Part shown: in pieces, positions 1-64,000 of the stretch | Numbering within the stretch: the first letter of the stretch is position 1 | Layout: each line of letters opens with the position of its first letter | NCBI GenBank assembly: GCA_963965975.1 | Contig: OZ014421.1 | Location: 1,741,001 to 1,805,000, forward strand | Direction: 5' to 3' | Source of the DNA: Xestospongia bergquistia | Lineage: Eukaryota; Porifera; Demospongiae; Haplosclerida; Petrosiidae | Length of the DNA: 64,000 nucleotides | The notes under the pieces: generated by a model | Databases searched by the model: none | What the model was told of the DNA's origin: nothing | Seen by the model: the letters and a program-made list of their open reading frames with translations, nothing else | Position numbers and translations under genes: made by a program

Positions 1-283
1 GGCTTCGTAAATACACTCCTAATTTTTGCAAACGGTCGTTTCAAACAAGATTTAGACAGATGATCCCAAACATGATAGAAGATAATACCACAGAATACTA
101 TAAATGATACTGATACTAAAACAACAATTAACAGTTGCCTTGAATTTGATGTTTTGTAGGTTTGTGCATTGACATAAGCTATAATCATGAGATTAAGAAA
201 AAAAGACATCTCTAGACAAGCCAATAGTAAATGTCGATATATTCCTGTCAAAAGGAAGTACATTGATATAATAACAAATAAGG
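1..283 (-). pseudogene. Out-of-frame 3' remnant of membrane-protein copy A
   Basis: This stretch matches copy B from 5858 to 6139: the segment encoding the last two membrane helices and the start of the cytoplasmic tail. It is separated from the main frame by the 142 bp deletion, whose ends share the short direct repeat AAG. The window edge cuts the rest of the tail. Confidence 0.8.
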
Positions 284-3200
284 TTTCATATACTTTTGGC
301 AGTAACACATGTATTTTGATAAAGGTCCTTCAAATAATGGTATAGTAAGAAGGTAGAAGGTGTATGGAATAATAAGTAAAATGAGTACAGCCAGTGAGAA
401 CAGGAACAATGGTAGATGACAATAACCTCCTACATATTGGACATTAGCATCAATGTACCACCTCAATAATGTCACATTATTATTACCATTACACTGAATA
501 TTGATGAAATAAAGGGCTTGGAAGACAGTACGTATCAGTTTGGTATAAGAGAGAAGGATCATAGTGGCTAGTACTGGAACTGCATGTGAACCCACAAGTC
601 GAACAATTTTGCTGGAATATTGTGATGATATTACAAGAAATATTAGTAAAAACCAAACATAGCCTGGAAAGATAAACTGTAGCCATGCCTTACTGCAAGA
701 ATCCATACCATCAAAGAAACAAGTCTCAATACCCAGATCAAGATTGATCCAGGAAATAAATTGACTAAGAACATTCACAGAACCATTGGGAAAGAAGATG
801 GGTTCATATATTTTGACAACATTAGCATAGAATATAAGTCCATTGATTGTACCCACAGACACAGTTAAGTTCAAAGTAATGATAAAAGCTACCAGTGCTA
901 TACCAGCAAAAGCAAATGGAATGATAAGAGCTATGTAGGTATTAGTACATTGTCCACATTGATTGGAACCTAACATGAGACTAAGGCCATTACTACATTG
1001 TCCACAGAGTATGCCAGATCGATTGTTAAGACATTGTGGATCAGGAAAGTTCATTTTAAAATAAATATTTCCATCATTGCAGTAATCAAAGGGGCAGTGT
1101 GGATAAACAATAAGACAGTCTGAATCATTTTTATAACCAATCCACACATCACCATCTCTAGTTATAATTTGAGTGTTAATATCACAAGTTATTGAAGATG
1201 TATTTAATTCAGGTCTACAACTGCAAGCATCATTTAGTAATGGAAACCCAATTGGACAGGACTCAATGTTAACTTCAATGAGTTTAGCATAGTCATCAGG
1301 TGAAAGTCCACTGAGTAAGTCTTCAAGTGTTACAATGATATACGATGTGTTCAATAAAGGGTTTGCTGTTATCTTGAAGGTTACATTGGTACAAGTTGCA
1401 TTTAGTCTAGTATTCTGTGTTTGTACAGTAGATGATGAATTATCGAATGTTGTCAATTTGATCATACCTTTTGTTAAGCCATCTTTATTACCAACAGTAG
1501 CTAGTGATATATTGACATTAATTCCAGGTATTGCAGTTATATTAAAGTTTGTAATAGAGCAATTTTGTATGTTTGATTCACAAAAACACACTTGGATAGG
1601 ATTTGATGACACTTTTGATAGACCTGTTTGTTGAGGGTAATGAAATTGGTGATCAAAGTCAAAGTTCATGCATTTAATGATTTCACCTCCATACAATACA
1701 TCACCAGATATATTAGCTGTATTATTGACAAAATATAACATTGCCTTAGAACCATTATTATAATAAGAAAGATTAATAAAGGTACAAAATGTTACGTCAA
1801 AGCTATTAACAACTTGTGACACAAAGATTCCTCCACCTGACTCACTAGCATGATTATTGACAAATGATATGTTTGTGTTCTCCTTTAGTAATAATTGGGA
1901 GAATCCATATAAAGCAATACCTCCACCATAAATGCCAGAATTGTTTACAAATGTACTATGTCCATCAAACATTATTGGACTATTGATACTCACTAAACCA
2001 GTTGTGTTATGATTACTAATATCAATTTGATCAAAAATAACATTTTCAATGTTCATAATTGACACACTAGATTGATATTTATTAAGCTTCTTTGATACTT
2101 TATTGAAACGAAATGAAGCATTTGTAAAAAAAATCCTAAACTTTGAAGTAGATTGCAAGGCAATAATGAACAGTCCTGATCCATAGTATGCAGTATTGTT
2201 ATAAATATTGCAGGTACTAAATTCAATATTACCACTTCCATTATATAAATAACTGTACACTCCTCCTCCATACAGAGCAGTATTGTTGTATACAGTGGTA
2301 TTGCTAAACTCAATACTACCATTTCCATTTTGGAAAGAAATGTAAACTCCTCCTCCATATGGAGCAGTATTGTTGTATATAATGCAATTACTAAACTCAA
2401 TAATTCCATTTCCATTTTCTAAAAAAATAGACACTCCTCCTCCCCAATTAGTAGCAATATTGTTGTATATAGTGCAATTGGTAAACTTAATACTACCACT
2501 TCCATTATTGAAATTAATGAGGATTCCTCCTACAGTTTGACCATTATTATTTGAAAAACAACTTTTTTCAATAATTACCTCAACATTAAATTCATTATCA
2601 ACATGATACACCAACATCATGCCACTTCCTAATGCCAATGTAAAATTTGATTTCACAATATTAATTCTGGAGAGTCTTTTAGCCTGCTCACTATAATAAA
2701 TTACCACATTGGCTACATAAATGTAAGGATTTCTATTATTAGCAAATGTGGAATTAGTGATTAACACATCAAAAGCATTGAAAAGAATAAGTCCATTACC
2801 AGAACCATTCTGGACTGATAACCATTCCAATGTGACATTATTGGTGTCACCAAAGACTAAGCTATCAATATCACTTGAATTTAAATTAAATCCATAGTTT
2901 GCTATTGTTAACGATTTCAATACAACATCTGTGCTAAAAGTAAATTGTATATTACTACTGTTGTAACCATTTAACCTTATTATTGAGGTAGATTGCATAA
3001 CTGTCTCATGGAAGCCTTGTTCTATATGACCCAGTCCCTGTAGAGTTATATTACTTACACCACTGATCTCCAATGTATCTTGTAGAATATGAGTTCCCTC
3101 TAGGAAGTAAAAGATTGCATCATCAGTGAAGTATGATGAATAATTATCAGTATAGTAGGAGAGGTTGTGACAAAGTAGGTGAGTATGAGGACAAGATTCT

Positions 3201-3301
3201 CCATTAGGAGCTGCAGAGACATAATACTCAGAAGCAGTAACATATCCACTGTAGATATACAGTATAACTGATGTTATATAATAGATATGACACCAGCTCA
3301 T
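248..3301 (-). CDS. Beta-helix multi-pass membrane protein, copy A (C-terminus lost by frameshift)
   Basis: A single-exon frame of 1017 codons. It opens with a hydrophobic signal peptide (MSWCHIYYITSVILYIYSG). Then comes a Cys-containing N-domain, NxS/T-rich beta-helix repeats with recurring YNNTA..GGGVY motifs (about residues 255-370), a Cys-rich segment and about five membrane helices. It matches copy B closely, but a 142 bp deletion at about 283 removes the segment coding the conserved FFDAYGGPYKDK loop and helices 6-7. The frame then shifts and ends after the residues KPYLLLYQCTSF. The usual C-terminal helices survive out of frame at 1-283. The N-terminal 85% is open, so a truncated membrane protein is possible; a young pseudogene is equally likely. 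The ligand is unknown. Confidence 0.85.
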   Translation of the reverse strand: MSWCHIYYITSVILYIYSGYVTASEYYVSAAPNGESCPHTHLLCHNLSYYTDNYSSYFTDDAIFYFLEGTHILQDTLEISGVSNITLQGLGHIEQGFHETVMQSTSIIRLNGYNSSNIQFTFSTDVVLKSLTIANYGFNLNSSDIDSLVFGDTNNVTLEWLSVQNGSGNGLILFNAFDVLITNSTFANNRNPYIYVANVVIYYSEQAKRLSRINIVKSNFTLALGSGMMLVYHVDNEFNVEVIIEKSCFSNNNGQTVGGILINFNNGSGSIKFTNCTIYNNIATNWGGGVSIFLENGNGIIEFSNCIIYNNTAPYGGGVYISFQNGNGSIEFSNTTVYNNTALYGGGVYSYLYNGSGNIEFSTCNIYNNTAYYGSGLFIIALQSTSKFRIFFTNASFRFNKVSKKLNKYQSSVSIMNIENVIFDQIDISNHNTTGLVSINSPIMFDGHSTFVNNSGIYGGGIALYGFSQLLLKENTNISFVNNHASESGGGIFVSQVVNSFDVTFCTFINLSYYNNGSKAMLYFVNNTANISGDVLYGGEIIKCMNFDFDHQFHYPQQTGLSKVSSNPIQVCFCESNIQNCSITNFNITAIPGINVNISLATVGNKDGLTKGMIKLTTFDNSSSTVQTQNTRLNATCTNVTFKITANPLLNTSYIIVTLEDLLSGLSPDDYAKLIEVNIESCPIGFPLLNDACSCRPELNTSSITCDINTQIITRDGDVWIGYKNDSDCLIVYPHCPFDYCNDGNIYFKMNFPDPQCLNNRSGILCGQCSNGLSLMLGSNQCGQCTNTYIALIIPFAFAGIALVAFIITLNLTVSVGTINGLIFYANVVKIYEPIFFPNGSVNVLSQFISWINLDLGIETCFFDGMDSCSKAWLQFIFPGYVWFLLIFLVISSQYSSKIVRLVGSHAVPVLATMILLSYTKLIRTVFQALYFINIQCNGNNNVTLLRWYIDANVQYVGGYCHLPLFLFSLAVLILLIIPYTFYLLTIPLFEGPLSKYMCYCQKYMKPYLLLYQCTSF

Positions 3302-3397
3302 GATGACTGCAGACTTGACAGTGAAAGATTAGATGAACAATAGAGAGTTAATGTCAAAATGATGAACAAGCAAGATAAATAATTTGTATACTGCGGC

Positions 3398-3407
3398 CTT
3401 TTATAAG
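3398..3407 (-). promoter_or_regulatory. TATA box of membrane-protein copy A
   Basis: On the minus strand the sequence CTTATAAAAG lies about 97 bp upstream of the ATG at 3301. It is conserved at the same distance in copy B. A start site about 30 bp downstream would give a 5' UTR of about 65-70 nt. Inferred from motif and position only. Confidence 0.5.
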
Positions 3408-4051
3408 ATAGAAATACTGTAAGCTCACATCACCATACTTGTAAATATCATAGTAATTCATATCCTTTGGTATAAACTGGAAGGACAAGGTGTTAGTAAT
3501 CATAACTCTGTGGCTATTGGTTATGTTTGATGAAAACCTTCAAAGCTAGTAGTTGTGATAATTTTATAAGAATTCTAGTAACCACAAATTAAGCTACTGC
3601 AACTATGACGTTATTTGTGTGATCTAGTAATTTTGAAACTTATATTAGCTATATAGTGAAAGGTGTTTATTTTCAAAAGTCCACAATAAATGGTGTTAGT
3701 CAGTCACTATATCTCAATCATTTACTATTATATTTTTAAGAGATACATTAGTAGCACTACCAGTAGTAGAGATTAGTGTCATCAGAAGTTATGGGAGAGG
3801 TTAACCACACAATACTGAAGTAACCTGATGTGATCAGTAGATATTAAATACAATAACAATAGGTCATATACATGTTACATTGCATACATACATATTATGT
3901 TAGAATTATAAGACAGGACGCTCACTTATTTTGTAAAGAAAAAGTTACTGGTTTATGAGACCTAAGAATTAAAGTTCATGTAACACTGTTGCCATGGTAA
4001 CTAACATGTCATTATTTTCTTTAAGAACAGATGTGTTTGAAATGAACTGGT
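3408..4051. other. Upstream flank of copy A, no gene seen
   Basis: AT-rich sequence with no credible ORF. It is repeated at 9407-10050, and in a more diverged form at about 60041-60620 beside decayed copy E. That makes it part of the ancestral gene spacer. Confidence 0.7.
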
Positions 4052-4287
4052 TGTAGTGATCTAGTACACCTTCAAATATAAACAACTGATTGATAAATGA
4101 AAGTACTGACGAACAGTAATAAGTTACAGAAAACACATGTACACACGTTTATATGTGGAAATCCATAGAATATTCTAGAAGTTCTACACGTGGTTTCACA
4201 CCCACAAAACCATAACATATTAGCATAATTATATTAGCATGAAAAGAATATTAAGTTAAGATTATCAAGAGTTATTGAGATACCACA
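4052..4287 (-). mobile_element. LTR of a Ty3/Gypsy-type element, copy A
   Basis: On the minus strand this 236 bp block begins TGTGGTATC and ends GATCACTACA, the TGT...ACA ends typical of LTRs. It directly follows a polypurine tract (AAAGGGGGAGGAG on minus, 4288-4302), which follows the integrase stop codon: the expected order for a 3' LTR. The left boundary is supported by the related flank at about 60620, which matches up to GAACTGGT and then continues with different sequence. No 5' LTR remains, so no target-site duplication can be tested. Confidence 0.75.
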
Positions 4288-4298
4288 CTCCTCCCCCT

Positions 4299-5090
4299 TT
4301 AAGTGTAACGTGAGGGTGAATATCTGTCAACTGGTGGACGAGACCGGGTGGAATGTCGGATAGGAGCTGTTCCATCAGTTGAGGGGATAGGACGTCCGAG
4401 GATTACAGGCGTTGGGAAATTACCGGAGAACCCATCTTGTCCAACCCACTCATCATCCATGCATGAGGGTAATTGGGTGTCTGACTCACTTGTTTCATCT
4501 GCATATTGTCTTCTCAGTCGGTCTACATGTCTTCGTAAGAGTAATCCTTCATCTGTTTCAATCTGGTATGACACAGGTCCTGTAACTTTAACTATCCTCC
4601 CTGTAATCCATTTCGGTCCATGGAAATTCTTGGCATATACCTTTTCTCCAACTTCAAATTGTCTCGGTGCTCTTCCTGGAATACTTTTCTCCTGCTTGTC
4701 ATTCATTCGCACAGCTGTATCCGGGTGAAGTAGATCCAAATGAGTCCTCAACCTCCTCCCTTTCAAAAGTTGAGCTGGAGAGAGTCCTGTTGTTGTCTGA
4801 GGGGTAATACAATATTTAAATAAGAACTTACTGAGTCTCACTTCCATTGGGCCATCTAACTTTGTTACTGCATTCTTGAATGTCTGTACTGCTCTCTCAG
4901 CTAGTCCATTGGACGATGGGTGGTATGGCGATGTGAGGACTTGTTTTATTCCATTGGCCGCTAAAAATTGCTGGAACTCTACACTAGTAAAGCCGGAACC
5001 ATTATCTGACACAATTTGCTCCGGGAGACCAAATGTAGCAAAGATGTCTCGTAATTTGGCAATAGTCGATGCAGCTGATGTAGAGTTAGT
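4299..5090 (-). pseudogene. Ty3/Gypsy-type integrase, 5'-truncated, copy A
   Basis: The open frame runs from the break at about 5090 to the stop at 4299-4301. It reads TSAASTIAKLRDIFATFGLP, then SDNGSGF with the second catalytic Asp, then NGLAERAVQTFK with the catalytic Glu about 35 residues later (DD35E pattern). A C-terminal DNA-binding module follows (FEVGEKVYAKNFHGPKWITG ... GPVSYQI), ending in a basic tail. The first catalytic Asp, the zinc finger, RT, RNase H, protease and gag are all missing: at 5088 the sequence switches to host flank shared with 62131. The fragment cannot be autonomous. Confidence 0.9.
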
Positions 5091-5712
5091 TTAAGTTTCT
5101 TAGCATCTGGTTCTTCAATCATCCCAAACTGTTTATAGCTTTCACGTTCCTTAGCATGTATACGGAACACATTTTTTCTTCATTATTTTTTTCATACTAA
5201 TTTCATAATGTTTCCGTATACTTTCGGAAAAGCAAACGTTTGTGGCAATTTACAAAAGATGATATCTGCAATAAAAAGTTGTACACTCATTCCTCCTTTT
5301 GAGTCTGTAGACTCCTGTTAATATTCATTAATGAAAGTAATACTGCAATGCTAATTAATACATAGCCACACTTTTTTATGATAACATATATATTATTTAG
5401 AGTAGAGTATAAGATGACCAGTACACTAGTTGTAACTGTACTGTCAACTGATATGTCACTAGATAGTATTTGTACTTATAACAGTATAAGAGTTAGTTAT
5501 AATGTAAAATGTACCTTTATAATTAATACTAAATAACAAAAATAACAATAGCAATATTATGTTTAGTAGTATGTAACAACACACTTCCATGATGTTATAA
5601 TTTACATTGCAAACTGCTAATACTGTTAGCTACATACCAAAAATAAGGTTGCATAAATCAAACAAAATCAGTTTTATGAGTAGAATTCAAACAATTGTAT
5701 TACATGTTAGCA
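5088..5712. other. Shared 3' flank with a short conserved open segment
   Basis: This flank recurs at 11087-11710 and 62131-62754. On the minus strand it holds an open segment reading VFRIHAKERESYKQFGMIEE (about 5095-5170), which continues further in the 62 kb copy but is cut here by the integrase fragment. An imperfect inverted repeat of GTATACGGAA type lies at about 5157-5220. The rest is AT-rich with no gene seen. Confidence 0.55.
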
Positions 5713-8700
5713 TTAGTCATCTTCATCATCCAGTAGTGATTCTCGTCTCATTACTACTGATACCACAGTCACTGAACTAGTTTCACATATTAAAGCAGGG
5801 GATCCAGGACACATTAAAGGAACTTCTGCATCTTCAGTTATTATAGGATCTGGTGGAGGCTTCTTAAATACACTCCTAATTTTTGCAAATGGTCGTTTAA
5901 AACAAGATTTAGACAGATGATCCCAAACATGATAGAAGATAATACCACAGAATACTATAAATGATACTGATACTAAAGCAACACTTAACACTTGCCTTGA
6001 ATTTGATGTTTTGTAGGTTTGTGCATTCACATAAGCTATAATCATGAGATTAAGAAAAAAAGACATCTCTAGACAAGCCAATAGTAAATGTTGATATATT
6101 CCTGTCAAAAGGAAGTACATTGATATAATAACAAATAAGAGAGATGTTAAGACATCCAAACTTATAGTAGTCTCAATATCTAGAGACACAACCAGTGCTA
6201 AGACAACACGAACAAGTAGTAAAAATCCAGTCCAAAAACGACACTTGTCCTTATATGGACCTCCATATGCATCAAAGAAAGGTTTCATATACTTTTGGCA
6301 GTAACACATGTATTTTGATAAAGGTCCTTCAAATAATGGTATAGTAAGAAGGTAGAAGGTGTATGGAATAATAAGTAAAATGAGTACAGCCAGTGAGAAC
6401 AGGAACAATGGTAGATGACAATAACCTCCTACATATTGGACATTAGCATCAATATACCACCTCAATAATGTCACATTATTATTACCATTACACTGAATAT
6501 TGATGAAATAAAGGGCTTGGAAGACAGTACGTATCAGTTTGGTATAAGAGAGAAGGATCATAGTGGCTAGTACTGGAACTGCATGTGAACCCACAAGTCG
6601 AACAATTTTGCTGGAATATTGTGATGATATTACAAGAAATATTAGTAAAAACCAAACATAGCCTGGAAAGATAAACTGTAGCCATGCCTTACTGCAAGAA
6701 TCCATACCATCAAAGAAACAAGTCTCAATACCCAGATCAAGATTGAGCCAGGAAATAAATTGACTAAGAACATTCACAGAACCATTGGGAAAGAAGATGG
6801 GTTCATATATTTTGACAACATTAGCATAGAATATAAGTCCATTGATTGTACCCACAGACACAGTTAAGTTCAAAGTAATGATAAAAGCTACCAGTGCTAT
6901 ACCAGCAAAAGCAAATGGAATGATAAGAGCTATGTAGTTATTAGTACATTGTCCACATTGATTGGAACCTAACATGAGACTAAGGCCATCACTACATTGT
7001 CCACAGAGTATGCCAGATCGATTGTAAAGACATTGTGGATCAGGAAAGTTCATTTTAAAATAAATATTTCCATCATTGCAGTAATCAAAGGGGCAGTGTG
7101 GATAAACAATAAGACAGTCTGAATCATTTTTATAACCAATCCACACATCACCATCTCTAGTTATAATTTGAGTGTTAATATCACAAGTTATTGAAGATGT
7201 ATTTAATTCAGCTCTACAACTGCAAGCATCATTTAGTAATGGAAACCCAATTGGACAGGACTCAATGCTAACTTCAATAACTTTAGCATACTCATCAGGT
7301 GAAAGTCCACTGAGTAAGTCTTCAAGTGTTACAATGATATACGATGTGTTCAATGAAGGGTTTGCTGTTATCTTGAAGGTTACATTTGTACAAGATGCAT
7401 TTAGTCTAGTATTCTCTGTTTGTACAGTAGATGATGAATTATCAAATGTTGTCAATTTGATCATACCTTTTGTTAAGCCATCTTTATTACCAACAGTAGC
7501 TAGTGATATATTGACATTAATTCCAGGTATTGCAGTTATATTGAAGTTTGCAATAGAGCAATTTTGTATGTTTGATTCACAAAAACACACTTGGATAGGA
7601 TTTGATGACACTTTTGATAGACCTGTTTGTTGAGGGTAATGAAATTGGTGATCAAAGTCAAAGTTCATGCATTTAATGATTTCACCTCCGTACAATACAT
7701 CACCAGATATATTAGCTGTATTATTGACAAAATATAACATTGCCTTAGAACCATTATTATAATAAGAAAGATTAATAAAGGTACAAAATTTTACGTCAAA
7801 GCTATTAACAACTTGTGACACAAAGATTCCTCCACCTGACTCACTAGCATGATTATTGACAAATGATATGTTTGTGTTCTCCTTTAGTAATAATTGGGAG
7901 AATCCATATAAAGCAATACCTCCACCATAAATGCCAGAATTGTTTACAAATGTACTATGTCCATCAAACATTATTGGACTATTGATACTCACTAAACCAG
8001 TTGTGTTATGATTACTAATATCAATTTGATCAAAAATAACATTTTCAATGTTCATAATTGACACACTAGATTGATATTTATTAAGCTTCTTTGATACTTT
8101 ATTGAAACGAAATGAAACATTTGTAAAAAAAATCCTAAACTTTGAAGTAGATTGCAAGGCAATAATGAACAGTCCTGATCCATAGTATGCAGTATTGTTA
8201 TAAATATTGCAGGTACTAAATTCAATATTACCACTTCCATTATATAAATAACTGTACACTCCTCCTCCATACTGAGCAGTATTGTTGTATACAGTGGTAT
8301 TGCTAAACTCAATACTACCATTTCCATTTTGGAAAGAAATGTAAACTCCTCCTCCATATGGAGCAGTATTGTTGTATATAATGCAATTACTAAACTCAAT
8401 AATTCCATTTCCATTTTCTAAAAAAATAGACACTCCTCCTCCCCAATTAGCAGCAATATTGTTGTATATAGTGCAATTGGTAAACTCAATACTACCACTT
8501 CCATTATTGAAATTAATGAGGATTCCTCCTACAGTTTGACCATTATTATTTGAAAAACAACTTTTTTCAATGATTACCTCAACATTAAATTCATTATCAA
8601 CATGATACACCAACGTCATGCCACTTCCTAATGCCAATGTAAAATTTGATTTCACAATATTAATTCTAGAGAGTCTTTTAGCCTGCTCACTATAATAAAT

Positions 8701-9300
8701 TACCACATTGGCTACATAAATGTAAGGATTTCTATTATTAGCAAATGTGGAATTAGTGATTACCACATCAAAAGCATTGAAAAGAATAAGTCCATTACCA
8801 GAACCATTCTGGACTGATAACCATTCCAATGTGACATTATTGGTGTCACCAAAGACTAAGCTATCAATATCACTTGAATTTAAATTAAATCCATAGTTTG
8901 CTATTGTTAACGATTTCAATACAACATCTGTGCTAAAAGTAAATTGTATATAACTACTGTTGTAACCATTTAACCTTATTATTGAGGTAGATTGCATAAC
9001 TGTCTCATGGAAGCCTTGTTCTATATGACCCAGTCCCTGTAGAGTTATATTACTTACACCACTGATCTCCAATGTACCTTGTAGAATATGAGTTCCCTCT
9101 AGGAAGTAAAAGATTGCATCATCAGTGAAGTATGATGAATAATTATCAGTATAGTAGGAGAGTTTGTGACAAAGTAGGTGAGTATGAGGACAAGATTCTC
9201 CATTAGGAGCTGCAGAGACATAATACTCAGAAGCAGTAACATATCCACTGTAGATATACAGTATAACTGATGTTATATAATAGATATGACACCAGCTCAT
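5713..9300 (-). CDS. Beta-helix multi-pass membrane protein, copy B (intact)
   Basis: A single-exon gene of 1195 codons, the only complete member here. Order: signal peptide (1-24); extracellular N-domain with SCPHTH..CHKLSYY Cys pairs; beta-helix region rich in N-glycosylation sequons, with about four repeats ending YNNTA.YGGGVY (about 255-370); Cys-rich stalk (about 690-790, CSCRAELN, FDYCNDG, ILCGQC); then about nine membrane helices (791-1120), including the loop FFDAYGGPYKDKCRFWTGF; then an acidic cytoplasmic tail ending RRESLLDDEDD. Such beta-helix plus multi-pass proteins are common in sponges as uncharacterised families. A cell-surface sensor or adhesion role is an inference. The ATG is supported by the signal peptide and an upstream TATA box. 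Confidence 0.9.
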   Translation of the reverse strand: MSWCHIYYITSVILYIYSGYVTASEYYVSAAPNGESCPHTHLLCHKLSYYTDNYSSYFTDDAIFYFLEGTHILQGTLEISGVSNITLQGLGHIEQGFHETVMQSTSIIRLNGYNSSYIQFTFSTDVVLKSLTIANYGFNLNSSDIDSLVFGDTNNVTLEWLSVQNGSGNGLILFNAFDVVITNSTFANNRNPYIYVANVVIYYSEQAKRLSRINIVKSNFTLALGSGMTLVYHVDNEFNVEVIIEKSCFSNNNGQTVGGILINFNNGSGSIEFTNCTIYNNIAANWGGGVSIFLENGNGIIEFSNCIIYNNTAPYGGGVYISFQNGNGSIEFSNTTVYNNTAQYGGGVYSYLYNGSGNIEFSTCNIYNNTAYYGSGLFIIALQSTSKFRIFFTNVSFRFNKVSKKLNKYQSSVSIMNIENVIFDQIDISNHNTTGLVSINSPIMFDGHSTFVNNSGIYGGGIALYGFSQLLLKENTNISFVNNHASESGGGIFVSQVVNSFDVKFCTFINLSYYNNGSKAMLYFVNNTANISGDVLYGGEIIKCMNFDFDHQFHYPQQTGLSKVSSNPIQVCFCESNIQNCSIANFNITAIPGINVNISLATVGNKDGLTKGMIKLTTFDNSSSTVQTENTRLNASCTNVTFKITANPSLNTSYIIVTLEDLLSGLSPDEYAKVIEVSIESCPIGFPLLNDACSCRAELNTSSITCDINTQIITRDGDVWIGYKNDSDCLIVYPHCPFDYCNDGNIYFKMNFPDPQCLYNRSGILCGQCSDGLSLMLGSNQCGQCTNNYIALIIPFAFAGIALVAFIITLNLTVSVGTINGLIFYANVVKIYEPIFFPNGSVNVLSQFISWLNLDLGIETCFFDGMDSCSKAWLQFIFPGYVWFLLIFLVISSQYSSKIVRLVGSHAVPVLATMILLSYTKLIRTVFQALYFINIQCNGNNNVTLLRWYIDANVQYVGGYCHLPLFLFSLAVLILLIIPYTFYLLTIPLFEGPLSKYMCYCQKYMKPFFDAYGGPYKDKCRFWTGFLLLVRVVLALVVSLDIETTISLDVLTSLLFVIISMYFLLTGIYQHLLLACLEMSFFLNLMIIAYVNAQTYKTSNSRQVLSVALVSVSFIVFCGIIFYHVWDHLSKSCFKRPFAKIRSVFKKPPPDPIITEDAEVPLMCPGSPALICETSSVTVVSVVMRRESLLDDEDD

Positions 9301-9396
9301 GATGACTGCAGACTTGACAGTGAAAGATTAGATGAACAATAGAGAGTTAATGTCAAAATGATGAACAAGCAAGATAAATAATTTGTATACTGCGGC

Positions 9397-9406
9397 CTTT
9401 TATAAG
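9397..9406 (-). promoter_or_regulatory. TATA box of membrane-protein copy B
   Basis: CTTATAAAAG on the minus strand, about 97 bp upstream of the start codon at 9300. Sequence and spacing are the same as upstream of copy A. Confidence 0.5.
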
Positions 9407-10050
9407 ATAGAAATACTGTAAGCTCACATCACCATACTTGTAAATATCATAGTAATTCATATCCTTTGGTATAAACTGGAAGGACAAGGTGTTAGTAATC
9501 ATAACTCTGTGGTTATTGGTTATGTTTGAAGAAAACCTTCAAAGCTAGTAGTTGTGATAATTTTATAAGAATTCTAGTAACCACAAATTAAGCTACTGCA
9601 ACTATGACGTTATTTGTGTGATCTAGTAATTTTGAAACTTATATTAGCTATATAGTGAAAGGTGCTTATCTTCAAAAGTCCACAATAAATGGTGTTAGTC
9701 AGTCACTATATCTCAATCATTTACTATTATATTTTTAAGAGATACATTAGTAGCACTACCAGTAGTAGAGATTAGTGTCATCAGAAGTTATGGGAAAGGT
9801 TAACTACACAATACTGAAGTAACCTGATGTGATCAGTAGATATTAAATACAATAACAATAGGTCATATACATGTTACATTGCATACATACATATTATGTT
9901 AGAATTATAAGACAGGACGCTCACTTATTTTGTAAAGAAAAAGTTACTGGTTTATGAGACCTAAGAATTAAAGTTCATGTAACACTGTTGCCATGGTAAC
10001 TAACATGTCATTATTTTCTTTAAGAACAGATATGTTTGAAATGAACTGGT
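9407..10050. other. Upstream flank of copy B, no gene seen
   Basis: Duplicate of 3408-4051, with only a few substitutions. No gene or RNA seen. Confidence 0.7.
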
Positions 10051-10286
10051 TGTAGTGATCTAGTACACCTTCAAATATAAACAACTGATTGATAAATGAA
10101 AGTACTGACGAACAGTAATAAGTTACAGAAAACACATGTACACACGTTTATATGTGGAAATCCATAGAATATTCTAGAAGTTCTACACGTGGTTTCACAC
10201 CCACAAAACCATAACATATTAGCATAATTATATTAGCATGAAAAGAATATTAAGTTAAGATTATCAAGAGTTATTGAGATACCACA
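10051..10286 (-). mobile_element. LTR of a Ty3/Gypsy-type element, copy B
   Basis: Carried along by the 6.0 kb duplication, because the flanks on both sides are duplicated too. It has the same TGT...ACA ends and adjacent polypurine tract as the LTR at 4052. Confidence 0.75.
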
Positions 10287-10297
10287 CTCCTCCCCCT

Positions 10298-11089
10298 TTA
10301 AGTGTAACGTGAGGGTGAATATCTGTCAACTGGTGGACGAGACCGGGTGGAATGTCGGATAGGAGCTGTTCCATCAGTTGAGGGGATAGGACGTCCGAGG
10401 ATTACAGGCGTTGGGAAATTACCGGAGAACCCATCTTGTCCAACCCACTCATCATCCACGCATGAGGGTAATTGGGTGTCTGACTCACTTGTTTCATCTG
10501 CATATTGTCTTCTCAGTTGGTCTACATGTCTTCGTAAGAGTAATCCTTCATCTGTTTCAATCTGGTATGACACAGGTCCTGTAACTTTAACTATCCTCCC
10601 TGTAATCCATTTCGGTCCATGGAAATTCTTGGCATATACCTTTTCTCCAACTTCAAATTGTCTCGGTGCTCTTCCTGGAATACTTTTCTCCTGCTTGTCA
10701 TTCATTCGCACAGCTGTATCCGGGTGAAGTAGATCCAAATGAGTCCTCAACCTCCTCCCCATCAAAAGTTGAGCTGGAGAGAGTCCTGTTGTTGTCTGAG
10801 GGGTAATACAATATTTAAATAAGAACTTACTGAGTCTCACTTCCATTGGGCCATCTAACTTTGTTACTGCATTCTTGAATGTCTGTACTGCTCTCTCAGC
10901 TAGTCCATTGGACGATGGGTGGTATGGCGATGTGAGGACTTGTTTTATTCCATTGGCCGCTAAAAATTGCTGGAACTCTACACTAGTAAAGCCGGAACCA
11001 TTATCTGACACAATTTGCTCCGGGAGACCAAATGTAGCAAAGATGTCTCGTAATTTGGCAATAGTCGATGCAGCTGATGTAGAGTTAGT
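10298..11089 (-). pseudogene. Ty3/Gypsy-type integrase, 5'-truncated, copy B
   Basis: Same fragment as at 4299-5090, with a few residue changes: LLKGRR becomes LLMGRR, HVDRL becomes HVDQL and CMDDE becomes CVDDE. The second Asp (SDNGSGF) and the Glu (GLAERAV) of the catalytic triad are kept; the first Asp and all upstream domains are missing. It has the same break with host flank at about 11087, so it is a passenger of the segmental duplication and not a second insertion. Confidence 0.9.
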
Positions 11090-11710
11090 TTAAGTTTCTT
11101 AGCATCTGGTTCTTCAATCATCCCAAACTGTTTATAGCTTTCACGTTCCTTAGCATGTATACGGAACACATTTTTTCTTCATTATTTTTTTCATACTAAT
11201 TTCATAATGTTTCCGTATACTTTCGGAAAAGCAAACGTTTGTGGCAATTTACAAAAGATGATATCTGCAATAAAAAGTTGTACACTCATTCCTCCTTTTG
11301 AGTCTGTAGGCTCCTGTTAATATTCATTAATGAAAGTAATACTGCAATGCTAATTAATACATAGCCACACTTTTTATGATAACATATATATTATGTAGAG
11401 TAGAGTATGAGGTGACCAGTACACTAGTTGTAACTGTACTGTCAACTGATATGTCACTAGATAGTATTTGTACTTATAACAGTATAAGAGTTAGTTATAA
11501 TGTAAAATGTACCTTTATAATTAATACTAAATAACAAAAATAACAATAGCAATATTATGTTTAGTAGTATGTAATAACACACTTCCATGATGTTATAATT
11601 TACATTACAAACTGCTAATACTGTTAACTACATATCAAAAATAATGTTGCATAAATCAAACAAAATCAGTTTTATGAGTAAAATTCAAACAATTGTATTA
11701 TATGTTAGCA
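11087..11710. other. Shared 3' flank, second copy
   Basis: Duplicate of 5088-5712, with the same minus-strand open segment (HAKERESYKQFGMIEEP, about 11094-11169) and the same GTATACGGAA inverted repeat. No complete gene seen. Confidence 0.55.
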
Positions 11711-12270
11711 TTAGTCATCTTCATCATCCAGTAGTGATTCTCGTCTCATTACTACTGATACCACAGTCACTGAACTAGTTTCACATATTAAAGCAGGGGA
11801 TCCAGGACACATTAAAGGAACTTCTGCATCTTCAGTAATAGGATTTATTGGAGGCTTCTTAAATATTCTCATGATTTTTGTAAACGGTCGTTTCAAACAA
11901 GATTTAGACAGATGATCCCAAATATGATAGAAGATAATACCACAGAATACTATAAATGATACTGATACTAAAACAACACTTAACACTTGCCTTGAATTTG
12001 ATGTTTTGTAGGTTTGTGCATTCACATAAGCTATAATCATGAGATTAAGAAAAAAAGACATCTCTAGACAAGCCAAAAGTAAATGTCGATATATTCCTTC
12101 AAAAGGAAGTACATTGACATAATAACAAATAAAAGAGATGTTAACACATCCAAACTTATAGTAGCCTCAGTATCTAGAGACACAACTAGTGCTAAGATAA
12201 CATGAAGTAATAGTAAAAATCCAGTCCAAAAACGACACTTGTCCTTATATGGACCTCCATATGCATCAAC
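11711..12270 (-). pseudogene. Beta-helix multi-pass membrane protein, copy C (3' end only)
   Basis: Encodes only the last membrane helices and the tail (ending RRESLLDDEDD). The tail has its own version of the juxtamembrane part (RPFTKIMRIFKKPPINP against RPFAKIRSVFKKPPPDP in copies B and D). A 1-nt loss near 12098 shifts the frame between the 121-codon segment (11711-12076) and the upstream helix. At about 12270, after the codons for the YGGPYKDK loop, the gene is cut and fused to the kelch-kinase array. Signal peptide, beta-helix and stalk are absent. Confidence 0.88.
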
Positions 12271-12948
12271 TTAAGTTCCATCAAAAAACAAGTAATCTTA
12301 GACTATACAAATTACTTTATTTATTATAATTTATTCCATTCAGATGTATTAGTGTGTGTTAATACAGTATACAGTTAATGATACATAAAATATTAATGTT
12401 ATAATATGTTCTTAAGACTGTACTGTATCAGGTAGACCTGACTTGTCTAAATCAATGAAATAAGGATGTTGCATAGCAGTCTTTGCTGACATTCTCTTCC
12501 CAGGATTATAAACCAACATTTGCTGATATTAAAGACACTAGAATTGAAAAGGATCACTGAACAATAACTTACCATTAACAGGTCACAACCTGCTGCATCA
12601 AGTCAAGGACAAACTTGTTTTATTGTCTTCCCAATCCATTTAGGGAAATTTGGTTTAAAATTTGGTAGTTCAGTTACATTAGGCCATGTTGTATCATTAG
12701 GTGTACCCAAAATCCTACAGAGGAACTAGTTAAACCAGTTTATAAAACCTGTTTGATAAACCTGAAAATTCGGAAGAGTTGATCAATTTCAGAGACTCCT
12801 TGAAACAAAGGTTTTTTATTAGACATTTCAGCAAATATACAAGCTATACTCCATACATCAATGGGACAAGAATATCGTGCTGAACCAGTAAGACTTCAGG
12901 GACCCTGTACCACAGTGTTACTACCTGTGTAATTTAACAATGGGTCAG

Positions 12949-13012
12949 TGTGTGTGTGTGTGAGAGAGAGAGAGACAGACAGAGACAGAGACAGAGAGAA
13001 AGGCACACAGAG
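12949..13012. repeat. (TG)n/(GA)n microsatellite
   Basis: A GT-dinucleotide run passes into interrupted GA/GACA repeats, inside a CDK1-like intron. The matching intron of copy 3 has a longer version at about 37812-37978. Confidence 0.9.
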
Positions 13013-13390
13013 AGAGAGACCTCATGAGTGTACGTAGGCTTGTCCAAGTTCAGACAGCCAGTTTAACAATAGAACAATAAATAAAACTACTATAATGTAT
13101 GGTCATTGTATATTGTCATATGTTCATCCATTTATCCATACAATACATCCATTCATTTATATGTTTGTCCATTAATCCATTTATCTATTGATCCATCTAT
13201 CCATTTGTCAATCCATGTATCCATTTATCAAACCATGTATCCATAATTACTGTGATCATTACCTTTAATAATACTGGATCAATATACTGTCCAGATGGAA
13301 TAGTGTCAAGATATTTCTTTAAATCCATACTCATAAATTCAAAAACAAGATAGAACTTAGAATCTTGATGAATTATCTCCTCAAGTCTGT

Positions 13391-13391
13391 A

Positions 13392-13433
<42 letters not shown>

Positions 13434-13504
13434 GGAGGGAGGGGAGAGAGAGGGGGGAGAGAGAAAGGGAGAGAGGGCAGAGGGAGAGGGAGGGAGGGAG
13501 AGAG
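13391..13504. repeat. (GA)n microsatellite at a CDK1-like splice acceptor
   Basis: On the minus strand this is an interrupted CT/CCT tract that ends a few bases before the acceptor CATACAG of the exon at 13263-13386. It therefore forms the polypyrimidine tract of that intron. Confidence 0.9.
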
Positions 13505-13895
13505 TTGATATTATTTCAAGCCATTGTATTAGTGAATAAAACACATTCCGTTCACTTCACAATACTCACACACACTCACACTCTCACTTACGTCACAACA
13601 TTAGGATGTTGAACTTCCTTCAATATTGAAATCTCTCTAATAGCTATACTGGGTACACCTTCTTCCTCACTCTCAAGACGTATTTTCTTCAAGGTCACAA
13701 ACTTACCAGTAGCTTTATGTCTAGCCTTTAAAACAAGTGAGAAATATAGCGTGAAAGAAGAGTTACTTTGTAAACGACGCCATAAGTCCCTTCTCCAATC
13801 TATTCAATCTTTGTATAATCATCTATATACATGACTACTCTTTTTAAATAGTTTCTTCTCTAAGACTTGGCCCTGCTCAGGTAAGTACTGGTGCT

Positions 13896-14304
13896 TCTTC
13901 TTTGAATTTCTGCTGACTGATGTAATACTTCTTAAGTCGACTCTCTAAACTGTGAATCTAATGATGAGAATAATAACAACAACCCCTATGATTAAGAGTT
14001 AATTAAATATCTTAGCATTAGCTAATTCTAGTTGATGTGAAGTGCTTTCTAGTTCAGAGACAAGATACTGTCCTTGTGATACTAACTTTGTGTTCTCTTC
14101 CCTCAAACTTGTCATCTTATCCTGTACTGTGTTAGAGGTAGGTTGCTATACAGGAGAGAATGAAGGTCAAATGAAAATGACATCATCACTCACCAATGAA
14201 CTAGTAGTTCGTGAACTAGACTGTCTTGGGACAACACCTTTAGTAACAGGACCTACTGAAGGTGAGAGATATGTCACAGACAGAGGTGAGGTGGTCTTGT
14301 CCAT
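13896..14304 (-). pseudogene. Coiled-coil gene, 5' exons only, copy 1
   Basis: Exon 1 (14194-14304) starts MDKTTSPLSVTYLSPSVG and ends in a canonical GTGAGT donor. Exon 2 (about 14010-14130) encodes the coil MTSLREENTKLVSQGQ...LELANAK, but its donor is changed from GTATTT to ATATTT. Exon 3 (from 13957) begins IHSLESRLKKYYISQQKF and runs to a stop near 13880, just before the CDK1-like start. The central and 3' coil exons of copy 3 (38.7-41.1 kb) are missing because of a deletion between two internal repeats. A noncoding 5' exon seems to end at about 14459 (donor GTAAGT). I do not recognise the family. Confidence 0.7.
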
Positions 14305-14459
14305 GAGTAATGACTACAACTGGAACTTTTATAAACTAGAAAAGAATATTTAAATTTTATAGAACAAATTTGTATACAATTCATTATTAGATACAATTTA
14401 TTAATATTTTATTAAATACATTACCAATTATAGTATTGTATAAACAATGTACTTACCAG

Positions 14460-14590
14460 TTCACAATAGCCAGGAGTAGGCTACCACACCACACAGTACA
14501 CAAAAAGTTAAAAATATCTAGGGTGTGGTCTTAGTTAGGTGGGGCTGGAATGGAAGAGCATCAGTTCTTTAGTGTGTTCACTGACTCCTA
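14460..14590. promoter_or_regulatory. Possible bidirectional promoter: coiled-coil gene (-) and SHIPPO gene (+)
   Basis: The minus-strand coiled-coil gene has a putative 5' UTR exon ending at 14459. The first candidate exon of the plus-strand SHIPPO gene starts at about 14586. Less than 150 bp lies between the two divergent genes. The same layout recurs at about 31370-31500 and 41270-41410. No clear TATA box is seen, so this rests on gene geometry. Confidence 0.35.
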
Positions 14591-15940
14591 ATGGACGACC
14601 AGCTAAGAGACCTCAAAGGATTGTCTTAAAACTGACTCAGTAAATGAGAGAGAAGGTTTCTGTAGAGATGAGGTAGTCATTGTCAGGACAATATCTTATT
14701 ACAAACTAACTTGGACAAGAAATGATAAAAATTCCAGCGCAGTTCTTTATATACTTCAAGCCCTCGACCAATCAGATTTGACTATTTGTCCTCTAGCAAT
14801 CTTTAAATAACAACAATTCGCACTTTTATTTATTATCAGTAAAATTAATAGATTCAATTAATTAGATCATTGTTAATAATATTCTCTATAGTAACCTCAA
14901 CTCCTTCACTTTTTATACTATTGAAAAACCAAAGACATCTCATTGTATTGGTAAGTAATATAGTGAAAAGTCTTGAGAGGATTATAATTTCAGGTTTAAG
15001 ACAATGCTTGGTCTCACGGCCACCTCTTTCTCTGGAACAAATAGCGACACCTTCTCCCTGTACCTATGATGTCCGACCATCTTCTTTAAGTAGTAAAGGT
15101 CCATTATGTTGGATATCAACCCATCATATTAACAGTATGTCCTTTATTACTATGTTTAAATTGATAATGTTGTCATGGTAACAGGTAAAACCCCTCCAAT
15201 TATGACCTCAAATTTATGGATTTATCAAACTAATCAGGACAGGGAACAAGTAATTTTTATATAATTTTATTTATAATTTTATTAAATCTATTTAATTTTA
15301 GAATACTACTCCATGTTCCTATAATATACCTCATATAATTGGACATTAATCGTTAACTACAAGGACAGCACCATCTTATTCTATGAGAATTAAAACAACT
15401 CTACCTCTTGGTAATAAAAATTGGAATAAATTATAAGTCTGAAGTTCAGGACACTTGTTCTAGTCCCATACTAATAATACTTTAATGACCTTTATATTGA
15501 GGACACACCTCTACTAATGACATTGTCCTAAAGACGTACAGTGTGACAGTCTGAGATCACCATATTTTAATACTGATCCTATCACTAAACCTTAAACATT
15601 AAGTATGTGGCTTAAGGTTCAGACTGTCACACTAGACTTCCATAGTGTCTATTATAGAGATGTTCCATTTAAGTATGATCTTATATCTTCTAATAGGCTG
15701 GCTAACTATTCAACCAGCTCCTAACAGTTATAACACACTAGAGGCCACTAATATTACACTGACATCTTATCCTTCTTACATTATATCACATTTACCATCT
15801 CACAACAAAAGATCAAGTCAGCATTATCTTTAACAACTATAATATTAATGTTCTATTTAACAGAATCTACTCCAGGACCAGCTCACTATCATCCTAATAT
15901 AGACATCTGTACATTAAGTAGTCCAGCATATACTATATAA
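14586..15940 (+). pseudogene. SHIPPO-repeat (ODF3/CIMAP-like) gene, copy S1
   Basis: Plus-strand exons with matching phases: 14892-14950, 14994-15134 (TPSPCTYDVRPSSL), 15185-15249, 15302-15410 (TTPCSYNIPHIIG), 15697-15816 (QPAPNSYNTLEA), 15864-15940 (STPGPAHYHPN, stop). A possible first exon at 14586-14640 reads TPNGRPAKRPQRIVLKL. The recurring (S/T)P.P..Y pattern is the SHIPPO repeat of sperm-tail/ciliary microtubule inner proteins. The fourth of the phase-matched exons carries TAA at 15347-15349 where copy 4 has Gln, so this copy is probably dead. It converges on the kelch kinase, whose stop lies only 240 bp away on the other strand. Confidence 0.75.
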
Positions 15941-16178
15941 ATAACATTATATCTTATATTGTTAATATATCTGTATGTCAGTTAATAATACTAATTTTGA
16001 GATAAAACTTTCTCTCTAAGTGAAAGGGCAGAAATGCCAGTTAATAATTCAAACATTCACTTCTCTGCAAAATGTCCATATATGGTAATATTATTATAAT
16101 AATCACACATAGTACAATAACTAAACTAACTATTAAAATAACCTCACTACTAAAATTATAACACACACTAGTATACTA

Positions 16179-19100
16179 TTAAATGGTTTCATTGAAGTAT
16201 GTTATGATCTCTGACATTGTCGGACGTTCTCTACGATTCTCTTTCAAACATCGTTCAAGAAGAGCTTTAAACATTGGTCGTCTAATACTGTTAATATGAA
16301 GTTGTCTCTGAGCTACCTCAGGAATACGACGGATCATCATTTCAATCAAGACAACACCATAACTGTAAACATCCATTGCAGGAGAATGGTCTCTTGGTAC
16401 ACCAGCTTCTGGAGCAGAATAAACTGGATTACCTGGATTGACTGTATGACCAATCATTGGTTGAAGATTAGCTGAACCATAGTCTGATACCTTGGCTCTC
16501 CACCCACCACTAATTGGCTGAAGAAGGATATTAGCAGTGCTAACATCTCTATGTAGTATTGGGTCTGGTTTAAAGAGGTGGAGATAGTTGAGACCACAGG
16601 CTATATCTTGACTGATAGCTAAAACAGCATGATAAGGTAGAGGACCAGCTTCTAGCTCTTTGCGAAGACTAGTTGGCATTAGTTCTGAGAGGATGATAGG
16701 AGTACCCACTCGAGTGGCTCCTATGAACTGAAGGAGATTAGGATGACGTACTCGAGCAGCAATCTCCATTTCTCGTGTAAAAACTGATATGTTATATGGT
16801 GACAGGATAACTTCATAAAGACATTTGGCAGCTACTCTAAGGCCTCGAAATTTAGCCACCTTGACGTCTCCCCAACCTCCTTTCCCAAGGATCTCCTCAG
16901 TCATCTCAATCTCCTCCTTCCTTACTACCCAGTGAGACTGTTGTTGTAACTGTTGAACTTGTTGTTGAAGAGTGGCTATAGTACGTTGTCTTTGTTGAAG
17001 AGCGGTGGTTGAGCCCTGTAATTGTTGATGAAAATTATCACGTTCTTGACATAGTATTCTTTCCCTCTCTTGACTATCCTGTAACTGTCGTCTTTCTCTC
17101 TCTTCTTGATCTTGTAGTTGTTGTTGAAGTAACCTTTCTCTATTTCTGTGCTCAAGTTCAAGAGTAGCTTGAGTTTGTTGTTTCTCTTGAAGTTCTTGAC
17201 GTAATTGATGTAGTTGTCTTTCTTTTGTTTGAAGGTCCTCTTGAAGAGCTCTTGTCATATCTATCTGCTGTTGTTTGGTATCTTGTAGCTCTTTGTTGGT
17301 AACTTCAAGTTGTTGTGTTAAACATTGAATTTCTCTATCTTTCTCTTGTAAATCTTGACGTGATGAAGATGAAGGTTGAAGATGTGTAGGAGATTGGACA
17401 GTAAGTTGAGGTTGTCCATGTCTCTTCTGTTGTAGCTTAAGTTGATATTCTTCAGTAGATGTCAGGTTAGTTATTACATCTCCTACAGTCCACTGGTCAT
17501 CACTACATACTACAGTGAGAGATATAGTATGTTACAATAGTATTGAGTTATGAGACTAGTTTGTAATATAAACAGTTAATGTGTCAATACTCCTATATCA
17601 TACTGTGATAATACTGATAATGTGTGTATGTACTATATAACAAATACTATCATCAATAGACAGTACTTACTAAGTTCTATCACTGTAGTATCATTGAGTT
17701 GACCACCATAGTATCCTCCAAATTGTACTACCCATACAGTGGTAGGTGACACATTCCATAATGAGAGGGAGTGGCTATCTCTCATAGCCACTGAATCTGG
17801 TATATTGAGCTATAAGATGGAATATAGTGTACTATATGACATTATAATAATGATGTTATGATATTACTACAAAACTAGTCATTATACATGTAACATCAGT
17901 GGATACATGTACTCTAGTAACAGACTATAACTTTGTATCAACTGGTAGAGTTGACATGTTACAATACTTTAAAACATGAACATAAGTACTTATGTACAGT
18001 CTTTAATAACTGAATTATAACTATAAACAAATCAGATATATCAATAGACTATACTATCATAAACGTTAACATACTATAGTGTCAGGACTACAGGTATAAA
18101 ACCAGGTCAAAAAAACAATGACTATTATTAATTATAAATTTTCTATAGATGAGGGTTATTTTCAGAGGTCAAAGTTCAAATAGTCACATATTATTATATT
18201 TCCTCATATTATAGATCATAGACATTAACTCACTTTGTGTTAGACATTTGGCAGCCACTCTGAGGCCACGAAATTTAGCCATCTTGACTTCTCCCCAACC
18301 TCCTTTCCCAAGAATCTCCTCAGTTATCTCAATCTCCTCTTTCCTCACCACCCAGTGAGACTGTTCTTGTAACTGTTGAACTTGTTGTTGTAGAGTGGCT
18401 ATAGTATGTTGTCTTTGTTGAAGAGCAGTGGTTGAGCTCTCAAATTGTTGTCGAAAATTATCACGTTCTTGACATAGTTGTCTTTCCCTCTCTTCTTGAT
18501 CTTGTAGTTGTTGTTGAAGTGACCTTTCTCTATTTCTGTGCTCATGTTCAAGATTAGCTTGAGTTTGTTGTTTCTCTTGAAGTTCTTGATGTAGTTGATG
18601 TAGTTGTCTTTCTTTTGTTTGAAGGTCCTCTTGAAAAGCTCTTGTCATATCCATCCGTTGTTGTTTGGTATCTTGTAGCTCTTTGTTGGTAACTTCAAGT
18701 TGTCGTGTTAAACGTTGAATTTCTCTATCTTTCTCTTGTAATTCTTGACGTGGTGAAGATGAAGGTTGAAGACGTGTAGGAGATTGGACAGTAAGTTGAG
18801 GTTGTCCATGTCTCTTCTGTTGTAGCTTAAGTTGATATTCTTCAGTAGATGTCAGGTTAGTTATTACATCTCCTACAGTCCACTGGTCATTATTACATAC
18901 TACAGTGAGAGATATAGTATGTTACAATAGTATTGAGTTATGAGACTAGTTTGTAATATAAACAGTTAGTGTGTCAATACTCCTATATCATACTGTGATA
19001 ATATTGATATTGTGTGTGTGTACTATATAACAAATACTACCATCACTTACTAAGTTCTATCACTGTAGTATCATTGAGTTTACCATCAGAGATTCTAAAT

Positions 19101-21817
19101 CCTCCAAATTGTATTACCCATACAGTGGTAGGTGACACATTCCATAATGAGAGGGACTGGCTCCATCTCATAGTCACTGACTCTGGTATATTGAGCTATA
19201 AGATGGAATATAGTGTACTATATGACATTATAATAATGATGTTATGATATTACTACAAAACTAGTCATTATACATGTAACATCAGTGGATACATGTACTC
19301 TAGTAACAGACTATAACTTTGTATGAACTGGTAGAGTTGACATGTTACAATACTTTAAAACATGAACATAAGTACTTATGTACAGTCTTTAATAACTGAA
19401 TTATAACTATGAACAAATCAGATATATCAATAGACTATACTATCATAAATGTTAACATACTATAGTGTCAGGACTACAGGTATAAAAACAGGTCATAAAA
19501 ACAATAACTATTATTAATTATAAATTTTCTATAGATGAGGGTTATTTTAGAGGTCAAAGTTCAAATAGTCACACTTTATTATATCTCCTCATATTGTAGA
19601 TCATAGACATTAACTCACTTTGTGTTAGTGTTAGGTCACATGATAACTAGTAACTAACCTTTGTCCATGTCTTTGTATCAATGTTAAATAACCAGCTGTC
19701 ACCAATAGAATGGATGAATCCATAATGTCCACCTACCATCATCACATGTAGGTCACTAATAATAATGATAGCATGATCATATCTACTCCGAGGCCAATTC
19801 ACTGATTTGTGATGTGGTTTACTTATCTTCTCCCAGTGCTGGGTAGATAATATTCAAGTTAACATATTATACAATTAACATAGCAGTAATTAATACTGTA
19901 TACTGGGAAATGTTTAAGAATATTCTTCATTTTATAGTTTATGTCAATTTTAATTTAGTTACAATATTTCCTTTAATAAGACCTGGGACATCTATTTTAA
20001 TATTGAACAACAATAGGGAAATTTACTATTTGAGGTCACTATTTAAAATATAATTGTGAATTATTAAAGTTTCTAGAGTTAGAAGTGATTCTGAACATTC
20101 ATGATAAACAATAGCTTTAAACTTTGTGTATCAGTTAGTAAATGATAGATCAAGCATTGACAGAAATTTTAAGCAAATATTACCTCATTGTGAACTCATT
20201 TGTTTAAGGACTTTATGAAACTACAGTTATTTCCTGACTGAATAAACATTTTTAAAAAATAAAAATTATCTTTTTTTGTCTTTTTCACTTAACAGAACAA
20301 CTTAATATTAATTAATATAATATTATACATATTATTATAATATATATAATATTAATATTAATAATCAATTATAAATTATCAATAGACAATTTTGTTAAGC
20401 AGTCATTGTATCATTTATTCTAGCTCATCATCAATTTCACTGATATACAAAAAGGGAGGCTACTATTCAAGAGTGACATTTAGTAAATGAAATATGGTAT
20501 CACTATATAGTTGACTAAATGAATGTTTCAGTTATCAATATAATCTCTAAGTTGATTAAAGAAATATTAACAAACAATAAATCACTTGTTTATTAATAAA
20601 ACAGTTCCTAATAATAATATAAAGACATTATATACTATAAATTTAGTTCATTTAATAATATCAAACTTTAAACTTGATTACTCCACAATATTATACAGTA
20701 ACTAAATACTTTAACTTAATACATATTGTACTCACCACTGCAGTCTTTGTACACTGAGCAATATACACAGTGTTATTATAACGATCAGGAGTCTTACCAC
20801 CAAATAACAGAGCTCTGTTATTAGGTAGTGATGTAAGAGTAAAGCCATTACAAGGAGGTGGATATTCTCCAGTAATTTCTGGTACTATCCACTGACCTGA
20901 AATACAAACAGTTATAAAATTGTACTTGATATATAATGTATTAATAACATGATATATTGATCTTCTTACCACTGGATAACTGATAATAGTGGTGTTCATT
21001 AGTACGAACTTTACCATAATCATCACTATACTGAGCACCAGGTTGTGGAGAGGTAGGACGTGGACCAATACCACCAACTACCAGTAGATAATCCACTTCA
21101 TTGAATGTAAGTGATATCATCCTACAGCTTGACTTCATCATTGGACCCATACTTGGATTAGTTGGGAACAGTTCATTCCATGTAAGTGAATCTGTTATTA
21201 ATGAGTTGACACTATTGTGACAACAATGGTCATGATTACAACGTCCTCCAAAATAGTAGATCCTGTTACTGATAACAGTGGAGGCATAGCCCAAGATACC
21301 CAGTGGAGGTTTTCCATTAGTAGGTCGTTGTTCCCATCTACCAGTTGGTAAGTGAAATAATTCAATAACAGAGGTCATCCCCTGTTTGACTTCATTATCA
21401 TGTACTATAGGGAGACCATCTATATCACCACCCCACATGTAGAGGTAGTCACCCACTATATGTGTGGAGTGATATGACCTCTTTGTAGGTACATAATAAT
21501 CTGTAGAACATGACACACACACACATATAACAATAGATAAGTATTATAATAATGTAGTCAAACCTGATCTAGACGTAGCCAGATTTTCCTTCAAATAGAC
21601 CCGCCCTTAATAATGAGTTCTCAGTTATTTTAATTGAATACTTACAAGTTTCATCATAATCACAAACTGGTATACCAAAGGCTTGTCCAAGTCCAAAGTC
21701 AGCCAGTTTAATAGCTCCTTTAGCATCAATTAACAGATTTTGTGGTTTTAAGTCACAATAAATAATACATCGACAATGACAGAAAGCTGTACCTTTGAGG
21801 ATCTGGTAAGTATAACT
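16179..21817 (-). CDS. Kelch propeller-coiled coil-TKL kinase, copy A (with CDK1-exon fusion at 5' end)
   Basis: Exons: 20970-21500 (blades 1-3), 20736-20896 (blade 4), 19659-19838 (blade 5), 17671-17809 (blade 6), 16179-17509 (Gln/Glu-rich coil and kinase). These sum to one open frame of about 780 codons. Kinase motifs: GKGGWGDV loop, VAAK lysine, [11 protein letters not shown] catalytic loop, DYG in place of [15 protein letters not shown]; this pattern is TKL-like, and all catalytic residues are present. Upstream, exon 21646-21817 is a CDK1 exon (DLKPQNLL ... [11 protein letters not shown]) joined in phase to blade 1. Between blades 5 and 6 lie duplicated exons: an alternative blade 6 (19051-19195) and a coil plus truncated kinase exon (18234-18899). 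The true start codon is not identified. Confidence 0.82.
16821..19628 (-). repeat. Internal 1.4 kb tandem duplication of kelch/coil exons in copy A
   Basis: 16821-18243 is repeated at 18244-19628. Each copy holds part of the kinase N-lobe, the coiled coil, an intron and one blade-6 exon. The joint at 18243/18244 fuses an intron (ending TTTGTGTTAG on plus) to the middle of the kinase exon. The second kinase piece therefore stops after VAAKCL and runs into intron sequence (TQSELMS..., stop at 18184). Confidence 0.88.
19841..20735 (-). repeat. Conserved intron block between blades 4 and 5
   Basis: About 890 bp of AT-rich intron, with a TA-rich palindromic stretch near 20310-20370. It is nearly identical at 28235-29125, 35310-36205, 45377-46264 and 57749-58641, and in part at 50700-51255. 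It has no ORF. Its similarity is as high as that of the exons, which points to recent duplication or gene conversion across the array. Confidence 0.8.
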
Positions 21818-22187
21818 CTATTAATATAAGAAATAATGAAGTTAATAATAATATTAACAATAGAACATTTATAATAAATATAACTACTATAATGTATGGT
21901 CATTGTAGATTGGTCACCTATCTATACATCCATATAATCATTTATATGTTTGTCCATTAATACATTTATCTATTGATCCATCTATCCATTTGTCAATCCA
22001 TGTATCCATTTATCAAACCATGTATCCATTATTACTATGATCATTACCTTTAATAATACTGGATCAATATATTGTCCTGATAGAATAGTGTCGAGATATT
22101 TTTTAAATCCATACTAATGAATTCAAAAACAAGATCTTGGAATCTATAGAACTTGGAATTTTGATGAATTATCTTATCAAGTCTGTA

Positions 22188-22222
<35 letters not shown>

Positions 22223-22352
22223 TAGTTGACATTATTTCTAGTCATTCTATTAGTGTAAGTAAATCACATTCCATTCACTTCACAATAGACACTTTCACTT
22301 ACATCACAACATTAGGATGTTGAACTTCCTTCAATATCAAAATCTCTCTAAT
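21646..22352 (-). pseudogene. CDK1-like kinase, copy 0 (three internal exons)
   Basis: Exons: end of exon 2 (22303-22352, [10 protein letters not shown]); exon 3 (about 22060-22185, with a 12-nt insertion giving RFQD and a lost nucleotide after MDLK); and the catalytic exon 21646-21817. In the catalytic exon HRDLKPQN has become YCDLKPQN, while DFG is kept. N-terminal and C-terminal exons are missing. At 22353 the CDK exon joins directly to a scrap of the coiled-coil gene (LGRIK.LHTEQ, to about 22400). The catalytic exon has acquired the 3' end and donor of the kelch first exon. Confidence 0.8.
22191..22225. repeat. (GA)n microsatellite at a CDK1-like splice acceptor
   Basis: A short GA run. 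On minus it is the CT tract in front of the acceptor CATACAG of exon 3 of CDK1-like copy 0. Confidence 0.85.
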
Positions 22353-22430
22353 ATAATTGTTCAGTATGTAATGTTTTAATACGACCTAATTCACTAAGAA
22401 AGAATATATTATATTTAGTAAACTAATATC

Positions 22431-23085
22431 TACATTTTATTATGACATACATAACAAAACAATTACTTCTAATGTTAATTTTTTGTATTAACATTATTTT
22501 TGTCTGCAATTTTTATAGATTCAATTATCACTGATATCCACAACATTGACACATTTCTTTCTAATCACTGGAATGGTTCAAGATCAAGTCCCAACATTGT
22601 TTGGTCAAGGGCCACAAAGAGAACAAACCTTTTAACTTTACATTCAAAATTTAACATAATTTTTTAAATGTTTCTGGTCAAATTATCCCAGCTAGTGTTC
22701 CATTAAACATTTGGTTATGAATATATGTATATCAGTTTATATAGTTATGTAATAATGTCATTATTTGATGAACATCGATATTCAAAAGTTAAAAAAAGCA
22801 AACTAAATTCATAAAAAGAATGAGCATTACTATATCTTAAGTGAATTTCTCAAGCAGATACAAGTGTTTAAATTACAGTTTACAATTTAACTAAACTGTG
22901 TAATGAAATCAGATTGGTGCATTTCAAAAAATTGTCTTGTATACAAATGATATCATTACACATTATGTCATACAAAATAGTATGAATCCAACAATATTAT
23001 AATAACTATAATAACAAAAAAAACAATAATTATTATCATGTGTCCTATAACAAAATAAATCACAAACAAAATAAGAAGTAAAAAA
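22431..23085. other. Gene-poor AT-rich stretch 3' of the death-domain gene
   Basis: No ORF or RNA seen. From about 22815 onward it matches 52570-52827, the 3' flank of the second death-domain gene. The left part (22431-22814) has no match that I see in the window. Confidence 0.5.
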
Positions 23086-23400
23086 CTAGTCTAGACAACA
23101 TATTTTATAAACATCATTAGCTAAATGATTTTTACCTACACATTTTAATGCTTTAACTATGTATTCCCAACAAAGATCTTCAACATGACTTTCATACCAT
23201 GATTTTAGAATGTTTATTAGAACTTCATTTACACGATGGTTGTCTTTGTGAGCAATATCAGCTTCAACCTTAGACATGTTCAGACATGATGCAAATATCT
23301 TTGGGCTTGATATCTTATCTTTAAGCACCAGAACAACTTCATTATGGCTCTTTATTTGATGACAAGAAGTGTGCTCTGATGGATAGTCAATTTTATCCAT
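23086..23400 (-). CDS. Small death-domain protein, copy 1
   Basis: 104 codons from ATG (23398-23400) to TAG. Residues about 28-100 follow the six-helix death-domain pattern: a hydrophobic helix (IFASCLNMSKVEADIAH), a central LKSWYES, then CWEYIVKALKCVGKNHLANDV, like the W..L..AL......LA..I signature of helices 4-6. Death domains mediate homotypic assembly in apoptosis and innate signalling; sponges carry many. There is no enzymatic or membrane domain, so it would be an adaptor or decoy, or one exon of a larger gene. Candidate upstream mini-exons exist near 23760-24140 but are not certain. Confidence 0.6.
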   Translation of the reverse strand: MDKIDYPSEHTSCHQIKSHNEVVLVLKDKISSPKIFASCLNMSKVEADIAHKDNHRVNEVLINILKSWYESHVEDLCWEYIVKALKCVGKNHLANDVYKICCLD

Positions 23401-24479
23401 TGAAAATATTATTCCTTTATAGAAGTGTGTGAAAGCAAATTGTAAAAAGAATGTTACTTTAAATTACAATTGGCGCCTAATGTTATAAGCCTTCAAAAAA
23501 ACTTCCTAATACCTTATATGGTATTCATTTAGATAAGGATTATGTTACACAACTTCAGGGTCTGATTTTTGCACAACATCAGATAATAGGACAATAATTA
23601 TACTGAAAAACACTTTCACTAAGCAATACAGTGAACACCAAATGTATGATGCCAAAATCATCACATCTAATAAATTTACGTTTAACATAATTAATGCTTA
23701 ACTTAAAACAACAATTTAAATAATACATTTATCATGAACTCACTTTTTTAAACTTCTTTCACATTCTTATCATTTATAGTCCCTGGAAGACAGAAAAATG
23801 TGACTTCAACAAAAACACTTATATTAATGCCAATGTTATCAAGAAATGTGTGTGTAATAAACATTATAGTGTAATACATGTTTTAATGTAAAAAATAATA
23901 TCCTTACTGGTACAATATATATGGATGATATAATATGGTTATTGTTTAGGAACATACAGATCACAGAAAACATTAACTTTTAGTGATGAATGTATAACTT
24001 CATGTTAAAAGTTAAAAGAGATATTTTACGCATAATATATTATTATGAATGGATAACTTACAATATGAAGTATAAATTATGTATCATAGTATTAGATTTA
24101 TAGATAACTTACCATTATACGTACTTATTGCTACAAGGGATATGACAATTAAAATGGGAAAAATAAATTTTAAAAAATTCAACAATCATATACTATTATT
24201 ATTATAGACCACTTTTATCAATCCCAAATCCAGGTGTAAATTTACTGAGCTCTTTTGTTCTTTGCTTTCATTTTTAGATTGTTCTGAATCTGAATAATAT
24301 AAAAACATAATACAATTCTAAGTAATGAAAGAAATGTTAATATTTCAGCAAAGTTTTAAACAAATACTACCAATGACTAGAAAATCACTTGTTAAATGTT
24401 ATTATGATTAAAAGGCAAATAGTTAAATATAACTTCATAATTATAGGAATAAACTACTAACTGTCTGGACAACATCTTT
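23401..24479. other. Upstream region of death-domain gene copy 1
   Basis: AT-rich, matching 53143-54300 with small indels. A possible minus-strand exon at about 23755-23800, preceded by CTTCCAG and followed by GTGAGT, has an in-frame TAA here but is open in the second copy. No other gene seen. Confidence 0.4.
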
Positions 24480-24679
24480 ATTACAAACTAACTTGGACAA
24501 GAAATGATAAAATTCCAGCGCAGTTCTTTATATAATTCAAGCCCTCGACCAATCAGATTTGACTATTTGTCCGCTAGCAATCTTTAAATAACAACAATTC
24601 GCACTTTTATTTATTAGCAGTAAAATTAATAGATTCAATTAATTAGATCATTGTTAATAATATATTTTTATTTCTAAAG

Positions 24680-25725
24680 TAATCTCAACTCCTCCACTTT
24701 TTATACTATTGAAAAACCAAAGACATCTCATTGTATTGGTAAGTAATATAGTGAAAAGTCTTGAGAGGATTATAATTTCAGGTTTAAGACAATGCTTGGT
24801 CTCACGGCCACCTCTTTCTCTGGAACAAATAGCGACACCTTCTCCCTGTACCTATGATGTCTGACCATCTTCTTTAAGTAGTAAATGTCCATTATGTTGG
24901 ATATCAACCCATCATATTAACAGTATGTCCTTTATTACTATGTTTAAATTGATAATGTTGTCATGGTAACAGGTAAAACCCCTCCAATTACGACCACAAA
25001 TTTATGGATTTATCAAACTAATCAGGACAGGGAACAAGTAATTTTTATAGAATTTACTTTATAATTTTATTAAATCTATTTAATTTTAAAATACTACTCC
25101 ATGTTCCTATAATATACCTCATATAATTGGACATTAATCGTTAACTACAAGGACAGCACCATCTTATTCTATGAGAATTAAAACAACTCTACCTCTTAGT
25201 AATAAAAATTAGAATAAATTATAAGTCTGAAGTTCAGGACACTTGTTCTAGGCCCATACTAATAATACTTTAATGACCTTCATGTTGAGGACACACCTCT
25301 ACTAATGACATTGTCCTAAAGAAGTACAGTGTGACAGTCTGAGATCACTATATTTTAATACTGATCCTATCACTAAACCTTAAACATTAAGTATGTGGCT
25401 TAAGGTTCAGACTGTCACACTAGACTTCCATAGTGTCAATTATAGAGATGTTCCATTTAAGTATGATCTTATATCTTCTAATAGGCTCAACTATTCAACC
25501 AGCTCCTAACAGTTATAACACACTAGAAGCCACTAATATTACACTGACATCTTATCCTTCTTACACTATATCACATTTACCATCTCACAACAAAAGATCA
25601 TGTCAGCATTATCTTTAACAACCATAATATTAATGTTCTATTTAACAGAATCTACTCCAGAACCAGCTCATTATCATCCTAATATAGACATCTGTACATT
25701 AAGAAGTCCAGCGTATACTATATAA
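24680..25725 (+). pseudogene. SHIPPO-repeat (ODF3/CIMAP-like) gene, copy S2
   Basis: Exons correspond to S1: 24680-24738, 24782-24922, 24973-25037, about 25090-25198, 25495-25601, 25649-25725. SHIPPO motifs SPCTYDV, TPCSYNIP, PAPNSYN and TPGPAHY (Pro changed to PEPAHY here) are visible. Defects: TGA soon after SPCTYDV, the acceptor of the TPCSYNIP exon changed from TTTTAG to TTTTAA, and the same in-frame TAA as S1. Its 5' end is lost at the junction with the death-domain block at about 24470. Confidence 0.75.
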
Positions 25726-25992
25726 ATAAATTATATTTTATATTGTTAATATAACTGTATGTCAGTCAACATTTGAGATAACACTTTCTCTATGAACACT
25801 CTCTCTATATATAGTCTAGCATTGTCTTCTCTAAGTGAAAGGGCAGAAATGTCAGTTATAATTCAAACATTCACTACTCTGCAAAATGTCCATATATGGT
25901 AATATTATTATAATAATCACACATAGTACAATAACTAAACTAACTATTATAATAACCTCACTACTAAAATTATAACACACACTAGTATACTA

Positions 25993-28900
25993 TTAAATGG
26001 TTTCGTTGAAGAATTTTATGATTACTGACATTGTCGGACGTTCTCTACGATTCTCCTTCAAACATCGTTCAACAAGAGCTTTAAACATTGGTCGTCTAAT
26101 ACTGTTAATATGAAGTTGTCTCTGAGCTACCTCAGGAATACGACAGATCATCATTTCAATCAAGACAACACCATAACTGTAAACATCCATTGCAGGAGAA
26201 TGGTCTCTTGGTACACCAGCTTCTGGAGCAGAATAAACTGGATTACCTGGATTGACTGTACGACCAATCATTGGTTGAAGATTAGCTGAACCATAGTCTG
26301 ATACCTTGGCTCTCCACCCACCAACAATTGGCAGTAACAGAACGTTAGCAGTGCTAACATCTCTATGTAGTATAGGGTATGGTTTAAAGAGGTGGAGATA
26401 GTTGAGACCATAGGCTATATCTTGACTGATAGTCAGAACAGCAGGATAAGGTAGAGGACCAGCTTCTAGCTCTTTGCGAAGACTAGTTGGCATTAGTTCT
26501 GAGAGGATGATAGGAGTACCCACTTTAGTGGCTCCTATGAACTGAAGGAGATTAGGATGACGTACTCGAGCAGCAATCTCCATTTCTCGTGTAAAAACTG
26601 ATATGTTATATGGTGACAGGATAACTTCATGAAGACATTTGGCAGCTACTCTAAGGCCACGAAATTTAGCCACCTTGACTTCTCCCCAAACTCCTTTCCC
26701 AAGAATGTCCTCAGCAATCTCAATCTCCTCCTTCCTCACCACCCAGTGAGACTGTTCTTGTAACTGTTGAACTTGTTGTTGAAGAGTAGCATTAGCTTGA
26801 CGTGATTGTTGAAGAGCAGAGGTTGACTCTTGGAGTTGTTGACGTAGATCTTGTTCAATATTGTCATGTTGTTGACGATAATCGTCATGTTCTTGGTGAA
26901 GGTCATCACACTCTTGACGTAGTGCTCTTTCTCTCTCTTGACTATCTTGTAGCTGTTGTTGAAGTATAGCTTGAGTTTGTTGTTTCTCTTGAAGTTCTTG
27001 ATGTAGTTGATGTAGTTGTCTTTCTTTTGTTTCAAGGTCCTCTTGAAGAGCTCTTGTCATATCTATCTGCTGTTGTTTGGTATCTTGTAGCTCTATATTG
27101 GTAACTTCAAGTTGTTGTGTTAAAAATTGAATTTCTTTATCTTTCTCCGGTAATTCTTGACCTGATGAAGATGGAGGTTGAAGATGTGTAGGAGATTGGA
27201 CAGTAAGTTGAGGTTGTCCATGTCTCTTCTGTTGTAGCTTAAGTTGATATTCTTCAGTAAATGTCAGGTTAGTTATTACATCTCCTACAGTCCACTGGTC
27301 ATCATTACATACTACAGTGAGAGATATAGTATGTTACAATAGTATTGAGTTATGAGACTAGTTTGTAATATAAACAGTTAATGTGTCAATACTCCTATAT
27401 CATACTGTTATAATTCTGATAATGTGTGTGTGTGTACTATTTTGCAAATACTATCATTGACAGATAGTACTTACTAAGTTCTATCACTATAGTATCATTG
27501 AGTTTACCATTATAGAATCCTCCAAATTGTACTACCCATACAGTGGTAGATGACACATTCCATAATGAGAGGGAGTGGTTCCATCTCTTAGTCACTGACT
27601 CTGGTATATTGAGCTATAAGATGGAATATAGTGTACTATATGATATTATAATAATGATGTTATGATATTACTACAAAACTAGTCATTATACATGTAACAT
27701 CAGTGGATACATGTACTCTAGTAACAGACTATAACATTGTATGAACTGGTAGAATTGACATTTTACAATACTTTAAAACACGAACATATGTACTTATGTA
27801 CAATCTTTAATAAGTGAATTATAACTATAAACACATCAGATATATCAATAGACTATACTATCATAAATGTTAACATACTATAGTGTCAGGACTACAGGTA
27901 TAAAACCAGGTCAAAAAAACAATGACTATTATTAATTATAAATTTTCTATAGATGAGGGGTTATTTTCAGAGGTCAAAGTTCAAATAGTCACACTTTATT
28001 ATATCTCCTCATATTGTAGATCATAGACATTAATTCACTTTGTGTTAGTGTTAGGTCACATGATAACTAGTAACTAACCTTTGTCCATGTCTTTGTATCA
28101 ATGTTAAATAACCAGCTGTCATATCCACCCATCATCATCACATGTAGGTCACTGATAATAGTAGTAGCATGATCATATCTACTCTGAGGCCAATTCACTG
28201 ATTTGTGAAGTGGTTCACTTATCTTCTCCCAGTGCTGGGTAGATAATATTCAAATTAACATATTATACAATTAACATAGCAGTAATTAATACTGTATACT
28301 GGGAAATGTTTAAGAATATTCTTCATTTTATAGTTTATGTGGATTTTAATTTAGTTACAATATTTCCTTTAATAAGACCTGGGACATCTATTTTAATATT
28401 GAACAACAATAGGGAAATTTACTATTTGAGGTCACTATTTAAGATATAATTGTGAATTATTAAAGTTTCTAGAGTTAGAAGTGATTCTGAACATTCCTGA
28501 TAAACAATACCTTTAAACTTTGTGTATCAGTTAGTAAATGATATATCAAGCATTGACAGAAATTTTAAACAAATATTACCTCATTGTGAACTCATTTGTT
28601 TAATGACTTTATGAAACTACAGTTATTTCCTGACTGAATAAACATTTTTAAAAAATAAAAATTATCTTTTTTGTGTGTTTTCCACTTAACATAACAACTT
28701 AATATTAATTAATATAATATTATACATATTATTATTATATATATAATATTAATATTAATAATCAATTATAAATTATCAATAGACAATTTTGTTAAGCAGT
28801 CATTGTATCATTTATTCAAGCTCATCATCAATTTCACTGATATACAAAAAGGGAGGCTACTATTCAAGAGTGACATTTAGTCAATGAAATATGGTATCAC

Positions 28901-30078
28901 TATATAGTTGACTAAAGGAATGTTTCAGTTATCAATATAACCTCTAAGTTGATTAAAGAAATATTAACAAACAATAAATCACTTGTTTATTAATAAAACA
29001 GTTCCTAATAATAATATAAAGACAACTATAAATTTAGTTCATTTAATAATATCAACTTTAAACTTGATTACTCCACAATATTATACAGTAACTAAATACT
29101 TTAACTTAATACATATTGTACTCACCACTGCAATCTTTTTACACTGAGCAATATACGCAGTGTTAATATAACCATTAGGAGTATTACCACCAAATAACAT
29201 AGCTCTGTTATTAGGTAGAGATGTAAGAGTGAAGCTACGACAAGGAGGTGGACATTCTCCACTAATATCTGGTATTATCCACTGACCTGAAATACAAACA
29301 GTTATAAAATTGTACTTGATATATAATGTATTGATAACATGATATATTGATCTTCTTACCACTGGATAACTGATAATAGTGGTGTTCATTAGTGCGAACA
29401 TTACCACCATAAGCATCACTATACTGAGCACCAGCTTCTGGAGAGGTAGGACGTGGACCAATACCACCAACTACCAGTAGATAATCCACTTTATTGAATG
29501 TAAGTGATATCATCCCACAGTCTGACTTCATCATTGGACCCATACTTGGATTAATTGGGAACAGTTCATTCCATGTAAGTGAATCTGTTATTAATGAGTT
29601 GACACTATTGTGACGACACTGGCCATGATTACAACGTCCTCCAAAATAGTAGATCCTGTTACTGATAACAATAGAGGCATAGCCATAGACACCCAGTGGA
29701 GGTTTGCCATTAGTAGGTCGTTGTTCCCATCTACCAGTTGGTAAGTGAAATACCTCAATAACAGAGGTCATCTTCCGTTTGACTTCATTATCATGTACTC
29801 TAGGGAGACCATCTATATTACCACCCCACATGTAGAGGTAGTCACCCACTATATGTGTGGAGTGACCATACCTCTTTGTAGGTACATAATAATCTGTAGA
29901 ACATGACACACACACACATAACAATAGATAACTATTATATTAATGTAGTCAAACCTGATCTAGATGTAGCCATCCCCATCTTTTCTTTTCAAAATAGACA
30001 CGCCCTTAATAATGAGTTCTTAGTTATTATAATTGATGACAACTCTCTACTTACAAGTTCCATCATAAAACATATAAT
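25993..30078 (-). CDS. Kelch propeller-coiled coil-TKL kinase, copy B
   Basis: Exons: 30055-30078 (possible short leader, YMFYDGT), 29360-29893 (blades 1-3), 29126-29286 (blade 4), 28079-28234 (blade 5), 27475-27613 (blade 6), 25993-27311 (coil and kinase). The last five give one open frame of 769 codons. The coil (about 331-520) is rich in Q, E and R with repeated LQQQLQ and RQQHD motifs. Kinase (about 525-769): [44 protein letters not shown]. No signal peptide or membrane helix, so it should be cytosolic. Blade 5 is the shortest of the set (GGYDSWLF). The CDK1-like gene upstream leaves only about 115 bp of spacer. Confidence 0.83.
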
Positions 30079-30221
30079 CTTAGACTATACAAGTTATTTT
30101 ATTTATTATAATTTATTCCATTCAGATGTATTAGTGTGTGTTAATACAGTATACAGTTAATGATACATAAAATATTAATGTTATAATATGTTCATGTATC
30201 CATTATTACTGTGATCATTAC

Positions 30222-30348
30222 TTTTAATAATACTGGATCAATATACTGTCCAGATGGAATAGTATCAAGATATTTCTTTAAATCCATACTAATGAATTCA
30301 AAAACAAGATAGAACTTAGAATCTTGATGAATTATCTCATCAAGTCTG

Positions 30349-30393
<45 letters not shown>

Positions 30394-30752
30394 GGGAGGG
30401 AGGGAGTGAGGGAGGGAGGGAGAGTTCAGATCATTTCGAGCTATTCTAATAGTGAATAAACCACATTCCGTTCACTTCACAATACTCACACACACTCTCA
30501 CTCTCACTTACGTCACAACATTAGGATGTTGAACTTCCTTCAATATTGAAATCTCTCTAATAGCTGTACTGGGTACACCTTCTTCCTCACTCTCAAGACG
30601 TATTTCCATCAAGGCCACAAACTCACCAGTAGCTTTACGTCTAGCCTTTAAAACAAGTAAGAAATATAGCGTGAAAGAAGATTTACCTTGTAAACAATGC
30701 CATAAGTCCTTTCTCCAATCTTTTCAATCTTTGTATAATTGTCTATAGACAT
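30222..30752 (-). pseudogene. CDK1-like kinase, copy 2 (first three exons only)
   Basis: Exons 30687-30752 ([20 protein letters not shown]), 30512-30645 ([18 protein letters not shown]) and 30222-30345 ([14 protein letters not shown]). The loop reads GERTYG, losing the second Gly of GxGxxG. The exon-3 donor has lost a G. After 30222 the sequence jumps at about 30194 to the spacer that normally follows the CDK1 stop, so the catalytic loop, activation segment and C-lobe are deleted. Confidence 0.88.
30351..30422. repeat. (GA)n/(GGGA)n microsatellite at a CDK1-like splice acceptor
   Basis: GA dinucleotides followed by GAGGGAGG units. On minus this is the pyrimidine tract before the acceptor CATACAG of CDK1-like copy 2 exon 3. 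Confidence 0.88.
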
Positions 30753-30839
30753 GACTGCTCTTTTTAAATAGTTTCTTCATTAAGACTTGGCCCTGCTCAG
30801 GTAAGTACTGGTGCTTCTTCTTTGTATTTCTGCTGACTG

Positions 30840-31229
30840 ATGTAATACTTCTTAAGTCGACTCTCTAAACTGTGAAACTAATGACAAGGATAATAACACT
30901 AACCCCTATGATTAAGAGTTAATTAAATACCTTAGCGTTAGCTAATTCTAGTTGATGTGAAGTGCTTTCTAGTTCAGAGACAAGATGCTGTCCTTGTTAT
31001 ACTAACTTTATGTTCTCTTCTCTCAAACTTGTCATCTTATCCTGTACTGTGTTAGAGCTAGGTAGCTATACAGGACTGGAGAGAATAAAGGTCACATGAT
31101 AATGACATCATCACTCGCCAATAAACTAGTAGTTCGTGGACTAGACTGTCTTGGGACAACATCTCTAGTAACAGAACCTACTGGAGGTGAGAGGTATGTC
31201 ACAGACAGAGGTGAGGTGGTCTTGTCCAT
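30840..31229 (-). pseudogene. Coiled-coil gene, 5' exons only, copy 2
   Basis: Exon 1 is 31119-31229 (MDKTTSPLSVTYLSPPVG); its donor is GCGAGT, a GC-type donor where the other copies have GTGAGT. Exon 2 (about 30930-31050) encodes the LREEN-type coil but has an in-frame TAA where copies 1 and 3 have a sense codon (ACAAGGACAG context). Exon 3 starts at 30877. The central and 3' exons are missing, as in copy 1. Probably non-functional. Confidence 0.65.
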
Positions 31230-31479
31230 GAGTAATGACTACAACTGGAACTTTTATAAACCTAAAAGAATATTTAAATAGATTTGTATATAGTTCATTA
31301 TTAGATACAATTTATTACTAATTATTACATTACTAATTATAGTATTTTATAAACAATTTACTTACCAGTTCACAATAGCCAGGAGTGGGCTACCACACCA
31401 CACAGTACACAAAAAGTTAAAAATATCTAGGGGTGTGAATATCTGAAACGGAAGAGTATCAGTTCTTTAGAGATAGATT

Positions 31480-32873
31480 GTGTTCACTGACTCCTAATGG
31501 ACGACCAGCTAAGAGACCTCAAAGGATTGTCTTAAAACTGACTCGGTAAGTGAGCAAGAAAGTCTCTGTAGAGATGAGGTAGTCATTGTATTGTAGACCA
31601 TAGTTAGTTTCACAGCAACAAGGACAACATCTTTATTACAAACTAACTTGGACATGAAACGATAAAAATTCCAGCGCAGTTCTTTATATACTTCAATCCC
31701 TCGACCAATCAGATTCTACTATTTGTCCGCTAGCAATCTTTAAATAACAACAATTCGCGCTTTTATTTATTAGCAGTGAAATTAATAGATTCAATTAATT
31801 AGATCATTGTTAATAATATTCTCTATAGTAACCTCAACTCCTCCACCTTTATACTATTGAAAAACCAAAGACATCTCATTGTATTGGTAAGTAATATAGT
31901 GAAAAGTCTTGAGAGGATTATAATTTCAGGTTTATGACAATCCTTGGTCTGACGGCAGCCTCTTTCTCTGGAACGAATAGCAACACCTTCTCCCTGTACC
32001 TATGATGTCCGACCATCTTCTTTAAGTAGTAAAGGTCCATTATGTTGGATATCAACCCATCATATTAACAGTATGTCCTTTATTACTATGTTTAAATTGA
32101 TAATGTTGTCATGGTAACAGGTAAAACCCCTCCAATTACGACCACAAATTTATGGATTTATCAAACTAATCAGGACAGGGAACAAGTAATTTTTATATAA
32201 TTTTGTTTATAATTGTATTAAATCTATTTAATTTTAGAATACTACTCCATGTTCCTATAATGTACCTCACATAATTGGATGTCAATCTTTAACTACAAGG
32301 ACAGCACCATCTTATTCTATGAGAATTAAAACAACTCTACCTCTTGGTAATAAAAATTGGAAGAAATTATAAGTCTGAAGTTCAGGACACTTGTTCTAGT
32401 CCCATACTAATAATACTTTAATGACCTTTATATTGAGGACACACCTCTACTAATGACATTGTCCTAAAGAAGTACAGTGTGACAGTCTGAGATCACCATA
32501 TTTTAATACTGATCCTATCACTAAACCTTAAACATTAAGTATGTGGCTTAATGTTCAGACTGTCACAGTTGACTTCCATAGTGTCCATTATAGAGATGTT
32601 CCATTTAAGTATGATCTTATATCTTCTAATAGGCTCAACTATTCAACCAGCTCCTAACAGTTATAACACACTAGAGGCCACTAATATTACACTGACATCT
32701 TATCCTTCTTACACTATATCACATTTACCATCTCACAACAAAAGATCAATTCAACATTATCTTTAACGATTATAATATTAATGTTCTATTTAACAGAATC
32801 TACTCCAGGACCAGCTCACTATCATCCTAATGTAGACATCTGTACATTAAGAAGTCCAGCATATACTATATAA
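31480..32873 (+). pseudogene. SHIPPO-repeat (ODF3/CIMAP-like) gene, copy S3
   Basis: Candidate first exon at about 31480-31552 (TPNGRPAKRPQRIVLKL, then GTAAGT). Further exons: 31829-31886, 31930-32070, 32121-32185, 32238-32346 (GCQSLTTRTAPSYSM, open here), 32633-about 32746, 32797-32873. Defects: a lost nucleotide in 31829-31886, AGA changed to TGA at the start of 31930-32070, and the donor of the PAPNSYN exon changed from GTCAGC to TTCAAC. Confidence 0.73.
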
Positions 32874-33093
32874 ATAACATTATATTCTCTATGAACACTC
32901 TCTCTATATATATAGTCTAGCATTGCCTTCTCTAAGTGAAAGGGCAGAAAAGTCAGTTATAATTCAAACATTCACTTCTCTGAAAAATGGCCATATATGG
33001 TAATATTATTATAATACTCACACATAGTACAATAACTAAACTAACTATTATAATAACCTTACTACTAAAATTATAACACACACTAGTATACTA

Positions 33094-36000
33094 TTAAATG
33101 GTTTCATTTAAGTCTGTAAGGATCTCTGACATTGTCGGACGTTCTCTACAATTCTCTTTCAAACATCGCTCAATAAGAGCTTTAAACATTGGTCGTGTAA
33201 TACTGTTAATATGAAGTTGTCTCTGAGCTACCTCAGGAATACGACAGATCATCATTTCAATCAAGACAACACCATAACTGTAAACATCCATTGCAGGAGA
33301 ATGGTCTCTTGGTACACCAGCTTCTGGAGCAGAATAAACTGGATTACCTGGATTGACTGTACGACCAATCATTGGTTGAAGATTAGCTGAACCATAGTCT
33401 GATACCTTGGCTCTCCACCCACCAACAATTGGCAGTAACAGAACGTTAGCAGTGCTGACATCTCTATGTAGTATTGGGTCTGGTTCAAAGAGGTGGAGAT
33501 AGTTGAGACCACAGGCTATATCTTGACTGATAGTCAGAACAACAGGATAGGGTAGTGGACCAGCTTCTAGCTCTTTGCGGAGACTAGTTGGCATTAGTTC
33601 TGAGAGGATGATAGGACCACCCACTTTAGTGGCTCCTATGAACTGAAGGAGATTAGGATGACGTACTCGAGCAGCAATCTCCATTTCTCTTGTAAAAACT
33701 GATATGTTATATGGTGACATGATAACTTCATAAAGACATTTCGCAGCTACTCTCAGGCCACAAAATATAGCCACCTTGACTTCTCCCCAACCTCCTTTCC
33801 CAAGAACTTCGTCAGTCATCTCAATCTCCTCCTTCCTCACTACCCAGTGAGACAGTTTTTGTAACTGTTGAACTTGTTGTTGTAGAGTGGCATTAGCTTG
33901 ATGTGTTTGTTGAAGAACAGTAGTTGACTCTTGGATTTGTTGACGAAGACCTTGTTCAATATTATCATGTTGTTGACGATAATCATCATGTTCTTGGTGA
34001 AGGTCATCACACTCTTGACGTAGTACTCTTTCTCTCTCTTGACTATCTTGTAGCTGTTGTTGAAGTATAGCTTGAGTTTGTTGTTTCTCTTGAAGTTCTT
34101 GATGTAGTTGATGTAGTTGTCTTTCTTTTGTTTGAAGGTCCTCTTGAAGAGCTCTTGTCATATCTATCTGCTGTTGTTTGGTATCTTCAAGTTGTCGTGG
34201 TAAACATTGAATTTCTCTGTCTTTGTCTTGTAATTCTTGACGTGATGAAGATAAAGGTTGAAGACGTGTAAGAGATTGGACAGTAAGTTGAGGTTGTCCA
34301 TGTCTCTTCTGTTGTAGCTTAAGTTGATATTCTTCAGTAAATGTCAGGTTAGTTATTACATCTCCTACAGTCCATTGGTCATCATTACATACTACAGTGA
34401 GAGATATAGTATGTTACAATAGTATTGAGTTATGAGACTAGTTTGTAATATAAACAGTTATTGTGTCAATACTCCTATATCATACTGTTATAATGTGTGT
34501 GTGTACTATATAACAAATACTATTATCAATAGACAATACTTACTAAGTTCTGTCACTGTAGTATCATTGAGTTTACCACCTAAGCATCCTCCAAATTGTA
34601 TTACCCATACAGTGGTAGGTGACACATTCCATAATGAGAGGGATTGGCTCCACCTCTTAGTCACTGACTCTGGTATATTGAGCTATAAGATGGAATATTG
34701 TGTACTATATGACATTATAATAATGATGTTAATGATATTACTACAAAACTAGTCATTATACATGTAACATCAGTGGATACATGTACTCTAGTAACAGACT
34801 ATAACTTTGTATGAACTGGTAGAGTTGACATTTTACAATACTTTAAAACATGAACATAAGTACTTATTTACAATCTTTAATAACTGAATTATAACTATAA
34901 ACAAATCAGATATATCAATAGACTATACTATCATAAATGTTAACATACTATAGTGTCAGAACTACAGGTATAAAACCAGGTCATAAAAAAACCTATTATT
35001 AATTATAAATTTTCTATAGATGAGGGTTATTTTCAGAGGTCAAAGTTCAAATAGTCACACTTTATTATATCTCCTCATACTGTAGATCATAGACATTAAC
35101 TCACTTTGTGTTAGTGTTAGGTCACATGATAACTAGTAACTAACCTTTGTCCATGTCTTTGTATCAATGTTAAATAACCAGCTGTCATATGTACCAATTC
35201 CACCCATCATCATCACATGTAGGTCACTGATAATAGTGGTAGCATGACAATCTCTACTCTTAAGCCAATTCACTGATTTGTGAAGTGGCTCACTTATCTT
35301 CTCCCAGTGCTGGGTAGATAATATTCAAGTTAACATATTATACAATTAACATAGCAGTAATTAATACTGTATACTGGGAAATGTTTAAGAATATTATTCA
35401 TTTTATAGTTTATGTGGATTTTAATTTAGTTACAATATTTCCTTTAATAAGACCTGGGACATCTATTTTAATATTGAACAACAATAGGGAAATTTACTAT
35501 TTGAGGTCACTATTTAAAATATGATTGTGAATTATTAAAGTTTCTAGAGTTAGAAGTGATTCTGAACATTCCTGATAAACAATAGCTTTAAACTTTGTGT
35601 ATCAGTTAGTAAATGATAGATCAAGCATTGACAGAAATTTTAAACAAATATTACCTCATTGTGAACTCATTTGTTTAATGACTTTATGAAACTACAGTTA
35701 TTTCCTGACTGAATAAACATTTTTAAAAAATAAAAATTATCTTTTTTGTGTTTTTCACTTAACAGAACAACTTAATATTAATTAATATAATATTATACAT
35801 ATTATCATTATATATATAATATTAATATTAATAATCAATTATAAATTATAAATAGACAATTTTGTTAAGCAGTCATTGTATCATTTATTCAAGCTCATCA
35901 TCAATTTCACTGATATACAAAAAGGGAGGCTACTATTCAAGAGTGACATTTAGTCAATGAAATATGGTATCACTATATAGTTGACTAAAGGAATGTTTCA

Positions 36001-37153
36001 GTTATCAATATAACCTCTAAGTTGATTAAAGAAATATTAACAAACAATAAATCACTTGTTTATTAATAAAACAGTTCCTAATAATAATATAAAGACATTA
36101 TATACTATAAATTTAGTTCATTTAATAATATCAAACTTTAAACTTGATTACTTCACAATATTATACAGTAACTAAATACTTTAACTTAATACATATTGTA
36201 CTTACCACTGCAGTCTTTGTACACTGAGCAATATACACAGTGTTAATAGGACAATTAGGAGTAAGACCACCAAATAACAGAGCTCTGTTATTAGGTAGTG
36301 ATGTAAGAGTGAAGTGACTACAAGGCGGTGGGCATTCTCCAGTAATATCTGGTATTATCCACTGACCTGAAATACAAACAGTTATAAAATTGTACCTGAT
36401 ATATAATGTATTGATAACATGATATATTGATCTTACCACTGGATAACTGATAATAGTGGTATTCATTAGTACGAACAATACCACCAAATGTTCCCTTATT
36501 ACTATACTGAGCACGAGATTGTGGAGAGGTAGGACGTGGACCAATACCACCAACTACCAGTAAATACTCCACTTTATTGGATGTAAGTGATATCATCCCA
36601 CAGTGTGACTTCATCATTGGACCCATACTTGGATTAGTTGGGAACAGTTCATTCCATGTAAGTGAATCTGTTATTAATGAGTTGACACTATTGTGACGAC
36701 ACTGGCCATGATTACAATAGCCTCCAAAATAGTAGATCCTTTTACTGATAACAGTGGAAGCATAGCCAATGACACCAAATGGAGGTTTTCCATTAGTAGG
36801 TCTTTGTTCCCATCTACCAGTTGGTAAGTGAAATACCTCAATAACAGAGGTCATCCTCTGTTTGACTTCATTATCATGTACTCTAGGGAGACCATCTATA
36901 TTACCACCCCACATGTAAAGGTAGTCACCCACTATATGTGTGGAGTGACCATACCTCTTTGTAGGTACATAATAATCTGTAGAACATGACACACACACAC
37001 ATAACAATAGATAACTATTATAATAATGTAGTCAAACCTGATCTAGACGTAGCCAGCTTTTCTTTAAAATAGACACGCCCTTATTAATGAGCTCTCAGTT
37101 ATTATAATAGAGGACAACTCTCTACTTACAAGTTCCATCATAAAACAAGTAAT
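33094..37153 (-). CDS. Kelch propeller-coiled coil-TKL kinase, copy C
   Basis: Exons: 37130-37153 (short leader, YLFYDGT), 36437-36976, 36206-36366, 35145-35309, 34544-34682, 33094-34391. The last five sum to 767 codons plus stop with no break. Blades end WGG, FGG, VGG, FGG, MGG, FGG. The coil lacks 21 nt near its start relative to copy B. Kinase: [36 protein letters not shown]; one oddity is FCGLRVAAK in place of FRGLRVAAK. The activation segment ([15 protein letters not shown]) equals that of copy B. Downstream on the opposite strand lies SHIPPO copy S3, about 220 bp from the stop. Confidence 0.84.
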
Positions 37154-37810
37154 CTTAGACTATACAAGTTATTTTATTTATTATAATTTATTCCATTCAG
37201 ATGTATTAGTGTGTGTTAATACAGTATACAGTTAATGATACATAAAATATTAATGTTATAATATGTTCTTAAGACTGTACTGTATCAGGTAGACCTGACT
37301 TGTCTAAATCACTGAAATAAGGATGTTGCATAGCAGTCTTTGCTGATATTCTCTTACCAGGATTATAAACTAACATTTGCTGATATTAAAGACACTAGAA
37401 TTAAAAAGGATCACTGAACAATAACTTACCATTAACAGGTCACAACCTGCTGCATCAAGTCGAGGACAAACTTCTTTAATTGTCTTTCCAATCCATTTAG
37501 GGAAATTTGGTTTAAAATTTGGTAGTTCAGTTACATTAGGCCATGTTGTATCATTAAGTGTACCCAAAATCCTACAGTGGAACTAGTTAAACCAGTTTAT
37601 AAAACCTGTTTGATAAACCTGAAAATTCGGAAGAGTTGATCAATTTCAGAGTCTCCTTGAAACAGAGGTTTTTTATTAGACATTTCAGCAAATATACAAG
37701 CTATACTCCATACATCAATGGGACAAGAATATCGTGCTGAACCAAGTAAGACTTCAGGGGCCCTGTACCAGTGTTACTACCTGTGTAATTTAACAATGGG
37801 TCAGTGTGTA

Positions 37811-37811
<1 letters not shown>

Positions 37812-37865
<54 letters not shown>

Positions 37866-37978
37866 CAGAGAGACAGAGAGAGACAGAGAGAGAGACAGAG
37901 AGACAGAGAGAGAGACAGAGAGATAGACACAGAGAGAGACAGAGACAGAGAGAGAAAGGCACAGAGAGAGAGAGAGAT
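37812..37978. repeat. (TG)n then (GA)n compound microsatellite
   Basis: About 42 bp of TG repeats followed by about 125 bp of GA/GACA repeats, in the CDK1-like copy 3 intron between the DFG-exon remnant and the LWYR exon. Long apparent ORFs here on both strands are translations of the repeat. Confidence 0.92.
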
Positions 37979-38354
37979 CTCATGGGTGTACGTAGGCTCT
38001 TCCAAGTCCAAAGTCAGCCAGTTTAATAATAGAACAATAAATATAACTACTATAATGTATCGTCATTGTAGATTGGTCATATGTTCATCCTTTTATCCAT
38101 ACAATACATCCATTCATTTATATGTTTGTCCATTAATCCATTTATCTATTGATCCATGTATCCATTTGTCAATCTATGTATCCATTTATCAAAACATGTA
38201 TCCATTATTACTGTGATTGTTACCTTTAATAATACTGGATCAATATACTGTCCTGATAGAATAGTATCAAGATATTTCTTTAAATCCATACTAATGAATT
38301 CAAAAACAAGATAGAACTTAGAATCTTGATGAATTATCTCCTCAAGTCTGCACA

Positions 38355-38487
<133 letters not shown>

Positions 38488-38763
38488 CACACATTCTTCC
38501 TCACTCTCAAGACGTATTTTCTTCAAGGCCACAAACTTACCAGTAGCTTTATGTCTAGCCTTTAAAACAAGTAAGAATATAGCGTGAAAGAAGATTTACC
38601 TTGTAAACGACGCCATAAGTCCTTTCTCCAATCTTTTCAATCTTTGTATAATCATCTATGGACATGACGACTCTTTTAAATAGTTTCTTCTCTAAGACTT
38701 GGCCCTGCTCAGGTAAGTACTGGTGATTCTTCTTTGAATTTCTGTTGACTGATGTAATACTTC

Positions 38764-39026
38764 TTAAGTCGACTCTCTAAACTGCGAATCTAATGACAAG
38801 GATAAAAAACAACAACCCCTATGATTAAGAGTTAATTAAATACCTTAGCATTAGCTAATTCTAGTTGATGTGAAGTGCTTATAGTTCATAGACAAGACGC
38901 TGTCCTTGTGATACTAACTTTGTGTTCTCTTCTCTCAAACTTGTCATCTTATCCTGTACTGTGTTAGAGGTAGGTAGCTATACAGGAGAGAATAAAGGTC
39001 ACATGACAATGACATCATCACTCACC
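38764..39026. repeat. Internal direct repeat of coiled-coil exon 2 region, downstream copy
   Basis: Matches 40743-41005 at an offset of 1979. Contains an exon-2-like segment with an in-frame TAA (LVYEL*). Copies 1 and 2 of the coiled-coil gene look like products of recombination between these two repeats, which removes about 1.98 kb and leaves one repeat. Confidence 0.85.
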
Positions 39027-41115
39027 ATCTAACTGTGCAAGTAACTTTGATACATTATCTGAAAGTAGCTTAGCCTCACTCTGACTCCCTACCAGAAACG
39101 TCCATTACATATACAATTATAGAGAAATAATAGTTACCTTTAAGTGATGTTCTAAGTTTGGAGTTTTCTTCATCTAACTTTACCTTGTCACTTTTAAGAC
39201 GATGTAACTGTGTCTCCAAATCATTACATTGTTCAGTATGTAATGCTTTAATACGACCTAATTCACTAAGAAAGAATATATTATATTTAGGAAACTAAAA
39301 AAAACATTAGCAATAAATAAACATGACTCTATTATACCTTGCTGCCTTCTCTTGTGCTTGATGGGAACTGATAGCATGAGTGGCTTTCTCTTGTGCTAGT
39401 AAGGACCTCAGTTGTGTCAGGTCCTCAACATGAGTTTCTGATAGTTTTGTTTCTCTTGTAGTTGCTGTTCTAAAACAGTTACCTAATACAAATGAAAAGA
39501 GATGGATGTCATGTGACAATTATGTAATCACTTTAAGTAAAACAAAACTAGTCACATGATAAGAGAAAGAAGTCACATGACGATTCCAGTAAATGCACTA
39601 ACTGACCTCTTTTTCCAATTTTCTGATCTTTATTTTTGCTCTCTCTAATTCTACAGCTGAACTAGATCCAGTACTATCAAGGACACTGGAGTAGGCAGAA
39701 CTGAATGTACTAAGTGTGGAGAATGTGAGAGGTTCTCTAGCAGACTTAACACTGGACAAACTGGTATTACTACCTGATAATGACCGGTCTAGACCTGTTT
39801 CACGAGGGTAGCTATTTCCACCAGTGAGGATTGGTTTTGATAAGAGAGAGCTGTAAGCACTTTTGCTTCCACTAACAGCTTTATAATTGGAGAGAATATT
39901 TTCAGTTTTATTAGAATGTCTAGTGTAAGTGCTAACACCAGTTGATGGAAATCCTCTACAACTTTGTGATGACAAAGGCTAAAAGAAATAATACCAATAA
40001 AATAAATTATTAAAATTATACAGTAAATTCTAACTAATTATCTTAATTAAAGGGGCATTCTTTCTTTAAAGAGGCTTATCAGTACTAGTTCAATTTACAA
40101 GGGATGTCTTTAATAGTGAGGTTTTATTGGAAGATGTAACTACTGATAGTCTCAGATCTTGGTGGTATAATATAGTCATCATATAGTGGTCTAGAGTTGT
40201 ATATAAATAGCATCACTGACTATCAATATATGAACTATAGTAGTAGACACTTTGGAGGTATGGAGATATCCTTAATATAGAGGTTAATTATTCACTAAAG
40301 TATTAACAAGGGACTAGAACAAGTGTCCTCAATATAGAGGTTGTATAATACACTAAAGTATTAGTATGGGACTAGAACAAGTGTCCTCAGTATAGAGGTT
40401 ATATAATACACTAAAGTATTAGTATGGGACAAGAACAAGTGTCCTAATGTAGAGAGTGTCCTAATTACAAGTATAACTTACTCTGTCTGGTACATCTGCT
40501 CTCTTGTTTGTTCTTTGTTCAGCTTCAACACAAGCATCTCTTAATCGCCTACACACATCAACATAACCATATATGGTAATACTAATATAACATTATAATA
40601 CCTGCATTCTTCCTGTACATCTAATAACTGATCTTGTAAGACTTTCTGACGAGTACTCCATTCTTGTCTCTCTCTTCTCTCAGTTGAAGTTGATTTGAAG
40701 GTGCTTGGGGGTGTGGTTTGAGGTGTGAGTGAGTCTGACTTTTCAAGTCGACCCTCTAAATTATGAATCTAATGACGAGGATAATAACACTAACCCCTAT
40801 GATTAAGAGTTAATTAAATACCTTAGCATTAGCTAATTCTAATTGATGTGAAGTGCTTTCTAGTTCAGAGACAAGACACTGTCCTTGTGATACTAACTTT
40901 GTGTTCTCTTCTCTCAAACTTGTCATCTTATCCTGTACTGTCTTAGAGGTAGGTAGCTATACAGGAGAGAATAAAGGTCACATGACAATGACATCATCAC
41001 TCACCAATGAGCTAGTAGTTCGTGGACTAGACTGTCTTGGGACAACACCTCTAGTAACAGGACCTACTGGAGGTGAGAGATATGTCACAGACAGAGGTGA
41101 GGTTGTCTTGTCCAT
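39026..41115 (-). CDS. Coiled-coil protein, copy 3 (most complete)
   Basis: Exons on minus: 41005-41115 (MDKTTSPLSVTYLSPPVG), 40822-40941 (MTSLREENTKLVSQGQ), 40602-40768 (LEGRLEKSDSLTPQ), 40482-40548 (LRDACVEAEQRTNKRADV), 39607-39978 (Ser-rich, KLEKE end), 39338-39482, 39138-39265 (ELGRIKALHTEQCNDLETQL), 39026-39088 (EAKLLSDNVSKLLAQLDG). A Ser-rich linker lies between two heptad-rich coils. Phases fit except in 39338-39482, which starts in one frame (VTVLEQQLQEKQ) and continues in another (DLTQLRSLLAQEK), so a frameshift or assembly error is likely there. No motor, kinase or other enzymatic domain is seen. Family unknown. Confidence 0.62.
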
Positions 41116-41743
41116 GAGTAATGACTACAACTGGAACTTTTATTAACTAGAAAAGAATGTTTAAATTTTGTAGAATAGATTTGTATACAGTTCATTATTA
41201 GATACAATTTATTAATATTTTATTAAATACATTACCAATTATAGTATTGTATAAACAATGTACTTACCAGTTCACAATAGCCAGGAGTAGGCTACAACAC
41301 CACACAGTACACAAAGAGTTTAAAATATCTAGGGGGTGTGGTCTTAGTTAGGTGTGGCTGAAATGGAAGAGCATCAGTTCTTTAGAGATAGATTGTGTTC
41401 ACTGACTCCTAATGGACGACCACCTAAGAGACCTCAAAGGATTGTTTTAAAACTGACTCGGTAAGTGAGAGAGAAGGTTTCTGTAGAGATGAGGTAGTCA
41501 TTGTAGTGTAGACCATAGTTAGTTTCACAGCAACAAGGACAACATCTTTATTACAAACTAACTTGGACATGAAATGATAAAAATTCCAGCGCAGTTCTTT
41601 ATATACTTCAAGCCCTCGACCAATCAGATTTGACTATTTGTCCGCTAGCAATCTTTAAATAACAACAATTCTCGCTTTTAATTATTAGCAGTAAAATTAA
41701 TAGATTCAATTAATTAGATCATTGTTAATAATATTCTCTATAG
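41116..41743. other. Spacer with 5' UTR exon (-) and SHIPPO first exon (+) candidates
   Basis: The minus-strand coiled-coil gene shows an acceptor TTTTCTAG just upstream of its ATG and a 5' exon donor at about 41267. The plus strand carries TPNGRPPKRPQRIVLKL at about 41403-41460 with a GTAAGT donor: the likely first exon of SHIPPO copy S4. A CCAAT motif (ACCAATCAG) lies at about 41620. Similar to 14305-14891. Confidence 0.4.
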
Positions 41744-42788
41744 TAACCTCAACTCCTCCACTTTTTATACTATTGAAAAACCAAAGACATCTCATTGTAT
41801 TGGTAAGTAATATAGTGAAAAGTCATGAGAGGATTATAATTTCAGGTTTAAGACAATGATCGGTGTCACGGCCACCTCTTTCTCTGGAACAAATAGCGAC
41901 ACTTTCTCCCTGTACCTATGATGTCCGACCATCTTCTTTAAGTAGTAAAAGTCCATTATGTTGGATATCAACCACTCATATTAACAGTATGTCCTTTATT
42001 ACTATGTTTAAATTGATAATGTTGTCATGGTAACAGGTAAAACCCCTCCAATTATGACCACAAATTTATGGATTTATCAAACTAATCAGGACAGGGAACA
42101 AGTAATTTTTATATAATTTAGTTATAATTTTATTAAATCTATTTAATTTTAGAATACTACTCCATGTTCTTATAATATACCTCATATAATTGGACGTCAA
42201 TCTTTAACTAAAAGGACAGCACCATCTTATTCTATGAGAATTAAAACAACTCTACCTCTTGGTAATAAAAATTGGAATAAATTATAAGTCTGAAGTTCAG
42301 GACACTTGTTTTAGGCCCATACTAATAATACTTTAATGACCTTTATATTGAGGACACACTTCTATTAATGACATTGTCCTAAAGAAGGACAGTGTGACAA
42401 TCTGAGATCACCATATTTTAATACTGATCCTATCACTAAACCTTAAACATCGAGCATGTGGCTTAAGGTTCAGACTGTCACACTAGACTTCCATAGTGTC
42501 CATTATAGAGATGTTTCATTTAAGTATGATCTTATATCTTTTAATAGACTCAACTATTCAACCAGCTCCTAACAGTTATAACACACTAGAGGCCACTAAT
42601 ATTACACTGACATCTTATCCTTCTTACACTATATCACATTTACCATCTCACAACAAAAGATCAAGTCAGCGTTATCTTTAACAACTATAATATTAATGTT
42701 CTATTTAACAGAATCTACTCCAGGACCAGCTCACTATCATCCTAATGTAGACATCTGTACATTAAGAAGTCCAGCATATAGTATATAA
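41744..42788 (+). pseudogene. SHIPPO-repeat (ODF3/CIMAP-like) gene, copy S4
   Basis: Exons 41744-41802, 41846-41996, 42037-42101, 42153-42261 (open: GRQSLTKRTAPSYSMR), 42548-42664, 42712-42788. This copy keeps a good TTPCSYNIPHIIGRQ exon and a good last exon (STPGPAHYHPN). The start of exon 41846-41996 reads LRQ then TGA where S1 has LRQCL, so the full reading frame is broken here too, unless translation begins later. Confidence 0.73.
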
Positions 42789-43058
42789 ATATCATTATAT
42801 TTTATATTGTTAATATAACTGTATGTCAGTCAACATTTGATATTAAACTTTCTCTATGAACACTCTCTGTCTATATATAGTCTAGCATTGCCTTCTCTAA
42901 GTGAAAGGACAGAAATGCCAGTTATAATTCAAACATTCACTTCTCTGCAAAATGTCCATATACGGTAATATTATTATAATAATCACACATAGTACAATAA
43001 CTAAACTAACTATTATAATAACCTCACTACTAAAATTATAACACACACTAGTATACTA

Positions 43059-46000
43059 TTAAATGGTTTCATTGAAGTCTGTTAGGATCTCTGACATTGT
43101 TGGACGTTCTCTACAATTCTCCTTCAAACATCGTTCAATAAGGGCTTTAAACGCTTGTCGTCTAATACTGTTAATATGAAGTTGTCTCTGAGCTACCTCA
43201 GGAATACAACAGATCATCATTTCAATCAAGACAACACCATAACTGTAAACATCCATTGCAGGAGAATGGTCTTTTGGTACACTAGCTTCTGGAGCAGAAT
43301 AAACTGGATTACCTGGATTGACTGTACGACCAATCATTGGTTGAAGATTAGCTGAACCATAGTCGGATACCTTGGCTCTCCAACTGCATTGACCATGTGT
43401 AAGAAGGACATTAGCAGTGCTGACATCTCTATGTAGTATTGCGTCTGGTTTAAAGAGGTGAAGATAGTTGAGACCACAGGCTATATCTTGACTGATAGTC
43501 AGAACAACAGGATACGGTAGAGGAGCAGTTTCTAGCTCTTTACGAAGACTAGTTGGCATTAGTTCTGAAAGGATGATAGGAGTACCCACTCGAGTGGCTC
43601 CTATGAACTGAAGGAGATTAGGATGACGTACTCGAGCAGCAATCTCCATTTCTCGTATAAAAACTGATATGTTATATGGTGACAGGATAACTTCATGAAG
43701 ACATTTGGCAGCTACTCTAAGGCCACGAAATTTAGCCACCTTGACTTCTCCCCAACCTCCTTTCCCAAGGATCTCCTCAGTCATCTCAATCTCCTCCTTC
43801 CTCACTACCCAGTGAGACTGTTGTTGTAACTGTTGAACTTGTTGTTGAAGAGTGGCTATAGTATGTTGTCTTTGTTGAAGAGCAGTGGTTGACTCTTGGA
43901 GTTGTTGGCGAAGATCTTGTTCAATATTGTCACGTTGTTGACTATAATCATCATGTTCTCGGTGAAGATTATCACACTCTTGACGTAGTACTCTTTCCCT
44001 CTCTTGACTATCCTGTAACTGTCGTCTTTCTCTCTTTACTTGATCTTGTAGTTGTTGTTGAAGTAACCTTTCTCTATTTCTGTGCTCATGTACAAGATTA
44101 GCTTGAGTTTGTTGATTCTCTTGAAGTTCTTGATGTAGTTGATATAGTTGTCTTTCTTTTGTTTCAAGGTCCTCTTGAAGAGCTCTTGTCATATCTATCT
44201 GCTGTTGTTTGGTATCTTGTAGCTCTTTGTTGGTAACTTCAAGTTGTCGTGTTAAACGTTGAATTTGTCTATCTTTCTCTTGTAATTCTTGACGTGATGA
44301 AGATGAAGGTTGAAGATGTGTAGGAGATTGGACAGTAAGTTGAGGTCGTCTATGTCTCTTCTGTCGTAGCTTAAGTTGATATTCTTCAGTAGATAGCAGG
44401 TTAGTTATGACATCTCCTACAGTCCACTGGTCATCATTACATACTACAGTGAGAGATATAGTATGTTACAATAGTATTGAGTTATGAGACTAGTTTGTAA
44501 TATAAACAGTTAATGTGTCAATACTCCTATATCATACTGTGATAATACTGATAATGTGTGTGTACTATATAACAAATACTTACTAAGTTCTATCACTGTA
44601 GTATTATTGAGATTAGATTTCATCGCTAAACTTGTTCTTCCCCCAAATTGTATTACCCATACAGTGGTAGGTGACACATTCCATAATGAGAAGGAATGGC
44701 CAAATCTCCTAGTCACTGACTCTGGTATATTGAGCTATAAGATGGAATATAGTGTACTATATGATATTATAATAATGATGTTATGATATTATTACAAAAC
44801 TAGTCATTATACATGTAACATCAGTGGATACATGTACTCTAGTAACAGATTATAACTTTGTATGAACTGGTAGAGTTGACATGTTACAATACTTTAAAAC
44901 ATGAACATAAGTACTTATGTACAGTCTTTAATAACTGAATTATAACTATAAACAAATCAGATATATCAATAGACTATACTATCATTAATATTAACATACT
45001 ATAGTGTCAGGACTACAGGTATAAAACCAGGTCATAAAAACAATAACTATTATTAATTATAAATTTTCTATAGATGAGGGTTATTTTAGAGGTCAAAGTT
45101 CAAATAGTCACACTTTTTATATCTCCTCATATTTTAGATCATAGACATTAACTCACTTTGTGTTAGTGTTAGGTCACATGATAACTAGTAACTAACCTTT
45201 GTCCATGTCTTTGTATCAATGTTAAATAACCAGCTGTCAGCAATACATTTTAATGATATATCCATTCCACCCACCATCATCACATGTAGGTCACTGATAA
45301 TAGTGCCAGCATGACGTGATCTACTCTGAGGCCAATTCACTGATTTGTGAAGTGGTTTACTTATCTTCTCCCAGTGCTGGGTAGATAATATTCAAGTTAA
45401 CATATTATACAATTAACATAGCAGTAATTAATACTGTATACTGGGAAATGTTTAAGAATATTCTTCATTTTATAGTTTATGTGGATTTTAATTTAGTTAC
45501 AATATTTCCTTTAATAAGACCTGGGACATCTATTTTAATATTGAACAACAATAGGGGAAATTTACTATTTGAGGTCACTATTTAAAATATAATTGTGAAT
45601 TATTAAAGTTTCTAGAGTTAGAAGTGATTCTGAACATTCCTGATAAACAATAGCTTTAAACTTTGTATATCAGTTAGTAAATGATAGATCAAGTATTGAC
45701 AGAAATTTTAAACAAATATTACCTCATTGTGAACTCATTTGTTTAAGGACTTTATGAAACTACAGTTATTTCCTGACTGAATAAACATTTTTAAAAAATA
45801 AAAATTATCTTTTTTGTGTTTTTCACTTAACAGAACAACTTAATATTAATTAATATAATATTATACATATTATTATAATATATATAATATTAATATTAAT
45901 AATCAATTATAAATTATCAATAGACAATTTTGTTAAGCAGTCATTGTATCATTTATTCAAGCTCATCATCAATTTCACTGATATACAAAAAGGGAGGCTA

Positions 46001-47210
46001 CTATTCAAGAGTGACATTTAGTCAATGAAATATATATAGTTGACTAAAGGAATGTTTCAGTTATCAATATAACCTCTAAGTTGATTAAAGAAATATTAAC
46101 AAACAATAAATCACTTGTTTATTAATAAAACAGTTCCTAATATTAATATAAAGACATTATATACTATAAATTTAGTTCATTTAATAATATCAAACTTTAA
46201 ACTTGATTACTCCACAATATTATACAGTAACTAAATACTTTAACTTAATACATATTGCACTCACCACTGCAGTCTTTGTACACTGAGCAATATACACAGT
46301 GTTAATATCACCATTAGGAGTATCACCACCAAATAACAGAGCTCTGTTATTAGGTAGTGATGTAAGAGTGAAGCTATTACAAGGAGGTGGACATTCTCCA
46401 GTAATTTCTGGTATTATCCACTGACCTGAAATACAAACAGTTATAAAATTGTACTTGATATATAATGTATTAATAACATGATATATTAATCTTCTTACCA
46501 CTGGATAACTGATAATAGTGGTGTTCATTAGTACAAACATCATCGCCATAATCATGACTATACTGAGCACCAGGTTGTGGAGAGGTAGGACGTGGACCAT
46601 ATCCACCAACTACCAGTAGATAATCCACTTTATTGAATGTAAGTGATATCATTCCACAGTGTGACTTCATCATTGGACCCATACTTGGATTAGTTGGGAA
46701 CAGTTCATTCCATGTAAGTGAATCTGTTATTAATGTGTTGACACTATTGTGACGACAGTCATCATGATTACAATAGCCTCCAAAATAGTAGATCCTGTTA
46801 TTGATAACAGTGGAGGCATAATTACAAACACCCTGTGGAGGTTTTCCATTAGTAGGTCGTTGTTCCCATCTACCAGTTGGTAAGTGAAATACCTCAATAA
46901 CAGAGGTCATCTTCCGTTTGACTTCATTATCATGTACTATAGGGAGACCACTCATATCACCACCCCACATGTAGAGGTAGTCACCCACTATATGTGTGGA
47001 GTGATCAGACCTCTTTGTAGGTACATAATAATCTGTAGAACATGACACACACACACATAACAATAGATAACTATTATAATAATGTAGTCAAACCTGATCT
47101 AGACGTAGCCAGCTTTTCTTTCAAATTAGACACGCCCTTAATAATGAGCTCTCAGTTATTTTAATTGAGGACAACTCTCTACTTACAAGTTCTATCATTA
47201 AACAAGTAAT
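43059..47210 (-). CDS. Kelch propeller-coiled coil-TKL kinase, copy D
   Basis: Exons: 47187-47210 (short leader), 46499-47032, 46265-46425, 45197-45376, 44584-44734, 43059-44443. The last five sum to 803 codons plus stop, the longest model here. The extra length is in the coil (an added [15 protein letters not shown]-type block) and in two blade loops (blade 5 GGMDISLKCIADSW, blade 6 GGRTSLAMKSNLNN). Kinase: [38 protein letters not shown]. Before the DYG motif this copy has THGQCSWRAKV where the others have LPIVGGWRAKV. All catalytic residues are kept. It has the highest apparent integrity of the array. Confidence 0.85.
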
Positions 47211-47870
47211 CTTAGACTATACAAGTTATTTTATTTATCATAATTTATTCCATTCAGATGTATTAGTGTGTGTTAATACAGTATACAGTTAATGATACAT
47301 AAAATATTAATGTTATAATATGTTCTTAAGACTGTACTGTATCAGGTAGACCTGACTTGTCTAAATCAATGAAATAATGATGTTGCATAGCAGTCTTTGC
47401 TGACATTCTCTTCCCAGGATTATAAACCAACATTTGCTGATATTAAAGACACTAGAATTAAAAAAGATGATTGAACAATAACTTACTATTAACAGGTCAC
47501 AACCTGCTGCATCAAGTCGAGGACAAACTTGTTTTATTGTCTTTCCAATCCATTTAGGGAAATTTGGTTTAAAATTTGGTAGTTCAGTTACATTAGGCCA
47601 TGTTGTATCATTAGGTGTACCCAAAATCCTACAGTGGAACTAGTTAAACCAGTTTATAAAACCTGTTTGATAAACCTGAAAATTCGGAAGAGTTAATCAA
47701 TTTCAGAGTCTCCTTGAAACAGAGGTTTTTTATTAGACATTTCAGCAAATATACAAGCTATACTCCATACATCAATGGGACAAGAATATCGTGCTGAACC
47801 AAGTAAGACTTCAGGGGTCCTGTACCACAGTGTTACTACCTGTGGAATTTAAAAATGGGTCATTGTATGA

Positions 47871-47889
47871 AAGAAAGAGAGAGAGAGAA

Positions 47890-47928
<39 letters not shown>

Positions 47929-47985
47929 CACACACACACAGACAGAAAGAGAGAAAGGCAGAGAGAAAGAGAGAGACTGATACCT
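47871..47985. repeat. (GA)n/(CA)n microsatellite in CDK1-like copy 4
   Basis: Interrupted GAGA/GAAA repeats with a short CA run, in the intron between the DFG exon and the LWYR exon of CDK1-like copy 4. Confidence 0.9.
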
Positions 47986-48022
47986 CATGGGTATATGCAC
48001 GAACTACTATACCAAAGGCTCA

Positions 48023-48154
<132 letters not shown>

Positions 48155-48530
48155 CTATTAATATAAGAAATAATGAAGTTAATATAATATTATTAACAAT
48201 AGAACATTTACAATAAATATAACTACTATAATGTATGGTCATTGTAGATTGATCATATGTTCATCCATTTATCCATACAATACATCCATTCATTTATATG
48301 TTTGTACATTAATCAATTTATCTATTGATCCATGTATCCATTTGTCAATCCATGTATCCATTTATCAAACAATGTATTCATTATTACTGTGATCATTACC
48401 TTTAATAATACTGGATCAATATACTGTCCAGATGGAATAGTATCAAGATATTTCTCAAATCCATACTCATGAATTCAAAAACAAGATAGAACTTGTAATC
48501 TTGATGAATTATCTCCTCAAGTCTGCACAA

Positions 48531-48568
48531 GAGAGAGAGAGAGAGAGAGAGATAGAGAGAGAGAGAGT

Positions 48569-48599
<31 letters not shown>

Positions 48600-48657
48600 T
48601 GAGACAGAGAGAGACAGAGAGAGAGACAGAGAGAGAGACAGTGAGAGAGAGAGAGAG
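48531..48657. repeat. (GA)n microsatellite at a CDK1-like splice acceptor
   Basis: GA repeats with GACA interruptions; on minus a CT tract ending at the acceptor TGTGCAG of CDK1-like copy 4 exon 3. Confidence 0.9.
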
Positions 48658-49471
48658 TTAATATTATTTCAAGCCATTCTATTAGTGGATAAACCACATT
48701 CCATTCACTTCACAATACTCACACACACTCACACTCTCACTTACGTCACAACATTACGATGTTGAACTTCCTTCAATATTGAAATCTCTCTAATAGCTTT
48801 ACTGGGTACACCTTCTTCCTCACTCTCAAGACGTATTTTCTTCAAGGCCACAAACTTACCAGTAGCTTTATGTCTAGCCTTTAAAACAAGTAAGAAATAT
48901 AGCATGAAAGAAGACTTACCTTGTAAACAACGCCATAAGTCCTTTCTCCAATCTTTTCAATCTTTGTATAATCATCTATATACATGACTACTCTTTTTAA
49001 ATAGTTTCTTCTCTAAGACTAGGCCCTGCTCAGGTAAGTACTGGTGCTTCTTCTTTGAATTTCTGCTGACTGATGTAATAATAAAACGATATAGTATGTT
49101 ACAATACTATTGAGTTATGAGACTAGTTTGTAATATAAACAGTTAATGTGTCAATACTCCTATATCATACTGTGATAATACTGATAATGTGTGTGTGTGT
49201 GTACTATATAACAAATACTATCATCAATAGACAGTACGTACTAAGTTCTATCACTGTAGTATCACAATATAATCCTCCAAATTGTATTGCCCATACAGTG
49301 GTAGGTAGCACATTCCATAATGAGAGGGAGTGGTTCCATCTCATAGTCACTGACTCTGGTATATTGAGCTATAAGATGGAATACAGTGTACTATATGACA
49401 TTATAATATTGATGTTATGATATTACTACAAAACTAGTCATTATACATGTAACATCAGTGGATACATGTAC

Positions 49472-50658
49472 ACAGTAAAAAGTGATGGGTAGAAAGTACC
49501 CAAACTTTTGGGTCAAAACACCTGCAACTCAGATAATCCATGTCTTTGGTTAAAGTAACCCAATGAAAATTATAGTGAAAGCAACTGTCAAATGTAATGG
49601 TGATTATAACCCACACCTATAGTTAAAGTAACATCTGACATAAGTAGTTGATGTAACAATTGCTGTTACTTTAACTTTAAAAAAATTAATATATCAATTT
49701 AACAACTAATTTGTAGTTTACATAGATGGATTACTATGGAATATAGAATTCTTGAGAATTGCTCACTACGTAATTTGTTGGTATGTTGTACTGGTACATA
49801 CCAACAAATTATACAATGAGTAATTCTCATAAATTCTACATTCCATAGTAATCCACCAATGTAACGTACAAAGCAATTGTTAAAATGACATATTAATTTT
49901 ACAGTGTGCTTCTTTGTTTGGTTTCATCATGTAATGTACTTTATTTTGATAGCCACACTGAAAAAAAGCATGTTGTCATTTTAACTGCAGTTACATAAAT
50001 ATGATGTAAGCCCAATTCAAAGTTCATACAAGGCCAATACAAGTGTAACTCAATAAGCATGAAGCGAACTAGCTGCACCTACAACCACATTACTTTTACA
50101 CCCACTTTGCTATAGTAGACTACTTTTGGCTTCTAGTTGGCTTTTCACATATTAAGTTAGACCAGTTTTTGGCTTTATGGGAACTCAATATTGGGCTTAC
50201 ATCAACTTGATGAGATTCTGGTAACGAGGACAATTAAGGGTTGAAATGACAAAATTCTATTTTAAGTACATTATTATACCTATGTCATTTCTGTTTCTTC
50301 ACACCAGTCATTAATATCTGATTTATTTAATTACAATGTTTGTCATGGTCATATTTATATAAACTAACAGATGGTTTGACTTATATTTATCTAAAACACT
50401 ATGTTATGTAAACTAATATTGCTTTTTCTCCCTTTTACCAATTTGTTTAATAACTAGATTACATTGTTGTTCTGGTATTAATCTAGTTATAGTAACAGTC
50501 AGTCAACATGGTAGCTTCAACAAACTTAGTTACATCAACCCATTTTAGTTAAAGTTACCCAGGAGTGTCACTTCAATTACATGTAAGTTAATATAACCAA
50601 TTTGTATTGTAGTTGATACAACCATTGTGGGTAGTTTTAACCTTGTGTTTTTTGCTGT
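49472..50658. mobile_element. Non-autonomous DNA transposon (MITE-like), 1187 bp
   Basis: Interrupts kelch intron sequence that continues unbroken in the other units. It is flanked by the 4-bp duplication GTAC (49468-49471 and 50659-50662). Its ends are imperfect inverted repeats: left ACAGTAAAAA, right end read in reverse ACAGCAAAAAA, each followed by a shared ..ACTACCCA/..AGTACCCA block. Subterminal motifs of GTTAAAGTAACC type recur inside on both strands. There is no ORF of useful length, so it would need a transposase supplied in trans. Confidence 0.82.
49681..49900. repeat. Long hairpin (inverted repeat) inside the transposon
   Basis: Arms 49681-49790 and 49792-49900 are about 85-90% complementary, with almost no loop (centre GTTGTACTGGTAC). 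For example, TGGATTACTATGGAAT on the left is mirrored by ATTCCATAGTAATCCA on the right. It could be a nested foldback MITE or part of the host element. Confidence 0.85.
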
Positions 50659-52318
50659 GTACTCTAGTAACAGACTATAACTTTGTATGAACTGGTATTA
50701 CCTCATTGTGAACTCATTTGTTTAAGGACTTTATGAAACTACAGTTATTTCCAGTTACTGAATAAACATTTTTTAAAAAATAAAAATTATCTTTTTTTGT
50801 GTTTTTCACTTAACAGAACAGCTTAATATTAATTAATATAATATTATACATATTATTATTATATATATAATTTAATATTAATAATTAATTATAAATTATT
50901 AATAGATAATTTTGTTAAGCAGTCATTGTATCATTTATTCAAGCTCATCATCAATTTTATTGATATACAAAAAGGGAGGCTACTATTCAAGAGTGACATT
51001 TAGTCAATGAAATATGGTATCACTATATAGTTGACTAAAGGAATGTTTCAGTTATCAATATAACCTCTAAGTTGATTAAAGAAATATTAACAAACAATAA
51101 ATCACTTGTTTATTAATAAAACAGTTCTTAATAATAATATAAAGACATTATATACTATAAATTTAGTTCATTTAATAATATCAAACTTTAAACTTGATTA
51201 CTCCACAATATTATACAGTAACTAAATACTTTAACTTAATACATATTGTACTCACCACTGCAGTCTTTGTACACTGAGCAATATACACAGTGTTAATAGT
51301 ACCATTAGGAGTATTACCACCAAATAACAGAGCTCTGTTATTAGGTAGTGATGTAAAAGTGAACCTATTACAAGGAGGTGGAGATTCTCCAGTAATTTCT
51401 GGTATTATCCATTGACCTGAAATACAAACAGTTATAAAATTGTACTTGATATATAATGTATTGATAACATGATATATTGATCTTCTTACCACTGGATAAC
51501 TGATAATAGTGGTGTTCATTAGTACGAATATTACCATCATGAACATCACCATACTCAGCACCAGATTGTGGAGAGGTGGGACGTAGACCTTATCCACCAA
51601 CTACCAGTAGATAATCCACTTTATTGAATGTAAGTGATATCATCCTACAGCTTGACTTCATCATTGGACCCATACTTGGATTAGTTGGGAACAGTTCATT
51701 CCATCTAAGTGAATCTGTTATTAATGAGTTGACTCTATTGTGACGACACTGGTCATGATTACAATAGCCTCCAAAATAGTAGATCCTGTTACTGATAATA
51801 GTTGAGGCATAGCCAAAGACACCCAGTGGAAGTTTTCCATTAGTAGGTCGTTGTTCCCATCTACCAGTTGGTAAGTGAAATACCTCAATAACAGACGTCA
51901 TCCTCTGTTTTACTTCATTATCATGTACTATGGGGAGACTATCTATATCACCACCCCACATGTAGAGGTAGTCACCCACTATATGTGTGGAGTGACCAAC
52001 CCTCTTTGTAGGTACATAATAATCTGTAGAACATGACACACACACACACATAAAAATAGATAACTATTATTATAATGTAGTCAAACCTGATATAGACGTA
52101 GCCAGCTTTTCTTTCAAAATAGACACGCCCTTAATAATGAGCTCTCAGTTATTATAATTGATGACAACTCTCTACTTACAAGTTCCATCATAAAACAAGT
52201 AATCTTAGACTATACAAGTTATTTTATTTATTATAATTTATTCCATTCAGATGTATTAGTGTGTGTTAATACAGTATACAGTTAATGATACATAAAATAT
52301 TAATGTTATAATATGTTC

Positions 52319-52565
52319 TTAAGACTGTACTGTATCAGGTAGACCTGACTTGTCTAAATCACTGAAATAAGGATGTTGCATAGCAGTCTTTGCTGACACT
52401 CTCTTCCCAGGATTATAAACCAACATTTGCTGATATTAAAGACACTAGAATTAAAAAGGATCACTGAACAATAACTCACCATTAACAAGTCACAACCTGC
52501 TGCATCAAGTCGAGGACAAATTTGTTTTATTGTCTTTCCAATCCATTTAGGAAAATTTGGTTTAA
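52319..52565 (-). pseudogene. CDK1-like kinase, copy 5 (last two exons)
   Basis: Exons 52319-52429 ([14 protein letters not shown] ... [13 protein letters not shown], stop) and a partial LGTPNDT-type exon from 52480 up (KWIGKTIKQICPRLDAAG). At about 52565 the exon is cut and joined to the 3' flank of the death-domain block. Confidence 0.88.
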
Positions 52566-52827
52566 TGATTATTACTATATCTTAAGTGAATTTCTCAAGC
52601 ACATACAAGTGTTTAAATTATAGTTTACAATTTAACTAAACTGTGTAATGAAATCAGATTGATGCGTTTCAAAAAATTGTCTTTTATACAAATGATACAA
52701 TTACACATTTTGTCATACAAAATAGTATGAATCCAACAATATTATAATAACTATAATAATAAAAACAAAAATTATTATCATGTGTCCTATAACAAAATAA
52801 ATCACAAACAAAATAAGAAGGAAAAAA

Positions 52828-53142
52828 CTAGTCTAGGCAACATATTTTATAAACATCATTAGCTAAATGATTTTTACCTACACATTTTAATGCTTTAACT
52901 ATGTATTCCCAACAAGGATCTTCAACATGACTTTCATACCATGATTTTAGAATGTCTATTAGAACTTCATTTACACGATGGTTGTCTTTGTGAGCAATAT
53001 CAGCTTCAACCTTAGACATGTTCAGACATGACGCAAATATCTTTGGGCTTGATATCTTATCTTTAAGTACCAGAACAACTTCATTATGGCTCTTTATTTG
53101 ATGACAAGAAGAGTGCTCTGATGGATTGTCCATTTTGTCCAT
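52828..53142 (-). CDS. Small death-domain protein, copy 2
   Basis: 104 codons, differing from copy 1 at only a handful of residues (MDKMDNPSEHSS, VLIDILKSW, EDPCWEY). The death-domain core (helix-4 Trp, AL.CVGKNHLANDV) is unchanged. The near absence of frame damage in both copies, while neighbouring CDK1 and SHIPPO copies are riddled with stops, suggests the frame is still useful or the duplication is recent. Same uncertainty about upstream exons as copy 1. Confidence 0.6.
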   Translation of the reverse strand: MDKMDNPSEHSSCHQIKSHNEVVLVLKDKISSPKIFASCLNMSKVEADIAHKDNHRVNEVLIDILKSWYESHVEDPCWEYIVKALKCVGKNHLANDVYKICCLD

Positions 53143-54300
53143 TGAAAATATTATTTCTTTATATAAGTGTGTGAAAACAAATTATAAAAAGAATGTTACT
53201 TTAAATTACAATTGGCACCTATTGTTATAGGCCTTCAAAAAACTTCCTAATACCTTATATGGTATTCATTTAGATAACGATTATGTTACACAACTTCACT
53301 AGAAGGGTCTGATTTTTGCACAACATCAGATAATAGGACAATAATTGTACTGAAAAACACTTTCACTAAGCAATACAGTGAACACCAAATGTATAATGTC
53401 AAAATTATCACATCTAATAAATTTACATTTAACATAATTAATGCTTAACTTAAAACAACAATTTAAATAATACATTTATCATGAACTCACTTTTTTCAAC
53501 TTCTTTAACATTCTTATCATTTATAGTCCCTGGAAGACAGAAAAATGTGACTTCAACAAAAACACTTATATTAATGTCAATGTTATCAAGAAATGTGTGT
53601 GTAATAAACATTATAGTATAATACATGTTTTAATGTAAAAATAATATCCTTACTGGTACAATATATATGGATGATATAATATGGTTATTGTTTAGGAACA
53701 TACAGATCACAGAAAATATTAACTTTTAGACATGAATGTATAACTTCATGTTAAAAGTTAAAAGAGACATTTTGCACATAATAAATTATTATGAATGGAT
53801 AACTTACAATATGAAGTATACGTTATGTATCATAGTATTAGATTTATAGATAACTTACCATTATACATACTTATTGCTACAAGGAACATGACAATTAAAA
53901 TGGGAAAAATAAATTTTAAATTAGTTGGCACTATAATAGAAAAAAATAACCATAATAATTTGTAGAGTTTACAACACACACATATATATAAATGCTATAA
54001 TGTTAAAATATTGTAGTATTTAATATTAGAGGGAGGTTGCATGCTGCATATGATAGTAAATAATCATTACAGGATATAATCCAATTCAACAATTATATAC
54101 TATTATTATAGACCACTTTTATCAATCCCAAATCCAGGTGTAAATTTACTGAGCTCTTTTGTTCTTTGCTTTCATTTTTAAAGTTTTAAAGAAATACTAC
54201 CGATGACTAGAAAATCACTTGTTAAGATGTTATTATGGTTAAAAGGCAAATAGTTAAATATAACTTCATAATTATAGCAATAAACTACTAACTGTCTGAA
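53143..54300. other. Upstream region of death-domain gene copy 2
   Basis: Matches 23401-24460, except for an extra stretch of about 170 bp at about 53927-54095 (absent from copy 1) and a small deletion near 54180. The candidate mini-exon at about 53500-53530 (TINDKNVKEVEK between CTTCCAG and GTGAGT) is open here. Confidence 0.4.
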
Positions 54301-54544
54301 ACATTATAACATCTTACATAGTCCAAGCATTTTTAAAATAAAATAAAATAAAATTTAAAATCAGCTAACATGTAGTTGTACTCTATAGAAAAAATAAGAT
54401 TCCTGCAATAATTAATATTCTATGAATTCATTTGATCTTGTCACTTATAAAATGAAGCAATCCATACAACCTATAACCTACTTGTAACATATTTGATTTA
54501 GTGTTTATAATAGTAATATTATATTGAGGACTGTGTTTAATTTC

Positions 54545-54632
54545 TCACATTGTGTTTGTTGTTTCTCTTGAAGCTCTCGATGTAGTTGTCTTTCTTTTGT
54601 TTGAAGGTACTCTTGAAGAGCTCTTTCTCTAT
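54545..54632 (-). pseudogene. Scrap of kelch-kinase coiled coil
   Basis: About 88 bp on minus resembling the coil start ([24 protein letters not shown]). It sits between unmatched sequence (54301-54544) and a truncated SHIPPO gene, a footprint of an array rearrangement. Confidence 0.7.
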
Positions 54633-55196
54633 CTTATATTCTATGAGAATTAAAACAACTCTACCTCTTGGTAATAAAAATTGGAATAAATTATAAGTCT
54701 GAAGTTTAGGACTCTTGTTCTAGGCCCATACTAGTAATACTTTAGTGACCTTTATATTGAGGACACACTTCTATTAATGACATTGTCCTAAAGAAGTACA
54801 GTGTGACAGTCTGAGATCACCATATTTTAATACTGATCCTATCACTAAACCTTAAACATTAAGTATGTGGCTTAATGTTCAGACTGTCACACTAGACTTC
54901 CATAGTGTCCATTATAGAGATGTTCCATTTAAGTATGATCTTATATCTTCTAATAGGTTCAACTATTCAACCAGCTCCTAACAGTTATAACACACTAGAG
55001 GCCACTAATATTACACTGACATCTTATCCTTCTTACACTATATCACATTTACCATCTCACAACAAAGATCAAGTCAGCATTATCTTTAACAACTATAATA
55101 TTAATGTTCTATTTAAGAGAATCTACTCCAGGACCAGCTCACTATCATCCTAATATAGACATCTGTACATTAAGAAGTCCAGCATATACTATATAA
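54633..55196 (+). pseudogene. SHIPPO-repeat (ODF3/CIMAP-like) gene, copy S5 (3' end)
   Basis: Begins inside the APSYSMR exon (YSMRIKTTLPL, to about 54670), then 54957-55072 (QPAPNSYNTLEA) and 55120-55196 (STPGPAHYHPN, stop). One A is lost in the AACAAAGATC stretch, and the last acceptor is AAGAG where others have AACAG. Confidence 0.72.
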
Positions 55197-55470
55197 ATAA
55201 CATTATACTTTATATTGTTAATATAACTGTATGTCAGTCAATAATACTATCTTTTGAGATAAAACTTTCTCTATGAACACTCTCTCTCTATAAATAGTCT
55301 GGTATTCCCTTCTCTAAATGAAAGGGCAGAAGTGTTAGTTAATAATTTAAACATTCACTTCTCTGCAAAATGTCCATATATGGTAATATTATTATAATGA
55401 CAATAGCTAAACTATTATAATAACCTCACTACTAAAATTATAACACACACTAGTATACTATTAAATGGTT

Positions 55471-58400
55471 TCATTGGAAGTCTGTTATGATCTCTGACAT
55501 TGTCGGACGTTCTCTACGATTCTCTTTCAAACATCGCTCAATAAGAGCTTTAAACATTGGTTGTCTAATACTGTTAATATGAAGTTGTCTCTGAGCTACC
55601 TCAGGAATACGACAGATCATCATTTCAATCAAGACAACACCATAACTATAAACATCCATTGCAGGAGAATGGTCTTTTGGTATACCAGCTTCTGGAGCAG
55701 AATAAACTGGATTACCTGGATAGACTGTATGCCCAATCATTGGTTGAAGATTAGCTGAACCATAGTCTGATACCTTGGCCCTCCACCCACCACCAATTGG
55801 CAGTAACAGAACGTTAGCAGTGCTGACATCTCTATGTAGTATTGGGTCTGGTTTAAAGAGGTGGAGATAGTTGAGACCACAGGCTATATCTTGACTGATA
55901 GCTAAAACAGCATGATAGGGTAGAGGACCAGCTTCTAGCTCTTTGCGAAGACTAGTTGGCATTAGTTCTGAGAGGATGATAGGAGTACCCACTTGAGTGG
56001 CTCCTATGAACTGAAGGAGATTAGGATGACGTACTCGAGCAGCAATCTCCATTTCTCTTGTAAAAACTGATATGTTATATGGTGATAGGATAACTTCATG
56101 AATACATTTGGCAGCTACTCTAAGGCCACGAAATTTGGCCACCTTGACTTCTCCCCAACCTCCTTTCCCAAAAACTTCATCAGTCATCTCAATCTCTTCC
56201 TTCCTCACTACCCAGTGAGACTGTTCTTGTAACTGTTGAACTTGTTGTTGTAGAGTGGCATTAGCTTGATGTGTTTGTTGAAGAGCAGTAGTTGACTCTT
56301 GGAGTTGTTGACGAAGACGTTGTTCAATATTATCATGTTGTTGACGATAATCATCATGTTCTTGGTGAAGGTCATCACACTCTTGACGTAGTACTCTTTC
56401 ACTCTCTTGACTATCTTGTAGCTGTTGTTGAAGTAACCTTTCTCTATTTCTGTACTCAAGTTCAAGATTAGCTTGAGTTTGTTGTTTCTCTTGAAGTTCT
56501 TGACGTAGTTGATGTAGTTGTCTTTCTTTTGTTTGAAGGTCCTCTTGATAAGCTCTTGTCATATGTATCTGCTGTTGTTTGGTATCTTGTAGCTCTTTGT
56601 TGGTAACTTCAAGTTGTTGCGTTAAATGTTGAATTTCTCTATCTTTCTCTTGTAATTCTTGACGTGATGAAGATGAAGGTTGAAGATGTGTAGGAGATTG
56701 GACAGTAAGTTGAGGTTGTCCATGTCTCTTCTGTTGTAGCTTAAGTTGATATTTTTCAGTAGATGTCAGGTTAGTTATTACATCTCCTACAGTCCACTGG
56801 TCATCGTTACAAGCTACAGTGAGAGATATAGTATGTTACAATAGTATTGAGTTATGAGACTAGTTTGTAATATAAACAGTTAATGTGTCAATACTCCTAT
56901 ATCATACTGTGATAATACTGATAATGTGTGTGTGTACTATATAACAAATACTATCATCAATAGACAATACTTACTAAGTTCTATCACTGTAGTATCATTG
57001 AGTTCACCATCAGGGTATCTAAGTCCTCCAAATTGTATTACCCATACAGTGGTAGTTGACACATTCCATAATGAGAGGGAGTGGCTCCATCTCTTAGTCA
57101 CTGACTCTAGTATATTGAGCTATAAGATGGAATATAGTGTACTATATGACATTATAATAATGATGTTATGATATTACTACAAAACTAGTCATTATACATG
57201 TAATATCAGTGGATACATGTACTCTAGTAACAGACTATAACTTTGTATGAACTGGTAGAGTTGACATGTTACAATACTTTAAAACATGAACATAAGTACT
57301 TATGTACAGTCTTTAATAACTGAATTATAACTATAAACAAATCAGATATATCAATAGACTATACTATCATAAATGTTAACATACTATAGTGTCAGAACTA
57401 CAGGTATAAAACCAGGTCATAAAAACAATAAATATTATTAATTAGAAATTTTCTATAGATGAGGGTTATTTTCAGAGGTCAAAGTTCAAATAGTCACACT
57501 TTATTATATCTCCTCATATTGTAGATCATAGACATTAACTCACTTTGTGTTAGTGTTAGGTCACATGATAACTAGCAACTAACCTTTGTCCATGTCTTTG
57601 TATCAATGTTAAATAACCAGCTGTCATATCTACCAATTCCACCTACTATCATCACATGTAGGTCACTGATAATAATGGTAGCATGATAACGTCTACTCTG
57701 AGGCCAATTCACTGATTTGTGAAGTGGTTTACATATCTTCTCCCAGTGCTGGGTAGATAATAATCAAGTTAACATATTATACAATTAACATAGCAGTAAT
57801 TAATACTGTATACTGGGAAATGTTTAAGAATATTCTTCATTTTATAGTTTATGTGGATTTTAATTTAGTTACAATATTTCCTTTAATAAAACCTGGGACA
57901 TCTATTTTAATATTGAACAACAATAGGGAAATTTACTATTTGAGGTCACTATTTAAAATATAATTGTGAATTATTAAAGTTTCTAGAATTAGAAGTGATT
58001 CTGAATATTCCTGTTAAAAATAGCTTTAAACTTTGTATCAGTTAGTAAATGATAGATCAAGCATTAACAGAAATTTTAAACAAATATTACCTCATTGTGA
58101 ACTCATTTGTTTAAGGACTTTATCAAAATACAGTATTTCCTGACTGAATAAACATTTTTAAAAAATAAAAATTATCTTTTTTTGTGTTTTTTACTTAACA
58201 GAACAACTTAATATTAATTAATATAATATTATACATATTATTATTATATATATAATATTAATATTAATAATCAACTATAAATTATCAATAGACAATTTTG
58301 TTAAGAAGTCATTGTATCATTTATTCAAGCTCATTATCAATTTCACTGATATACAAAAAGGGAGGCTACTATTCAAGAGTGACATTTAGTCAATGAAATA

Positions 58401-59417
58401 TGATATCACTATATAGTTGACTAAAGGAATGTTTCAGTTATCAATATAACCTCTAAGTTGATTAAAGAAATATTAACAAACAATAAATCACTTGTTTATT
58501 AATAAAAAAGTTCCTAATAATAATATAAAGACATTATATACTATAAATTTTGTTCATTTAATAATATCAAACTTTAAACTTGATTAATCCACAATATTAT
58601 ACAGTAACTAAATACTTTAACTTAATACATATTGTACTCACCACTGCAGTATTTGTACACTGAGCAATATACACAGTGTTAATATCACCATTAGAGGTAT
58701 CACCACCAAATAACAGAGCTCTGTTATTAGGTAGTGATGTAAGTGTGAAGTTACTACAAGGAGGTGGATATTCTCCAGTAATTTCTGGTATTATCCACTG
58801 ACCTGAAATACAAACAGTTATAAAATTGTACTTGATATATATTTTGTATTAATAACATGATATATTGATCTTCTTACCACTGGATAACTGATAATAGTGG
58901 TGTTCATTAGTACGAACATTACCACCAACTGTTCCCTTATCACTATACTGAGCACCAGGTTGTGGAGAGGTAGGATGTGGACCAATACCACCAACTATCA
59001 GTAGATAATCCACTTTATTAAATGTAAGTGATATCATCCCACAGTGTGACTTCATCATTGGACCCATACTTGGATTAGTTGGGAACAGTTCATTCCATGT
59101 AAGTGAATCTGTTATTAATGAGTTGACACTATTGTAATGACACTGGTCATGATTACAATAGCCTCCAAAATAGTAGATCCTGTTACTGATAACAGTGGAG
59201 GCATAGTCCAAGACATCCAGTGGAGGTTTTCCATTAGTAGATCGTTGTTCCCATCTACCAGTTGGTAAGTGAAATACCTCAATAACAGAGGTCATCTTAC
59301 GTTTGACTTCATTATCATGTACTATAGGGAGACCATTCATATCACCACCCCACATGTAGAGGTAGTCACCCACTATATGTGTGGAGTTACCATACCTCTT
59401 AGTAGGTACATAATAAT
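55471..59417 (-). CDS. Kelch propeller-coiled coil-TKL kinase, copy F
   Basis: Exons 58878-59417, 58642-58802, 57584-57748, 56975-57119, 55471-56813: 784 codons plus stop in one frame. A 1-nt insertion shortens the C-terminus by a few residues (DFQ* in place of DFNETI*). The coil is of intermediate length. Kinase: [38 protein letters not shown]. Blade 1 has NSTH in place of HSTH. The unit breaks at about 59540, so the short leader exon and any promoter are lost or elsewhere. It is the right-hand edge of the array. Confidence 0.82.
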
Positions 59418-59539
59418 CTGTAGAACATGACACACACACACATAACAATAGATAACTATTATAATAATGTAGTCAAACCTGATCTAGACGTAGCCAGCTT
59501 TTCTTTCAAAATAGACACGCCCTTAATAATGAGCTCTCA

Positions 59540-60040
59540 GTTATTATGAGAGTCCTAGCCATTCCAATTTTGTTATAAACAAAGTCAAAAAACTACTAAA
59601 TATAAAACTTATATCATTGCTTAATTTTTATTCAGAATTGGTTAAAAATCCGTAAATAGTAAATTTAGCCAGTTCTTAATTTAACTAGTACTTAATAAAC
59701 AATAAATAACTTTAGAAGTATAAAGTAACTCATGTTTTTACGATTTGTTTTGTTATTCCCCATGAACAAAGACAAGATATATCATCGTCTTTATAAGAGT
59801 GTCTACCTCCTAGCTCTCACACCATAACTACCTCTTCCAGTATCAGAACAACATAAACAGTCTCCATCACGAGAAAGAACTAGATTAGTTATATTGACAA
59901 AAGACCATTTGAATTATTGTAGCATAATATTTTTTCTGAAATATAGAATCTCAGTGTTCTAAATACATTAGTAACAATAAAGAGAATTAGAGTTTATAAG
60001 TAATACCTATTATTAGAATCATATGAAATAGAATTTGTCA
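59540..60040. other. Unmatched junction segment with a possible exon scrap
   Basis: Separates the array from the membrane-protein cluster and is not repeated in the window. On the minus strand at about 59810-59920 an open segment reads LVLSRDGDCLCCSDTGRG and ends at a stop. It looks like a fragment of an ordinary coding exon, but I do not recognise the family. Confidence 0.3.
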
Positions 60041-60635
60041 GAAATTGTTGCTATCATAACTCTATGGTTAATGGTTATGTTAAAAGAAAACCTTCAAAAC
60101 ATATCAACTAAACCATCAGTAGTCTACTAGTGGCTTTGATAATTTCATAAGAATTCTAGTAACCACAAATTAAGTTACTGCAATTATGACATCATTTGTG
60201 TGGTCTAATTTTGTAACTATAATATTAGATATATAGTGAATGGGTTTGTCCTTGTAAGTCCACAATAAATGGTGTTAGTCAGTCACTATATATCAATCAT
60301 TTACTTGTATATTTTTTAAGAAGTACATTAGTACCACTACCAGTAGTAATGTCAAAAGTGTCATCAGAAGTTATGGGAAGAGCTAACTACACAATACTGA
60401 AGTATGATTAGCAGATATTAGAAACGATAGTGACAACTGATATACATATTCTATTATACAAATATTATGTTAAAATTATAAGACTAGACACTCCATTATT
60501 TTGTAAAGAAAAAGGGAGTGGTTCATGAGACATAATAATTAAAGTTCATCTAACATTTGTTCCCATACTAACTAATGTGCATTATTTTCATTAAGAATAG
60601 TTATTTGAAATGAACTGGTAATTACTGTATTATTT
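60041..60635. other. Diverged upstream flank of the membrane-protein family
   Basis: Resembles 3500-4051 at lower identity. It goes straight from GAACTGGT into the 3' end of copy E without LTR or integrase, so it shows the state before the retroelement insertion. Confidence 0.65.
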
Positions 60636-61378
60636 TTAAATATAATTGGTGGATACTTTCTTGAATATTCTCATAATTTTTGCAAATGGTTGCTTCAAAA
60701 AAGATTTAGACAAGCTATCCCAGACATGATAGAGAACAATACAACAGAATACTACAAATACTATCATCACTAATATAAAACAATACTTAACACTTGCCTT
60801 TACTTTGATGTTTTGTAGATTTGTGCATTCAAATAAGCCATGAACTTGAGATTCAGATAAAAGGACATCTCTATACAAGCCAAAGGTAAATGTCGATATA
60901 GTCCTCTCAAAAGGAAGTACATTGATAAAATAAGAAATAAAGGAGATGTTAACACATCCAAACTTATAGTAACCTCGGTATCTAGAGACATAACCAGTGC
61001 TAACACAACATGAACAAGTAGTAAAAAACCAACCAAAAATTGACTGTGACTTATATAAACCTCCATATGTATCAAAGAAGGGTCTCATATACTTTTGGAA
61101 GCAACACATGTCTTTCAAATAATGATATAGTAAGGAGGTAGAAGGTGTATGGAACAATCAGTAAAATGAGTACAACCAGTGAGAACAGGAACAATCGTAA
61201 ATAACAATAACTTCCTACATATTGGACGTTAGCATCAATGTACCACCTCAATAATGTCAAATTATTATTACCATTACACTGAATATTGACAAATAAAGGG
61301 CTTGGAAGACAGTAAGTATCAGTTTGGTATAAGAGAGAAAGATCATAGTGGCTAGTACTGGAACTGCATGTGAAACTA
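60636..61378 (-). pseudogene. Beta-helix multi-pass membrane protein, copy E (decayed 3' part)
   Basis: Encodes membrane helices 4-9 in at least three frames (TLLRWYIDANVQYVGSYCYL, then PFFDTYGGLYK, then the last helices ending KIMRIFKKVS, early stop). The segment for FEGPLSKYM is deleted. At 61378 the gene is cut at the HAVPVLA helix (GTGAA on plus) and unrelated sequence follows. It is the most diverged copy and lacks the DDEDD tail. Confidence 0.85.
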
Positions 61379-62130
61379 ATTCAGTGACCCAAGCCATGAA
61401 TTAAATAATTAAATTAAATAAAATTAAATTAATTAAAGAAATGACCCAACATCATTAATAACGAAATTACTTGAATTTTTGGAAGTCAGCTATATAGCTC
61501 CCTGTTAAGTAGAGTAATTTATTGTGTTTTGAAAGGTTTTCAAAGCGTGACAAAAATTAAAAAGGCTCATTAATTTATATATACATGTATCAGTAAAAGA
61601 AAAGGAATTATTAGAGCATTTTATAAAATGTAATGCAACATTTGAGAGCAGTAGTACTACTGTCACTTAACAATGAGCTATGTACTTAACTCCTTAAAAA
61701 AATTCAAGTGATTTTGTAATGTAAACCAATTTTTAAGTTTTGCCTGCATATGTGGGCGTGGCTTTAATCCTTACAGGTGTGGTTATAGCATGCAACACCT
61801 ACAGTTGCCATGTGTGCATTTTTTCCAACCTTCCAGTAGTGAAATTTGGTCTTTTTAAGGAAGAACATTCCTGACATCCAATGATGTTATAGAAATAAAA
61901 AGGAAATTAAGAGTAATGATGTAAATTAATGTAAACTAGTAATGTTTGCTGATAACTTACACTTTAGACTTTGAAAACAACGGCTTCTTTCAAACAACTT
62001 CGTCAAGACAGTCTTTTAAAGATTTAGTCACAGAATAAAAATAAAAATAAAATAAGATTATTTTTACATACTTTGTGTCGTGACATGAATTATATTACTG
62101 TCTTCTTCTAGCTCAGAATTTGCTTTATCA
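61379..62130. other. Single-copy segment with a candidate minus-strand exon
   Basis: Mostly AT-rich. On minus, 62070-62222 is an open segment (HAKERESYKQFGMIEEP, then LDKANSELEEDSNIIHVTTQ) ending at a GTATGT donor. A candidate following exon near 61960-62030 is closed by a GTAAGT-like donor, but a stop occurs in the matching phase. This may be the last part of a small host gene whose 5' half is duplicated at 5.1 and 11.1 kb. Confidence 0.35.
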
Positions 62131-62754
62131 AGTTTAAGTTTCTTAGCATCTGGTTCTTCAATCATCCCAAACTGTTTATAACTTTCGCGTTCCTTAGCAT
62201 GTATACGGAACACATTTTTTTCTTCGTTATTATTTTCATAATTTCATAATGTTTCCGTATACTTTCGGAAAAGCAAACGGTTGTGGCAATTTACAAAAGA
62301 TGATATCTGCAATAAAACGTTGTACACCCATTCCTCCTTTTGAGTCTGTAGGCTCCTGTTAATATTCACTAATGAATGTAATACTGCAATGCTAATTAAT
62401 ACATAGCCACACTTTTTTATGATAACATATATATTATGTAGAGTAGAGTATGAGGTGACCAGTACACTAGTTTGTAACTGTAATGTCAACTGATATGTCA
62501 CTAGATAGTATTTGTACTTATAACAGTATAAGAGTTAGTTATAATGTAAAATGTACCTTTATAATTAATACTAAATAACAAAAATAACAATAGCAATATT
62601 ATGTTTAGTAGTATGTAACAACACGCTTCCATGATGTTATAATTTACATTGCAAACTGCTAATGCTGTTAACTACATATCAAAAATAATGTTGCATAAAT
62701 CAAACAAAATCAGTTTTATGAGTAGAATTCAAACAATTGTATTATATGTTAGCA
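62131..62754. other. Shared 3' flank, third copy
   Basis: Matches 5088-5712 and 11087-11710. Here it is not interrupted by integrase, so it gives the intact left context. Contains the GTATACGGAA inverted repeat at about 62200-62262. Confidence 0.6.
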
Positions 62755-64000
62755 TTAGTCATCTTCATCATCCAGTAGTGATTCTCGTCTCATTACTACT
62801 GATACCACAGTCACTGAACTAGTTTCACATATTAAAGCAGGGGATCCAGGACACATTAAAGGAACTTCTGCATCTTCAGTTATTATAGGATCTGGTGGAG
62901 GCTTCTTAAATACACTCCTAATTTTTGCAAATGGTCGTTTAAAACAAGATTTAGACAGATGATCCCAAACATGATAGAAGATAATACCACAGAATACTAT
63001 AAATGATACTGATACTAAAGCAACACTTAACACTTGCCTTGAATTTGATGTTTTGTAGGTTTGTGCATTCACATAAGCTATAATCATGAGATTAAGAAAA
63101 AAAGACATCTCTAGACAAGCCAATAGTAAATGTCGATATATTCCTGTCAAAAGGAAGTACATTGATATAATAACAAATAAGAGAGATGTTAACACATCCA
63201 AACTTATAGTAGTCTCAGTATCTAGAGACACAACTAGTGCTAAGACAACACGAACTAGTAGTAAAAATCCAGTCCAAAAACGACACTTGTCCTTATATGG
63301 ACCTCCATATGCATCAAAGAAAGCCTTCATATACTTTTGGCAGTAACACATGTATTTTGATAAAGGTCCTTCAAATAATGGTATAGTAAGAAGGTAGAAG
63401 GTGTATGGAATAATAAGTAAAATGAGTACAGCTAGTGAGAACAGGAACAATGGTAGATGACAATAACCTCCTACATATTGGACATTAGCATCAATATACC
63501 ACCTCAATAATGTCACATTATTATTACCATTACACTGAATATTGATGAAATAAAGGGCTTGGAAGACAGTACGTATCAGTTTGGTATAAGAGAGAAGGAT
63601 CATAGTGGCTAGTACTGGAACTGCATGTGAACCCACAAGTCGAACAATTTTGCTGGAATATTGTGATGATATTACAAGAAATATTAGTAAAAACCAAACA
63701 TAGCCTGGAAAGATAAACTGTAGCCATGCCTTACTGCAAGAATCCATACCATCAAAGAAACAAGTCTCAATACCCAGATCAAGATTGAGCCAGGAAATAA
63801 ATTGACTAAGAACATTCACAGAACCATTGGGAAAGAAGATGGGTTCATATATTTTGACAACATTAGCATAGAATATAAGTCCATTGATTGTACCCACAGA
63901 CACAGTTAAGTTCAAAGTAATGATAAAAGCTACCAGTGCTATACCAGCTAAAGCAAATGGAATGATAAGAGCTATGTAGTTATTAGTACATTGTCCACAT
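62755..64000 (-). CDS. Beta-helix multi-pass membrane protein, copy D (3' part, runs off window)
   Basis: The open frame extends from the stop at 62755 to the right edge, encoding the end of the Cys-rich stalk (CGQCTNNY), all nine membrane helices and the tail ending RRESLLDDEDD. It is almost identical to copy B (KAFFDAYGG for KPFFDAYGG, FALAG for FAFAG). The extracellular part lies beyond 64000. No defect in the visible part. Confidence 0.9.
   Translation of the reverse strand, partial: CGQCTNNYIALIIPFALAGIALVAFIITLNLTVSVGTINGLIFYANVVKIYEPIFFPNGSVNVLSQFISWLNLDLGIETCFFDGMDSCSKAWLQFIFPGYVWFLLIFLVISSQYSSKIVRLVGSHAVPVLATMILLSYTKLIRTVFQALYFINIQCNGNNNVTLLRWYIDANVQYVGGYCHLPLFLFSLAVLILLIIPYTFYLLTIPLFEGPLSKYMCYCQKYMKAFFDAYGGPYKDKCRFWTGFLLLVRVVLALVVSLDTETTISLDVLTSLLFVIISMYFLLTGIYRHLLLACLEMSFFLNLMIIAYVNAQTYKTSNSRQVLSVALVSVSFIVFCGIIFYHVWDHLSKSCFKRPFAKIRSVFKKPPPDPIITEDAEVPLMCPGSPALICETSSVTVVSVVMRRESLLDDEDD

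Follow-up and report, generated by a model that had tools for sequence, protein, structure and literature searches.

Why should neighboring genes keep their introns and structural strands nearly identical, yet differ from copy to copy at a few positions in each repeat of a propeller? The question is raised by a 64,000-nucleotide stretch of the sponge Xestospongia bergquistia genome (hereafter the window; positions 1741001-1805000 of contig OZ014421.1, designated C11, in an assembly of 146 Mb and 21 contigs), which carries genes joining a kelch propeller to a protein kinase. An earlier note, drawn from the letters of this DNA, held that the copies differ mainly at predicted ligand-binding loops and suggested diversifying selection on recognition. 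We favor, at a probability of about 0.62 judged from sequence, a joint explanation in which the genes would encode cytosolic recognition kinases with a diversifying pocket, a conserved output and probable short exchanges among copies.

A blastn search with the exons of copy D, combined with a check of splice sites, located five genes (A, B, C, D and F) and a relic (E) on the minus strand (Table 1). Each gene has five conserved coding exons (ex2-ex6) with matching splice sites; ex6 starts with CTTG in F and with TATG in the other copies, and the final residues of the copy F kinase are altered (..ITDFQ). The same search gave no match to ex4 in relic E. Across its kelch codons, copy B differs from locus L049 by 0.2%. 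The encoded proteins run from kelch blades 1-6 through a linker and a coiled coil to the kinase, and in the five window copies they are 766-802 residues long, leader excluded. A leader exon of ~7 predicted residues, ending ..ATSRS before a GT donor, probably precedes ex2, at a distance of about 61-63 bases in most copies. Among the 28 copies that show the donor motif, 10 (B included) have an ATG in the preceding open stretch and most of the others (D included) have CTG at the ATG codon; nine further copies gave no exact match to the motif.

Table 1. Kelch-kinase features of the window (positions in the window; contact-register residues in copy D kelch numbering)
Feature	Positions	Strand	Parts	Basis
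Copy A	16179..21500	-	ex2 21500-20970, ex3 20896-20736, ex4 19838-19659, first ex5 19195-19051, truncated ex6 18899-18242, second ex5 17809-17671, intact ex6 17509-16179	blastn with copy D exons, splice sites, translations
Copy B	25993..29893	-	ex2 29893-29360, ex3 29286-29126, ex4 28234-28079, ex5 27613-27475, ex6 27311-25993	open reading frame
Copy C	33094..36976	-	ex2 36976-36437, ex3 36366-36206, ex4 35309-35145, ex5 34682-34544, ex6 34391-33094	open reading frame
Copy D	43059..47032	-	ex2 47032-46499 (blades 1-3), ex3 46425-46265, ex4 45376-45197, ex5 44734-44584	open reading frame
Copy D, continued		-	ex3-ex5, blades 4-6; ex6 44443-43059, linker, coiled coil and kinase	
Blades 1-3 of copy D	46499..47032	-	contact-register residues 8, 9, 25, 69, 70, 91, 124, 144	
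Kinase domain of copy D	43059..43844	-	TKL-like; VAAK, HRD, DYG replacing DFG, APE	
Relic E	51256..52023	-	ex2 52023-51490 (one stop), ex3 51416-51256, ex5 piece 49368-49273	
Copy F	55461..59417	-	ex2 59417-58878, ex3 58802-58642, ex4 57748-57584, ex5 57119-56975, ex6 about 56813-55461	

By sequence, the N-terminal part is a six-bladed kelch propeller near KLHDC3 and KLHDC2, its blades having been delimited by register and by comparison with kelch chains of solved structure. The solved propellers closest by sequence are KLHDC3 (1.7e-19), kelch-bearing dynein heavy chains and KLHDC2 (1.6e-13); the KLHDC2 alignment spans profile positions 4-302 of 334, from which a KLHDC-type propeller is predicted. 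A Pfam search that covered ex2, ex3 and the greater part of ex6 in copy D returned kelch families and Pkinase only, with PF24681 above its cut-off for ex2 and Pkinase at E 2.1e-31 for 43059-44192; BTB, BACK, NACHT/NB-ARC and LRR were absent from the scanned parts, and the predicted leader is short. The C-terminal part, which in KLHDC C-degron receptors binds Elongin/Cullin-2, here comprises the coiled coil and the kinase. Matched by sequence to solved chains, the kinase hit TAK1 first (1.8e-21), then LysM receptor kinases, CTR1, RAF, FERONIA and IRAK4; with its catalytic Lys, HRD, DxG and APE, it would be a TKL-like kinase. Exon 6 was read in 22 copies with a recognized start (nine others had none). 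HRDV, SDYG and SAPE are carried by 20 of the 22, with DYG in place of DFG, and the other two are frameshifted; five of the 22 contain one stop, which in one of them (F) falls at the very end. No membrane segment is evident in the five window proteins (highest Kyte-Doolittle 19-residue mean, 1.66).

The genes of the window belong to a large family. A protein search with ex2 found at least 84 copies on C11 (0.07-2.3 Mb, at least 71% identity) in five clusters, the largest of 59, and for 78 of these 84 kelch exons a kinase match lies 1.5-6.5 kb downstream on the same strand (C11:2791222, at 43%, and two kinase matches at 48% are left out of the C11 counts). By hand count, stops occur in 1 of the 84 ex2 matches and 5 of the 84 kinase matches. 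Seven further ex2 copies (65-83% identity) lie on C1, C4 and C14. A second set of 67 ex2 matches, at 52% or more to L063, is found mainly on C5 and C1, six of them with stops; C1 and C5 also carry kinase matches at 53-59%. The genome-wide total, a hand count and lower bound, is at least about 158 related exon matches. Three Wnt loci and a single nuclear-receptor ligand-domain locus were also located in the genome, in keeping with an animal that branched early. The earlier proposal of a tandem family of intracellular sensor kinases fits this kinase pairing, the kinase motifs and the lack of an evident membrane segment.

Positions predicted to contact a ligand were taken from the literature on KLHDC3 and KEAP1, not from variable sites; the alignment had been seen before the register was fixed. 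They comprise the two residues before strand A of each blade (x1 and x2) and positions GG+1, GG+3 and GG+6 after Gly-Gly, giving 24 codons (KLHDC3-derived) or 30 codons across six blades. In KEAP1, the contact residues, whose numbers come from passages of PMC6891428, presumably fall at x1, x2, GG+1, GG+3 and GG+6; one of those passages prints Gly530. For KLHDC3, the available text of PMC11568203 names Arg240, Ser241, Arg292, Arg293, Phe182, Asn16, Arg198 and Asp97 as contacts, and all eight fall at x1, x2, GG+1 or GG+3 of their own blade when checked against the printed chain, with a one-residue offset reconciling the letters. Val115 and Thr309, also named in that text, were not counted. The same text prints both Asp16 and Asn16, and the KLHDC3 chain has Asn.

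We compared 32 close genes, namely the five of the window, 20 full loci (L039-L058) and seven partial loci from the at least 84 on C11, a sample that leans toward close relatives because rows were chosen as the best ex2 matches to copy D. Dropping the near-identical L051, copy B, L034 and L014 left 28 distinct genes, 23 of which include exon 5; relic E and L059-L062 stood outside the counts, and L063 and L064 were not aligned. Tests on exon 6 used 13 distinct stop-free genes, with copy B or L049 alternately representing that near-identical pair.

Variability is concentrated at the predicted pocket. Among the 28 genes, pN and pS are 0.361 and 0.147 at the 30 contact codons (pN/pS 2.46), 0.139 and 0.126 in the remaining BC loops, and 0.037 and 0.075 in the other 251 columns (the core), while introns diverge by 0.032 and 0.043. 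The loop-versus-strand, synonymous and intron comparison proposed in the earlier note thus came out on the side of the loops, and its description of strands and introns as nearly identical is borne out by the core and intron values. In the 13 matched genes, the kinase has pN 0.044 and pS 0.110, the coil 0.059 and 0.092, and introns diverge by 0.026-0.039 (one of the four introns without copy A); pN/pS is 0.49 in the core and 0.40 in the kinase. Mean pairwise residue difference reaches 0.621 at x1, 0.758 at x2, 0.665 at GG+1, 0.497 at GG+3 and 0.525 at GG+6, whereas the neighbors on either side of x1-x2 reach only 0.02-0.07. Beyond Gly-Gly, variation is spread more widely along the loop (0.32-0.46 at GG+2, +4, +5, +7 and +8), mostly through blades 5 and 6, and GG+7, outside the register, varies too (0.459). 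Over the 24-column KLHDC3 register the mean difference is 0.635, compared with 0.172 overall; none of 20,000 random column sets reached this value (maximum, 0.383), and shifting the register by -7 to +10 gave 0.08-0.37. The concentration of differences in loops is therefore real, and stronger than had been claimed. Within the register, blade 3 x1 and GG+6 of blades 1 and 3 are invariant, and GG+3 of blades 2 and 4 varies little. The Arg-Ser-Arg carboxylate-binding trio of KLHDC C-degron receptors is not conserved, its x1/x2 positions being hypervariable here. Asp, Gly, Tyr and Ser make up half of the residues in the 30 loop columns that hold at least five residue kinds.

At the level of single blades, the variants listed in the earlier note for copies A-F are present in our translations, and length changes in the kelch exons of close copies are multiples of three, in line with its in-frame indels. 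Three details need adjustment. The blade 6 pair RDS / YYGGQ does occur in copy A, coming from its second ex5, and the first ex5 reads RWS / FRISDGK; the variable pair of blade 2 exists but lies at residues 69-70 (copy D kelch numbering), one later than written; and in blade 3, residue 124 varies and residue 125 hardly does.

Selection was assessed with home-made codon models on fixed trees, one from introns and third positions (the neutral tree) and one from coding sequence. M8 was preferred to M8a by 2dlnL 824 on the neutral tree and 634 on the coding tree, with an omega of 8 for 13.5-14.8% of codons. With P(beta>alpha)>0.9, the neutral tree flags 39 of 352 columns (16 of 30 contact, 13 of 71 other loop and 10 of 251 other), and the coding tree flags 38 (16 contact, 12 other loop and 10 other). 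Run singly on their own trees, the exons give 2dlnL of 217, 74, 78 and 116. A weaker preference for M8 is also present in the kinase and the coil (32 and 57). Ten null simulations on the four exon trees, with loops at omega 1 and the rest at 0.48, yielded 2dlnL of 1.4-13.6, flagging 1-12 of 352 columns and 0-4 of 30 contact columns. Recombination alone was rejected as a source of false positives, since neither per-exon trees nor exon-shuffled simulations, which address exchange at exon scale, reproduce the signal. Diversifying selection on the predicted ligand face, as the earlier note had suspected, is strongly supported across the 28 distinct genes, with kinase, coil and intron controls from the 13-gene set and the simulated null.

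These data also bear on whether the loops vary merely through relaxed constraint on decaying duplicates. Decay does occur in the family, as seen in relic E, the truncated exon 6 of copy A and the stops or frameshifts of some exon 6 copies. However, 83 of the 84 C11 ex2 matches are stop-free, core and kinase pN/pS in the 13 genes remain low, simulated relaxed loops never exceed a 2dlnL of 13.6, and contact divergence stands far above that of introns. We rejected relaxed constraint on the null simulation and the intact frames, and regard it as scarcely credible.

The tempo of change at the pocket is high. In 24 pairs whose introns are 0.5-1.5% apart, 55% of contact residues differ, compared with 6% of core residues; in two pairs with less than 0.5% intron divergence, no contact residue differs. 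The contact difference stays flat at 55-57% across five bins above 0.5% intron divergence, and the pocket is therefore saturated, with the remainder young or homogenized. The 28 closest pairs show 0-2 synonymous changes at contact codons. At fourfold sites the difference is 0.117 up to three codons away from a loop, falls to 0.038-0.040 at a distance of 4-15 codons, and is 0.067 in the loop columns. This rise, together with the synonymous change at contact codons (pS 0.147), indicates that local exchange or mutation contributes. Exons are mosaic in origin: two of the 28 genes have the same nearest relative in ex2 as in ex4, and the pair L052/L054 diverges by 0.8% in ex2 but by 8.5% in ex4. Divergence of the ex3-ex4 intron is lowest near the exons (0.019-0.028, the last few columns excepted) and peaks mid-intron (up to 0.085). 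Short-tract exchange between paralogues, which does not figure in the earlier note, probably spreads part of the variability, in addition to selection at the pocket.

Could a local process such as hypermutation or templated cassette exchange make the loops variable by itself? The elevated fourfold difference beside the loops and the discordant ex2 and ex4 neighbors are what it would predict. A selection-free process should nonetheless leave pN near pS, in conflict with the contact pN/pS and the near-absence of synonymous changes in the closest pairs; pN above pS means that exchange alone is insufficient. The third base, moreover, is the most conserved at the 30 hypervariable loop codons (modal frequency 0.81 vs 0.66 and 0.61). 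We consider this alternative very unlikely. A retroelement-type mutator of A residues, prompted by NNT codons at variable sites, was entertained as no more than an idea: third-base T stands at 0.625 in variable loop codons and 0.351 in the core, and a preference for Y, D, S, G and N would be expected to produce such a T-rich third base.

Based on these findings, we propose a plausible scheme for these putative recognition kinases of the cytosol. Their six-bladed propeller, akin to those of KLHDC2 and KLHDC3, would have a pocket lined in every blade by the residue pair preceding strand A and by the loop that follows Gly-Gly; the ligand held there would probably be a peptide or the end of a protein. 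Association of the proteins is probably mediated by the coiled coil. Their conserved TKL-like kinase, which resembles TAK1, RAF and IRAK kinases, would emit a single common signal. Selection would keep scaffold and kinase while driving amino-acid change at the pocket, so that copies would differ in specificity; tandem duplication and short, gene-conversion-like exchanges would supply and reshuffle pocket variants. We infer the pocket itself (from the sequence register), ligand binding, pairing through the coil, kinase activity (DYG replaces DFG) and non-self ligands. Non-self sensing is the likeliest cause we infer for the diversification, with pathogen molecules first and allorecognition second.

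The same architecture might instead serve housekeeping signaling, with kinases matched by paralogue subfunctionalization to many endogenous substrates or partners, free of pathogen or non-self conflict. The kinase is conserved, and KLHDC relatives recognize protein C-termini in the available text of PMC11568203, both of which such a repertoire would share. A pocket about 55% different at 0.5-1.5% intron divergence would, however, be very fast for stable partners, and the 32 genes carry 29 distinct contact strings (blades 1-5) on similar scaffolds. We judge endogenous partners unlikely. Allorecognition in the fusion of individuals, or gamete conflict, could take the place of defense as the driving force. 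Loci of that kind typically hold recognition genes that are tandem, hypervariable and germline-encoded, and the host is a sponge. Barring a partner receptor, contact allorecognition is hard to reconcile with the lack of an evident membrane segment, and this alternative too we hold to be improbable.

The preferred recognition-kinase reading has parallels in known systems. NLR repertoires of animals, plants and fungi, as well as plant receptor-like kinases, combine many germline copies with variable recognition and conserved signaling, like the genes described here; unlike them, these genes have a kelch pocket in place of LRRs, no NACHT or LRR match in the scanned parts and no evident membrane segment. 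The NLR repertoire of a demosponge is the subject of PMC12909245. The KLHDC2, KLHDC3 and KLHDC10 C-degron receptors are related through their propellers and share the blade positions of the KLHDC3 contacts; they are E3 substrate receptors with a fixed pocket of the Arg-Ser-Arg type in the passages available (PMC11568203), whereas here the propeller has hypervariable pocket positions and is followed by a coil and a kinase. The nearest citable functional parallel is the F-box and MATH-BTB adaptors of Caenorhabditis, for which the available text of PMC4334554 describes strong positive selection that acts on the substrate-binding domains and not on those that bind Cullin, and proposes detection of foreign proteins. 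They share a rapidly diversifying, selected binding domain with the present family; their output is ubiquitin ligation and here it would be a kinase. Choanoflagellate GPCR-TKL/K proteins are abundant receptors joining a sensor to a TKL-related kinase, the sensor being 7TM and not kelch in the text at hand (PMC12716839). High-copy kinase and Kelch-like genes with a proposed role in perception occur in Rhizophagus irregularis as separate families, and neither a gene fusion nor a pattern of pocket variation is mentioned in the available part of PMC8647823. In work on a sponge exposed to microbial patterns, two genes labeled "Kelch motif containing" had negative fold changes in the passages available (PMC6208332). 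In literature on sponge, kelch, kinase, TKL, allorecognition and selection, titles and the starts of abstracts yielded no kelch-kinase family, a coverage that largely omits subscription papers and preprints; the family may have been noted elsewhere, for example in a kinome survey.

Many tandem copies, diversifying selection on a predicted binding surface and a conserved output domain together mark these genes, by sequence, as candidate diversified recognition receptors, the pattern expected of, for example, immune or self/non-self sensors. If true, the few recognition systems known to be diversified in the germline would gain a new molecular solution, a kelch pocket wired to a kinase, from a lineage of animals about whose immune and allorecognition receptors little is known. 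With 30 defined pocket positions and so sharp a selection signal, the proposal can be tested directly on named residues. In its broadest and more tentative form, to which we give somewhat less than even odds, the proposal is that ~150 kelch-kinase genes of an early-branching animal would form a germline cytosolic immune or self/non-self system. The propeller pocket would play the part of the LRR or MHC groove, very short exchanges would move variants among copies whose scaffold, introns and kinase stay alike, and either of two kinase subfamilies could be coupled to a pocket. On this last point, 14 of the 78 C11 pairs have a kinase of the second subfamily (62-68% to copy D), and four of these kinases have close-type kelch exons (81-86%) as neighbors, an arrangement suggestive of recombination between pockets and kinases.

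Four near-identical pairs of family genes lie on contig OZ014421.1 (C11): copy B of the window with locus L049, L040 with L014, L054 with L034, and L050 with L051. Three of these pairs are in opposite orientation and separated by 0.3-0.5 Mb, pointing to recent large inverted duplications on this contig. Moreover, a second kinase subfamily, with 65-68% identity to the kinase of copy D, is found downstream of close-type kelch exons at L041, C11:245998, C11:1484260 and C11:1705247. At these sites the sequences look as if pockets (the predicted ligand-contact positions of the propeller) and kinases had been exchanged between genes.

Within the window, copies A to E each have relic exons upstream that, by their look, resemble a CDK1-type kinase, and one additional set is located at 12415-13388; none was found upstream of copy F in the window. 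The tandem unit of the kelch-kinase copies seems to include these relics.

Features of the window other than the intact kelch-kinase exons
Feature	Window positions	Strand	Remark
Relic exons, CDK1-type-kinase-like	12415-13388, 22048-22184, 30222-30347, 37272-38352, 47329-48527, 52322-52563	-	
Second repeated family	248-3301, 5713-9300, 62755-63915	-	proteins of ~1,000-1,200 residues
Retroelement integrase fragments	4299-5012, 10298-11011	-	two, near-identical
Tandem repeat	40269-40454		58-base unit, 3.2 copies
Predicted leader	e.g. ~47090-47120	-	upstream of ex2 (exon of blades 1-3)

Between 16179 and 19195 (minus strand), copy A carries two blade-6 exons that differ in translation. The kinase exon after one of them ends past the first part of the kinase domain, whereas the kinase exon after the second is intact, and alternative transcripts from the two exon sets are possible. 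Because the predicted leader has an ATG in 10 of the 28 copies where its donor motif was found, with CTG in its place in most of the remainder, kelch-kinase translation may, judging from sequence, initiate at CTG or elsewhere. Among the 28 distinct close genes compared, likeness in the ex3-ex4 intron peaks beside the exons, even though the diversifying sites are exonic, and the greatest difference is mid-intron.

At the left end of the window, a duplicated block of ~6 kb holds two copies of the second repeated family and carries both integrase fragments. Pfam matches here fell under the cut-off: a weak right-handed beta-helix match for the family member at 5713-9300, and an rve match for the first integrase fragment.
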